From contig CM037585.1 in the NCBI GenBank assembly GCA_021018995.1, forward strand, positions 127,438,831-127,502,830: 64,000 bases of DNA, written 5' to 3'. A program made the translations under genes and the position numbers. Origin of the DNA: Chloranthus sessilifolius. Its lineage: Eukaryota; Streptophyta; Magnoliopsida; Chloranthales; Chloranthaceae. This document shows positions 1 to 64,000 of this stretch, in pieces. Numbering within the stretch: position 1 is the first letter of the stretch; each line of letters opens with the position of its first letter. The notes beneath the pieces were generated by a model. It worked only from the letters and a program-made list of their open reading frames with translations. It was not told where the DNA came from and did not search any database.

Positions 1-1343
1 CGTCCGGCCGTCCACTCCTCCTGCTGGGCGAGGTAGCGGCGGTAGTCGGTAGGGTAGATGTGGCGGAGGGTGTAGAATAGGAGGAAGTCTATCCTCCGGT
101 TCATCCTCTCATTGTTGGCCTCCATACGAGCCAACACATCCTCGATGGTAGGACCGGGTGGAGCGGCGCGCCGGCGGTAGGATGAGGTGGGTGTCGCGGG
201 CGCGGAGTGTGCAGGTGGTGTCGGTGAGGCTGTGGTGTGGGAGGGAACCCTCTCCACGGATGGCTCTGAGGGAATAGGGTGTGCCCCACCCACGGGTGGG
301 TCCTGCTGAGGTGGTGGGGGTGGCGGCGGTGCTACTGCTGCTGCTGCTGCTGGGGCGGGAGCGGGACTCGGAGCTGGTAGGGTCCGCTTTAGAAGGTTGT
401 AGCTACGGGTCCATGAAGACTTTGTAAACGTCTTCACGCGATCCGTAGCCCTCACCTCGTGAGGTGAGATGGTGTAGGATGGCTCGTCGGAGTAGCACTC
501 CAACATGCTCGATATGAGACGAGCATAGGGCATCTTTTCTTTGGGCCTCATGTTGCCCTTCATCAACTTCCCCTTGACCATCGTGGCGTCGAACCACCGG
601 CCACAGAAGGCCGCGTAAAGTGCATGTTGCACTTTGTCCACGCGCTCAATGTCGTGGCGCATCGGGTAGAGGTTGCACTTGATTATGGAATCAAGCATCC
701 ACATGTAAGGTGGAAGGTCAACCCTCTTAATGGAGGAGCCCGACCCTTTCTTCCCGTTGGTCATGCGGGTCATGACCTCTTCAAAACGGGGTTCCTCCTC
801 AAAGGGTGGGAAAAGAGTGGTCTTCGGGGTAAAATCGAGGTAACACTCGAGTACCTCGTGGATGTGGCGACGAGTGATCGTATAGAGACGACCCTCAATC
901 TTGGTTATGATGCAATCATCGGTAGGGCCATCGGTTAGCCCTTGGTAAAAGAGTCTAACCAATCTAGGGTAGTAAGAACCCCGGATTGGTTTGAGAAGGT
1001 TGCCGAGTCCGGCGTTGGTGAGGTAATTTCGAGCCCATTGGGTCTCGCTCGGTAAATCGGGATTTGTGAATAGAGTAGGGTCGATGGTGTATTCGACCTC
1101 GAAGGTCTTTGCCGTCCACCATTCATTTGGTTGTTCGACATTTGTGGGTGGTGGTGGCATGGGGGTGGATTCGCGGGAAGACTCGCGCGTAGACGCGCTC
1201 GTCGAACCGGAGGTGGTCTCCGATTCCGACGGTGATGGAGTCCTCACCGGCGATGGGGTAGGTGGTGGTGGTGCGGCGTTCTTACGCCTAACCGGCAACT
1301 TAGAAGTTGCCTTCTTTGAAGATAAACGGGTTTTGGGCGGCAT
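1..1343 (-). CDS. Retrotransposon ORF3, 'putative plant transposon protein' type (3' end off window)
   Basis: An uninterrupted frame of 447 codons starts at the ATG at 1343 and is still open at base 1. The N-terminus is Lys/Ser/Pro-rich and basic. From about residue 70 comes a folded domain with EWWTAKTFEVEY, an LPSETQWARNYL segment, YYPRLVRLFYQ and a TKIEGRLYTITRRHIHEVLE stretch. These resemble the 'putative plant transposon protein' domain family (the Pfam number PF20167 is from memory). From about residue 340 there is a Pro/Ala-rich linker, then a short Arg-rich C-terminal part. The same domain order recurs in the pseudogene at 31587. The biochemical role is unknown. It lies downstream of pol on the same strand behind its own array and TATA box, so expression from a separate promoter is likely. 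It is the longest intact frame in this element. Confidence 0.75.
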   Translation of the reverse strand, partial: MPPKTRLSSKKATSKLPVRRKNAAPPPPTPSPVRTPSPSESETTSGSTSASTRESSRESTPMPPPPTNVEQPNEWWTAKTFEVEYTIDPTLFTNPDLPSETQWARNYLTNAGLGNLLKPIRGSYYPRLVRLFYQGLTDGPTDDCIITKIEGRLYTITRRHIHEVLECYLDFTPKTTLFPPFEEEPRFEEVMTRMTNGKKGSGSSIKRVDLPPYMWMLDSIIKCNLYPMRHDIERVDKVQHALYAAFCGRWFDATMVKGKLMKGNMRPKEKMPYARLISSMLECYSDEPSYTISPHEVRATDRVKTFTKSSWTRSYNLLKRTLPAPSPAPAPAAAAAVAPPPPPPPQQDPPVGGAHPIPSEPSVERVPSHTTASPTPPAHSAPATPTSSYRRRAAPPGPTIEDVLARMEANNERMNRRIDFLLFYTLRHIYPTDYRRYLAQQEEWTAG

Positions 1344-1560
1344 TTTGAGAAAACTAGGGTTTTTAACTAACTCAAATGGAAAGAAAAGTGGAAATCTAGG
1401 GTTTACCTGATTCTAAGCGAATCAATGGAAGATCCAAACCCTAAACCACTCGGTTGGTTGGAGAAGAAGGAGAAGACGAAGCGCCCAAAAATCCCAAGCA
1501 AGAAAAACTTTCGAATGGGAAATGAAATCCCCAATTTCATATATAGGCCTCATTAATTAA
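1344..1560 (-). promoter_or_regulatory. Candidate internal promoter and leader for ORF3
   Basis: Reading on the minus strand, a TATATATGAAA TATA box covers about 1538-1546, between the palindrome array and the ORF3 ATG. The roughly 190-bp leader is pyrimidine-rich with AAACCCTA-type stretches common in plant 5' leaders. A GTAAAC donor at 1406 and a CTAG acceptor ending at 1354 could mark a 53-nt leader intron, but that is shorter than usual plant introns. Confidence 0.5.
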
Positions 1561-2130
1561 TCGAAATTCAGAATCGATTAATCGAGATTCAAAACTAGGT
1601 TAAGCCGCCTAAAATCGATTAATCGAAAGTCAAATTCGATTAATCGAAACCATTTCGATTAATCGAAATCGTATCTATTTAAAATTTTAAATTGATTAAT
1701 CGAAATCCATTTCGATTAATCGAAATTCGAAAATCGATTAATCGAATTTAATTTCGATTAATCGAAATCGTGCTGTAACTTCTAATTTTCTAGAATTTCT
1801 TAAATTATTCGATTAATCGAAATTTCGAAATCGATTAATCGAAATCCACTTCGATTAATCGAAATCGTCCTTTTGATTTCAAATTCTCGTAAGTCCTTTT
1901 TGTAAATCGATTAATCGAAATATAATTCGATTAATCGAAATTTCAAAATCGATTAGTCGATTCCAAATCGATTAATCGAGATTCCAATTCGATCAATCGA
2001 AATTGGTCTTCTGTGTATATTCTAACTCTCTTTTAAATTTCCAGTCACTGGCACATGCCAGTCGACTAATCGAACAAAATCGATTAATCGAAATTCCAAA
2101 TCGATTGATCGATTTGAAATTCGATTAATT
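1561..2130. repeat. Array of spaced 12-bp palindromes (TCGATTAATCGA)
   Basis: About 14 exact copies of TCGATTAATCGA plus one- and two-base variants (TCGATTAGTCGA, TCGATCAATCGA, TCGATTGATCGA). Neighbouring copies are mostly separated by 8-10 bp of A/T-rich spacer, giving a period near 21 bp. It lies between the end of pol and the TATA box of ORF3. Confidence 0.95.
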
Positions 2131-2327
2131 GGTTTTGTCCAATTTCTGTAGAATTTCAATCTCTTTATTTCTTTAATTTCTTTTGGTAGTTTATGACATC
2201 AAGTGGTTCATCCATAGAGTTGTATATACTTGACCATGTACGTATAATTCTGTTCCTCAAATCAGATTGGATCAACTTTTCCATTTAATTACACGTATAG
2301 TGGAGATTTCACAAACATGTTTGTGGT
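2131..2327. other. Non-coding joint between pol and palindrome array
   Basis: About 200 bp of A/T-rich sequence after the pol stop. I see no polypurine tract, LTR end or TSD here. This supports continuity of one element rather than a junction between two. Confidence 0.5.
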
Positions 2328-5300
2328 TTACATTGAATTCTCACGATTTGGAAACAAGGTCGGATATTGTTCTCTCGCTCCTCTTTCCCAAGTAGCCTCT
2401 TCTTTTGGATGATTATTCCACCGAACAAGCACTAAGGGAATCACTTTAGTGCGCAGTACTTGTTCCTTTCGATCCAAGATTTCTACTGGTTCCTCTATCA
2501 TGCTCATGTCCTCACACATCTCTATAGGTTGCTGTCCTAATACATGAGACGGATCATTCACGTACTTTCTGAGCATCGATATGTGGAAAACATTATGCAC
2601 TCGATCAAATAGCGGTGGTAAACCAACGCGATATGCAACTTCACCTACTCGTCCCAAAATTTCAAATGGTCCAACATAACGTGGACTTAACTTCCCTCTC
2701 TTGTCAAATCTCATTACACCTTTCATAGGTGACACTTTCACAAACACATGCTCGCCCACTTTATAGTCAACACTAGTCCGCTTCATATCGGCGTAACTTT
2801 TCTGTTTACTCTGTGCTGTCTTCAACCTTTCTCTGATAATTCGGACAACGGTGGCGTTGTCTTCAAGTAGTTTTGGTCTTAACACAAATTTTTCACCTGT
2901 TTCCTCCCAATTGAGGGGTGATTTACATCGTCGTCCATACAGAGCTTCATACGGTGCCATGCCAATGCTCGTTTGGAAACTATTATTATATGCGAACTCG
3001 AGCATTGGTAGATACTCATCCCAGTATCCTTGCATATCAAGCATGCATGCCCTGAGCATGTCTTCTATTACTTGGTTCACTCGCTCTGTCTGCCCATCAG
3101 TTTGAGGATGGAAAGCTGAACTAAAGTCGAGTTGTGTTCCCATTCCTTCTTGAAATTTCTTCCAAAACTTGGACGTATATAGTGGATCACGATCTGAAAC
3201 TATGCTGCTTGGAATACCATGTAATCTTACAATCTCCTTCATGTATAAGTCTGCCAATCTTCCTGCCGTATACGTAGTATTGTACGGCAAAAAGTGCACT
3301 GATTTGGTCAATCGGTCTACGACGACCCAAATGGCATTCTGTCTCTTGGCAGTACGGGGTAATCCAACAATGAAATCCATTGAGATCGATTCCCACTTCC
3401 ATTCTGGTATTGGTAAAGGTTGCAATAGTCCAGCAGGATGTCTATGATCAACCTTCACCTGCTGACAAGTCAAACACCGTGACACGTACTTGGCCACGTC
3501 TTGCTTCAGTCCTCTCCACCAGTAGTTCTTTTTCAAATATTGGTACATTTTGGTGCTACCAGGGTGGATAGCATAATTTGACTTATGGGCCTCATCAAGA
3601 ATCGTTCGTCTTAGGTCGACATTGTCCGGAATGCATAGACGGCCCTTAAACAATAAGGAACCATCTTCTTTTAATGAGAAGTCCGACCTAATGCCTTCAC
3701 TCACGTCTTGATGAATCTTTGTTAATGCCGGATCTTTCATCTGTAGATCGTGGATATGTTCAAATATCACCGGCTTTACTGATATGTTAGCCAAAAAGGA
3801 TCCAGTGTCCTTTGACTCAATGCTCGCATCATAGAGTGCCAGGTCTTCCAATAATTTCCATCGGTGCATACCCAAAATCAAAGAAGCTAACTGAGCTGAA
3901 CCTTTCCGACTCAATGCATCGGCTACTACATTCGCCTTGCCAGGATGGTATTGTATGGAGCAATCATAATCCTTGAGGAATTCCATCCACCTGCGCTGTC
4001 TCATGTTGAGCTCTTTCTGTGTAAACAGATATCGGAGGCTCTTATGATCGGTGAAAATTTCAAAAGTCTCACCATACAAGTAATGTCTCCAAATCTTCAG
4101 CGCAAAAATGACTGCTGCCAGTTCCAAGTCATGAGTCGGGTAATTTTTCTCGTGTTCTTTCAGCTGTCTTGATCCGTAAGCTATCACCTTCTTGTGTTGG
4201 TTGAGCACACAACCAAGGCCATTGTATGACGGGCGTATCCTCCATCACTCAAGGAATCGCTATCGAGTCGAAGTGAGTCTCATTTTGAGTTCTTGAAAGC
4301 TCTTCTCGCATGCCTCACTCCACTCAAACCTTGAATCTTTTCGTGTCAGCTTTGTGAGAGGTCCCGATATCTTTGAAAACCCCTCAACGAAACGTCGATA
4401 ATAGCCTGCTAAGCCCAGAAAACTTCGGACATCGGTCACTGTCTTTGGTTGCTCCCATTTAACTACTGCTTCTATCTTAGCTGGATCTACTGTGACACCG
4501 TGCTTTGAGACGACATGCCCCAAAAAGCTAACTTCTTCCAACCAAAACTCACACTTGCTGAGTTTGGCGTACAATTGGTGTTCACGTAGCGTCTGTAGAG
4601 CAATCCTCAAATGTTCTTCGTGTTCCATCTTGGATTTGGAGTATATTAGTATATCATCAACAAACACTACGACGCAGGAGTCCAAGTGTGGTTTAAACAC
4701 TCGGTTCATCAAATCCATAAACGACGCCGGAGCATTCGTTAATCCAAACGGCATCACAAGGAATTCATAGTGTCCATACCGTGTCCAGGAAGTCATCTTA
4801 CGAATGTCCTCGGCTTTGACTCGAATCGATGATACCGGATCTCAGGTCGATCTTGGAAAAATACTTTGCTCCTTGCAGTTGGTCGAATAGATCGTCAATT
4901 CTAGGAAAAGGGTAGCGGTTCTTCACAGTGAGTTTGTTCAATTGTCGATAGTCAATGCATAGCCGCATTGACCCATCCTTCTTCTTGACAAACAAGACCG
5001 GTGCTCCCCATGGAGACACACTCGGTCTAACAAACCCCTTGTCCATAAGCTCTTGTAGTTGTTCCTTCAACTCCTTTAACTCAGCGGGAGCCATTCTCTA
5101 AGGTGCTTTTGAAATAGGCTCCGTTCCTGGTGCTAAGTCAATGGCAAATTCTACTTCTCTTTCTGGAGGTAATCCAGGCAATTCCTCTGGAAACACGTCA
5201 GCGAAGTCTCGCACAACTGCTATCTCAGAAATGACATTCTTTTCTTCCTTGTCCTCCTTTAAGAAAGCTAAGTATCCACTGCAACCCTTTCTGATCATTT

Positions 5301-5729
5301 TCTCGGCCCTTACTGCTGAGATCAGTGGCACAGATGACGACCTCACTCCTTGAAACCGAAATGATCTTCTTGTGTTGGGTCTGAAAATAACTACCTTGTT
5401 CTTGCAATCGACGGTTGCACAATGCTGCGCCAACCAGTCCATGCCAAGGATCACATCAAACCCTTGCATGTCTAACAGTATCAACTTTGCTTCTAGTTCG
5501 TGCACCTCTAAGTCTCGAACTGCTACAATAATGGATTTGCAAGCTAACTCCGTGTCTACTAACTCTCCAGTCGGAATAGACACAGATAGGACGAAATCCA
5601 ACGTCTCTGGAACAATCTTCATCTTCTTAGCGAAACGTGGAGTAACGAATGAGTGGGTAGACCCGGGGTCTATCAACACTCGAGCGTCATATCCACCGAA
5701 GCATCCTTTTTCATATATATTTAGAGTAC
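2328..5729 (-). pseudogene. pol: Tekay pol: protease, RT, RNase H, integrase, chromodomain (broken)
   Basis: The protease segment (5729-5098) has the aspartate motif LIDPGSTHSFV and an LGMDWL motif. It is followed by RT with [20 protein letters not shown], a MPFGLTNAP block and the FVDDILIYS catalytic box (about 4650-4690). RNase H has [14 protein letters not shown] and [10 protein letters not shown]. The integrase has an HH-CC zinc finger (RCLTCQQ), DDE residues in [14 protein letters not shown] and QTERVNQ, and a C-terminal chromodomain ending [13 protein letters not shown]. Breaks: a stop at about 5098 where a Tyr is usual; two nearby one-base losses near 4800-4830; and a disrupted stretch at 4208-4265 that removes the first catalytic-Asp region of RNase H. 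The last 626 codons, covering most of RNase H and all of integrase, remain open. Confidence 0.9.
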
Positions 5730-5903
5730 CTATAGTATACATACATACATACATAATTTACACATCAATTTACACTCTTAATTCACATACAGCTTCTTGT
5801 ATTGAGAAAAGAATCTATATAATTTCTAATGCATGCTCCTTCTCTATCTAAAATTTTAATGAAATGGAAATTTTCTTTAATTAAGAAAAAAAAAATATCT
5901 CAC
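5730..5903 (-). other. Intron-like 174-nt GT-AG segment between gag and pol
   Basis: Gag coding runs up to CAAG at 5904. A GTGAGA donor follows on the minus strand, then a very A/T-rich stretch with stops in every frame, ending TATAG at 5730. Protease coding resumes at the next base. Removing exactly this interval places gag and protease in one frame at the point where such elements are normally continuous. Splicing is inferred; a later A/T-rich insertion is the alternative. Confidence 0.55.
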
Positions 5904-7239
5904 CTTGGATGACGACGTTCCTCGCTTCTGCTGCATAGGCTCTCCCCTGGATGATCGGTTTCCTTGCTTGAATTGGTCGTGGTGCTGCAACTGAAACCGT
6001 CTTTCTCTTATCCGTCTCGGGGCAATCCTTGATCCAGTGGCCCACCGTCCTATGAGGCTTGCCACACTTTGCGCAAGTCTCCTGAGGTGCGGAAGAAATA
6101 GTACGAGAACCCTGTGTGATAGTGGCGCCAGTAGACATGGCAGGGCTCTCATAGCGAATAGGTCTCCCCGACGCAAGCAATGGAAACCTCTGTTGGTGTT
6201 GTTGTTGTTGCGCCGGTCTTCCGAAACCCCCTTGGAACTGTGGTCTCTGATTCTGGGCCATGAACCTCGGCTTTTTGTTCACCGGTTCGTAGTGCCCCGA
6301 CCTTCCTTGTTCATTTCCTCCTCTCTGCTGCTCTCTCTGTCTATATCTATTTGTATTTTCTTCTTCGACCACTAGCGCTTTACTCATGACCTCTTCATAG
6401 GTCCTCAGCTGAAATGGAGCTACGCCTCCCCTAACCTCAGGCTTCAAACCTTGCTGAAACCTCTTGGACTTCATCACCTCAGTAGCGACGTAGTCCGGAG
6501 CAAAACGGGCAAGTCGTAGAAACTCTACCCCATATTCTCTCACTGTCATTCTCCCTTGTACTAACTGTAAAAATTATATCTCTAGTTGGTTCCTCACCAC
6601 TTCTGGAAAATATTGTTTGTTGAACTCCTCAACAAACTCCTCCCAAGTCCAAGGCAACTCTGGGGTCTCCTGAGCTAGAGTCCGTATCACGGACTTCCAC
6701 CAAGGCCCAGCCTCCCCATCCAACATGTAAGCTGCCCATCTCACACTCTCATCTTCCGTGCAAGTTAGCACGCTAAAGACTTTCTCCATCTCCATCAACC
6801 AGTTCTCAGCGGCCATTGTGTCTGCCTGCCCAGAAAATGAAGGAGGTCTCATCCTCCTAAACTCTGTAAAAGATGAGGGCACAGGCAACGCAGGTCCTAC
6901 AGGTGGTGTAGGTGGCTGCTGTTCTCTTGATGCATGAGCTGCAAAGGATGCGGCTTGTTGTGCCATGGCAGCTGCCATAGTCTCCATAGTGTGCATCATC
7001 CTTTGTCGCTCTTCTCTGTCTTCTTGTCTTTCTCTCAATCTTTCTTGTTCTCTTAGATCTTGATCTTGATGATCTCGATCTTCTTCATCACGCTGTCTAC
7101 TACTACTGCCCCCTGGGGCCTCAGTACCTCCTAAAGGCACTCTATTTGTAGGAGAGATGTAACCATCTCCACTACGTAGACTCCTCTGCTGGCCTCCCCT
7201 TGGTCGGCCTCTTCCTCTAGATGACATTTGCAGCTGCAT
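5904..7239 (-). pseudogene. gag: Tekay gag (one in-frame stop)
   Basis: The ATG at 7239 opens an Arg/Gly-rich N-terminus, then a Glu/Arg/Gln-rich helical stretch, then the retrotransposon gag core (AAENWLMEMEKVFSVL, WWKSV, FNKQYFPEVVR). A single TAA at 6574-6576 interrupts it, and the same frame continues without shift (MTVREYGVEFLRLARFAP, then a Gln-rich region). A zinc knuckle CAKCGKPHRTVGHWIKDC has CX2CX8HX4C spacing, longer between the second Cys and His than the classic knuckle. Gag would form the virus-like particle. Apart from the one stop it is essentially complete. Confidence 0.9.
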
Positions 7240-7312
7240 TTGAAACTAAAGTTTAGTAGCGAAAGCCCCTATGTTCGACGAAGAACCCTTGTTTAATTGC
7301 TAAAAGAAAATA

Positions 7313-7324
7313 GCTTTGATACCA
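7313..7324 (-). other. Primer-binding site, tRNA-iMet type
   Basis: On the minus strand the sequence two bases after the LTR end reads TGGTATCAAAGC. This matches the 3' end of plant initiator tRNA-Met except for one base (usual TGGTATCAGAGC). It fixes both LTR boundary and element orientation. Confidence 0.9.
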
Positions 7325-7326
7325 AC

Positions 7327-9945
7327 TGTGACAGCCCGGATTTCGGCACCCCGAAACCCGTGCCATCAGCACGATCATCTTGACCGTGCCCTTTAGCTAA
7401 GTACGGAACACTGGTATATCAAGCATGCAAAAAGTATAATAAACGAGTTTACGGAATTTAAATCTATATTAATTAACTTCCCAAAAGACAGTTCTACCCT
7501 CATGCCTCTGCATGAATGGAGAATCGATCCGAACCATCGATGATAGAAATCATCACGGATGGTTCGTCCCAAAAGAATAATCCCAACTCCTTATGTACAT
7601 GGTTTAAAACAACAATCAAGGCTTGACATACCAAGCCGTACAAAAACCTCTCCAAAATCCCTCAAAGTGGCACAACGGAGTCCTCTAGAAGAAGTCCTCT
7701 GGAGGTGGCTCCAACTCTTCACCGGCCGCAAGGTCCCATCACGGATCGTTTCCGAAGCAAATGGCAATGCTAGTAGTGGACCATGACGTATAGTCTATAG
7801 GGTGAGCTACATCCTAGCTCAATAGGGAACAAACACGGTTGAACATATAAATTATAACTCACATATATTCCATGATATGCCATGCATGATGTATCTATGC
7901 AGTTGTTAATGAAACAGATTAAAAGCATTTCGTTTTACTGTTGATTACTTATATTTTCATTTACTCATGAATGATGCTGAGAAGGCCTAAAGCAAAACTT
8001 AAACTTTCAACTTAAGTAATCCCCGAGCAATATAGCATCGAGCCCCGATGAGATACCCATCATCGTCATCTATATAGACAGTTTTAACCCTATTCCCTCG
8101 GAATACAAATAGTACCCAAGCCCCTTTCCCCTTCTGATTCATGGCGGGGGTTCACTTGTCTCAATCAACACCCCTGGGGTGTGCGTACTATGTACGGATA
8201 AGCCTCCGCACTGGCCTACGGTTTCGCCGCCGTATCGGTCACGGATATCCTGCCGTGTCAGTCGTGGATATCCCGCCACGTCGATGGGGTACCCTATCAA
8301 ACCTCAAATAACAAAAATATCGGTGCCTTACATATAGTTATTCACCGTGTAAATGTGCTATCTTATATCAGTTAGGCCCTATCAAACATTATTCAATCCT
8401 TGGATACATCCCTGGGATGTATCCATTTACTTGCATCACACCTGATGCTCTTATCTCTTTACTTCTTCATCCCCTGGGGATGGCTCATTATGATTACTCT
8501 TATGGGTGTCACACACACACTTTTCACAAACTCTTAAGAAATAGACATTTGAATTGAGTTCTATATCACTACATACATGCTCTTGTAAAATAAAGTACAT
8601 GTTCAAGGTGTTCCCTACCTCAAGTCTTCATTTGTTCAATGCATCAAGGTCCCACGTGGCTCCTTGTGCACTAGTCCACACGTACCACCTATGGTACGAC
8701 ATAACAGGTGAAACACATCACAAAGGATGCAATAAAGAAGGTATAAGATCCTCCAAGAATCTTAAAGTCAAACCCAAAAGTCAACATAATTTATCTCAGT
8801 CGATTAATCGAATTCCAAAATCGATTAATCGAAGGTCAATATCGATTAATCGAAGCAATTTCGATTAATCGAAATTCTCCTTTTCGCAAAGTCGATTCTC
8901 GGTCAACAATGAGCTTTCATTCGACATCGAATCCAATTTCGATTAATCAAATTCTTCTTTCGCAAAGTAAATTCACTGCTCAAATGAGTGAGTTTTCATT
9001 CGACATCGAATCCAATTTCGATTAATCAAATCCTTCTTTTCGCAAAGTCGACTCTCGCCGAATAAATGAAGTTTTCATAAGTTGATTAATCGATTCCAAA
9101 TCGATTAATCAAAAAACTAAAATCGATTAATCGAAATCCCATTTCGATTAGTCGATTTTTCCTCAAGTCATTTCCTCCAACCCCTGGGGTCCACTGGAGG
9201 TTCTCAGTCGATTAATCGATCCCCAAATCGATCAATCGAAATCCAAGGTCGATTAATTGAAATCAAATTCGATTAATCGAAATCGGGGTCCTCTGACCTT
9301 TCAACTTCCTGGCCAATTTCGATTAATCGAAACCCAATTTCGATTAATCGAAATTGTCAGATTCAGCCCCTTTCGAGCTGTTCTTCCAAATCTTTTTCCA
9401 TACTTTTTCCTCTATTTTTCTAAGCCATTATCCTATGATTTTGACCCACATTCAACTACAACTTAACCCCTATAATCTATGCATTTTATTTACAAAAATC
9501 TTACCTTGAATAGATCTCAAGTTGATTTCAATCAAATAGTTGGAAGGCTAGGGTTTCCAGCTTTTATTCTAACGGATCCCTTGCGTTGAATCAGCCTCTT
9601 TAATACTTGAATCCTTCTTCCAATCACCCACAATAACTCCTTGCTTAATCACCCTCTTTACTCCTCTCTCTCTCTCTTCTTTACTTCTCTCTCAACTACC
9701 AAACATCTATTTTAGGGTTATTAAACCCTTTTATCCCTCTCCTAGTTTGTGTGTTGAGCACATGCACCTCAATAGGTGTATGCGACTTCATATTTACAAC
9801 ACACACCACGCAATAATTCAAACTATCACATCTCGTCCGTTCATTTCATCCTATACTAACTCTTGATCTCCTAATTGGTCAACTTGTGACCAATCGGGCA
9901 CGGATCCCGAGGTCATAGTTTAGCGTGATTTTTCGGGCTATTACA
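7327..9945 (-). repeat. 5' LTR of Tekay element (2619 bp)
   Basis: On the plus strand it opens TGTGACAGCCCGG and closes CGGGCTATTACA, giving TG...CA ends with near-inverted repeats. It abuts the PBS. A block near 7785-7825 (GACGTATAGTC..GGGTGAGCT) is shared, in the proper orientation, by all the Tekay-type LTRs in the window. On the minus strand a GGATAAAAGGG TATA-like box sits near 9735, with a CT/GA-rich stretch downstream. The palindrome array then lies in the transcribed leader. Confidence 0.85.
8800..9351. repeat. Palindrome array inside Tekay 5' LTR
   Basis: About nine exact TCGATTAATCGA copies plus variants. The first four (8800-8872) have spacers of 9, 9 and about 8 bp. CAAATC-type near copies and a 70-80 bp higher-order repeat with CGCAAAGTCGA lie between them (8880-9060). 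Confidence 0.9.
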
Positions 9946-11034
9946 ATTCTCAAAGTCAAACTAAGAAGTCAAGCGAAACTGTCAAAGTCGATTAATCGAT
10001 TCCCAAAATCGATTAGTCGAAATACAATTCGATTAATCGATTTCCAAACTCGATTAATCAAAACCCAAATCGATTAATCGACTCTCAAAATCGATTAATC
10101 GAGATTCAAATTCGATTAATCGATCCCAAATCGATTAATCGAGTTTACAACATATATGCAGTCGATTCTTAAATCGAGTAGTCGGGGTCTCAAAATCGAT
10201 TAATTGATCCCAAATCGATTAATCAAAATCCGAAATCGATTAATCGAAATTCCAATTCGATTAGTTGATTTCCTCAGGTTTCATTTCTCTAGTGGCTGGA
10301 GCTTCCTAGTCGATTAGTTGATTTCCAAATCGACTAATCGAATTCCAAATCGATTAATCGAAATTTATTTCGATTAATCAAAATCGGGATTCCATGACTT
10401 TTTAACTTCTCAGACCAAATCGATTAATCGAACTCCAATTTCGATTAATCGATTTGGTCAGATTCAACTTCTCCTATCTTCCAAATCTTTGTCAACCTAT
10501 TTTTCTTTCTTTTTCTAAGCCTTTATCCTATGCTTTTAAGCATTATTAACCACACTTAAACTTCTACAATCTATGCATTTAATTCCCATAAAATTTACCT
10601 CAATCAAGCCTCAATTTGATTGGATCTTAAAGTTGGAATGGCTAGGGTTCCAGCTTTAGCTCCAAAGGATCTTCCGCGTTGAATTCGACTTTAATACTCG
10701 AATCCATCTCCCTTGGCTTGCATTTTCTCCTTGCTTAACAACCCTCTTTACTTCTCTCCCTCTCTCTCTCTTCTTAATTCTTTCAACAACCAAACAAGAG
10801 TAAGTTAGGGTTCTTTAACCCTTTTATACTCATTTTCTATGTGTTGAGCACATACACCTCAGATGGTGTATGTGGTTTTAGGTTTACACTACACTCCACA
10901 CACACTTGCATCATTTTCACATCACATCCGTTCATCATCTCTTAAGTCAATTAGTGAACTCTTTGGTCAAACTTATGACCAGTCGGGCACGGATCTCGAG
11001 GTCATCGTTTAACGCAATTTTTCGGGATATTACA
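9946..11034 (-). repeat. Truncated second LTR of the same Tekay family
   Basis: It aligns with 8760-9945 from the AAAGTCAAAC segment through the array, the TATA and CT-rich region and the closing TCGGGCACGGATC...TTCGGGATATTACA. The proximal part of the LTR is missing. About ten exact TCGATTAATCGA copies lie at 9988-10452. It is either the remainder of an older LTR into which the adjacent element inserted, or a product of unequal recombination. Confidence 0.75.
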
Positions 11035-11713
11035 ACTATCCTGTTAAGAAAAGGATAGTAGGGTCGGGGAGGGGTCGGGTGTAGAATTCAGGACCATCTT
11101 TTTCTTGAATGCATAATTAGCCCAACGTGTGCCCAAGAAGGCCATATGATGATGTCAGAACTTTAGTTCTGTTGTCATTAGATCAGAGCTTGACAACCTG
11201 ATTCTTGAAGGTCTTAATTTCTCGTGGTTTTTTGACAAATTAGTAGATTTTGAGGATCCTATTTTAATGGTGTTTTGAACCATGTAATATGTTAAATTGA
11301 ATGATTAAATTCTCTAGATATTAATTCGACTTGATGTGCAAAATATTTGAGGGTTTCTTCAAGGATGAGAGGGTGTAAAGATTTGACACTAAGCACTGAG
11401 ATTGCCCGTTTTAGACACCAATCGAGTTTGGCCTCCACCCCAATAGTTACAAAATAGGAATATTAACTCTGAAACTTTTCATTAGATACTGTTATTCTCC
11501 TCAAGAATAAATTTTTAATCATTATTTTAGTTTTGCTATGTACTTTCCCAAGTTTTAAACCATTTTAAATGAAAGTTCAGACATTCTTTTGCCCTTTTTA
11601 TTGTTTGAACCCTGGTCCCAAAACCACTTGATTATATTTATGAGTCGATTTGGCTGAGAATGTCAAAAGTTGGTGAAAAAATGGATACCCAGAAGATTCT
11701 CTGTTCAAGAACC
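11035..11713. other. Unassigned sequence between LTRs
   Basis: About 680 bp of low-copy-looking DNA with no ORF, TIR or LTR end that I can support. A small hairpin (CTATCC...GGATAG) sits at its left edge. It continues at 15513 once the solo LTR is removed. Confidence 0.5.
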
Positions 11714-12726
11714 AGACTTGTAACAGCCTGAAAATTTTGACTTTGAATAGTGTATCCCGGGATGTATGCCCGACTTTGAACAGTGTACCTCGGTGTGCGT
11801 GCCCGACTGGTCACGTGCTCGATTTTATGAAATTACTTACGTAAGTTAAATTGGGTTGGTCTTGAGTGGAAAAAGACCGATTTAGATTGTGTGTTGAGCA
11901 TTAGGTGGTTTCTTATGCACCAAGCTTTGGTGTATGGGCTCAACACCGGGTTCGATTAGTGGATGGTTTGGGTGTGTAGGCCCACACCTAATTAAAGAAA
12001 ACTATTTTGTTATGAGATAACACCTAAATATGTACGTTCATTTCACACGGGAGCTAGATCCTTAGATGAGAACTAATACGCCCAAAGACAAGTATATGTG
12101 TTTTGTATGGGAACCGATCCCATTTAGTTAAAGAAGGCAATTTCTTCTTTTGGGAGCTAACACCCGGTTTGCACAAGGTTTTGTTTTAGGTTTTGGGTTT
12201 TTGAGGAGAGAAGGAAGAGAGAAAGGGGAGGAGATGAAATGAACGTGTTGAATCCATGAGTGCCGAGCCTTAGATTTGCGCGAAAAACATTTGTGAGATC
12301 GTCTAAGGGGAAGATCGCCGTCGATTTCGACGTTTGGTTGTGGTTTTATGAATTTTGGAGCCGTTTGGGGGTTTTGAAACCATCTTCTTGCGAAGAGATC
12401 GTGGGTTTTGATCCGCAAATCGTGGCGTGAGTTTGCGTGAAGTGTGTGTGGAAGGATTGCCGTTAATTTCGTGGGTTTGGTTGTGATCTTGGAGCACGGA
12501 GATGATCGAGGTGGGTTTGGAAACCCTTTTTATCTAACGAAGAAGACGATCCGATCTACGAGTAAATCACCGATTTAAAGAGGTAAATAACGCAATTCTT
12601 CCATGTATTTAATTAAATATATGTTGGTTAGATGCGTGAAAAAGATTAGGATCAAAAGGATTGAATTTTGATGAAAAAAATGGGTTTCAAGGTTCAAACC
12701 CGAGAAGTGCTCAGAAACTGCCAAAA

Positions 12727-13264
12727 TCGATTAATCGATTTTGAAACTCGATTAATCGAGTTTTTGACAAGAGAGAAATTCGAGAGGAACTTCACGAAAT
12801 CGATTAATCGAAGAGAATTTCGATTAATCGATTTTGAAATTCGATTAATCGATTTTGAAAATCGATTAATCGAGTTTGCCTGGGCTTACTGACACTACTG
12901 TAGTATTTCAGCCATAACGTTTTGTGCCGAATTCGGATTGACGTGATTCTTGTTGCGTTGGAAAGAAGACAGAAAGCCCTACAACTTTTATGAATTGACC
13001 AACTTGTGAATCAATCGTTTTAAAGGTCAAAATTTAGTAATAAGTTAGGTAAAGTTCTAATTTTGTCGAGAAACGAAACCGATTAATCGAGTAAAATCGA
13101 TTAATCGATTTTTGAATTTCGATTAATCAAAATTGGGTCGATTAATCGACTGGTCTCAAATAGTGAAAAATATTTTTGTCTCTTTGAAAATCGATCAATC
13201 GAGATAAAATCGATCAATCGACTTTGGAAAATCGATTAATCGATTTTGAAAATCGATTAGTCGA
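12727..13264. repeat. Palindrome arrays in solo LTR
   Basis: Two runs (12727-12873 and 13079-13264) hold about nine exact TCGATTAATCGA copies plus TCGATCAATCGA and TCGATTAGTCGA variants. Spacers are 9, then 8, 9, 9 bp in the first run and 6-10 bp in the second. TTTTGAAAA-type spacers recur. Confidence 0.9.
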
Positions 13265-14093
13265 TTTTGTCTGAGTTGCCAGTACTGCTTTAGTATTTTG
13301 ACCATAACTTTCTACTCCGACCTCCGATTGATGCGATTCTTGAGGCGTTGGAAAGATAACAAAGAAATATACAATGTTTGTGTTTTGACCAACTTATGAA
13401 TCTAAATTTTTAAAGGTAAAAATTTAGGAGAAAGGTTACATCAATTTCTGTGTTGGCGCGAACTTGCCCGTTCCGACTCAATTTTTAGAAAACACTTAAA
13501 TAGTCTAAGTTATTTGTGGTTGGGGTTAATCATTGATGCATCATTGTGTGCTTGTGATGTAGATTAAGGGTGGACGGCCATTGATAGGACCTTGCTTGCT
13601 TCGAGGTTAAGGTAGGGGAAATTTAATATTTGATTATATTTTTGAAATTGATTCATAGATGCCTTGATTTAATCAAATGAAAATGATAAGTGTGATTTGA
13701 AGTTTTGTTATTTAAAATCGATGCTTGAATCTAATTGGACGTGTAGGAGAACTTCAACACAAACCTGCATGTTTAACTTTGATTCATTGTTTCTTTGAGG
13801 TATTCATATGAAAAATATGATAAGTTTTCTTGATGTATTTTGATGTTAGTTTGATAGATATTTGAATTATAACTTGAACTCCTTGCAAAATAGAAATTTA
13901 AAATTCGTGAGTTGAAAACGGTGAATTTTGAACTGTGAACTTAACCTAGAATTTGTACTATGGTATTCGATTTTTAAACTTGATTTTTAAATGGTGAGTT
14001 TTAAAACCTTTTAAGCAAGAATGTGAGCTTTGGATCGTGATTTAGAAATCTGAACTAGAATGTGAACTCGAAATCTTTGAGTCTTGTAGATTT

Positions 14094-14590
14094 GTGAGAA
14101 GGTACACCCTTGGACCGCTGTGGCGGGATTTATGTACACCCTTGGACCGCTGTGGCGGGATTTGTGTATACCCTTGGACATGTGGTGGGATTTATATACG
14201 CCTTGGACCGTTTTACGGGATTTTACGACCCTTGGACTTGTTGTGCGTATGTACGCGGTTGGACCGTTTTTACGGGATTTTACGTACAACTTTAGACTTG
14301 TTGTGCTTATGTACGCCCTTGAACCGTTTTTACAGGATTTTACGTACACCTTTGGACTTGTTGTGCTCATGTACGCCTTTGGACTGTTTTTATGGGATTT
14401 TACGTACACCCTCGGACTCGTTGTGCTCATGTACGCCCTTGGACCGCTTTCGCGGGATTTTACGTACTCGTTTGGACACTGTTGTGAGTCGTGTACGCCC
14501 TTGGACCGTTTTTACGGGATTTACGTACACCCTTGGATTTCGATGTAGTCATGTACGCCCTTGGACCGCTTTTGCGGCATTTTTTGTACT
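14094..14590 (+). repeat. Minisatellite, about 60-bp unit (CTTGGACCG... GGGATTTTACGTAC)
   Basis: About eight to nine diverged units, each with CCTTGGACCG followed by a T-rich segment and GGGATTT. The second half alternates two unit types (CTTGGACCGTTTTTACGGG and GGACTTGTTGTGC). The long cysteine-rich frames over this interval are a by-product of the repeat. Confidence 0.85.
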
Positions 14591-14633
14591 CTTTGGATTA
14601 TACCTCGTAAATCAAACCATAAGTCGTGAGATT

Positions 14634-15000
14634 AAAGTGGACCGCTGTGGGCGGATATTGTGCATGTGGACCGCTATGGGCGGATTATATGTATGTGGAC
14701 CGCTGTGGGCGGATTATGCTTATCGTGGACCGCTATGGGCGGAGTGCAAGTACCATGTGGGGATTTGAAATCAGTTTTGAAGGATAAATAAAGGTTTTGA
14801 AATCACTTTTGTGTGTAAAAAGGAAATCAGTTTTGAAATCAGTTTTGTATGATAAGGAAATCAGCTTTTGAATCAATTTTATGTGAAAAAGGAAGTCAGT
14901 TTTGAAATCAGTCATGTGATAAGAAGACAGTATTTGAAATCAGTCTTTGTTGATAAGAAAAAGTACCTTTGAAACGAGTTCAGTTTTAAATAAGAAAATG
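14634..15000 (+). repeat. Minisatellites: GTGGACCGCTGTGGGCGGA (x4) and GAAATCAGTTTT-type runs
   Basis: Four copies of GTGGACCGCT(G/A)TGGGCGGA with a period near 31 bp lie at 14637-14745. They are followed by repeated GAAATCAGTTTTG units to about 14945. Confidence 0.8.
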
Positions 15001-15689
15001 TTTGATTGTGACATTGAATCTATGTTTCCTTATGATAAGATGTGAATGAGTATTGAAATTTCCTCTACTGAGCTAGGATGTAGCTCACCCCTTCGACTAT
15101 ACATCACAGGTATAGCTTCTACGTGGACACCAGACTTGCAGATTGAGGAATTGAGGAGGGCTATGATATTCGGGGTCGTAGATTGAGTACTTTGTGGAGA
15201 TTGGTGAGTTCAGACTTGGTACCCTTTGAACTCGCATATAATTTTATACACCACTGTTTGGTGACGTTGGTACATCACTGGTGGCCATTGTTAGTTATTC
15301 TAATATTAGATGTTAGAATTAGAGATTTATTCATGTCATATGTATTATCTGCTTTGATTTCTGCATGCTAGGTTTTGTACCAAGCATTCTGTGTTCGGAA
15401 CGTGTTCTACGACCCGACGGTCCGGGTTTTCCCATTCGTGTTTGAAAAAAAAAAAAAAAAAAAAAAAATGTCTCAAAATTCAGGTTGGGAAAATTCGGGT
15501 TGTCACAAGACTTTTATGAATTGTTTTCTGTTCAATTACAATCATATTGGTAGACTGTTGAGGAAGGACAATAGCCAGATTTATATATTCCTGGCAGGGT
15601 CAAAATATCGTCCAATACCGATACGTATCGGTTTTGGAAGTCAACGGTATGATACATAGGGTATGTATCGTACCCTATATAAATTACTC

Positions 15690-15870
15690 ATATTATCGCC
15701 CGATACGAGCAAAGTATCGCCTGTATCATCCGTATCGGACGATAATATCAAATTATCGGACGATAATTTCATATTATCGTCCGATAATTTAGAAAAAATT
15801 TAAAATTTTTGAAAGGCCTGAAATTATCGTACGATACGAATGATAATTTCAAATTATCGTTCGATAATTT
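15690..15870. repeat. hAT left subterminal palindromes (TATCGGACGATA family)
   Basis: Copies of TATCGGACGATA, TATCGTCCGATA, TATCGTACGATA and TATCGTTCGATA. The three consecutive copies in 15735-15790 are spaced by 9 and 9 bp, a 21-bp period. Related TACATTCAATGTA and GATACGTATC palindromes lie at the right end (20915-20995). In hAT elements such subterminal motifs are normally transposase-binding sites. Confidence 0.8.
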
Positions 15871-16117
15871 CAAAAAGTCTGTGGGCCCCACCCTTTGACC
15901 CAGCCGACTATAGGCTCGGGTTTTGGGTTTTTTTCCTCATTTTATGCATCTTCTCTCTTCTCCTCTCTTCTTCCTTCGTCTTCCTTCTTCCTCTCTTCTT
16001 TTTTGGTTATTTGTACCTACATCGCCGTCGAATCGCACAAAAAAATACGGGATCAATGCGAAAGGTACGTGTTTATCATTTTACTATCATTTTATTTCAT
16101 TTTAAATGCTAAAATAA

Positions 16118-16410
16118 GATAGATCTACCTTATTTATGGGTAGATCTACCTTATATAACGGTAGATCTACCTTATTTAAGGGTAGATCTATCTTATATAA
16201 GAGTAGATCTATCCTTAAATTTTATCATTTATCTATTATTTTAATTATTATAATTATTTAAATTATTTAAATTATTTTAGTATCTACAATTAAATATGGT
16301 AGATCTACCTTATATAAGGGTAGATGTAGCCATAAATTTGGTAGATCTACCATATTTAATGGTTGATCTACCTATAAATATGGAAGATCTACCATATTTA
16401 ATGGTAGATA
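16118..16410. repeat. 21-bp tandem palindromes GGTAGATCTACC in hAT leader intron
   Basis: Two runs (16118-16214 and 16298-16410) of the 12-bp palindrome GGTAGATCTACC and variants are each separated by exactly 9 bp. Spacers alternate between two A/T-rich kinds (TTATTTATG, TTATATAAC, TTATTTAAG, TTATATAAG). The runs lie inside the probable 5' intron of the transposase gene. Confidence 0.9.
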
Positions 16411-17340
16411 TTAAATTAATTAAAATAATTAAAATAATTAAAATTATGGGTCAAAAATAATATAAATAATTAAAATTATAGGTCATATGTAGTTAAAAGT
16501 ATGGGTCACAAAATAATTAATATAACTAATAAAATAATAGGGTCAATATGGGTCACATATAATTAAAATTAAATTTAATATGGGTCACATATAATATGGG
16601 TCACATATAATTAATAAAATAATAGGGTCAATATGGGTCACATATAATTAAAATTAAAATCAATATGGGTCACATATAATATGGGTCACATATAATTAAT
16701 AAAATAATGGGGTCAATATGGGTCACATATAATTTAAACTTAAAATTAATATAAGTCACATATAATTAAATTTATGGGTCACATATTAAATTATATGTGA
16801 CCCATATTAATTTTAATAATAAATTTAATTATATGTGACCCATATTAATTATATGTGACCGTCACATATAATTAAAATAATTAATATTATGGGATATGTC
16901 CCATAAAATATTAGAATAATATGAAATAAATTTAAAATAAATTTTTTAAAATTAGAATAATAGCAAATAAATTTTTAAAAATTAGAATAATATCAAATAA
17001 ATATTTAAAAATTAGAATAATATCAAATAAATATTCATAAATTAGAATAATATCAAATAAATATTCATAAATTATAATAATATCAAATAAATATTCATAA
17101 ATTATAATAATATCAAATAAATTTGGTAAAATATAATCTAATCTTTTAAAAATTAGACTAATATAAAATAAAATTTAAAATGTAATCTAAATTTTTTAAA
17201 AATTATAATAATATCAAATAAATTTTATAAAAATTAGAATAATATCAAATAAATTTAATAAAATATAATCTGATATTTTTAAAATAGTAATAATTAAAAA
17301 ATAAAATTTATTTTCAAGTATAAATTAGATGTTTAATTTA
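16411..17340. repeat. A/T-rich intron with two further tandem repeat families
   Basis: Repeats of TATGGGTCACATATAATTAA occupy about 16440-16870, including an inverted copy (ATATGTGACCCATATTAA) near 16790-16850. A 37-bp unit around TTAGAATAATATCAAATAAA runs from about 16915 to 17270. With a GTACGTG donor near 16064 and a TTCATGCAG acceptor at 17366, the interval reads as a 1.3-kb leader intron. Confidence 0.7.
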
Positions 17341-17381
17341 ATGCAATCGTTTGTTTATTCATGCAGGTGAAATAAATAAAT

Positions 17382-20300
17382 ATGGTACGATCGTCAGATC
17401 CTTCATGGCAATACGGTACACCAATAGATGGTGATAGACTCCGGATACAGTGTAAGCTTTGTAGAAAAAAACTGCTAGGAGGAGGTATCACACGGTTAAA
17501 GTAGCATCTGGCTCACGTAAAGGGAGAAACAAAAGGGTGTCCCAGTGTACCTAGAGAAGTAAAAGAAAATATCAGAGCTAATTTACAAGCGGCAAAGGGA
17601 AAGAAAAAAGCTGAAGCCAATCATGATAGGAAAATGTATGAGAGAATCAGGAGGGCAGATCCAGAGTTTACGTCACCTGGACCTGAGGATGATGAGGATG
17701 AGCAGATAGCGAGAGCTATGAGAGAGAGTGCCAGAGAATCACAACGGTGGCGAGATCAGGAAGAAGCTGATTATCGGTTTCGGTCTAGGTTGAGGGGCCC
17801 ATGCCTGCTACCGGTGGTGGATCTAGTCATAGGCCACATGTTATTGATATTGATGAGGATGTTAAGCGGTCCGGGTGAGGTCGATCCCGGAGGGATTATA
17901 GGTCAGTCTACTAGAGGCCGACATGGATCCATTCATGTATCGCACTGAAAGCTCCAAACAAACCAAATTAAGTGCAATCTCACTTACAAAAATGGGGAAG
18001 AAGCTTGGAAAATTCATTGCCAAGTTTTTTATATACAACCACATTCCAACCAGAGTAGCAGCGTCGTCGTACTTCAAAAGCATGATTGATACAAGTGCAG
18101 AAGTTGGTCAAGGAGTTAAAAAGCCTTCTACATGTGAGATATCTGGGCCCTTACTAAACGATGAGTACGATGAGATAACTGCCTATGTACAAAGCTTTGA
18201 GGATGTATGAGATGAGAGAGGTTACACAATTATGTGCGATGGATGGACTGGTCCCACAAAGAAGAGTTTGATCAACTTTTTAGTTTACAGCGATGCCGGA
18301 ATGATTTTTGAAATCGATTGATGCTTCTGAACACGTAAAATGGATTACCTCTTTCAACTAATGGATAAGGTAGTTCAAGAGGTTGGAGAGCAGCGGGTTG
18401 TGCAGGTGGTAACGGACAATGCGGCAAATTACAAATCCGCTGGATTAAAACTAATGATGAAGAGACGTCACCTGTACTAGACCCCGTGTGCCGCTCATTG
18501 CGTGGACCTCATTCTTGAGGATTTAGGAAAGAGAAGCAAGGCACAAGCAACTATTCAGAAGGGAAGAACGATTACTTTCTACCTGTACAACAGTGACAAG
18601 TTGGTCAATTTAATGAGAGCCTTCACGAACAATGAGTTGCTCCGACCTGCGATTACACATTTTGCAACATAGTTGTTAGCCCTATAGAGTTTGGCTAGAT
18701 ATAGGCGTGAGCTGAAAAACATGGTGTCGTCGGAAGAATGGAATAAACATGAAATAGGACTCCCACGAGCAAAGAGACTAGCTTGTACTGAAGTTCTTTG
18801 ACTGATCTGACGACGCGGCTTTGGGCAGATGTCGACCACCTGATCGTCGTCACTACCCCGTTGGTGCAAGTGTTGAGATTGGTTGATGGTAATGAGAAAC
18901 CAACGATGGGATACTTTTATGAGTCAATGAATAAGACAAAATTAGCTATAAAAACCAAATGCCCTACAAAATATAAACGATACTGGGCGATTATCGACAA
19001 GAGGTGGGATGCACAATTTCACCAGTACTTGCATGCAGCAGGTATAACATGTTAAACTGCTTATGTAGTGATTTTTATTTATTTATTCATTATTTTCATA
19101 TACTGATGAAATTGCTCATATTTGATGTGTAGCACACTACTTGAATCCAGCCTTCTAGTATACGCGACACTTCGAGCTGAGTGACACTGATGAAGTGTAT
19201 ACCAGTTTGCTCAATGTAATCCAAAGAATACTCCCTAAGTTGGCGGACCAAGGTCAAGCCATAAGAGATGTGAGTAATCATAGTATCATACCTTATAACT
19301 AATAAGTCAAATGTCATGTGATATTATCATCTATTTATTAATATGTGCCTTACTGTGTTTCATCTTTATAGATTGACATATTTCGCAAGAGACATGGGTC
19401 ATTTGGAACCCCATTGGCGCAATCCCAAATTAAACACGACAATCCCGCTGATTGGTGGATGCATTATGGAGGTGATGGTCCGATATTGAGGCGGGTAACA
19501 ATAAGGGTGTCGCAAACATGTTCCTCGTCCAACTGCGAGCGAAATTGGAGCACTTTCTCTCTCATTCATACTAGGACAAGGAATAGACTAACTATGGATC
19601 GATTGGAAAAGTTAGTTTACTGTCACTACAATATGCGATTAAGGGTCAGGAATATACAGAGGACCAACCATGGTAAGCAATTATATGAAGTCTTAGATCC
19701 TCAATTATATGAAGTCTTACTTACATATTATACTAATTTATCTATCATTTTCTACCTTGCAGATAGTGAATATTTTGTTCCCATCTATTTAGATTATATA
19801 TTCGAGGAGGATGACCCTTTGAATCAATGGATCGAAGAGAGAGAAGAGCCAGTCTTTGATACTGAGAGCATTGAATGGTTGGACAATGCTGAAAGAGTAG
19901 TGGAGCAGCAGGCTTTCCAACCACCGAGACGGAAAAGAAGATTGAATCGTCATTCAGTGGTTGGATCTGATGACGAAACACAGCCCGGTAGTGATGATGT
20001 GAGTGGTGAGGATGATGGTGGAGGGCATGATGGTGGAGGGGATGTTGGCACTAGTGGTGGAGAGGAGGATGCTGGTACCTCTGATCCTTATAGAGATATG
20101 GCGGCATGGGATGATGACTCGACACCGTTAACACAGTTCGACACGCCTACATTTAGAATGGGAGGGGTTGAAGGAAGAGGTGCGTCGGAATCATATAAAA
20201 TACCACCACCACCACAAGGTCTACAAGATGATACGGATATGGGTTATATGACTTCTAGCTTCGGGGGATTCAGTTTGCAAAATTTTGAAGATTCAGCAAC

Positions 20301-20534
20301 TAGTAACCCATACTACCAGCCACAACAGACCTACCCGATGCCATATGACTTTGTTGGTCAGATTTTTGGAGGACCGGCCTTTACGTACTACACTGAGCCA
20401 TATTCGTTGCTACAACCTCAATTTCAAGGGGTCACATATGATCATGGGTATTAATATGGCCAACATTATAGGCAAAGGCCGAAAAGCTCGCGCACCGATG
20501 ATGATGATGATCATGAGGGCCAAGAACCACCATG
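17382..20534 (+). pseudogene. hAT transposase (BED finger, DUF659, hAT dimerisation), degenerate
   Basis: The ATG at 17382 opens a BED-type zinc finger (CKLCRKKL, GGITRLK then HLAHVKG), broken by TAG at 17502-17504 within the finger. Then come an acidic linker with frameshifts near 17800-17930, the DUF659 core (KFFIYNHIP, MCDGWTGPTKKSLINFLVY) with a TGA at 18208, a VVTDNAANY block, and stops near 18320, 18477, 18671 and 18799. Short introns with GT-AG ends are likely at about 19056-19130, 19270-19373 and 19672-19762. The C-terminal dimerisation domain is well kept (SSSNCERNWSTFSLIHTRTR, LEKLVYCHYNMRLR), followed by an acidic Gly-rich tail. The tail stops at 20454, but related sequence continues in frame to about 20534. 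Confidence 0.92.
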
Positions 20535-21155
20535 AAATTTAATGTGGCTCTAAAGTAAGTTTTTCATATACAATTAAATTTATTTTTATCAACATAGATA
20601 TTAATTTTGACAATATGTAATTTATTTTTATCAATATACATTGTAATTTAGTTTATGCGTGACTGCATCGATCAAATTATGAAATATTATTAATAAAATA
20701 GGCATGTGATCAGTTGGTCAAAAATAATGTTAGAAGATCTATTACATTAAGTCAAAAATGTGATCTTAAGTAAAAAATAAGTCACAAAATAGGCATGTTA
20801 CTTATATATTCATCTAAATAATGCATCAAATAAGTCAAAAATAAAAGCAAAAATAGTTGAAATAAATAAATATAATTTTTCAGATTTTTTTGAGAATTTT
20901 TTTTTTTTGAATGTATCAAACCGATACATTCAATGTATCGCCCATACATTGAATGTATCGGACGATACCCGATACGTATCGTCCTGACCTCTAGGACGAT
21001 ACGGATCGGAAATCCGGTATTTTGACCCATGATACCTGGGACTATGTCTGTGGGGTTACTGGCCTAGAGGAGCAGCACTAATCATACTTCTCTTTTAATT
21101 TTTGTTTTCATCAGCATAAAGACTTGTAGTCCCACATTTCTTTAGATCAGTAGCC

Positions 21156-21297
21156 ATGTCAAAGAGGCAAGTAAATCCTATTAGACGCTTTGTGGACAGT
21201 GGGACTGTTCCATTTGCAAGCTTATTACATCAGAAATCATGATCTTCTCCGCTATTATCAATTGGGCTGGTTCTCTTGGTAGTTTCTTTGTTCCCGA
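21156..21297 (+). pseudogene. Relic of N-terminal exon of an unidentified plant membrane protein
   Basis: The frame from ATG 21156 reads a basic start (SKRQVNPIRRFVDSG), TVPFASLLHQKS, a TGA at about 21240, then SSPLLSIGLVLLVVSLFP, which looks like a signal-anchor segment. Basic residues before a hydrophobic stretch suggest a type II membrane protein start. I do not recognise the gene with confidence. One stop and loss of frame after 21300 show it is dead. Confidence 0.35.
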
Positions 21298-21464
21298 AAT
21301 CAAAATTCTTGTCTATTTGCATGGGATAATGGCTAAATATATGCAAGTTATTTATATTGCCATGATTAAGTTGGTTTTTGAAATCTAGGAAAAGTACATA
21401 GCACCAAATCACTGTAAGGTCAGGGACTCAGAATGATTCTCACCTCAACCAATTTGTGAGCTTG

Positions 21465-21590
21465 TTGCAAGATCCCTTATACGGCTTTCCAAAATTGCAG
21501 ATTCCTTTGTCATTATTTGAAATGCACATAAATTTCCAAAATATGATTTGGAATCTGCAATTTTTAAAAGGTGGGTAAGGGATCTTGCAA
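21465..21590. mobile_element. Short inverted-repeat element (MITE-like, 126 bp)
   Basis: It begins TTGCAAGATCCCTTA and ends TAAGGGATCTTGCAA. A second inverted pair, AATTGCAGATTCC and GGAATCTGCAATT, lies further in. I could not define a clear TSD, so the superfamily is open. Confidence 0.6.
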
Positions 21591-21956
21591 AAAGCCCTAA
21601 ATGTGAATTAAACATCTCCTAAGATTTGACCAGTTTGTCTAAAGGAGATTAATCAGTGTTATCCCATAGTTTAAATCTTGTCGGCCTCCGAGTTGGCCAT
21701 TGCTAAACCGATGCACATTGCTGATATAGATATGCACCAGCCACACCAGTTCAAAGAAGAAAAAAATCTAAATAAAAAAGTTTAGAGCCTGCATATTTGG
21801 AGCTGTCACAGCCTGTACATGAGAATCTGCTGAGGACTAGTATCAATGTACTTGTTTTCTATGTTAACTTCTGTATAATCTTGTAGTTTCTTGTTCTTAT
21901 TAATGTGCATTTGATGAACACTGGATCATTAGATTTCTATATCGAGGTTTTTGCAG

Positions 21957-22211
21957 CTTTCAAGTGGAAGAGGGAACACTGTCGATAAAATAGTACATGA
22001 GCTTCTCCAAAAGGGTGAGTTAGCTTAGAAGTACATACATGGATCGAGAAGCATGAAAATTGACAATTGGTTGCTTCTTGATAGTTTTGTGCAAGGACGC
22101 AGTGCATCAATGATTGCTTGTGGAAGAGCCATACAGAGCCACTCAAAGCGCTGTAAAAGGCATATGTCCATGCAGCAACATCAAAAATGCGATTCATTTG
22201 ATTTGCCTTAG
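21957..22211 (+). pseudogene. Fragment of RNase P/MRP subunit p29 (POP4)
   Basis: A frame beginning just after a TTTTGCAG acceptor-like site reads GRGNTVDKIVHELLQKG. After an in-frame TAG it continues GSRSMKIDNWLLLDSFVQGR, then SHSKRCKRHMSMQQHQKC and SFDLP before a stop at 22209. The KIDNW-LLD-FVQGR and HSKR-KHMS-QH-KC signatures are those of the plant homologue of RNase P protein subunit p29 (POP4), recalled from family knowledge. Only the middle of the protein is present and no C-terminal Rof/p29 barrel follows. It could be a decayed host locus or a fragment carried by a transposon. Confidence 0.6.
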
Positions 22212-23589
22212 GTCTACCACAAGTAAGTTATGTAGTTTCTAGGATGCCCATTTTAGCAATCTTTCTCCCTCGAGGTTTTCTTAAGTCATACAAATTCAAC
22301 ATAAATCTGTTCTTTATTTTAGTTTGGTTAGTCGCCTTTTGTTCAACTTTTTAGGTTTCCTTAAAAGTTTTTATGAGTACTCTGTTTTGGAGGGACCACG
22401 TACTGTATTATATATCAATTTCCCCAAAAGTTCAATCTTTTATGTTAGATATATGTATCCCATGTTTGCATAGTATGTAGCAAAGTTAAAGATCAATCTG
22501 TTATGTTAGAATTTTGTTTACGAGTTAAAGATCACTTTCTATGTTTGCATAGTATGTAGCAAAGTTATTTAAAGTAGTAGAGCGGTGACACATTTGCATG
22601 ATGTTTACTGCTCATAACACAATCTGATTACATTTAATTATCATTTCAATCTTCATTTACCTAGGGTAATGTAAGTGGTGTCTATATTGAAAAATAGGCT
22701 TTTGAGAGGCCAAAGTGAGATATTAAACAAGGAAAAAAAATGGTAAACAATGTCCCTTCCCTAGTTGTGTGTACATCCACTTCATTCTGTACCTTGTTAC
22801 AATTAACTTGGATGGACATGCCTATTTTCTTTGTCCAATAGGCAGGTAGTCTTCTTTGTGTTGTAACTCATTTTTTTAACTCCAACTAAATGCCCCAACT
22901 TTTGTGGGTTCTTTGTTGGAGATCTTTAGTAAAAAATGTGAAAATTTGTGGTTGTCTAGGATAACTAGATATTTATATAGACTCCTATAGGTATGGACCG
23001 AGTACAATAGTCGTGATTGTACTAGATACTTCTAAGATTTTGGAAAGATCAAATTATTTCCCCACTAGGATTTTGGAAAGATCAATATCTCAGTTTAATG
23101 ATGTTTTCTTTTTTATTTCAGGCAAAACTTTTCAATTTGAAGCTCACCTTAAATGGATTACTAGGGGACGGGGACACTTGGCAGGAGAGGCGGAGCAAAT
23201 TTAATTTTTTTGTTCTTTATTTTTAAATGGGCCATGGGGCCCTTATATTGTTCACTCTCTTTTCTTCTTCTTCTTTTTATTTGAATAAAAGGATTGGGCA
23301 TGTAGAGTTTAAAATGTTTGAATGATTTGAAAGGTTGAGATGAAACCTTTTGTTTGAATAAAATAATTGGGCTTCTATTTTTTTTATTAATGGCATTGAA
23401 TTATTTACATTTGAGTTGAATGAATGTATTGAAATATGAGATTAATGACTTTTTTTCTTTATATAATTTTTTTTAAAGCATTAAAGAAAAGTATTAAAAA
23501 ATTGTATTAAAAAAAAGCATAAAAAAAATATTATTTTAAAAAAATTTGCATAAAAAATTGTGGATGTAATTTTTTAAAATATATATTTT
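22212..23589. other. Unassigned A/T-rich sequence with one possible exon relic
   Basis: There is a short direct repeat (TGTTTGCATAGTATGTAGCA at about 22463 and 22543) and no convincing gene. After a TTTTATTTCAG acceptor-like site, 23122-23204 reads GKTFQFEAHLKWITRGRGHL to a stop. This is a possible last-exon relic that I cannot identify. Confidence 0.4.
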
Positions 23590-23829
23590 AAAAATTGCAT
23601 AAAAAAATCACTGCCCTAAACAGTTGTGAAAAAAGCAGTGATTTTTTCTATGACCGTTAAGAGCAGTTGTTGTTGAAGTTCATAAACCACTGTCTTGTAT
23701 AGTGGTAAAAAAAAACCACTCCTTTTTTTACAATTGTTTAGGCGTTGGTTTTTGAAAAAAACCAACTCAAAAATGGTTTTTGAAAAATCCTTTATTTAAG
23801 CGGTGATTTTTTTGCTTTTTCACGTAGTG
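23590..23829 (-). mobile_element. CACTA-type transposon terminus (left end not found)
   Basis: Sequence ending TTTTTCACGTAGTG at 23829 is, in reverse complement, CACTACGTGAAAAAG, the form of a CACTA (En/Spm) terminus. The 240 bp inside it hold several inverted copies of AACCACTG/CAGTGATTTTT-like motifs, as in CACTA subterminal regions. I found no partner CACTAC end to the left within the window. Confidence 0.55.
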
Positions 23830-24129
23830 TATGTTACTCAGATTCCTGAAAGATTCTTATAAACTTAGAATCTTTTATTTTTAAGTTTCTCTCAGAAAAT
23901 CCTCAGAATCGATTCAATGGGTGATTATGCTATGACCATAGAAACGTTATCTAATTATCGGTTTATGTGTCGTACTCAATTTTCTCTCAAAATTTACAGA
24001 CAAATAATTGAGATGGGGCTGAACATATTTGACGGATCGAAATCGTCAAATATGGAACATTTGGCCGAGGAAATCATCATGGGCTAAGTAATCGAAATCG
24101 GAGGGTGTTTTGCCCAATGCCTTAATTAA

Positions 24130-24527
24130 GGGTCCTACTACTCACACACCTATTTTTTCTTCACACACACACCACTTAAAACTACTTAATGAAAAGACAT
24201 TGCATTTTGGGGATCTGTGTCCTGTGAAAACACCATCTCAAACATCTGATTTAAGGTCATGATCTAAAGATCTTTCATACAAAAGATCGGCATGAAACAC
24301 AATCTTTATCAATCAATTGTTGAATCGGACGATGGCCTTTGAGTGCATTAAATCATATGATAGAGATGATACTTCGTGCCAATTTTTTGTGTTAAAGATC
24401 TTCAACACATGGCCTTCAAATCAGACGGCTTAAAAGATGTTTTCACATGGCCCAAGTCCCCCAAATGCAAAATATTTATATTTGTGGTGTGCGTGAAGAA
24501 AAAATTGGTGTCCACGTAGCAGTGCCC
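24130..24527. mobile_element. Foldback MITE (398 bp) with TSD TTAATTAA
   Basis: Long imperfect inverted repeats: the left end GGGTCCTACTACTC then TTTTTTCTTCACACACAC; the right end in reverse complement GGGCACTGCTACG then TTTTTTCTTCACGCACAC. Complementarity continues inward (TGTGAAAACACC against TGTGAAAACATC). TTAATTAA flanks both sides (24122-24129, 24528-24535), an 8-bp TSD compatible with a hAT-type MITE. Confidence 0.75.
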
Positions 24528-24888
24528 TTAATTAAAAATATAATCATTCTATTGTACCCAAATAAACATGTGCACGACCCATACATATTGCAAGTTATTA
24601 ATTAAAAACAAAGGAAAAGAAAATGTTTAAGGCAAATGAGTTATTAGATACAATGATCATCATCCAAAGCTCATATGTAGCCCCAATGACTTCATCAACA
24701 CTGTCCAATTTTCAGCACATTCAGAAACAAGATTCACATAGTTCTCTTCATCAATCAGATGGTGGAAAATATCCTCCTGATACTCGTGAGATTTTATCTA
24801 TGCTAAATCCATCCTCCCAATCGTTGCACTGATTTGGACCATTCAAACTCCATCGCAATAGCCAATTAATGGCTCCCTTTATATATAT

Positions 24889-25046
24889 ATAATTTGAAGT
24901 CGGTTGCTTTTAAAGAAGTACACAACACAACTTGAAGTTGGTTGCTTTTAAAGAAGTACACTCAACAGCAGTATATATTATATAATATATATAGAATTTG
25001 AAGTCGGTTGCTTTTAAAGAAGTAAACAACAGAACACAACACAACA

Positions 25047-25092
<46 letters not shown>
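24889..25092. repeat. Three direct repeats followed by (TA)n microsatellite
   Basis: The unit TTGAAGTCGGTTGCTTTTAA...GAAGTA occurs three times between 24889 and 25022, separated by ACAAC-rich sequence. An uninterrupted (AT)n tract of about 40 bp follows at 25048-25092. Confidence 0.9.
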
Positions 25093-25094
<2 letters not shown>

Positions 25095-26266
25095 TTTGCA
25101 CATCATTGTAGCTTTATATATTATACTATAAATATGATTTATACAACACATCAACAGATTTATATATTATACCAGTGTTTCACTGCGCACAGGATAGGCG
25201 CCTTGTCGACGGTGAGATGAGTTCTTAACGGAGCAAGCATCACAAACATGACGGTCCAACATGCCGGCTAAAGGCTCCAACGCCAGTAATCGTCCGGTGC
25301 TCACCGTCATCTTCTCTAATGGTTTTTCTACCATTTAAAAAAAAAAATTGGGTTTTAAGCATATGAGTTGGGATTTGATCTGATGTATATATTTCTTAAA
25401 AGCATACCACGCCCTACAATCTGAGCTCACATTCTGAGCTATTCCGACCAAATTGCTTGGACGACTGGCTGTCGTTTTCACTCGGAAACGACTTGGAATC
25501 CCACTTCCCAAAAAACCTCTCGAACACTAGATTCAGTAAGAAAATCTCACATTCAAAGTTCTTTCTGAGTTTATACTCAGATTCTGAGTTTTTCCAAACT
25601 CCAGAACAATGCCTAAGTGTTTGGGCTTAGAACTTCGACTTTCTTTTAGGAATCTCGCTGAGTAGTCGTTCTAGTTGGGTTAGTCCTTCTACTTTGATTC
25701 TCGAGCGGTTCAAAGAAAGGTAAGGCTAACCCTAGAGCCGATCCTTAGGAAACCCCTTTTGTAATTCTCAACTTAGATCTAATTAAATCAACACCGTTCA
25801 TCATTTCAAAATCAATCATAGCCATCAAACCGATTTTCCCAAGGGAGCCAATGGAGGGTACTCGGGAACAGGTTCAATCCTCCCACACATAACGGGCAAC
25901 ATATCCCTTTAGTTAGATTATTTACTAGGATTAGAAATACTCAAAATTAGTTAAAACCTTAGGCAACGCTAGTTGCTAAAGCCGGTAGGCCGATATTCAG
26001 TATATGAGTCCAATCCATAATCCATCGCTCTATCCTCGCGATCAATGAAAGTCTATAGCATCGATAAACATCTGTAGATGACGATCACAAATCAGGTATG
26101 TTATTAATTCTGTTGCAACTAACAATATCTCATTGCAGGTGCATATAAATACTTTTATTTATTGCTAAACTCTCTTCGCCCCCATTTTGCAAATAGAGTC
26201 CCATGTCACCACATTGGGTCTTTTTTTTGAATCTCAAAGGGTTCTCGAAAAATATGTACCAACAGA

Positions 26267-26287
26267 TTGGCGATCACGGTGAGACTC
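26267..26287 (+). other. Candidate primer-binding site
   Basis: TTGGCGATCACGGTGAGACT directly follows a CA-ending LTR-like edge. Tat/Ogre elements have a TTGGCGA-type PBS in this position. I did not align it to a tRNA. Confidence 0.4.
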
Positions 26288-26705
26288 CTTTTGCTAAGGT
26301 TGCCCCGTTTTAATTAATCTGGGTTTTTTTTTTTCTATTTTCTTTTATAACTTTTAGCACACACTTACACACATATTAGACATTTTTAACAACCATTCTC
26401 TTATTACCCCCCTCTGTTGTGAAAGGGTCGGTGTGATCATCTCTTCGATCTGGGGAGACATAAGACCTTCTCGATCTGGGGAGACATCAGACCTTCTCGA
26501 TCTAGGATTCGATATGGGGAGACATCAGACCTTCTCGTAAGACCTAATCAGGCTAGGATTGCACCCACCCCCCATTGACCCGGAGAAACCCTCATATTCG
26601 ATAAGGAAATCCTAGGTACTCGGAGTAGAATTGGAACATCCTTTCACCCTAATTCTAAAAAACCTTTGAGATTGAGAGCTCGTGTTATCGACTTTTCGAA
26701 AAAAA

Positions 26706-28200
26706 ATGTCCAGGATCAGGAAATTGAACTTTATTAACGACTCATCCTTATGGGGTTTCCATAATAATCCCGAGTATAGTGTTGGGCCATCTCAACAGAT
26801 AGCCTAAGATTGTAGGCAGCTAAATATGGTTAGTGAAGGCGGAGAATCTCCTTTTACTCCACCAAATACCAATCGCAGCAGTAGAATGGAAAGCGACATT
26901 GTACATAATTATATTGCCGAGCTAATTGTAAATCTCAATGTCCATATACTGTTAAAGGGAGGAAAAGAATCCCAGATTTTACTTCAAGCCTTGACTGGTT
27001 TGTACGAAGGCATCCTTGACCAACAGGTTGTGGATGATCAAGGTGTGCGATCGGTGAATGCGTAAATTCAGAATACAGATGCAAAGAAAGGTTGCCAACT
27101 CCTCCATGTGCTTCGACGCCCCCAAAATCACCTAACATGTGTGCTTCCCACGCATTGTTCAGTAATAATCGTTGAGGTCCACTTCTCCCTTAGACATGTA
27201 AAAAGAATACCATCATAAACATGGACAACCTTTCTCAGATCCTGGATAACTATATGGCTAAAAGAGAACGTCCTGATCACTCTTTCGGATTCAACAAGTT
27301 TTGTCAAGACATCGAATTTACTGTACCCGCATGTTTTAAATCTCTAAAATTTAACAAGTATAATGGTACAGGAAACCCGAATCATCACTCCACTCTTTTG
27401 TAACGACTGTCGACCGATACGCGACAATCACAGACTTCTAATTCATTACTTTCAAGGGTCTTTAAAAGAAGAAGCCCTCGATTGGTTTGTGCAATTATCT
27501 CTCAACAAAATCGAGACATTCGATGATCTGGCCAATAGATTTCTAGACCAATACAAACATCTGACTAATGAAGAAATCAGTCTTAGCGACTTGATGACCA
27601 CAAAACAAGAAGAGGAGGAAGACTTCGTGACCTTCGTTAGTTATTGGAGAAGGCTTGCCGCTCAAGCAAAGTATCAAATGAAAGAAAAAGACGTCATAGA
27701 CGTCGTAATCAATAATACTCAGGAGTGGGGAGCCCCTTCGGAGTGCTCTTATACAAAATGACTGCCCTAACTTCTCTAGCCTCTATTTACGTGGTTTGTG
27801 CATACAACGTCGCATGAAAGATTGGGACTTTAATTTCTCCGTACTAACATCTGCTGTAACCTCCTCTAACGACCTTAAAACAAAGACTAAAAAAAACTCT
27901 AGGCCCTGACCAAAGCAACACAAACCAAGAACAGTACCAAATTCAATACACAAACGAACATCAAAACTAACATATTTACCCTAATCAGAATCAAAATCAA
28001 CACCCCAAAACTAACATAGGATACTAACGTAGGAGGGCTAGTTACCCATGGTCTCAACACTTAGATTATACAAAATTTTATAAATTCCATAGATATGTCG
28101 GGCACACTCTTGAAGAATGCTATCCTCTACAGGACATCATCTATGAGATGAACGACCGTAACCAAATCAATTGGAGAAATGTCCAACCAACCAACGGAAA
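26706..28200 (+). pseudogene. gag: Tat/Ogre-type gag, degenerate
   Basis: Frames spread over this interval give FKSLKFNKYNGTGNPNHH, then in another frame IRDNHRLLIHYFQGSLKEEA, LDWFVQLSLNKIETFDDLA, FLDQYKHLTNEEI and WRRLAAQAKYQM. These are in the order of Tat/Ogre gag (Pfam retrotransposon gag). Further on, FYKFHRYVGHTLEECYPLQD matches the His/Cys motif that follows this gag, with one usual Cys replaced. Stops at 26804, 27063 and 27401 and at least two frameshifts show it is dead. Confidence 0.75.
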
Positions 28201-29090
28201 CACCACGCAAACCAACCCCATTCTCTATGACTCTTCACTTGACCATACTAAAATAATCCCTCAACTCACATTCGATGCCATACCCTCATTCACTCCCGCC
28301 CCAGGCCATCCAGCTAGCCTGATCTATAAAATTAAACCTCCTTCCACTCACAACCAACTAACTTTGTCTCCCATATCATTAAACCTGAAATCACCCTTCA
28401 TACTCAACCTATCACCAAAATCATTGAATTCAATTCTGAACCAACCCAACTGATCCCTAAGATCGATAAACTTATCCCCGAACTAATCCAACCTACTTTC
28501 AAATTCTGTAACTTATCTACCAATAAACAAACTTCCTCATTCCCTGGACCAACACCTAAACTGACCTTACAATTAATCCCCGAACAAACTCACCCACCAG
28601 TTCTAGAAATAATTCTTGAACAAACACATCAGCATACTACAACACAATCTATACCCAAGCCAATCGTCCCATTAAAAGTAAACTTTGAATCTAAACCCAT
28701 AATCAAATCTATTCCTGAAATCACCAACCCTCTCGCTTTTGAACCAACTTTGAAATTAATCCTCAAACCCAAAGACATTATCAAATGAATCGCCCCACCA
28801 ACTTCAGATCCAACTCTTGAATTAATCTCCACACCTACTTCAAAATCTATTGTCGAACGTACCTCTAAACCATCCACTTCAGAACCAATCACTGAATCTA
28901 TAGATAAATTGGTCCATAAACATAAAATTCCTCCTACCTTCGACATAAAACCAAACTTAAATTCAAGCCTTCCCCAATTAATATCGAAATCAATATATCA
29001 CTAGATCCTCAAATCTCACCACGAGACAAACATAAAACTGACATTATAACTAAGATTATTGCTGACTCCTAAGTCTAAATTTCTATAAAT
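28201..29090 (+). other. Low-complexity Pro/Thr/Lys-rich relic
   Basis: Weakly repetitive coding-like sequence has recurrent short phrases (PTLKL, PTLEL, TSKSI, SKPSTSEP) with frameshifts and stops. It follows gag and is probably part of the same element. No protease or RT motif is seen. Confidence 0.4.
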
Positions 29091-29798
29091 CTCACGATCA
29101 AAATTCTTACGGAATCCCAACCGACAACAATACCACAACATAAAACCTCTAACTCCAAAAATTATAAACAAAACTTCGAAACAACCTCATAATAAACCTA
29201 ATACTTATGTTAATCAAGACAAGAAAAATCGAAAAGAACTAACTTCCACCATGCCAAGGAAGGGTCCTCCTTGGTCTACACCTTCATATCTTCTCCTTTG
29301 ATTTTGCCTTTGTCTAACCTTGTTGCTGCTTCTACGAAGTCAACATCATCCTCCCGACTCCTTTTATAAAATCAAAACAACACAATCCAAAAATATTTTC
29401 TAATAATCTCTAATTAAAATCAAAAGAAATAATAACAAATAAAATCTCATAGGAAGGACCTTGTCTCATGCTACAACTTTACAGGATGCCTCACTCCACT
29501 GAGAAACTAAAAAAGCTTCCTCTTGACAAGGAAGCTCTGATCATAAAAGATCCATCAAAAGAAGAAATTAAAAGACCTCACACCTTATTCATTGAATCTT
29601 ATGTCATAAAAAATACAAACTTAAACACATTCTCTTTCTCATCCTTAGTCCACCAAATCGGGGTGATCGAGGCCCCCAACAAATAATGTAATCATAAAAC
29701 GAGCGGTCACTCCGACTATTCAATAAGTCTCACTAGTTAGACCTTCTGAGTCAATCTCTTCTTAGAGAGTTGACACTATATCCTATTTAAAATGATGA

Positions 29799-29799
<1 letters not shown>

Positions 29800-29840
<41 letters not shown>
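29800..29840. repeat. (AT)n microsatellite
   Basis: An uninterrupted AT dinucleotide run of about 40 bp. Confidence 0.95.
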
Positions 29841-29846
<6 letters not shown>

Positions 29847-31115
29847 CTTAAACAAAAAAAAAATCTTTTTCTTTGCCCAGTGGCATGGGAGTCTACGACC
29901 TTAAATCAAATCATAATCTAAGCACCCATATACTATGCACAAATTTTTCCAAGGATAAAAACAGAGCTCAATATATTATTATATTTGACCAAAAACTCGG
30001 AGTTGGGAGCTAGTGCTAAGAAAATAATGCCTACGCAACCTGAGGGAATTCAAAACCCACGTGGGAAGAACTTATCTTATTTTGACAGCATGCCTAGGAT
30101 ACAACTACAGGGGAAGGACCTCCTAAATCTTAGAATGTTATTCATAACTCAATGATCGAAAGGACTAGTGGATCATAAAACTTTTTTGAATTGTAGAATA
30201 CTCTGGATTCTCACATGCTATTTCCAGTTATTAGAGTTGATGTTAGAGCAAAATAAAAATAAAAATATAAGGTTCCATCAAATCACACAATTCTTGGGTT
30301 AGCAGGTTGTTTCAAAAAAATAGATATACATGCTTCAAAAAAGAAAAAAAAATACAATCGAGCGAGAGCATGCAACGAATGAACAAGTCAATAAACCCAA
30401 TGAAGCATAAGCAAAATTGTGAGTGCATCTTTGACATCTTTATACTTCTAGCTGTCATTGTACGATGGCGAGAGGACGATAAAACTCCTGCTAACTACAA
30501 AATTTGATAATTTGATGGTGCCAAAATATGGCAGAAAACTCAATTATGGGACCGCACTACACACGAGAAGAAAACAGTTGACTACTATTTTCAATCTTAG
30601 TTGAAAAAGATGCTACCCTCACATCAATAAACCTTACCTCTTCTTCAAATGGATTTTCAAAACCTTTTTAAGAATAAAATCAAAAACTTTTTAATGACAA
30701 ATGATGCAACCACTCTTTACCTATCACTCATCTCATTCTTGTTAAAAACTACATGATCATTACAGAATCAAGCTTGGTATGTGGCCAAAATAGTTAAATC
30801 AATTCCCAACATGGGATCATTATAAGTGTATCTCCTTCATTCGTTTAGAATTCCTAAAATAGTTAAATCATTCATTATAAGGTGTAAATTAAACCGTTGA
30901 ATGTTAAATTATGAAAATTTACTGCCGGGCTAAATTATATGAAAAAAATTTGATGTGAACTTGTGGTGGATTAACGAGTTATGAAATTCAAAATTTTCAT
31001 TTATGACAATGGGTTTACAGGTAAAAATATTAGTGCTAAACGATGTCCCACACATCGTTGAGTGAGAGGGAATTTGGGAGAAAAGAAGACCACAACAGGA
31101 AACAAAACAAAAAGA
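29841..31115. other. Unassigned A/T-rich sequence
   Basis: I see no ORF, LTR end or TIR that I can support in this 1.3 kb. The start of the second Tekay-type unit must lie in or near it, but no boundary is clear. Confidence 0.4.
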
Positions 31116-31119
31116 GGTG

Positions 31120-31345
31120 TGATATCGCGCACCCGAGCTTTAGTCCTCGCTTGCGCGAGGCACTCAGGAAGAAAAAACATAAGAAAGGGAATTTGATTCC
31201 CTGTGGTTTGCTGGGACTCCCGCGCCTGAGGTCCCAATCTCGCTAGCGCGAGTCACTCAGAAAGAAAGAAAAAAGAAGAGGGAATTTATTTACCTGTGAC
31301 GGACTGAGACTCGCGCGCCCGAGCCTTAGTTGTCGCGCGTGTGAG
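31120..31345. repeat. Array of paired CTCGC..GCGAG near-palindromes
   Basis: Three pairs of 12-14 bp units, such as CTCGCTAGCGCGAG, CTCGCTTGCGCGAG and CTCGCGCGCCCGAG. The two members of each pair are separated by 8 bp, giving a period near 22 bp. It lies directly upstream of the TATA box of the ORF3 pseudogene. Confidence 0.85.
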
Positions 31346-31353
31346 TATCGGGA

Positions 31354-31360
31354 TATATAA
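31354..31360 (+). promoter_or_regulatory. TATA box of second Tekay ORF3
   Basis: TATATAA lies just after the array and about 230 bp before the ORF3 ATG. A GAAGGTGAGC donor-like site near 31513 and a TTATCAG acceptor-like site near 31555 suggest a leader intron. Confidence 0.6.
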
Positions 31361-31586
31361 GGGTTTTAACCCTTTTCTTGGTCATTTCGCGTGAAACGAA
31401 AGGGGGGTTTTTAGGGTTTCTTCTATTTTCTTCGCGTGTGTTGTCGAATTCTCTACCAAATCTCACAATCCGTTCATCGCCAACGAAATTCCTCAAATTT
31501 TATTCATGAAGAAGGTGAGCTTTACCTTTTTGTGAAGTTAGTTTCTTCTTTTATCAGAAAACCCTAGCACGACATAGAAAACCTCG

Positions 31587-32826
31587 ATGCCTAAGAAGAT
31601 TTCGGCCGTCAAACTGCCGAGTTCTAAGCAAGCCAAGGTGGTTCCTCCACCGAACCCTCGTGTTTAACCCACCGAATGGTGGGAGGTTAAGACATTTGAA
31701 ATTGAATGGTCATTTCACAAGGAGCTTTTCAAGGACCAACCGGTCACGGAATGGACCCTAAATTATCTCACAATGATCGGGATGAGCTCAATTTTGCGGC
31801 CATTCTATGATTCCTGCTACCCGCGCTTAGTTAGGTTATTTTATTAAACCTCAAGTATGGACCCAACTAACACTAAATTGATCCTCACCATTAACGAGAG
31901 ACTTTTGTCTTCAACCAAAAAGATATCGCCAGGGCAATGAATTGCTCTTGGGAATTTTTGGATGATGGGGGTGCGGGGTCCCCGTTCCGTGAAATAGTCA
32001 AATTTCATCACATTGCGGCTCAGATGAGCATTGGAGAGACTGAAATCGGGAAATCTGTTACAAGGGCCCAGTTTCCAGAGCTCATATGGCCTTTGGATAT
32101 AATTATCAGGAAAATTCTTTATCCTTTGGGCCATGAACAAGAACAGCGGGATCCGTTCCTTCAAACCCTATTTGTGGCTTACCAAAATGGTGGTTTAACA
32201 CACTTGCCTTGGTGAGAGAAGGAATAAAATACACCTATGATCGTACCAAGCCAAGAGCAGTTCCAACAGTGTTGAACCATTTACCCTATGCTCGTTTAAT
32301 CTCAAGGATGATTGACCAGTACGAGCCCTCATCAGAAGCCGACAATTATGAGGTTCACTCATAAGAAACCCTATTCGCAGATAATGTTAAAACTTATCGG
32401 GTTAACGACCTGAACCTAAATTACACCAGCCTCCAAGAAAGTGTTAGACAGAAAGTGGAAAGAGACATAATGCAACGCACGCAACAACAACAAGAAAAAC
32501 AACAACCCCCTCACCCAGGACCAGAGCAGGCAGCTCAACCCCCTATACCATCACAGCAGGTTCCAGTTCAGCCACCACCAATTCCTCCATTTGGTGGTGT
32601 GAACTTTGCGGCAGAACTATTTAGAAGGATGGATTTACAGGACTTGGCACATCAAAGGGTCGGGCAGCAGAACCAGCAGATCACACACCAGCTCCATTAC
32701 CACGAGGCATTATTGGCTGACTCGATGCGCTATATGTACCTTCAGAGTATTTACAGCGCATGGCAGCTGCACGAGCCTACGTACCCAAGGCTTCTAGTTC
32801 CGCAGCGGGAGGACCCGAGGATTTAG
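31587..32826 (+). pseudogene. ORF3 of second Tekay-type element (broken)
   Basis: The ATG at 31587 opens a Lys/Pro-rich start, then TAA at about 31665, then EWWEVKTFEIEW, WTLNYLTMIGM and SCYPRLVRLFY, clearly the counterpart of the frame at 1343. A frameshift near 31845 and a TGA at 32213 follow. The frame is then picked up again with LPYARLISRMIDQYEPSSE, a Gln/Pro-rich linker and a C-terminal segment ending at 32826. The order of conserved blocks equals that of the minus-strand ORF3. It sits between array plus TATA box and the 3' LTR, as expected of a post-pol gene. Confidence 0.85.
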
Positions 32827-33974
32827 ACGAGCAGCCTGGTGATGCTGAGGACTGATGGGAGAGTTTGGCCTATAGAGGTTATTTTGTTTTGGAAGTGTAA
32901 AATGATATTCATTTTGTAACTAGTTGGTGTTTAAGTCCGAAAACTATGGTGGCATGGTTGCCACATGTGAATGATTTAATTTTGGTGCGTGAATCCTAAA
33001 ACTATAGTGACATGGTTGTCACATGTGGATGAATAGTAGGTTTAACTTGACAACGAAAGATTTTTTTTTGAATGTGAATGGGAATTTTGTTTTGTGAGTT
33101 GTGTGGTAACCTTTGTGCTTCTTTGATTGGTAAAATTTTGTTATCTATAATGAGCTATGATTGAATACTTGCGAGGTTGTCAATGTGAGCAATTGTGGAT
33201 GTATGGAATCGCGGGCTGGGCGGCGGCGGCGCGGGAGGAAGAAACCTTTGATGTTAGATAGTGGATTTTCGTGCAAGTAGAATCATTCTATTAGCTTTAG
33301 CTAGTTCGGAATGTCATGGCTATTAATATGGCCGTGTTTTATGGTGGATGTGTCGATTTTGGAAGTGAATGGTTTTGAGTTCTGAATTTGGCACTTACCT
33401 ATGTGGTCTATTGAATTTTGAATATGAATGTGAATGGCTTTTGGATTAGCATGCTTATACAAGTGGAAATTGAGTTTAGCATTCTTAAGTTTGATTTCAA
33501 ATTTTCATACGTAGATGTGTCTATTTTGGGTTCTCCATGCAGGTACGATTGTGAGGTCCTATTTGACTAGGTGTTGCTTTGGATGTGTGATCCAAATATG
33601 TTCCAGTTACTTTTCTGGATGTGTGTAGTGAATGCTTGGTAACTATTTGGATAATGTGGATGTGTAAATGTGTGGATTGTGAATGGATTTTTCGTGCAGG
33701 TGCGATGTTCGCATTAGCTGTGGCTAATTCCACTACTCGTGGATATGTATATATGTTTTCATGCAGGGTGTGGATATTTGTTTTGTGTAGTCTTAGTATC
33801 AGCTTGCGGATATTTTCATCTTGATGTGTGTGGTTAAGTTCGACGTATTCTTTTGCGGATATTTTTATCTTGATGTGTGTGGTTAAGATCGACGTATTCT
33901 TTTGATTAGCGTGTTAGTGGCCAGGTGACTTAGATCAATTTTTGAGGACGAAAATTTTCAGATGTAGCGAAGGA
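32827..33974 (+). other. Non-coding region between ORF3 and 3' LTR
   Basis: It contains a repeated GACATGGTTGTCACATGTGG-type motif (about 32950-33030), an isolated GC-rich patch at 33208-33240 (GGCGGCGGCGGCGCGGGAGG) and a 49-bp tandem duplication (33806-33854 and 33855-33903). A GAGGACGAAAATTTTCAG stretch near 33940 and a purine-rich GCGAAGGA end immediately before the LTR are in the polypurine-tract position. Confidence 0.6.
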
Positions 33975-34182
33975 TGTAATATCCCCAAATTTAGAAAACA
34001 ATGTAAGTCAAATAGGTACACGTATAGGTGCGGTGAACTGTATAATTTTGGATTTGGCGGGATCAATATGTGTGTGTATTGACTAGTGAGAAAGTGAGAA
34101 TGAGCGTGTATCAGGTTGGGTGTGTGGGGTTTGCATTGGAACCAAAGCAACTTCACACACACATCTATGTGTGTATGTGCTT
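33975..34182 (+). repeat. 3' LTR of second Tekay-type element, left part
   Basis: It starts TGTAATATCCCC after the purine tract. It is cut at 34182 by the Athila insertion, and the rest of the LTR resumes at 51516 with continuous context. Confidence 0.75.
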
Positions 34183-35971
34183 TGATGAGTAGTGAAATAT
34201 GATGATATTTCACCTCTAAATACCTACATTTAGCTATTCGATGAAGGCTATTTGATGAGAATTATTAGATTTGAAGTGTTTTAGGTAAATACAATCCAAG
34301 TGTAGAAAACAGCCCAAGAATTATGAAAATAATGCCAAAACACTGCAACTTTGGGTCATCAAGAACTTTGTGTGACTTGTAGCTCACTTTGGACCATCAA
34401 GATGGCAGATTCACAAAATTTCCAAAACCCAAAAGTTGTAGAGTTTTCTATCAGCTTTCCAACGCTGTAAGAATCATGTCAATCCGAGTTTGGAGTAGAA
34501 CGATATGGCCAAAATACCAAAGCAGTGTTTGATGCAAAAGTGGGCTGGAATTCACGAAAATCTGGGAAGGTCGATTAATCGACTCTTTTGCTCGATTAAT
34601 CGAGGCACAGAGAATAGTCTGACACGAAAGTGACTTTAAAGCAGATTTTTAGGGATTCTTTGGAGGGTCGATTAATTGATCCTGACTTTTCGAGCGGGGA
34701 AACCTATGCAATTTGGAAACTATTTAAACCCGAATCAACACTTCGAGAGGATAATTTTTAGAGAATTAGAGTTTTTATTTTTAAGAGTAGACGTAGAGAT
34801 AGAGATTTTTTATTCTTTTTGAGAGCTTTGTTCCTTTAATCTTTTTAGTATTCCTTCCTTCAATTTATTATTTTTGTTCAGTTGATTCCTACTTTAAATT
34901 TAATGATTAGTAAAGAGCATTGTTAATTTCGTTTCTGAAGATCATCGTACGTGTAGATCAAATAATTTTCTATTAAAGGTTGAGGTATTTTTATCTAATT
35001 AAATTGACGTTATTTTTCATTCCTTATTTATTTATGTCATTTAATTACAGCATGTGTAGCTAATTTGTTAGGGATGGGGATCTAATGATTCCCATCTGAG
35101 GGATGTACTTCTAATAATATAAATTTAGGATTAAAATATAAGATCTTATTTTATGGTTGTTATGTTATCACGAACGGATGAAATCGCCGCCACTAACTGG
35201 GATCGAGTGTGCCGAGCCATGCCCTAGATCTCAGATCCGTGACGGTAATTTTATCCCAATCATTATTATATGGTCCTTTTGCTTTCATCGTATGGATTTA
35301 CTTACGATTATGATCCGGGATCGAGTGTGTTGAGCCATGCCCTGGATCTTGGATCTGTAATGGTAATTTTATTTTAATTACTCCCTAATCTGAAATCAAG
35401 TGTGCCGAGCCATGCCCTTGATCTCAGATCTATGGTGGTATTCTTATTAGAATTTTTACCCACTTTGGGAATGATTTTTATTTGCATTTGAGATCAAGTG
35501 TGCCGAGCTATGCCCTTGATCCCAGATTTATATATGAAAATCATCTCTGAAGTTAAGTCCTGATTGCAGAGATGCAACATAGAACCTATCAGGGTTTTGA
35601 TCATTTATCTTTCATAAAAGATGCGTTTCAATGGTATATCTCATAGTTTAATCCTTAGATTTGTATTATGGAAAGAACGGACCAAAGATGGGAGGATTTA
35701 TTATCTTCATCTTTATCTTTATATTTACCTTTATTTTTGAATTATCAGTTAAGTTTTAGTTTGTAGACAGTAATTATCATCTCATCAAACCACCTAAATC
35801 ATAAGACTGGTAGAATACTGTTAGTTCTTGCTAGATTTCTTGAATTGCTGTCTCATCTTTTTAGATCTTTCAAAATAGTCCTCGTGGGAACGATCTCGTA
35901 CTCTGCACTCACTATCTATAATCTGATTTGTGCGCTTGCGAGTAAAACATCACAATTAAAAATTCACATCA
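34183..35971 (+). repeat. Athila 1 5' LTR (1789 bp)
   Basis: It begins TGATGAGTAGTG and ends AATTCACATCA two bases before the GTTTTTGG leading into the PBS. A pair of TCGATTAATCGA copies with a 9-bp spacer lies at 34573-34605, then TATTTAAA at 34721 as the probable TATA box. A repeated GATCGAGTGTGCCGAGCCATGCCC unit lies at 35200-35520. Confidence 0.95.
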
Positions 35972-35977
35972 AGTTTT

Positions 35978-35995
35978 TGGCGCCGTTGCCGGGGA
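35978..35995 (+). other. Primer-binding site, tRNA-Asp type
   Basis: TGGCGCCGTTGCCGGGGA, the standard Athila primer-binding sequence complementary to the 3' end of tRNA-Asp. Confidence 0.95.
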
Positions 35996-36103
35996 CTAAA
36001 TTAAGAAAATCTGAATTTTTGGGAACTAGAAAGTTAATTTTAGGAATTTTCGTGGATTAAAACAGTTTCTCTGCAAAAAAAAAAAAAATAAATTTATCCT
36101 TTG

Positions 36104-36176
36104 TCGATTAATCGAGGTCCTACTCGATTAATCGACTCTGTCTCGATCGATCGAGATTCCTACTCGATCAATCGAG
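36104..36176. repeat. Palindrome array in Athila 1 leader
   Basis: Four units (two TCGATTAATCGA, one TCGATCGATCGA, one TCGATCAATCGA) with spacers of 8, 7 and 9 bp, located between PBS and gag. Confidence 0.95.
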
Positions 36177-36472
36177 ATTAAAAAAAAAAGTTAATTTTGA
36201 AAAAAAAAAATAATAATAATAAATAAATAAAATTCTGAAATTTTAATTTTAAAATTTGAAATTTGAAAAAAAAAAAAAAGAAAAAAAAAATTTCTCTTGA
36301 GGTTTTCCTGCCTGAAACCTCCACTCTGTGCGTCATTTGCATGCACACTAGGTCTTTAAAAGAAAGAACTTTAGAGCCTTTAAATTCTGAGATCGAACGT
36401 GCTTGCCGGTCAAATCATAAGAACGTTAGATCAGGGCAAAAACTCTCTAGTGAATCGTCCACTGAAGTCAAT

Positions 36473-37912
36473 ATGACTGACAACAAGAATGGGCAACTCG
36501 AACAAGAGGAAGAACCAACATTGAGAGAACTGTTTTCTCCAATAACTACAAATACCCCATCATGCATTGTTTACCCCGCCACACCTGGTGGCCGGTTTGA
36601 AATTCGTACAAATGTTATCCAAATTCTTCCAATCTTTCATGGCATGGAGAGAGAAGACCCATACCAGCACGTTAAAGACTTCGTTGAAGTCTGCTCATCT
36701 GTTTACCAAAATTTCAGCGAAGAATCTGTTAGGCTACGCTTGTTTCCTTTTTCTATAAAGGATAAAGCAAAAGCTTGGTTAAACTCTCTACCATCGGGAT
36801 CTATAACCACCTGGGATCAGATGGTCAAAAAGTTTCTGTCAAAGTTCTTTCCTATGGCGAAGACGAATGTCCTCAGACGTGAAATCACGGATTTCACGCA
36901 AGAGGAAGATGAGAGATTATATGAAGCTTGGGATGGATTCATGGATCTCTTACTCAAATGTCCATACCATGGATACTCAAAGTGGAGATTGGTCCAGTGT
37001 TTCTACAATGGACTGACTAAACCAAATAGACATCTGGTGGAGTCAATGAATGGCGGAGCATTCCTGAGCATCAAGGAAACTGAATCCTATGCTTTCCTAG
37101 AAAAGCTGGCCGAGGATTCTCAGCACTGGGATTTCACAAAGACTCGAGAATAATCAGTCAAAGCTCGTGATCAAGCCGGAAGTTCAACTAAGAAGGGAGG
37201 ACTATACGTAGTAAAGGATTCCTCAGATCTGATGGCTAAAATTAATTTTCTCACTCAACAAGTGGAGGAATTGAAATTAAAGAAGAATGTGCACATGGTA
37301 AATACACAACCTGAGCCATTTTCAATTTGTGCAAGTCCAATGCATATGGCAGATGATTGTCCTTCAATGCTGAACTACCATGAAGACACATCTGAACAGC
37401 TAAATATTGTGAATAACTATGGACGGAATCAAGAAAACGTTTTCAATGAGAATAACCTAAATAGTTGGAGAAACCACCCAAATTTCTCATGGAAACAAGA
37501 TAATCAAATAATACAGCCCAGGAAACAGGGGACGAACTTTTATTCCCAACAAAATTTCAACCAAGGACCGCAGCAAAACTACGATCAAGGGTAATTTTAA
37601 CAGCAAGGGTTCAATAATCCAAATCAATTTTAATACAATCAAAATCAGGTTGGGCAGCCACGGCAATTGAACCAGAATTTTCAGTTTGCACAACCAATGG
37701 GAGGTTATCAAAACCAACCATAACAAAATTTTGTGCCAATATTTCCACCACTTGGATTTAACAATCCACTGGGAAATGCTGGCCAACGTCCTCATACAAA
37801 AACTCCTTCTACTGAGGACCTATTGAAACTCATTCATTCTTACACATCCTCAATCTCTAAAATAGAGACCCAAATTGGGCAATTGACAACTTTTCTCTGT
37901 GAAAGAGAAAAA
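36473..37912 (+). pseudogene. gag: Athila 1 gag (several in-frame stops)
   Basis: I choose the ATG at 36473 because the second Athila copy has its counterpart at 57668. The frame upstream is only a poly-Lys run from A-rich leader. The retrotransposon gag core is clear: FEIRTN, FHGMEREDPYQHVKDF, DKAKAWLNSLP, ITTWDQMVKKFLSKFFP, then EAWDGFMDLLLKCPYHG. Stops follow at 37151, 37594 and several points to 37912. A Gln/Asn-rich tail continues in frame between them (NQG, QQN, PPLGFNN). At several of these stops the second copy has CAA. Confidence 0.9.
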
Positions 37913-37954
37913 TGATCGTTTTCTAGCCAACCAGTTCCTAACCCAAGAGGTCAA

Positions 37955-40900
37955 ATGGTTGTTGAACAAACATCAACTTCAACACAAGATGATGATCAAC
38001 AACAGATTCGGGCGATCACAATGTTGAGATCTGAAAAGCAGGTCGATAACAAAGTACTGTTGCCAGAGGAGGAGGCAAAGTCTGATGGAGAGAAGAAATC
38101 TGAAGAGAAAGAAGAAATTGAGGAAAAAATACAAGCAAAAGAAACATCAGAAGAAAAGAGTGAACAGAAGAAAAGTTTTATTCCTAAAGCACCGTACCCG
38201 CAAAGATTAATGGCACCACGAAAAAATCACGATGTGGAAGGAATAAATGAGATTTTCAAGCAATTAAAAATTAATATTCCCTTCCTGGATGCCATCCGAC
38301 AAGTGCCTACTTATACAAAAATTTTGAAGGAATTAGTCACAATCAAAAGAAAGACCAATATTCTGAAAAAGGCTTTCTTAGCCGAGCAGGTTAGTTCAGT
38401 GTTGCAAGCAAAGCTCCCAATTAAATACAAGGATCCAGGTTGTCCTACAATCTCAATCATCATCGGCGATAACCGTATTGATCAGGCCCTTTTGAATTTA
38501 GGAGCAAGTGTCAACTTGTTGCCTTACTCTGTTTACAAGGAGCTCAAATTGGGAGAGCTTAAGACCACTGCGATGACCCTTCAGTTAGCTTATCGGTCCG
38601 TAAAGATCCCTCGTGGAATTATAAAAGATGTCCTCATCAAGGTGGATTCTTTCTACTTTCTTGTAGATTTTGTTATTTTAGATACTGAACCGGCACCAAA
38701 TTTAAAGAATAATATTCCAGTGATTCTAGGAAGACCATTCCTAGCAACGTCTAATGCGCTAATCAATTGTCGAAATTGGATCATGAATCAGTCATTCGAG
38801 AATATGACAGTGGAACTCAACATTTTTAATATTGCCAAGCAGCCCATGGAGGATGATGAACATGCACAAGCATGCATACTCGATAAAATCATAGAAGAAG
38901 TATTTCATGTATCTGAAATTGAAGATCCTTTAGCATCTTGTCTTGCGCATTTTGGAAAATTTTTTGATGTGGATCAACTGATCCAAGAAGTGAATCACAT
39001 GTTGGACTCCACTCCGCTTCTGGGAAAAGAAAAGAAAATAGATTCTGGTGCTCCAATTGAATTAATCATGGAAAAGTCGAAAGAGGAGGAAAAAGTGTAC
39101 TTAGAACTTAAACCTCTTCCGAAAAATCTTAAGTATGCCTACCTGGGGGAGAATGAAACTCAACCCATCATAATATCATCAAAATTGGATGCAAATCAGG
39201 AAGGCCAACTCATGAATGTACTCGTAGAGCACAAAAGTTCCCTTGGATGATCGATAAGAGATATCAAAGGCATTAGTCCAACGGTGTGTATGCACCGACT
39301 CCATTTGGAAGACAATGCTAAGCCTTCTAGGGAACCACAGAGGAGACTGAACCCTATAATGCATGACGTGGCCCGAAATGAGGTAAGAAAACTTTTAGAT
39401 GCTAGAATCATATACCCCATCTCTGACAGTAAATGGGTCAGCCCCACACAAGTGGTCCCTAAGAAGTCGAGAGTCACAGTGGTGAGGAATGAGGAAAACG
39501 AACTAATACCTACAAAAATTCAAACAGGTTGGAGAGTGTGTATTGATTATCGGAAGTTAAATTTGATGACGAGGAAAGATCACTTTCCACTTTCGTTTAT
39601 CGATCAGATGTTAGAAAGATTGGCCGGCATTATTACTATTGCTTCCTCGATGGCTATTCCGGCTATAACCAAATAGTCATTGCTCCTGAGGATCAAGAGA
39701 AAACCACATTCATACGCCCTTTTGGTACTTTCTCCTATTGACGAATGCTGTTTGGGCTTTGTAATGCATCAGCTACATTTCAAAGATGTATGCTGAGTAT
39801 TTTTTCGGATATGGTCAAACGATTCCTCGAAGTCTTCATGGACGACTTTTCGATCCATGGAAACAGTTTTACTGACTGTTTGAATCATTTGTCGCTAGTG
39901 CTTGCACGATGCCAGGAGAAGAACCTTGTTCTTAATTGGGAAAATTGTCACTTCATGGTTAAAGATGGCATTATTTTGGGACACATCATTTCATCCCAGG
40001 GTATCGAGGTCGATAAGGCTAAAGTTGATTTAATTGCCAATCTACCACCACCGAGGACAGTTAAGGAAATAAGATCTTTTCTAGGACACGCCGATTTTTA
40101 TCGGCGTTTTATTAAAGATTTCAGCAAGATAGCGCGACCTCTATGCAGCTTACTTTCATAGGATGTCCCATTCCTCTTTGATGATAAATGTTTGCAAGCT
40201 TTTGAAACCATTAAGGTCGAATTGATAAAAGCCTCGATAATTCAATCTTCGAACTGGGATTTTCCATTCGAAATTATGTGCGACGCCTTTGATTATGCAA
40301 TTGGAGCTGTTCTAGGACAACGAATAGAAAAACTACCGCATGTAATATACTATGCGAGTCGTACTCTCAACGATGCCCAGTTGAACTACTCGACTACCGA
40401 AAATGAACTTTTGACAGTAGTTTTCGCGTTGGATAAATTTTGATCCTATTTATTAGGATCTAAAGTCGTGGTATTTACAGATCATGCTGCTCTGCGTTAT
40501 CTGTTTGCTAAGAAAGATGCTAAAGCACCTTTAATCAGATGGATTTTGTTGTTGCAAGAGTTCGATTTGGAGATCAAAGACAAGAAAGGCTCAGAAAATG
40601 TGGTGGTAGATCACTTGTCACGAATAATTATTGAGAAATCTGATGATCCTGTTCAGATCTTGGAGAACTTCCCAGATGAACAATTGTTCAGGATTGATTA
40701 CCCACCTTGGTATGCGGATCTTGTCAATTACCTAGTCACCAAGAAATTACCTCACCATTGGTCGAAGAATAAGAAATCTATTTTGTTAGCTTGGGTGAAA
40801 CACTACTTTTTTGAAGATCCATATTTATTCAAATACTGTCCCGATCAAATCATACGAAGATGTATTCCTGAATCTGAGCAACCACGGATCATCTCGTTCT

Positions 40901-42001
40901 GTCATGAGTTAGCTTGTGGAGGTCACTTTAGTTCCAAAAAGACTGCAGCAATGATCCTCCAAAGTGGTTTTTACTGGCTGATGATCTTTAAAGATTGTCA
41001 TCAGCATTGCAAATCTTGTCACAACTGTCAAATGCTGGGTCGGATCTCAAAGCGCAACATGATGCCACTTAATCTAATTTTAGAAGTTGAATTATTAGAT
41101 ATTTGGGGATCGATTTTATGGGTCCTTTCCCGAATTCGTTTGGAAATACGTTCATCCTTGTCGGGGTTGATTATGTCTCGAAATGGGTTGAAGCCGTGGC
41201 GTGTAAAACAAATGATCATAAAGTAGTGATCAAATTTCTCAAGGATCAAATATTTTCACATTTTGGTATTCTAAAGGCGATAATCAGCGATGATGGAAAG
41301 CACTTTTGCAATAAAGTGTTCACCTAATTAATGATGAACTATGGTGTCACACACAAAGTTGCTACACCAGACCATCCTCAGACAAGTGGCCAAGTTGAAG
41401 TCTCTAATTAGGAACTTAAGCGGATTTTAGAGAAGACAATTCATCTGAACCGTAAAGACTGGTCACTAAAACTGAATGACACTCTATGGACGTATCAAAC
41501 TGCATTTAAAACTCCGATTGGCATGTCGCCGTATCGGTTGGTTTTTGGTAAAGGTTGCCACCTCCCGATCGAACTGGAACATCGAGCATTTTGGGCCATT
41601 AAGTCATTGAATTTTGATCACCTAAAATCTGGTGCCCAAGGAGTTTACAAATAAATGAATTAGAAGAAATCCGTGCTGATGCATATGACTGTGCTAAATT
41701 GTACAAGGACCGTATGAAACGGGTTCATGATCAATCTATTCTACGTAAATCTTTCGTCATTGGTCAACAGGTTCTACTCTATAATTCTCGACTTCATCTA
41801 TTTCCGGGGAAACTAAAAACCCGTTGGAGTGGTCCTTTCAAAATCTCTCGAATACTCCCCAATGGGGCAGTTGATGTTATCAATCAGAGATACGGGAATG
41901 TTTTTCGAGTTAATGGTCAAAGATTAAAACCGTTCCTTGAGGATGCAATTGCATTCTCCGACACTCTTTCCTTGAGTGATTCAATGGCTTACCCTAACTG
42001 A
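37955..42001 (+). pseudogene. pol: Athila 1 pol: protease, RT, RNase H, integrase (broken)
   Basis: The long first frame (37955-39250) ends in the aspartic protease. Its catalytic site reads LLNLGASVNLLP, with Asn (codon at 38495) where the other copy has Asp. RT follows with CIDYRKLN, a frameshift near 39625, a TGA near 39740, LFGLCNASATF and the FMDDFSIHG catalytic box. RNase H has [18 protein letters not shown], then TGA at 40441. Integrase has the HH-CC finger ending SCHNCQM, a frameshift near 41100, [10 protein letters not shown] and stops near 41325 and 41410. The C-terminal [17 protein letters not shown] block ends at 42001. No chromodomain is present, as expected for Athila. Confidence 0.92.
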
Positions 42002-42130
42002 GCAATTCACATGGTCGAGCTATCGACATTAAACTAGCGCTCATTGGGAGGCAACCCAATTTTGTGTAATTTATTTTTGGTTTTTTGTTTTTCAAAAAAA
42101 AAAAAATTCTCGATTAATAAAAAAAAGAGG

Positions 42131-42600
42131 TCGATTAATCGACCCTTCCCCTCGATTAATCGACCTCTGAATGTCGATTAATCAACAGCAATTATGAGTG
42201 CCTCCTTTTTCAAGGAGACTGCATTTTTGAGGGGGCTGACATTTTGGTTAGTCGATTAATCGACTCCTAGAGTCGATGCATCGACTAATCAGCGTTGAAA
42301 ATTGTGCTCACTTTTCGAATTCTGTCAGTTTTGTTTTATTTGGAGTCGATTAATCGACTCTATATGAGTTGATTAATCGACTTTTATTTCTGTGCAAGCG
42401 TTTTTGTTTTTTTTTGTTTTTTTTACTGCCTCGATTTAAGTCGCTTAATCGAGGGCCCTGTGTCGATTAATTGTCTTTTCCACTTCAGGACGTTGCGTCT
42501 TTTCACTTAAAGGTGTTGCGTGTTTCCATGCGTCGGACGTTTTGACGCGCCTTTTTCCAATGGGGTCGATTAATCGACCCTTTAGGGTCGATTAATCGAC
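42131..42600. repeat. Palindrome pairs between pol and ORF3 of Athila 1
   Basis: At least four pairs or trios: TCGATTAATCGA with 9-11 bp spacers, plus a TCGATTAATCGA/TCGATGCATCGA pair (42251 onward, spacer 9). Pairs lie 60-120 bp apart; the last pair ends about 40 bp before a TATTTAAA box. Confidence 0.95.
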
Positions 42601-42640
42601 TATTTGAGGTGTGTCCGTCCCGAGAGGACACCTTTATGCC

Positions 42641-42648
42641 TATTTAAA
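42641..42648 (+). promoter_or_regulatory. TATTTAAA box before Athila ORF3
   Basis: TATTTAAAGG, 89 bp before the ORF3 ATG. The second Athila copy has the same TATTTAAAGG 95 bp before its ORF3 ATG, and the LTR promoters also use TATTTAAA. Confidence 0.65.
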
Positions 42649-42729
42649 GGCAGTAGTCTCTCTTCGATTCTCATTCGATTTGTATCCTGCTTTTCCCCTG
42701 ACTGCCTCCGACATTCCGACAGTGTGATC

Positions 42730-43829
42730 ATGGCTTCGACCTTTGCCGCGCCGCAAAGGCTTTCCCAACGAACCTGTAGGGCATCCAAGTGAGCAGCCAA
42801 GTGGTCGCGAAGACCCGAGACCCATGTTCTGAATATGTTTTCGATCTCACGGCATTTCAGGACATTCCTTTCTGCGCCGTTTCCCTCGCCTACGCAATGG
42901 CTCTCAACGTCTATTTTCTCCTCACTCCGCCTGTGATCAAAGTGTCTGAACGGATCGTTTGCTTATTCTATCAGAACATGACATGGGTGACCGCCTCCGT
43001 TGAGAATTATGTCACCGCCCACTTCTCTGTTTCAATTGATGGGTGGTCGTGCCCCGTTTATCCGCACACCATTGCTGAGGTTTTTAACATTTCATGCGAG
43101 CGTCCTCACAATCACACTTTGGGTGAAGAGCTCGACGATTCTCAGGAGGATATAATCAACGATATGTGCCGTGGCATATTTTCTTCAGGAGTCGCCACTA
43201 GGCGATCGGCGTTACCGCGCCCGATTTTGTTCTGCGATAGTGTGGTCTGTAGTAACCTCTGCCCCCATGGCCACGTTTCTGAGCGCAACGGTGATCAGGT
43301 TCAAGCACTTTATGGTGCCCACCGAAATTCGTGGATCAACGTGCCTGGGATTCTTCATGATGGCATGTGGCGATGCCATGAAGATATCGCCAACCCTGCC
43401 ACTGGTGATGCCCCGTTGATCTATTTTCCTCATTATGTTATGAAGTTGCTTAATTTCTGTCATTTCCCGTTCTACCGGGATGACGATCTCGGGGACCTCG
43501 CATTTTATCGATATGGTGCAACCCAATGGAACCGCAGTATGTGTCTCTTGGGAAATGTCCCTGATGCTCCACCACGCCAGCGCCGCCGCGTACGCCAGGA
43601 TGACCAGCCTGCGCCTGATCAAGGACCCGAGGAGGGTGTGTCTCTTGGTTCACTCCAAGCCCAAATTAACTCTTTACAGGAGGAGCAGCAACAGCAACAT
43701 GGTGCAATCTTGTGCCGAAGCTACTATGATCCTTCCTTCCTCGATCAGATCGGGCAGCGCATGTGGCCTGATAGTTACGATGAGATGTGCGCCAGGGCCC
43801 GCCAGGCCGAAGAGGATGGGGATGATTAG
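42730..43829 (+). pseudogene. Athila 1 ORF3 (plant transposon-protein-like), one frameshift near the start
   Basis: The ATG at 42730 starts a short frame (MASTFAAPQ) that shifts before 42789. From there 346 codons are open to 43829. The domain has FDLTAFQDIPF, IVCLFYQNM, HFSVSIDGWSCPVYPHTIAE, then NSWINVPGILHDGM and YVMKLLNFCHFPFY, then a Pro/Gln-rich linker, a Gln-rich helix and an acidic end. LxP..., (L/V)xLFYQ, IxG and (I)xEV(L/F) occur in the order of the Tekay ORF3s, so I regard them as one diverged family. Athila ORF3 is often called env-like, but I see no signal peptide or transmembrane segment here. Confidence 0.7.
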
Positions 43830-44085
43830 TTTGTTTAGTTTAGGATTAGGATTAGGAATTTTCGTTTTATTTTGTTTTTCTTTGTTTAGTTTAGGTTGTT
43901 TATGTTTAGGAGTTAAATCAAAAGTATCCTTGTAATCACCATATTTATCAATGAAAAAGTGTGTTTCTAATCTGTTTGGGACTGCCAATGTTTTTGTGGA
44001 CTTCATGTTGCATTTAGAAGAGTTGAGGTGCAAATGAAAAAAAAAAAACAATAACAAAATTTTCACCTCTCTGGCCACATAACCG

Positions 44086-44193
44086 TCGATTAATCGAGGC
44101 TTATACTCGATTAATCGACCACTTTTTTTTTTTTCCCAAAGCAGCCATAATTTGGGGAGTCGATGCATCGACCCCCTAGGGTCAATTAATCGA
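44086..44193. repeat. Palindrome pairs between ORF3 and ORF4
   Basis: A TCGATTAATCGA pair with a 9-bp spacer, then TCGATGCATCGA and TCAATTAATCGA with a 10-bp spacer. Confidence 0.95.
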
Positions 44194-44437
44194 CCCCCAC
44201 TTTTCGGAACAGAATCCTATTGGGACTCTATTTTTTCCACTTTTCTTTTGTCTCTGGGATCCCTCAAGCATACTGCCACACTTTTCATTGTTTCTTTTTT
44301 GCGGGACACCTCCTCTCACTTCTACCCCAACTCTATCAATTTGCTCCTTATATTCACCCTTAGGCTCACTTTCCATTAAATCTGGCACAACCTTCTCATG
44401 GCCCGACGATTTTCTCACTAGAGCACGGTTATCAAAG

Positions 44438-44725
44438 ATGGAGGAGACTGCTAAAAAGCGGGAGCGCCGCTCTCATTGGACTGTCCCTTTTGAGCCTCGC
44501 AATGTTGAAATCATTGACCTCGATCTGATGATCATTCCTTCCTTGGGAGAACCATCTCGAAAGAAGGTAAATCATTCCAAATCTCATACACTATGCATCA
44601 ATACTGATATCGAGATATTTGATGTCATTCCGTCATCACCTCCCCCATCTCCATCTCCTACTGTCGCCTCACCACCTCCATCCATACCATCGGCAGTGTC
44701 TCATCAATTTCCCCTTGATCTTTAG
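44438..44725 (+). CDS. Athila 1 ORF4, small protein of unknown function
   Basis: An open frame of 95 codons from ATG 44438. The start is basic (EETAKKRERRSHW) with FEPRNVEIIDLDLMIIPS, and the second half is Ser/Pro-rich (SSPPPSPSPTVASPPPS). It lies 240 bp after a palindrome pair, as ORF3 does. I do not recognise it. It may be a remnant of a larger third-ORF region or a chance frame, but its position behind its own array favours a real unit. Confidence 0.35.
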   Translation: MEETAKKRERRSHWTVPFEPRNVEIIDLDLMIIPSLGEPSRKKVNHSKSHTLCINTDIEIFDVIPSSPPPSPSPTVASPPPSIPSAVSHQFPLDL

Positions 44726-44979
44726 GAGAAATTATTTCCTGTGCCTAAGAACATCGATTTAAGTGAACCAAGGTGGATGAGTCTGCCTACCAATGATTAA
44801 TGGAGTTGGATTCTTGATTAGTTTAGGATTCAAGATTTATTAGTTTTTTTTTGTTTAGTTTAAGTTGTTTTTAATTCCCTAAATAGTGTACTCTTATTCC
44901 CTTCAAGAAATTTTTGATCATGTTCCAATTTGATGCACATATTCTCTGCCCCTGATCTTTGTGTTGAGGACTTTTCAAC

Positions 44980-45045
44980 AGGTTTGGGGGTGAAATACTT
45001 ATTTCAATCAATGAGGACATTGTCATCTTTCGGTTTGGGGGTATG
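44980..45045 (+). other. Two internal polypurine-tract-like motifs
   Basis: GGTTTGGGGGTG at 44981 and GGTTTGGGGGTA at 45032, separated by a GAGGACATTGTC-type phrase, resemble the real PPT at 49720. They may be extra second-strand primers or relics of a duplicated 3' end. Confidence 0.5.
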
Positions 45046-45105
45046 ATTATTTATTTTACGTCACTTTTTTTTTATTAAAAAAAAAAAAAAAAAAAAACCT
45101 TTTTC

Positions 45106-45182
45106 TCGATCAATCGACAATGAGGGTCGATCGATCGACCATTCACTCTCGATCAATCGACCTCTTCGAGTCGATCAATCGA
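45106..45182. repeat. Palindrome array after ORF4
   Basis: Four units (TCGATCAATCGA, TCGATCGATCGA, TCGATCAATCGA, TCGATCAATCGA) with spacers of 9, 10 and 10 bp. Confidence 0.95.
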
Positions 45183-46422
45183 GAGTAGTATAAAAAAAAA
45201 TGAAAAAAATTTAATTTTGAAGTCATCATGCACATTATTTTGCGATTGTTTTCAAACTTTAGTTGATAATGCATGTAAATTTAATTTTGAGAATATTGAT
45301 GCCATATTCTAATTACTTGTATCTAAGATGATGAAGCTTAATGTGATATTTTATGAATAATTTTGATATTCATGCTTAGAATTTTTGCACTTATACGAAG
45401 CTAAGACTTAGAAATCGATGAACTATTTTGAACGTTGAATCTTAGGTTCTTAGTGGAGACGAAACCTGGTGAGCTTTAGAGCTAATTTTCCGTCATTGAT
45501 GAGTGAATACATAAACTCAGAGTTTTCTTTGAATACGAATTACTTTGCATAATCTCATATATTTTATTTGGACTTGTGACTTTGCATGAAATCAAATTTA
45601 GATCATTATGTTAGAATGTACTGTATATCTACTCAAAACAAATAGGTAAAGGACATGATTGAAGGCCATCTTTGGCTCGTTTGTGCTTAAAATATCCCAC
45701 CTTATATAAATTTATCCTTCTAGTATCTGTGACATCCTCGATTTTCGCAACCTTAAATTTTGAGACATTTTTTTTTTCTTCAACTTATTCCAAATGGGAA
45801 AACCCGGACCGCCAGATCGTAGATCACAATATGATACAGAAGATATTGGTACAACAAAGCGGAAACATACACTCCAGTTCTACAGTGAAAGAACAGTAAT
45901 TAAAAATAAGAACATACGAGTGCATTGAAGGAATTAAAAAACTAAGCTTACCAAAACTCAATATAGATCTACGATCCCGAAATCTTACTACTCCACAAGT
46001 CCTCAAACCCAATTCCCGTATCTTGCTAACTGCCAAACTTGTGACGTATAGTCGAAGGGTGAGCTTCATCCAAGCTCAGTAGAAGAAATTTAAACACAAT
46101 TCACATCTTATCATTGAAGTGCATAGATTCGGTGACATAATTTCAAAACCATTTTGTATCAAACTGAGTTGCAAATATTACATTTTCATTTTCAAAACAT
46201 AGCGCAGCGAAAACAAAGCATATCGAGAACAATTACATATGAAAAACAAAGATAATTATCAAAACATAGCTGAAAATAGAAGCAGAACAAATTAAAACAG
46301 AACACGTTAGTGACAGTGACATATCACGGTAAGAGCATAATAAAACGGAGCACTATATCATGAAATCGAAGCATACGAGAACGAGACGTATCAAAAAACG
46401 GAACAAACATATCAAAAGCTAA

Positions 46423-46890
46423 AGCATCCCATATCGGGAACAAGGTCGTAACCTAGGGGACTCAACCCCTCTTTGCACACAAAGTATAACCAACACATCC
46501 AATAAGCGGGGAACCGAAGCACATATATCAGAAGGGCAAAGCATCCCATAAGCGGGAACAAGGTCGTAACCTCGGGGACTCAACCCCTCTTTGCACACAA
46601 ACTATCTTCACATCACATTACATAGGGTCACAAATCAACGAGGGGCCAAAGCATCCCATAAGCGGGAACTGAGTAAAAACCCCGGGGACTCAACCCCTCT
46701 TCGGAGACTCAACTCCTCTCCGCCACTCGTTGTTCAGATTCAAAGAGTTCTCATCCTTACCAGAAACATAAACGAATTCGAAAATGGAACGAAACACAAA
46801 CGGATACGGAACAAAACACAAACGGATATGGAACAAAACACAAACAGATACATAAGCGGAACGAACACCGATACATAACCGGAACGGACA
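46423..46890. repeat. Tandem repeats in nested solo LTR
   Basis: Three units, about 105-115 bp apart, contain AAGCATCCCATAAGCGGGAA, a GGGGACTCAACCCCTCTT stem-like segment and flanks. They are followed by short GGAACAAAACACAAACGGATA repeats (46785-46885). Confidence 0.85.
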
Positions 46891-47575
46891 TACACATGCG
46901 TTCAATTACAAATCATACTTCAAAGCTTTCATGTTTTCCAAAACAGTTACAAAACATTCTTTTATATCACATTATCTATGAATAAAATCAAAAATGCAAT
47001 TAGATGGTGAATTTCTCCTACCTTAACCTCGACGCAGCACGAAGCCAAGCGAAGCTCTATCTATGGTCTTTCCATCCTCAATCTACATCACAACATACCA
47101 TGTATTAAAGACTAACTCTAGTTACTAGAACTTAGACATCCATAAATGTTTCTCAACACGAGGCAGAAACGGACAAGTTCATGCTAATATGAAATTTAAT
47201 GTAACTTCTCATAAACTTTTAACCTTTAAAATTTTAGATTCATAAGTTATTCAAAACATAAAAATTGTAGATCTCGAAGTCATCTTTCCAACGCAATAAG
47301 AATCGCATCAATCGGAGTTCAGCACAAAATGTTATGGCTAAAATACCGAGACTATATTGGTACCTCAGTCGAAACGCGCCAACTCAAACTTGATGTAACT
47401 TCCCTCCCAATTTTTACCTTTAAAATATTTGATTCATTGATTTTAATATACATGAAAGTTGTAGGTCCAGTTGTCCTCTTTCCAACGCCTTATGAATTAC
47501 CTTATTCCGAGTTCGGAACAGAAAGTTATGGCTAAAACACCGAAGCACTGTCGGCACGCACAATCAAATTCGACC

Positions 47576-47744
47576 GATTGAAATCTAATTTCGATCGATT
47601 GAATTTGAAACTCGATCGATCAAAATCCATTTCGATTGATCGAATTTCAACAGAAGTCCATGACACTCCCTGTTCTATACCTTTCGATCGATCGAATTTG
47701 AAACTCGATCGATCGAAATCCATTTCGATTGATCGAAAACCACC
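47576..47744. repeat. Palindrome array in nested solo LTR
   Basis: Six to seven TCGATCGATCGA/TCGATTGATCGA units with 9-bp spacers (TTTGAAAC- and ATCCATTT-type). The core here is CGAT rather than TTAA, unlike the other Tekay LTRs. Confidence 0.9.
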
Positions 47745-48584
47745 AGAAATCGAAATTCATCAGTCTTAAGCCAAATTCCGCCCAAACCTTGGGTTTTCTC
47801 ATTCAAAATCTAATTTTTTCTTCCCCAAATTTAACCAAAATCTCACATATAATTATACAACCATAAAATAAAGTATTTAAACTCACCTAGCATGGATTTC
47901 CTACCTTGAATCGACCGATTAACTCATAGACCGGATCATCTTCTTTGTTTCGCAAGGGGGTTTCCAAAACCCAAATCGAGCATCTCCGAACTCCACGATC
48001 ACAACCAACCCCTCTCAATCGTCGGTAAACCTTCCACACACACCTCACCCAAACCCATGCTACGATTAACGGATCAAAACACACGATCTCTTCGCTCAAA
48101 GAAATAGGCTTCCAAAACTTCCAAACGGCTCCAAATCGCACAACCAATGCACAAACATCGAAACCGACGGCGATCCTTCCTTTCCACGAGTCCACAAAAC
48201 TTTTTCATACAAAAAACCTAAACTCGACGCATCCGGATCCGCAAGATTTCTCCTTCTTCTTCCTCTTTCTCTCTTCCAAACCCAAAACCCTCTCTTCAAA
48301 CGAATGGCTTCTAAAAGAAGCCCCTCCTTTTTTAACTTAAAGAGCCCGGCTCTCACGTGAAACATATACACGCTTTAGACGTATATGGCCCCACTTAAAT
48401 GCTTTTACACTACACGAGTATGCACTCTTCGCACCAAACTAGTTCAACCAAGGTCATCAAGTTGACTTCACTTGATCAAATAAGTGATCAGACGGGCACG
48501 TATCTCAAGGTACTCTATTCAAAGTTGAGCACGCATCCCGAGGTACACTATTCAAAGTTTAAATTTTCGGGATGCTATAGTATC

Positions 48585-49719
48585 CCTTTGAGCCTATTGA
48601 AAAAAATTACCTTTATACATTCTTTGATAAGCCACGTTAACCTTTAACCCTTCACAATTTTTAAAAATTCAGCTTTACCCTTCTTATTTCTGAGAAATTA
48701 GGAATGAGGGATGAGAATGAACGAAAAGAGAGTAAGTGGAGAGATACCGAGTCGTGGTGTTTACTGAGAGTGTATGGCAAAAATAAAAAGAAAAAAAAAA
48801 GGAGAAAAAGAAAACTATAAAAAATAATGAAAAATATGAGGTGCTTCAAGAAAATAAAATTCAAAAGAAGAAAAAGGAGTGAGAAAAGAAAAAGAGAAGA
48901 AATAGAAAAATCAAAAGGTGTTTCCTTTCCGATTTCTCAGAAATTTTGAATCCCAACTTTCAATTCTTTCTTACCCTTTCCTAAGCCCCATTACAACCCT
49001 AAAATAGACCTTCATGATCTGATCTTGCATTGGTAACTGCCTTGTGGAGAGTGAATATGTGATACTTATGACACTTGATATGACATACTTAGGATATACA
49101 AGTATCTTCTTATGAGATTTATTTTTGTTCAATGATTACATTATGTTTCATTTATCATGTGAGACCTTTTTATTTGCTTTGTATTGATCTCTCACATGTG
49201 TGCGAAAACTTATCCATCATCGGTGTCTTTATATTTTGAGAGTATACCTAAAGTAAGGATTGAGTCTAAATAATAGGTCCGACGGTTTCCCGTTTGAACT
49301 AGTTCTGAGATGAATGAATTTTGATTTGGGTATGCACACACTTCACATTTAAGCATGAATGAATGAGTTATCTAACGATTTGAGCATTAGACTAATTTGA
49401 ATGGATACTGGTATGATTAGTATAACATTGTTATTTAAAATTGAGAATTTGCATATTGAATTGATTAACGATTTTGAGTTTTGAATGATATATATGTTAT
49501 CAAAATCATGTTTTGAAAACTCAATTTTATCGATAGTTTTTAAAATGTATTGAAGTTTGTGGGTAACTTTACTGTAAACCCTCAGGAGACACAACTCCTC
49601 CACTAGGGATCACCTAGGGGTTTAAAGGCTTATTGCACATGCTAAGTGCAATCGTGCTCCCTACGAAAGTGGCATTTATTTTTCTTTAGTTTGCTTTGCT
49701 CGAGGACTAGCAAAGTGTA
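48585..49719 (+). other. Athila 1 3' untranslated region
   Basis: Continuation of Athila 1 after the nested LTR. It is A/T-rich and carries no ORF that I can support. It ends with the GAGGACTAGCAAAGTGTAG phrase that precedes the polypurine tract. Confidence 0.6.
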
Positions 49720-49731
49720 GGTTTGGAGGTG
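49720..49731 (+). other. Polypurine tract of Athila 1
   Basis: GGTTTGGAGGTG immediately before the TGATGAG start of the 3' LTR, the usual Athila form. Confidence 0.85.
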
Positions 49732-51510
49732 TGATGAGCAGTGAAATATGATGATATTTCACCCCTAAATACCTACATTTAGCTATCCGATGAAGGCTAT
49801 CTGATGAGAATTACTAGATTTAAAGTGTTTTAGGTAAATACAATCCAAGTACAAAAAACTGCCCAAGAATTCTGAAAATAATGTCAAAACACTGCAACTT
49901 TGGGTCATCAAGAACTTTGTACGACTTGCAGCTCCATTTGAATTATTAAGACGTCAGATTCACAAAATTTCCAAAACACAAAAGTTGTAGAGTTTTCTGT
50001 CCGCTTTCCAACACCATAAGAATCATATCAATCTAAGTTCGGAGTAGAAAAATATGGCCAAAATACTGAAGCAGTGTCTGATGCAAAAGTGGGCTGGAAT
50101 TCACAAAAATCTGGGAAGGTCGATTAATCGACTCTTTTGATCGATTAATCGAGGCACATGGAATAGTCTGACACGGAAGTGACTTTAAAGTAGATTTTTA
50201 GGGATTCTTTGGAGGGTCAATGCATCGACCCTGACTTTTCGAGCTGGGAAGCCTATGCAATTTGGAAACTATTTAAACCCGAACCAACACTTCGAGAGAG
50301 GATAATTTTTAGAGAATTAGAGTTTTTATTTTTTAGAGTAGACGTAGAGATAGAGATTTTTTATTCTTTTTGAGAGCTTGGTTCCTTTAATCTTTTCAGT
50401 ATTCCTTCCTTCAATTTATTATTTTTGTTCAGTTGATTCCTACTTTAAATTTAATGATTAGTAAAGAGCATTGTTAATTTCGTTTCTAAAGATCATCGTA
50501 CGTGTGGATCAAATAATTTTCTATTGAAGGTTGAAGTATTTTTATTTAATTAAATTGATGTTATTTTTCATTCCTTATTTATTTATGTCATTTAATTACA
50601 GCATGTGTGGCTAATTTGTTAGGGATGAGGATCTAATGATTCCCATCCGAGGGATGCACTTCTAATAATATAAATTTAGGATTAAAATATGAGATCTTAT
50701 TTTATGGTTGTTATGTTATCACGAATGGATGAAATTCCCGCCACTAACTGGGATCGAGTGTGCCGAGCCATACCCTGGATCTCAAATCTGTAACGATAAT
50801 TTTATCCCAATCATTGTTATATGGTCCTTTTGCTTTCATCGTGTGGATTTACTTACGATTATGATCTGGGATCGAGTGTGCCGAGCCATGTCCTGAATCT
50901 TGGATCTGTAATAGTAATTTTATCTTAATTACTCCCTAATATGAAATCAAGTGTGCCAAGCCATGCCCTTGATCTCAGATCTATGGTGGTATTCTTATTA
51001 AAAAATTTACCCACTTTGGGAATGATTTTTATTTGTATCTGAGATCAAGTGTGTCGAGCCATGCCCTTTATCCTAAATCTATATATGAAAATCATCTCTG
51101 AAGTTAAGTCCTGATTGCAGGGATGCAACGTGGAACCTATCAGGGTTTTGACCATTTATCTTCCATAAAAGATTTGTTTCAATGGTATATCTCATAGTTT
51201 AATCCTTAGATTTGTATTATGGGAAGAATAGACCAAAGATGGGAGGATTTAGTATCTCCATCTTTACCTTTATTTTTGAATTATCATTTAAGTTTCAGTT
51301 TGTAGTCAGTAATTATCATCTTATCAAACCACCTAAATCATAAGACTGGTAGAATACTGTTAGTTCTTGCTAGATTTCTTGAATTGCTGTCTCATCTTTT
51401 TAAATCTTTCAAAATAGTCCTCGTGGGAACGATCTCGGACTCTGCACCCACTATCTATAATCTGATTCGTGCGCTTGCGAGTAAAACATCACAATTAAAA
51501 ATTCACATCA
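49732..51510 (+). repeat. Athila 1 3' LTR (1779 bp)
   Basis: It is homologous end to end with 34183-35971 and begins TGATGAGCAGTG. It has the palindrome pair at 50119-50151, where the second copy keeps TCGATTAATCGA, and a TCAATGCATCGA variant at 50217, then TATTTAAA at 50270. It ends CATCA followed by the TSD TGCTT. Confidence 0.95.
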
Positions 51511-51515
51511 TGCTT

Positions 51516-53557
51516 CACACTAAGAAGGTCAAGTGGATAGGTATAACACACATGTGTGTCGATGCTTCACAAGGAAGCAAACATTTTTTAGATAAGTGAG
51601 GGGTGACCTCACAGGCACAAACCCTTTGCACTTATTTTGCTTGCCTTGTTTGTTTAGAGAGAGAAAGAGTGAGAAAGGGTTGAAGAAGAGGGAGGTGGTT
51701 CACCAAATTTGTGAGTTCTGAAGCCTTAAAAGCCTTAGTGAATTTCTGCGATATTGTCGATGGAATATTGCCATTGATTTGCGACATTGTGAGAGTTGTC
51801 GGGGCATTGACTGTGGCCGAATGGGTTTTGAAACACATTGTGTGTGAAGTGAGGAAATTGCTCCGATTCGTGCTTTTGTATCACATGTTTTCGCTAGCTT
51901 AGAAGGTGAGAAACCATAACTCAAAGGTGTTAAAATTGCAGAGTTATGTCTTGAAATTTGTGTGTGGAGTGTGGGAAAGAATGACGAGAAATCGCGAGAG
52001 AAACGAGTTCGGAAACTCATAGATCTAAAGAGTTTCTAAATCTCGCTCGCGCAAGCTTTGCTCCTCGCACGCGCGAGATTCCTTCAAAAAGGCCCCAGCA
52101 AGCCTCGCGTGCACTAGAAAGAGAGACTTCAGTGAGCCTCTGTGCCTCGCTTGCGCGAGCTGTGCATGCCATGTGACTCGCACGCCCGACCCTGCATCTT
52201 GCGTGCACGAGATAAAGAGTTAAGGAATTTTGGCAGTTTTTCTTGTGAAATCTTCGAAAACTTCAACTGTTAGGCTTTCTTATACATTTATAAAAGGTCT
52301 TTGGATGATTTGAGATGTTGGTTAAAGTAATGAGCATTCGCGGGAAGTCTCGAATGACTTCGTGTGATTTTGCTTAAGACGTGCTTGAGGTAGGGAAAAC
52401 TTAAGAAAATTGAATCTGATGTGCTTTGTATAGATTGAATGATATGATAAGATAAGTCATGATAAATTATATGCATCTAAATATTTGATTTTCGAATCTT
52501 TTATAACAAGCTTTGTAAATGTAAAAATTTGAAACGTGATGTGATAAGGGTGTTTGTGTGAGTTCCGGATTGTATACAGATTCTAGATTTCAAAAATAAG
52601 TATAATTTAATCACTTTACACGGTGTGAAAACTATAAGTTAGAATTTACACAATGATTTAAGGTTTATGTGAAATGAATCCCTTGTACTCTGGTACAACG
52701 GGATATCCGTACATTTCTACCGACCAACGATAAATCTTCGTTCGGCATAAGCATCCGTCATAACACAGGGGCTTGGGCATTTGTGAAGAATGATTCATGG
52801 AATGACAATGGTTAGGAATTCCCATCGGTACATGTGTGGCTTCTGATGCTATGTTCTTGGAATAGTATTTAAGTTACGTACAAGATTTCAAAAAAAATTA
52901 TGAAGTGTCTGTGTGTGATCAAAGTTCAACATCTGGAAATTCTTGTGAAATGTGAAATGTGCATATGAAATCAGTTATGAAATTTATGCTTTGACATTTG
53001 AGATAAAATGCTACTAATGTTGCCCCTATTGAGGTTAGACTGTTAGCTCACCCTTCGACTATACGTCATAGGTGCTAAGTTAGAGAAGGAATTTGATCCG
53101 AAAAGTGATCCAAAATACATTTCAGAGGACGAGATTGAGCCCCTTCCAGGGGAGCTTTTCCCATAGATTGGGCTTTGTGTCAGAATTGTAGATTTGTTTT
53201 GTGCTTTGGGCTTGGTACATCCAACCAGTTTGGATCAGAAATATGAATCATGTAATTATTTTAAAAAATTATTTTGTGAACCATTATTTAGGTGATGGTC
53301 GGCCATCACCGGTGGTTCATTTCGATTCTTTGTCCATGTATCCTTGCATGGAATTAGAACTGTCATTTTGATATGTTATGAATATAGGAATAAAACTTTC
53401 TTTTGATATACATATGATGACTCTATTTGCTTAGTTAGAGATATCTTTTTTGAATTCTGCTTGGTGTGGATGTACCAAGTGTTCTGTAACTCGTGGATTG
53501 CCTTAAGTGGTGATCCGACGGCACGGATTTTGGGTTATCGAAATTCGGGCTGTCACA
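51516..53557 (+). repeat. 3' LTR of second Tekay-type element, right part
   Basis: It resumes after the Athila TSD and ends CGGGCTGTCACA. Paired CTCGC..GCGAG units lie at 52042-52212 (first pair spacer 8 bp), the same palindrome type as upstream of this element's ORF3. The conserved Tekay block with TTCGACTATACGTCATAGG is at 53021-53072. Confidence 0.8.
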
Positions 53558-55742
53558 CTAGTATTAGTTGGTTATGTGTAATGATGCTTAATGATTAGGT
53601 TATCTAACTCGCGATTAGATCTCGCTAAGTCATGAACAATGTAACTGAGCTTGTAACCAGGAGCTAGGGTACCAGGGATTTATTATAGGAAAGTAGTAGG
53701 TTTTATCGGCTGCTAATCTGAAATCCAAGAGAGCTTCCTGACCGCCTTCTCTTTTCCTATTTTCAACTATTTAGGTTTTCTTTTATTTATTTTAGAGTAA
53801 ATTAGGAAATCTAATGCTACAGAATATTTCATAAAATAGAAGTTAAATAAGAGATAAACGACAAATACCTGTGGTTTGACACCCTTGTACTTGCCCTAGT
53901 ACATTCGAACTTGTGCACTTACAACGCTTTGAAATAAAATGATCAAGAAACAAAGGAAAGGAACACTAGAACAAACTCTTTCGATCGGTAGAGATCTACT
54001 ATGGACGGTCGAAATCGCATAGCAGAGACGAAAGAATGACAAAAAGGGAAATGAAAGAGATTGCATAGCAACCGGTTGTGAGGCCCAGTTCGACCGTTCG
54101 AGTCCATAAAGGCTTCAAAAATCAGAAACTGACCGATCGAGATGCAATTTGACCGTTCTAGACCAAATAACAAAGAGAGACTTCTTGCACATATAATTTG
54201 GACCGGTCGAAGCAAATTTCAATCGGTCGAGTTATAAAGAGCATATGGAAGAAAATAGAAGATGGACCGGTCGAAATCAGTTCTACTGGTCGATAATTAA
54301 GGAGGCAAAGAAGACTACGCACCTGAAGAGAGAATTGCAAGCACAACCGATTGAGATCCATTCTTGACTGGCCGAAACAGGGCTTCTTCGTGAAAAATCA
54401 GGCTTTACAGCCTATTCCTTCTGATATTCGAGAATCCTTCTAGATTCTTCTTCTTCAACTGATTTCTTAGGATTCTAAAGGGTACCGATCGTGTTTAACT
54501 TGTATTAGGGCTTTATGATTCTATAAATAAGGACCCTAGGGTTAGAGGGTTCTTTGGCAGAGAACTTTCGTAGAGAGTTCTTCAGCTGTGAGTGTTCCTA
54601 GGTTAGTTTAGTTTTCTAGTTTTGGAGAGTTGTAAGATTGTAATCTGTAATCATCGATAGATGATTGAGTCAGAGATGATGAAGATCATTCTAGCGACGT
54701 GAGGTAAACTCCTCCAAGGTTGGGATCCTTTGTAAATCACATATGAGTATATAATAAGATTTCTATTTCTTTTCTATTTTGAATTCCATATGGTACGATT
54801 GCATGTTTGAGATTTTGGTTGTACCGTAAATGGTCTAGTAGTGATTTATTTATGTTTTATTTGATCTTAAAGGCCTTGTAGGGATTAGAATTAGATCTAA
54901 TAGGATACCCATCGTCAGATTAGTGCTTGTAGCCTAATTTCGTCAGTTACGTTCAGTGATGCTTACTGTTTAGGTCGCTGGTGATTAGACAGATCATATT
55001 GGTTTAGATTGATCCGTGACTATGAATAGGACTTAATTCTTATACCTAGCTTTAGCTTGTAGTGAAGACCGAGACAATATGAAGAATTCAGAATAGGAGA
55101 GGAATAAGAGTTTTATTATCTACGAGTCTGTGATCCAAGAGGGATCCCAGTCTGCCTTCTCATTACGTATCCAAAACTATTTTAGTTTGCTTTTTAGTTA
55201 ATTAATTTAGAAAAATATCTTTTTTATTAAGACAGGAGTTAGAAAAGTAGACGACAAATCTCTGTGGTTTGACACCCTTGTATTCGCCCTAGAATTTAGG
55301 ACTTGTGCACTTGCAAGTTACAAATTATAAATGATCAATTGTCAAAACCGGTCTCCGAGTGAATTAATTTAATTCTTACACTTCATGACAAGGAAGACAT
55401 AAGCTGATATCAACCTGTCATTGAATAATATTCGTCATTTTATCCTGAGCAAAAGTTCGCCTCTGCAGGCGACTCTCTGCACTCATTTAGGTAAGTATCA
55501 TTTCTTAAACCGATATTCCCATATATAATTAACTTAATATTAAGTATCAAAACATTTTCAAAACCTGACTTTCCTGATTCATGAAACCACTATACGTCCT
55601 CCTATAAGCGATAATCATCAGTATATGTGAAAAGGTCAAAAGGAATATTTGACATATCGAGTGTGTCTTGGCAATCCAAACGAAGACCGGGTCCTCAAAT
55701 CCTGTTCTGATGAATATGCTCAATGACATCTCGAGAGCCACA
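53558..55742 (+). repeat. Remnants of an unclassified LTR family, with ACCGGT-type palindrome pairs
   Basis: Two diverged copies of a TGTGGTTTGACACCCTTGTA...ACTTGTGCACTT block lie at about 53870-53920 and 55262-55315. This looks like the R/U5 end of an LTR, analogous to the Athila LTR end, present twice. Between them are a TATA box CTATAAATAA at 54521 and, upstream of it (53978-54383), six pairs of GACCGGTCGA-type near-palindromes with periods of 19-22 bp. I could not fix LTR ends or a TSD. Confidence 0.55.
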
Positions 55743-57134
55743 TGATGAATAGTGAAATATGATGATATTTCACCCCTAAAGACTTACATTTAGCTATCCG
55801 ATGAAGGCTATCTAATGAAATTTGTGAAGTTTTCTGAGTTTCAGGTGACATTGGCCATTGGATGCAGTAAGGAGTATAAAAGAACGCAAAGTCAAATAAA
55901 CACCGAAATTTTACAGCAAACTCTAACCATTTGTTATGTCGATCAATCGACCCATTAAGGTCGATGCATCAATATAACAAACTCAAAGTCAAAGTCAAGC
56001 TTAGTCGATTGATCGACCACTTGAGTCGATCAATCGACTAAATTCGAAACTTGAATTCCGGATCTGAGAGATATTAAAAGAGAAAAATTTGGGGATTCGG
56101 AGATATCCTCTTCGTGTGCATTTTTTCTGTTTTAGGCTTTGAGAGTTTTAGAGAGGGCATTTAGTCCATGTGGTTCGAGTTTTCTAGTTTTCATTTCCTA
56201 GCTTTAGATTGGAGATTAGTTTAATTTTTGCATTCAAGAAAGGATTGAACGCATTGGATCAAAGCTTTTATGGATTTTTGTGGATCATTCTTTACGGAAT
56301 TTTAATGTCATTTTCAATTTCTGTTTTTATTTTGTTATTTATTTCAATTATATGTGGCTAGTTTTATTAAAGATGGGGATCTGATGAACCCCATCTGAGG
56401 GAGTCATTTATATTAATACAAATCTGTGATTGAGATGTCAGATGCTTTAAAAGGCCCTAATGTTGTTATTGATAATGGATATAATCCGATTGCAAGTTGA
56501 GATCTAGGAGCTAATTATACCCTATGATTTCAGATTTATAATAATGATTTTATCCTAATTATTACCCATCTCGGGGTCAGGTTTTACTACCATCTGAGGT
56601 GTGAGTGTTAATTATACACTAATGGGATGTTAATCATACATCTCCTTGATCTTAGATCAGTAGTTTGGAATCTACCTAGAGATTGAGTTCAGAGTATTGT
56701 CTGAGGTGCGAGTGTTAATCACACACTCATGAGATGTTAATCATACATCTCCATGATCTCAGATCTATACTTTAGAACTCACGTGTGTTTCGGGCCGGTG
56801 CTTCTTTTTAGATATCTTTTAAAGATCTCACATCTCAATCCATAGATTTGTATTTCACAAATGATAAACCTACGATGGGAGGATTTAGTATCCCGATCCT
56901 TATCTTTTATAATCTGTTTAAATTTTAATTAGGTTAGTGCTTATCTCATTTTCCAAATTCTTAAGTTTTTAATTTAGAAAATACTGTGATAGATCTGTGG
57001 TAATTTTTTTGGTTAATTGCTATTTCTGATTATCATTTCCTAACTAATCCTCGTGGGAATGATCTCGTACTCCACACCCACTATCTGCAAACTGATTCAT
57101 GCACTTGCGAGTAAAACACATTTAAATCACAACA
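55743..57134 (+). repeat. Athila 2 5' LTR (1392 bp)
   Basis: It starts TGATGAATAGTG and ends AATCACAACA before the PBS. Two palindrome pairs lie at 55939-56041 (TCGATCAATCGA/TCGATGCATCAA with a 10-bp spacer, TCGATTGATCGA/TCGATCAATCGA with a 9-bp spacer), upstream of a GATATTAAAAG TATA-like box near 56068. Confidence 0.9.
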
Positions 57135-57140
57135 AGTTTT

Positions 57141-57158
57141 TGGCGCCACTGCAGGGGA
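57141..57158 (+). other. Primer-binding site of Athila 2
   Basis: TGGCGCCACTGCAGGGGA, the Athila tRNA-Asp site with three base changes from the Athila 1 copy. Confidence 0.9.
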
Positions 57159-57271
57159 TTAGGCATAGAAAATTTATAATTTTTAGGAAATAGGAAATTA
57201 ATTTTAGGAATTTCTGTAGACCTAAATCAGTAATTTTATCAGTTAAAAAAAAAATAAGAAAAATACTGAGA

Positions 57272-57485
57272 TCGATCGATCGACCTAAACCATCGATCAT
57301 TCGACTCCAAAAAATCCATAGATTTTTCCTTCGTAATCTTTGATTTTTGAAACTGAACTTAAAAAAAAGGGGGGGGGGGAATTTTTGAATTTTGAGTTTT
57401 GATACTCAATTGATCGACCTAAGCCCTCGATCAATCGAAGACTCTTTGATCGATTGATGGACCTAAACCATTGATCAATCGACTC
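57272..57485. repeat. Palindrome pairs in Athila 2 leader
   Basis: Three pairs based on TCGATCGATCGA and TCGATCAATCGA. The first two have 9-bp spacers (CCTAAACCA, CCTAAGCCC); the third is degraded. Confidence 0.9.
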
Positions 57486-57667
57486 CAAAAAAAAAAAAAA
57501 ATCAGAAATCTGTGCATCTTGTGTGGAATACTTGTATGTACATGAGGTCCTCTAGAGATAAATCTTTAGAACCTTTCAATTTTGAGATCGAGTGAACTTT
57601 TCATTCTAATCGAAAAGAGATCAGAACAGGGCGAGAAGCTAGAAGTGAAACATTAATTTAATTCGAA

Positions 57668-59030
57668 ATGAGTGCAAACGGTTGTGAGATCACTCACCTG
57701 AAAATGAGGAGGAACCAACTCTGAGAGAGTTGTTTGCTCCTATAACTACAAACACCCCTTCTTGCATCACATATCCTGCCACACCTGATGACAGATTTGA
57801 GATCCGTACAAATATGTTTCAAATCCTTCCAATTTTTAATGGCATGGATAGGGAAGACCCGTACCAACATATCAAAGGCTTCATTGAAGTCTGTTCATCA
57901 GTATATCAGAATTTCAGTAAAGAATTTGTGATATTACATTTGTTTCTTTTCTCCATAAAGGATAAGGCTAAAGCCTGGTTAAACTCCTTACCAGCTGGAT
58001 CCATAACCACCTGGGATCAGATGGTCAAGAAATTTTTGTCAAAATTCTTTCCCATGGCCAAGACTAATGCCTTAAGACGTGAAATCATTGATTTTACACA
58101 AGAAGATGACGAGAGATTTTATGAAGCTTGGTATAGGTTCATGGATATCTTGTTGAAGTGTCCGCATCATGGATTCTCGAAATGGAGATTGGTCTAATAT
58201 TTTTACAACGGACTGGATCAGGCCAATCGGCATCTAATCGAATCAATGAATAGTGGAGGATTCCTTGCACTAGGGAAAATGAATCCTATCAATTTTTGGA
58301 AAAGTTGGCTGAAGATTCACAGCAGTGGGACTTTTCGAAGACTCGAGAACAACCAAACAAGAGTCAAAATCAAGCAGGAGGCTCAACAAAGAAAGGAGGA
58401 TTGTATGTGGTGAAAGAAGCACCTGATCTCATGGTAAAAATAGATTTTCTCACTCAACAAGTTGAGTAATTGAAGTTGAAGAAGTGCGTGAGTGTTGTGA
58501 ATGTACAACCAGACCCATGTTCATATTGTGCAAGCCCAATGCACACATCTAATTATTTCCCTTCAATGCAAAATTACTTAGAAAAACCCTTGTGAGCAAT
58601 TGAACGCATTGAACACTTACGGTCGAAATCAAAAAAATATTTTTAATAAAAATAACCCTAATAGTTAGAAATATCATCAAAAATTTTCATGGAGGCAAAG
58701 AAATCAAAGACCTCAAGCAAGAGGACAAGGGATGAATTTTTATCCAAATCAAAATTTCAATCAAGGACCACCACAACAGTTTGATCAAGGGCAATTCCAA
58801 CAACAACACTATAAGAGTGGAAACCAATTGCACCAAAATCAAAATCAAAATGGGCAATCCAAGCAATCTAATCAGAATTATCAATTCTCACAACCAATGT
58901 TGGGATATCAGAACCAACCCGCACAGCAACTCGTGAGTCAACCTGGTTTTGCGCAAACTTTTCCCCCGCTTGGATTCAATAATCAACAAGGAAATATTGT
59001 GCCGCGTCATCCTCAGAACCAATATTCTTA
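57668..59030 (+). pseudogene. gag: Athila 2 gag (broken)
   Basis: The ATG at 57668 is followed by a frameshift before 57730. The gag core FEIRTN, FNGMDREDPYQHIKGF, DKAKAWLNSLP, WDQMVKKFLSKFFPMAK is then open to a TAA at 58195. Further pieces continue to a Gln/Asn-rich tail (58732-59031). It aligns with Athila 1 gag through its length. Confidence 0.9.
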
Positions 59031-59274
59031 GAATGAGGATATATGGAAGTTCATCCAATCAAATACTTCTTTAATATCAATGATAGAAATTCAACTGGGT
59101 CAATTGGCAACACTCTTATGTGAAAGGGAAAAGGGATCATTTTCTAGCCAGCCAATTCCAAATCCAAGAGGACAGATAGTTGTCGAGCAGGCCTCAACCT
59201 CATCACATGAAGAAAATCAGTAACAAATTAAAACAATCATAATGTTAAGATCTGAAAAGTAGATTGACAACAAA

Positions 59275-62200
59275 GTGGAGATGCCTGAAGAAAATGAGAA
59301 GTCTGAACTTGAGGATAAAAGTGAGATGAATGAGGAAGTCAAAAATGAGGAAAGAGAAGAGAAAAAGACTGAAGAAAAGAATGAGAGAGAAAGAATTTTT
59401 ATGCCCAAAGCCCCATATCCTCAAAGGCTAATGGGACTAAAGAAAAATAGCGATCAAGAAGAAATAATTGAAATGTTCAAGCAGTTAAAGATCAATATTC
59501 CCTTCCTAAATGCCATTCAGCAAGTACCGACATATGCAAAATTTTTAAAGGACTTAGTCACAATCAAGAGGAAGACTAACGTCCCGAAGAAAGCTTTCTT
59601 GGTAGAACAAGTAAGTTCAGTGCTGCAAGCGAGACTTCCGATTAAATATAAGGACCTTGGTTGTCCTACAATTTTAATCATCATAGGGAAGAATCGCATT
59701 GATCAAGCACTTCTAGATCTTGGAGCAAGTGTTAATCTATTACCATACACTGTTTACAAAGAACTCGAACTAGGAAAACTGAAACCCACAACTATGACCC
59801 TTCAACTTGCTGATAGGTCAATCAAGATTCCCAGGAGAATAATCGAGGATTTCCTGATTAAAGTAGACACTTTCTACTTTCCAGTCGATTTTGTTATCTT
59901 GGATACCGAGCCTGTTCCTAAATTAAAAAATAATTTTTCGATAATTCTGGGAAGACCTTTCCTAGCACTATCGAATGCATTAATTAATTATCAAAATGGG
60001 ATAATGAATTTGTCATTCGGAATCATGACCGTAGAGCTGAACATCTTTTACATTGCGAGACAACTTATTGAAGATGAGGAACATGCACAAGTATGCATGA
60101 TTGATAGCATTATGGAAAATACATTCTTTGCATCAAAATATGAGGACCCGTTGGAGGCGTGTCTAGCACATTTCGGTAAAAATTTCGATGTGAAGCAGGT
60201 GATCCACGACATTAACGAAATGTTAGATTCAACACCACTCTTGGGAGACAATGAATGGCAACTGAAAGACGAGGTCAAAGAGGAAGAAAATCAGGAAGAA
60301 TCAAGAAAAGAAGAGAAATTAAAGCTGGAATTGAAATCTCTCCCTGCCGATCTAAAATATACATACTTGGGCAGAGATGAAACTGATCCGATAATTATTT
60401 CAGCAAAACTAAATGAGGATCAAGAGAAACAACTCATTGAAGTACTCTAGGACCACAAAAGTATAATCGGATGGTCCATTAAGGACATTAAGGGTATTAG
60501 TCCAACGATATGTATGCACCAAATTCATTTGGAGGAAGGCGCTAAACCCTCTAGAGAACCACAATGCAGATTGAATCCAATAATGAAAGACATTGTGAGA
60601 AAGGAGGTTATTAAATTGCTAGATGCAGGGATTATATATCCTATTTCCGATAGTGAATGGGTTAGCCCGACACAAGTGGTTCCCAAAAAGTATGGAGTAA
60701 CTATGGTTAAGAATGAAGAGAATGAACTGATGCCAATAAAAGTTCAAATCGGTTAGAGAGTGTGCATTGATTATAGGAAGTTGAATTTAATGACAAAGAA
60801 GGATCACTTCCCTCTTCTGTTTATTGATCAAATGCTCGAAAGGCTAGCAGGACATCAATACTATTGTTTCCTCGATGACTATTCTGGATATAATCTGATA
60901 GTCATAGCATCAGAAGATCATGAGAAAACAATATTCACATGTCCATTCGAAACATTCTCCTACAGGCGAATGCCATTTGGGCTCTGCAACGCTCCAGCCA
61001 CCTTTCAAAGATGCATGCTAAGTATATTCTCGGACATGCTGAAGAGATTTTTGGAAGTTTTCATGGATGGCTTCTCAATCCATGGGGACAATTTTAATGA
61101 TTGCCTGCAAAATCTCTCTCTAGTTCTTGCGAGATGTCACGAAAAGAACCTTGTTTTGAATTGGGAGAAATGTCATTTCATGGTTCAGAGTGGTATAGTC
61201 CTTGGACACATCATTTCATCCAAAGGTATTGAGGTGGACAAGGCAAAAGTAGATTTGATTTCAAACCTTTCACCACCCCGAACAGTTGGGGAGATTAGGT
61301 TTTTCCTTAGACATGCCAGTTTTTATCGACGCTTTATCAAGGACTTCAGTAAGATCATGAAACCTTTAAGCAACTTACTCGGTAAAGATGTCCCATTCCT
61401 TTTTGATGAGAAATGCCTGAAAGCTTTTGAGGCAATTAAAGCTGAACTTGTTCAAGCCCCAATAATCCAATATCTGGATTAGAATTTGCCGTTTGAGATA
61501 ATGTGTGACGCATCTGATCATGCGATAGGAGCAATACTGGGACAAAGGGTGGATAAAATTTCACATGTAATTTACTATGCAAGTCGCATGCTAAATGATA
61601 CACAATTGAATTACTCCACCACAGAAAAGGAACTCCTAGCTGTAGTCTTTGCGCTAGATAAATTTCGATCCTATTTGTTGGAATTAAAAGTTGTGGTGTT
61701 TACAGATCATGCGGCCCTCTATTACCTATTTACGAAAAAGGATGCAAAATTTCGTTTGATCCAGTGGATTTTACTTTTGTAAGAGTTCGATTTGGAGATT
61801 AAAGATAAGAAGAGATCAGAAAATGTGGTAGCTGACCATTTATCTCGAATTATTATTGAAAAATCTGATGAGCTAGCCCCAATCTTGGAAAATTTTCTCG
61901 ATGAATAATTGTTTGCGATAGAATATTTACCATGGTATGCGGATCTGATCAACTATTTGGTAACGGATCAGGTACCATTGCATTGGAATAAGAATGTAAA
62001 AGTTATTTTCCTGGTACGAGCAAAGCATTACTTTTTTGAGGATCCATACTTGTTTAAATATTGTGTCGATCAAATTATCAGAAGGTGCATTTCAGAATCT
62101 GAGCAGTCAAAAATCATTTCATTCTGTCATGAGTTGTCTTGTGGGGGACATTTCAGCTTAAGAAAGACTGCTACTAAGATCTTTCAATGTGGATTTTATT

Positions 62201-63225
62201 GGCCAATAATTTTCAAGGACCGTCACCAGCAATGCATGCCGTGTAGCAATTGTCAAATGTTAGAAAGAATTTCAAAGATAAACATGATGCCCTTAAATCC
62301 AATTCTTGAAGTTGAAGTGTTCGATGTATGGGGAATAAACTTCATGGGCCCATTCTTGAATTCTTTTGGGAATTCATACATCATCATTGCAGTAGATTAT
62401 GTTTCAAAATGGGTCAAAGCAATGGCCTGCAAATCTAACGATCACAAGGTGGTTGTTAAAGTCCTTAAGAATGAGGTTTTTTCGAGATTCGGTACTCCAC
62501 GTGCTATTATTAGCGATGGTGGAAAGCATTTCTGCAACAAAGTTTTTGCTCAGGTAATGAAAAAGTACGGGATCACGCACAAAGTGTCTACACCGTACCA
62601 CCCTCAAACCAGTGGACAAGTTGAGATTTTTAATCAAGAGATAAAATGCATTTTAGAGAAAACGATAAAGCCTAATCGGAGAGATTGGTCGTTAAAATTG
62701 AACGATGCACTTTGGGCTTATCGGACAACATTCAAAACTCCCATTGGAATGTCACTATTTAGGATGGTTTTCGGTAAAGGTTGTCATCTACCAGTTGAGT
62801 TAGAACACCGTGCTTATTGGGCTATTAAGTCTCTGAATTTTAATTTGCAAAAAGCGGGTGAGAAGCGATGCTTAGAAATTGCTGAATTGGAAGAACTAAG
62901 AGCTGATACTTATAACTGTGCAAAATTATACACGGATTGCATAAAGCGTGCCCATGATCAGCTCATTTTAAGAAAATCATTCACTGTGGGTCAGAAGGTG
63001 TTGTTATACAACTCACGACCTCATTTGTTTCCAGGGAAGCTTAAAACCCGATGGAATGGTCCATTTCATATAAACCGGATATTTATGAATGGAGCAATTG
63101 AACTCTGCAATCTGTGGAATGGGGGAACATTTTGAGTCAACGGGCAACGGGTGAAACCATTTCTCGAAAATGTCATTGAAAATTTTGATGAAGTTGTGTT
63201 AAGCGATCCCGATCAATCGGGATGA
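59275..63225 (+). pseudogene. pol: Athila 2 pol: protease, RT, RNase H, integrase (seven in-frame stops)
   Basis: A Glu/Lys-rich linker precedes the protease, whose catalytic LLDLGASVNLLP is intact, unlike in Athila 1. TAG falls at 60448 and 60754. RT has CIDYRKLN, PFGLCNAPATF and FMDGFSIHG; the second catalytic Asp of the box is Gly here. RNase H and integrase follow, with stops at 61480, 61780 and 61906. Integrase then stays open from 61909 to 63135 ([31 protein letters not shown]), with TGA at 63133 before the final 30 residues. There are no large deletions, and most damage is single-base. Confidence 0.92.
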
Positions 63226-63327
63226 AATTAAAAATTTGGGGATGTTGGGCTAGCGACACTAAATTTAGTGCTTTTTGGGAGGCAACCCAAGTAAAAAAAA
63301 ATAAAAATTAAAAAAAAAAAGGTTTGG

Positions 63328-63762
63328 TCGATCGATCGCCTTCAAACCTCGATTGATTGGCAGTATGAACACTGGTCGATCAATCCCAATTTCCTTGATC
63401 AATCGATATTTATTTTCGTGACATTAACTGTCACGCCTTTTTAGTGCGATATTTTATTCAGTCGATCAATCGTTGTGGTCAGTCGATTAATTGACCTAAT
63501 CGTTGCTGTTTTCAAGGAAAATTAACTGTCACATCTTTTCATACGCTACATGCGCCGTCCTCGATCAATCGACCTTTAGTACACCTATTGACGTAGCATT
63601 CCAACTCTTGGGGAAGCGCTGCATGTCAGTGTCGATCGATCGACCCCTCTAGGTTGATGTATCGGCATTCATTGAAGTAACGGGTGCTCTTAAATGCCTT
63701 TATGTCGCGCCTTTTCCATGTTAACGTCAATCGATCGAACTATACAAGTCGATCGATCGACG
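63328..63762. repeat. Palindrome pairs between pol and ORF3 of Athila 2
   Basis: At least five pairs with TCGATCGATCGA, TCGATCAATCGA and variants, spacers 7-10 bp. The last pair (about 63728-63761) ends some 40 bp before the TATTTAAA box, as in Athila 1. Confidence 0.9.
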
Positions 63763-63802
63763 TGAAATAGTACGCCCAAGAATGAAGAGGTCCCTCTGAG
63801 TT

Positions 63803-63810
63803 TATTTAAA
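63803..63810 (+). promoter_or_regulatory. TATTTAAA box before Athila 2 ORF3
   Basis: TATTTAAAGG, 95 bp before the ORF3 ATG, preceded by palindrome pairs. It matches the arrangement at 42641. Confidence 0.65.
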
Positions 63811-63897
63811 GGATCGAGCGTCCTTTTCATTCCTCATTCTCTCCAACATTCCTCGTCTGCTTCGAAGTTCTCTGACTCTTTCCCTAGCACTCTCTTG

Positions 63898-64000
63898 ATG
63901 GAGTCATCATCTTCTGTTTGACTACCTCCCCGACCGGAAGGAATCTTTAGAGAACGACCCAAAGGTCGCTTTGCAATTAAGGAACTCTCATCGGAATACG
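63898..64000 (+). pseudogene. Start of Athila 2 ORF3 (runs off window)
   Basis: The ATG at 63898 opens a Ser-rich start with a TGA after seven codons. The same frame then continues with PRPEGIFRERPKGRFAIKE to the window edge. Position and leader match ORF3 of Athila 1. The TGA fits a CGA that lost its cytosine. Confidence 0.6.

Follow-up and report, generated by a model that had tools for sequence, protein, structure and literature searches.

The window, a 64,000-nucleotide stretch of the Chloranthus sessilifolius genome (GCA_021018995.1, contig CM037585.1, positions 127,438,831 to 127,502,830), carries several transposable elements, and all counts given below refer to this one window of one genome. 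On the minus strand, separate ORF pieces at 2328..7245 gave Pfam matches to Ty3/gypsy gag, protease, RT, RNase H and integrase, and a weak chromodomain match below the cut-off. This chromovirus-like element has a post-pol ORF (P0001, 2..1343, minus strand), which keeps 447 codons and runs to the window edge. A Met-type PBS with one mismatch (7313-7324) adjoins the inferred 5' LTR (LTR a, 7327..9945, minus strand, limits by eye), followed by an older, truncated LTR of the same family (LTR b, 9946..11034, minus strand, ∼75% identical to LTR a). Another LTR family is represented by an LTR-like unit at 11719-15506 and by a second copy at 45731-48571 (minus strand, limits by eye). A hAT transposon lies at 15598..21030 (plus strand, ends by eye; PF05699 above the cut-off), and a broken relative of P0001 at 31587..32826 (plus strand). 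Two further elements are tentatively called Athilas, as in the initial annotation; the features seen here are Ty3/gypsy domains, an LTR pair, a PBS and, resembling what is described for sunflower Athila, a PF20167-like ORF. Athila 1 has paired LTRs at 34183-35971 (5') and 49732-51510 (3') and a PF20167-like post-pol ORF at 42780..43829 (plus strand). For Athila 2, the window stops before any post-pol ORF, and that ORF is presumed.

Palindromes with the half-sites TCGAT/ATCGA occur in Athila 1 and Athila 2, in the chromovirus-like element and in the LTR family at 11.7-15.5 kb. The 12-mer TCGATTAATCGA occurs 56 times by exact string count, close to the ∼55 counted by hand in the initial annotation: 14 copies in 1574-2091, 9 in 8800-9351, 10 in 9988-10452, 9 in 12727-13243 and 14 in Athila 1, where only six had been noted. 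When one mismatch was allowed outside the two central bases, 120 sites were found, 117 of them in 14 arrays. The limits of these arrays were set after the sites were known, and therefore the informative figure is the three sites elsewhere, compared to a chance expectation of 2.85 for the whole window. The arrays are real, and outside them the palindrome unit is at chance level. The palindromes had been described as family-specific; this is true of the two central bases (TA, CG, CA/TG or GC) in that they differ, although they mix even within Athila 1, but not of the half-sites, which several families share.

Neighbouring TCGATNNATCGA sites no more than 25 bp apart gave 72 distances, all of 18-23 bp, with a mode of 21 bp (exactly 21 bp in 32/72). 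A de novo scan found 71 near-palindrome pairs at 19-23 bp, nine of which belong to types other than TCGATTAATCGA; 20 first-order Markov shuffles averaged 0.0 such pairs, so that the proposed excess at 21 bp over shuffled sequence is strong. From one run to another, helical phase is not maintained (R 0.25 and p ∼0.14 at a period of 10.5); among 13 periods tried for between-run distances, 12 bp did best (p 0.03).

Could such arrays result from simple tandem duplication, a 21-bp unit having been amplified by slippage and the palindrome having no role? Tandem Repeats Finder indeed reports 20-21 bp units, and the 9-base spacers retain a faint consensus. However, 75 of the 82 spacers (sites with up to two mismatches) are distinct, with lengths of 6-11, and the same 12-mer stands with other spacers in different families. 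Moreover, the palindromes outlast the DNA between them, as the initial annotation had also claimed. At ten orthologous sites in register between LTR a and LTR b, 111/120 bases are kept, compared to 56/79 in the equal-length stretches between sites; this comparison is aligner-free. A MAFFT alignment of the co-linear part of this LTR pair gave 104/108 for sites and 97/143 for the 9-bp flanks, figures that sum both directions and count sites exact in both LTRs twice; the full, less co-linear alignment gave 103/108 and 103/120 for sites against 78/118 and 87/140. In the 11.7 kb LTR family, the homologous arrays at 12.8 kb and 47.6 kb keep 36/40 half-site bases and only 1/8 central bases, with 26/44 in the flanks and 126/185 in the rest. 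The Athila 1 LTR pair alone, with only two sites per LTR, showed 20/20 versus 24/27. CpG retention did not differ significantly between motifs (31/40) and the DNA outside (33/53, p 0.17), nor in the Athila 1 LTRs (8/8 versus 44/67, p 0.10). As the ten in-register sites are so much better kept than the stretches between them, tandem duplication alone is insufficient; for the TCGAT arrays it is largely refuted, and we regard it as highly improbable.

The hAT transposon is a separate case, in which a run of GGTAGATCTACC fits tandem duplication fully: the units are spaced strictly by 21 bp within two runs and their spacers are related, which needs no more than ordinary tandem repetition. The ends of this element, GGGTCAAAATA and TATTTTGACCC, form terminal inverted repeats (by eye), and TATCGNNCGATA units lie near the left end, with one near the right. 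Together, the transposase domain, the inverted repeats at its termini and the units close to either end are the features by which hAT subterminal repeats are recognised. The hAT arrays are probably a different and ordinary phenomenon, subterminal or tandem repeats. Two other motifs had been reported in the 21-bp arrangement. ACCGGT units do not show it, as only two TGGACCGGTCGA were present among 12-bp near-palindromes, 64 bp apart. For CTCGC..GCGAG the claim is partly upheld: of the imperfect CTCGCNNNNGCGAG units (31124..31345), five score at least 8/10 and form two neighbour pairs at 22 bp, partly copied by a 93-bp duplication. By eye, a sixth, weaker unit is visible at ∼31217, which would give a third pair. 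These units lie upstream of a TATATA at 31354 and of the broken relative of P0001.

The initial annotation left out the main anatomical fact, namely that many arrays precede TATA-like boxes, both those of the LTR promoters and that of a likely internal promoter of the post-pol ORF. The arrays occupy LTRs and 5' leaders, as well as the DNA that precedes a TATA-like box and the post-pol ORF. In the chromovirus-like element, the array upstream of P0001 (1553..2132) comprises 21 sites within two mismatches of TCGATTAATCGA, and a TATATA (1540..1545, minus strand) begins 8 bases past the last palindrome. In Athila 1, a TATTTAA begins 42 bases after the array in the 5' LTR (34571..34679; box at 34721), 42 bases after that in the 3' LTR (50120..50228; box at 50270) and 42 bases after the array that separates pol from the post-pol ORF (42110..42599; box at 42641). 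The first ATG after this ORF-side box, at 42730, is in a different frame from the post-pol ORF, and this copy is therefore either broken or spliced there. In Athila 2, a TATTAAA begins 35 bases after the 5' LTR array (55939..56037) and a TATTTAA lies at 63803, after the array that follows pol (63328..63760). Arrays also occur in both 5' leaders, at 36104..36175 in Athila 1 (after the PBS at 35978) and at 57272..57482 in Athila 2 (after a PBS-like site with two mismatches at 57141).

A TATA-like box was found within 60 bp of 7 of the 10 arrays tested first, compared to a background of 0.073 per 60-mer; these seven include all four ORF-side arrays, with one ORF presumed beyond the window. Among all 16 arrays checked, eight have such a box, two of these eight being both LTRs of one element. 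The array-to-TATA distance is 42, 42 and 43 bases in the Athila 1 LTR, the Athila 1 ORF region and the Athila 2 ORF region, respectively; the two ORF regions are homologous, and the LTR stretch is little like them (by eye). The arrays in LTR a (8800..9351) and LTR b (9988-10452), which are in register with each other, lie downstream of TATA-like sequence (by eye), and none of the five arrays in the chromovirus-like LTRs has a TATA-like box on its downstream side. Athila 1 has two further linker arrays: one at 44086..44193, upstream of a short ORF (44438-44725) with no Pfam match, has no TATA-like box within 150 bp, and the other, at 45106..45182, has CA/CG centres.

Alternatively, the palindromes could act as RNA or single-strand hairpins, in which neighbours pair into 12-bp stems that feed small RNAs or leader structure. 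The stem-loop proposed in the initial annotation is physically possible: the RNA of 42100-42660 folds with a z of -11.7 versus 100 shuffles. In addition, palindrome motifs of maize Copia (Sirevirus) LTRs are described as sRNA mapping hotspots (PMC5311732). Good folding is, however, expected of any palindrome array, and complementarity lends the idea no specific support: a site does not match its neighbour clearly better than it matches a random member of its array (10.93 versus 10.82 of 12, reached by 10% of resamplings). Seven neighbour pairs have asymmetric centres; four, all in Athila 2, are complementary (TG/CA), but three are identical. Neither the tight 18-23 bp spacing nor the array-to-TATA distances would be expected of hairpins, and we consider this explanation very unlikely.

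We then turn to the post-pol ORF products. P0001 and the Athila 1 ORF match the Pfam family PF20167 (Transposase_32, 'putative plant transposon protein') at E 2.9e-7 (31.0 bits) and E 3.1e-8 (34.1 bits), both below its curated cut-off of 45 bits; by sequence similarity they are distant relatives of this family, not formal members. The two are 27% identical over 194 positions. A search of the window with P0001 returned two relatives besides itself (a further match, E 0.93, is a chance one), and an array lies just upstream at all three loci. Pieces of the relic ORF match P0001 at 28-48% identity; none matched PF20167. The motif does not track ORF similarity, as the relic ORF, which is nearer to P0001, has CTCGC units while the Athila 1 ORF has TCGATTAATCGA. 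P0001 has a basic N-terminus (residues 1-25 include 8 K/R but lack D/E) and no membrane-like stretch (peak 19-residue hydropathy 0.69; the usual membrane-helix threshold is ∼1.6). The Athila 1 ORF has one hydrophobic stretch (19 residues of mean hydropathy 1.75, around that threshold), and the part of it that was read does not begin with basic residues. No DNA-binding domain was recognised in the post-pol ORF products.

We propose that the TCGAT arrays probably serve Ty3/gypsy retrotransposons as docking platforms for a dimeric sequence-specific DNA-binding protein. One dimer would bind each palindrome through its half-sites, and the spacer letters would be of little importance to the binder. 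With two helical turns between neighbours, successive dimers would lie on the same DNA face and could bind jointly. This reading draws on the 18-23 bp spacing, absent from shuffles, on the ten in-register sites that outlast the stretches between them, and on the homologous arrays that keep their half-sites while the central bases change. In the Athilas, the same arrays may serve two promoters, one in the LTR that yields the genomic RNA and a likely internal one, with a TATA box, that drives the post-pol ORF, and could control both together; the boxes near 7 of the first 10 arrays and the matching distances argue for this. The preferred binder, suggested only tentatively, is the PF20167-like ORF product, which would identify elements of its own family, switch on both promoters and, more speculatively, protect them from silencing in a VANC-like manner. 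The array just upstream of P0001 and its relatives, the basic N-terminus of P0001 and precedents in Sirevirus RM boxes and VANC21 are consistent with it. Against the proposal we count the mismatch between motif and ORF across three loci, the hydrophobic stretch and missing basic start of the Athila 1 ORF, the chromovirus-like LTR arrays without a downstream box or, in LTR a and LTR b, downstream of TATA-like sequence, the CpG retention, which is not significantly better in motifs than outside, the separate runs out of helical phase, the lack of a recognised DNA-binding domain and the restriction to one window of one genome. For the whole statement, with the ORF product only as preferred binder, we see the chances as evenly balanced.

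A different binder is also conceivable: the sites may be those of a host transcription factor on which unrelated retrotransposon families converged, or which they exchanged like LTR enhancers. The same 12-mer occurs in the chromovirus-like element, another LTR family and Athila 1, whose two visible ORFs are only distantly related. Furthermore, a 167-bp block is common, in inverted orientation, to the Athila LTRs and the 11.7 kb family; a copy follows each of the two arrays in 12727..13264, and a site lies within 42 bp in 5/6 copies, so that such pieces may move between families. Four ENV-less Sireviruses still have LTR boxes (PMC2829016). On the other hand, the switch of centres from TA to CG across an array between related LTRs (the second copy of the 11.7 kb family has CG/TG centres at 47562..47742) would be odd for one fixed factor, and beyond the arrays the motif is no commoner than chance predicts, counted irrespective of gene content there. 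We hold the host-factor explanation to be possible but rather doubtful.

Of the known systems, RM boxes are by analogy the closest precedent and VANC proteins the closest mechanism. According to Bousios 2010 (PMC2829016), RM boxes of Sireviruses (Ty1/copia) are element-specific palindromic units of 10-20 bp, 8-32 per element, situated ahead of the TATA box within the LTR and, in the linker, ahead of the ENV gene (77/79 linker copies); they are kept while flanks diverge, form CpG islands and have a CGG-CCG core, which Tnd-1 lacks. Likewise, the palindrome here is repeated at least 8 times per element (14 exact copies in Athila 1), is better kept than its flanks, and is arrayed in the LTR and upstream of the post-pol ORF in Athila 1, the chromovirus-like element and Athila 2 (ORF presumed). 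In contrast to RM boxes, the half-sites are TCGAT/ATCGA and not CGG-CCG, arrays also occur in 5' leaders, the post-pol ORF is PF20167-like, and there is a 21-bp register, which the accessible text of PMC2829016 does not mention for RM boxes. The host is Ty3/gypsy by domain order and Pfam, and therefore the arrays are not RM-box members, though working like them; the comparison in the accessible text of PMC2829016 is with other Ty1/copia elements and does not deal with Ty3/gypsy. VANC21 is reported to bind arrays of YAGTATTAY motifs in one orientation (PMC5735166). VANDAL/VANC systems (PMC5735166, PMC10398659) resemble ours in TE-confined non-coding motif arrays, motif switching between relatives and a candidate element-encoded partner. 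However, 'palindrom' occurs in neither paper, while the arrays here are palindromic; VANDALs are DNA transposons, while the elements here are LTR elements; and VANC carries DUF1985/DUF287, absent from P0001 and the Athila 1 ORF (hmmscan even at E 10 returned only PF20167 and one chance match). The 3' additional ORF of sunflower Athila shares partial PF20167 similarity and has predicted nuclear localisation (PMC11728184); the accessible text describes no palindrome arrays and assigns that ORF no DNA target, and in our window the chromovirus-like element too has a related ORF after pol. Retand similarly combines an extra ORF of possible DNA-binding function with element-specific tandem repeats between pol and the 3' LTR, but its ORFs are antisense and of another Pfam family (TRP28, PF04195), and the accessible text does not present its repeats as palindromic sites beside a promoter (PMC11963269).

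An envelope role in walled plant cells has been called highly controversial (PMC2829016). A broader idea, which we consider unlikely as it stands, is that plant 'envelope-like' post-pol ORFs (of Athila, some chromoviruses and, by analogy, Sireviruses) might encode, rather than envelopes, self-recognising nuclear DNA-binding proteins with co-evolving arrays, a retrotransposon counterpart of the VANC anti-silencing system; each array would mark its own LTR and its own ORF promoter, and the 21-bp register would be a cooperative-dimer footprint. If the LTR and ORF promoters do have this palindrome platform in common, the ORF product can be tested directly as a candidate binder, and two superfamilies of LTR retrotransposons, Ty1/copia in the Sireviruses and Ty3/gypsy in the elements described here, would have arrived at comparable designs with two promoters. 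Should a host factor be the binder instead, the arrays would point to a plant regulator exploited by several TE families.

The DNA of the window is plant-like, with many retrotransposons recognised by Pfam matches, and its arrays of a 12-bp palindrome (TCGATNNATCGA) are a solid observation. The exact form TCGATTAATCGA occurred 56 times in the window. When at most one mismatch was allowed outside the two central bases, we found 120 sites, 117 of them in 14 arrays and 3 elsewhere, against a chance expectation of 2.85 for the whole window; as the array limits were set after the sites had been seen, the informative number is the three sites outside. Neighbours within 25 bp of each other were spaced by 18 (n = 2), 19 (9), 20 (14), 21 (32), 22 (13) or 23 bp (2), with no case at 12–17 or 24–25 bp. 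We also looked de novo for two similar 12-bp near-palindromes close together, and 71 such pairs lay at 19–23 bp (9 of the 71 of another type), compared to a mean of 0.0 in 20 first-order Markov shuffles of 2-kb blocks, which bears out the initial annotation in its claim that palindromes recur in pairs ∼21 bp apart. Its further claim that ACCGGT units share this arrangement did not hold, as their spacing was not 21 bp. Helical phasing between separate runs, tested within the window, was not convincing, and in most arrays symmetry extended to the base adjoining the motif about as often as composition predicts, or less often. A hAT transposon (15598–21030) also lies in the window; TATCGNNCGATA units stand close to its ends, and its left part holds two runs of GGTAGATCTACC at a strict 21-bp period.

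The arrays occupied recurrent places in the retrotransposons. In Athila 1, a Ty3/gypsy element with LTRs at 34183–35971 and 49732–51510 (K2P 0.07), both LTRs had them, as did the leader behind the PBS, and three more lay downstream of pol, before the 3′ LTR. Athila 2, a second Ty3/gypsy element, which starts at about 55.7 kb and runs past the end of the window, had arrays in three matching positions: the LTR, the leader and the stretch after pol. In both Athila copies, Rfam snoR71 (RF00097) matched the minus strand antisense to the gag ORF (36869–36975 and 58069–58175) above the gathering score; possible reasons are an overlap of this Rfam family with Athila gag, or conservation of a snoRNA-like stretch within gag, and a literature search for snoR71 by name returned nothing useful among the matches listed. 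The minus-strand chromovirus-like element carried arrays in its LTR and between the integrase and ORF 1343–2. This ORF and pol (2328–7245) probably belong to one element: their strand, their order and their common motif point that way, and no copy of the LTR's start sequence separates them.

Do the palindromes outlast the DNA between them? We compared two minus-strand LTRs of the chromovirus-like family, LTR a (ending at 9945) and LTR b (ending at 11034), which were 74.6% identical over 875 columns; self-matches shorter than 120 bp were dropped from the window comparison. Ten sites could be paired without an aligner because their offsets from a shared anchor differed by 0 (4 sites), 1 (2), 12 (2) or 13 (2). 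In all ten paired 12-mers of this stretch, 111/120 bases agreed and all nine differences were transitions, while in the six of nine intervening stretches that were of equal length, 56/79 bases agreed (Fisher p 1e-4; p values are indicative, since bases within one array are not independent). MAFFT gave a similar picture with sites defined on a single LTR at a time. For the co-linear part (both directions summed), palindromes agreed at 104/108 bases, 9-bp flanks at 97/143 and the remainder at about 0.73; for the full alignment, the palindrome values were 103/108 and 103/120 versus 78/118 and 87/140. Thus, the palindromes were conserved above the spacers, as had been claimed, rather than equally with them. 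Protection of CpG inside the motifs was tested and was not significant. The palindromes might instead matter as paired stems of RNA or of a single strand. We consider this hairpin reading unlikely, although it is kept in play by a later paper that calls Sirevirus palindrome regions sRNA hotspots (PMC5311732); compensatory hairpin pairs showed no clear excess.

In a second LTR family (11719–15506 on the plus strand, an LTR-like unit that also contains a 60-bp tandem repeat of 7.6 copies at 14132–14583, and 45731–48571 on the minus strand), we compared the 12.8 kb and 47.6 kb arrays. The half-sites TCGAT/ATCGA agreed at 36/40 bases and the central two bases at 1/8, with 26/44 in flanks and 126/185 in the rest. 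Five other array comparisons (1–4 sites each) gave 38/39, 30/30, 10/10, 28/30 and 10/10 for half-sites and 6/8, 4/6, 1/2, 3/6 and 2/2 for centres, so that the centre effect is clear for the first comparison only. TA was the centre in 12/14 sites of the 12.7–13.3 kb arrays, whereas the 47.6 kb array had CG (4/6) and TG (2/6); the centres of Athila 1 were mostly TA and those of Athila 2 were CG, CA and TG. With TA versus CG, CA or TG differing between related arrays, the unit is best described as TCGAT-NN-ATCGA with a switchable centre. The earlier term ‘family-specific’ fits the mixture of centres; taken strictly it fails, as the 45.1 kb array of Athila 1 has CA/CG centres.

We searched for a TATA-like box (TATA[AT]A, TATTTAA or TATTAAA) within 60 bp after each array; a bacterial promoter scan was set aside as irrelevant to a plant. 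A box followed 7/10 arrays tested first, compared to 7.3% of random 60-mers of the window. No box followed the two arrays in leaders or the one at 44.1 kb; the 45.1 kb array had a box with no known ORF downstream. All four ORF-side arrays had one, which began 8 bases behind the array in the chromovirus-like element, 9 in a relic (see below), 42 in Athila 1 and 43 in Athila 2, whose ORF is presumed. Because the ORF regions of the two Athilas are homologous, the values 42 and 43 do not count as independent. The distance was again 42 in both Athila 1 LTRs, counted from an imperfect third site, and by eye this LTR stretch has little resemblance to the Athila ORF regions. Six further arrays were checked afterwards: that of the Athila 1 3′ LTR had a box and five in chromovirus-like LTRs had no such box downstream; by eye, LTRs a and b have a TATA-like sequence upstream of the array. 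With a box after 8/16 arrays checked in all, these counts argue strongly for a promoter link in the Athilas and at post-pol ORFs, and such a link is absent in chromovirus-like LTRs.

The arrays have a clear precedent. Bousios et al. 2010 (PMC2829016) reported palindromic repeated motifs from 13 Sireviruses. The motifs lie in the LTR, and the nine elements with an ENV gene have them in the linker as well, 77/79 being upstream of ENV. The authors considered them specific to Sireviruses when set against other Ty1/copia elements and suggested a role in regulation. The present arrays are of that kind but sit in Ty3/gypsy elements, and they add a 21-bp register and a location in the leader. No earlier description in Athila elements or chromoviruses appeared in titles and abstract openings among the matches listed, a scope that leaves most subscription papers outside.

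What might bind the arrays? Partly by inference, we propose that each palindrome is a candidate site for a dimeric protein that acts on neighbouring sites in pairs, because the palindromes outlast the DNA between them, lie two helical turns apart and are often close to promoters. The unit did not match DOWN, a motif of plant mobile domain mutants that reads CATGCAGTTT in one promoter. The product of the post-pol ORF is our preferred putative binder, a tentative choice that we hold at somewhat less than even chances. It is preferred because an array lies just upstream in all three copies seen, because P0001, the 447-codon product of ORF 1343–2 (minus strand, running off the window), has a basic N-terminus without a membrane-like stretch, and because a sunflower Athila ORF of the PF20167-like kind is predicted to be nuclear (PMC11728184) and VANC proteins encoded by VANDAL transposons bind motif arrays (PMC5735166). 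P0001 and the Athila 1 post-pol ORF (42780–43829) are distant relatives of Pfam PF20167, below its curated cut-off (E 2.9e-7 and 3.1e-8); they are also distantly related to one another (E 6e-9, 27% over 194). Behind the Athila 1 ORF lies a short ORF (44438–44725, 95 codons) that is preceded by a palindrome array and has no Pfam match. The Athila 1 ORF contains one segment whose hydropathy (1.75 over 19 residues) would suffice for a membrane helix, which counts against an element-encoded binder and lowered our estimate. It also lowered that for the broader idea that envelope-like post-pol ORFs are putative self-recognising DNA-binding proteins, which we consider unlikely.

When the window was searched with P0001, a broken relative came up at 31.7–32.5 kb (E 2e-30); one other hit (E 0.93) was at chance level. 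This relic has CTCGCNNNNGCGAG units upstream, with neighbours at 22 bp. Its ORF is a nearer relative of P0001 than is the ORF of Athila 1; even so, it is Athila 1, and not the relic, that has the palindrome in common with the element of P0001. This mismatch, among three ORFs only, argues weakly against an element-encoded binder; it favours a host factor that binds the arrays, or their exchange between elements. Exchange is plausible, as Athila LTRs share with the second LTR family an inverted 167-bp block in six copies (34363–34529, 49912–50078, 12891–13057, 13282–13438, 47387–47552 and 47194–47352), of which five have a palindrome site no more than 42 bp away. No homologue of the ORFs was found in the protein collection (E up to 0.001, 1366 candidates; E up to 10, best 8000 candidates) or confirmed in viral contigs (3 pattern matches), no solved structure was found, and viral contigs did not show the array pattern either; presumably few plant sequences are included in these collections, so such absences say little. 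The arrays are common to the LTR and the probable internal promoter, which suggests that the two would be under joint control through them.
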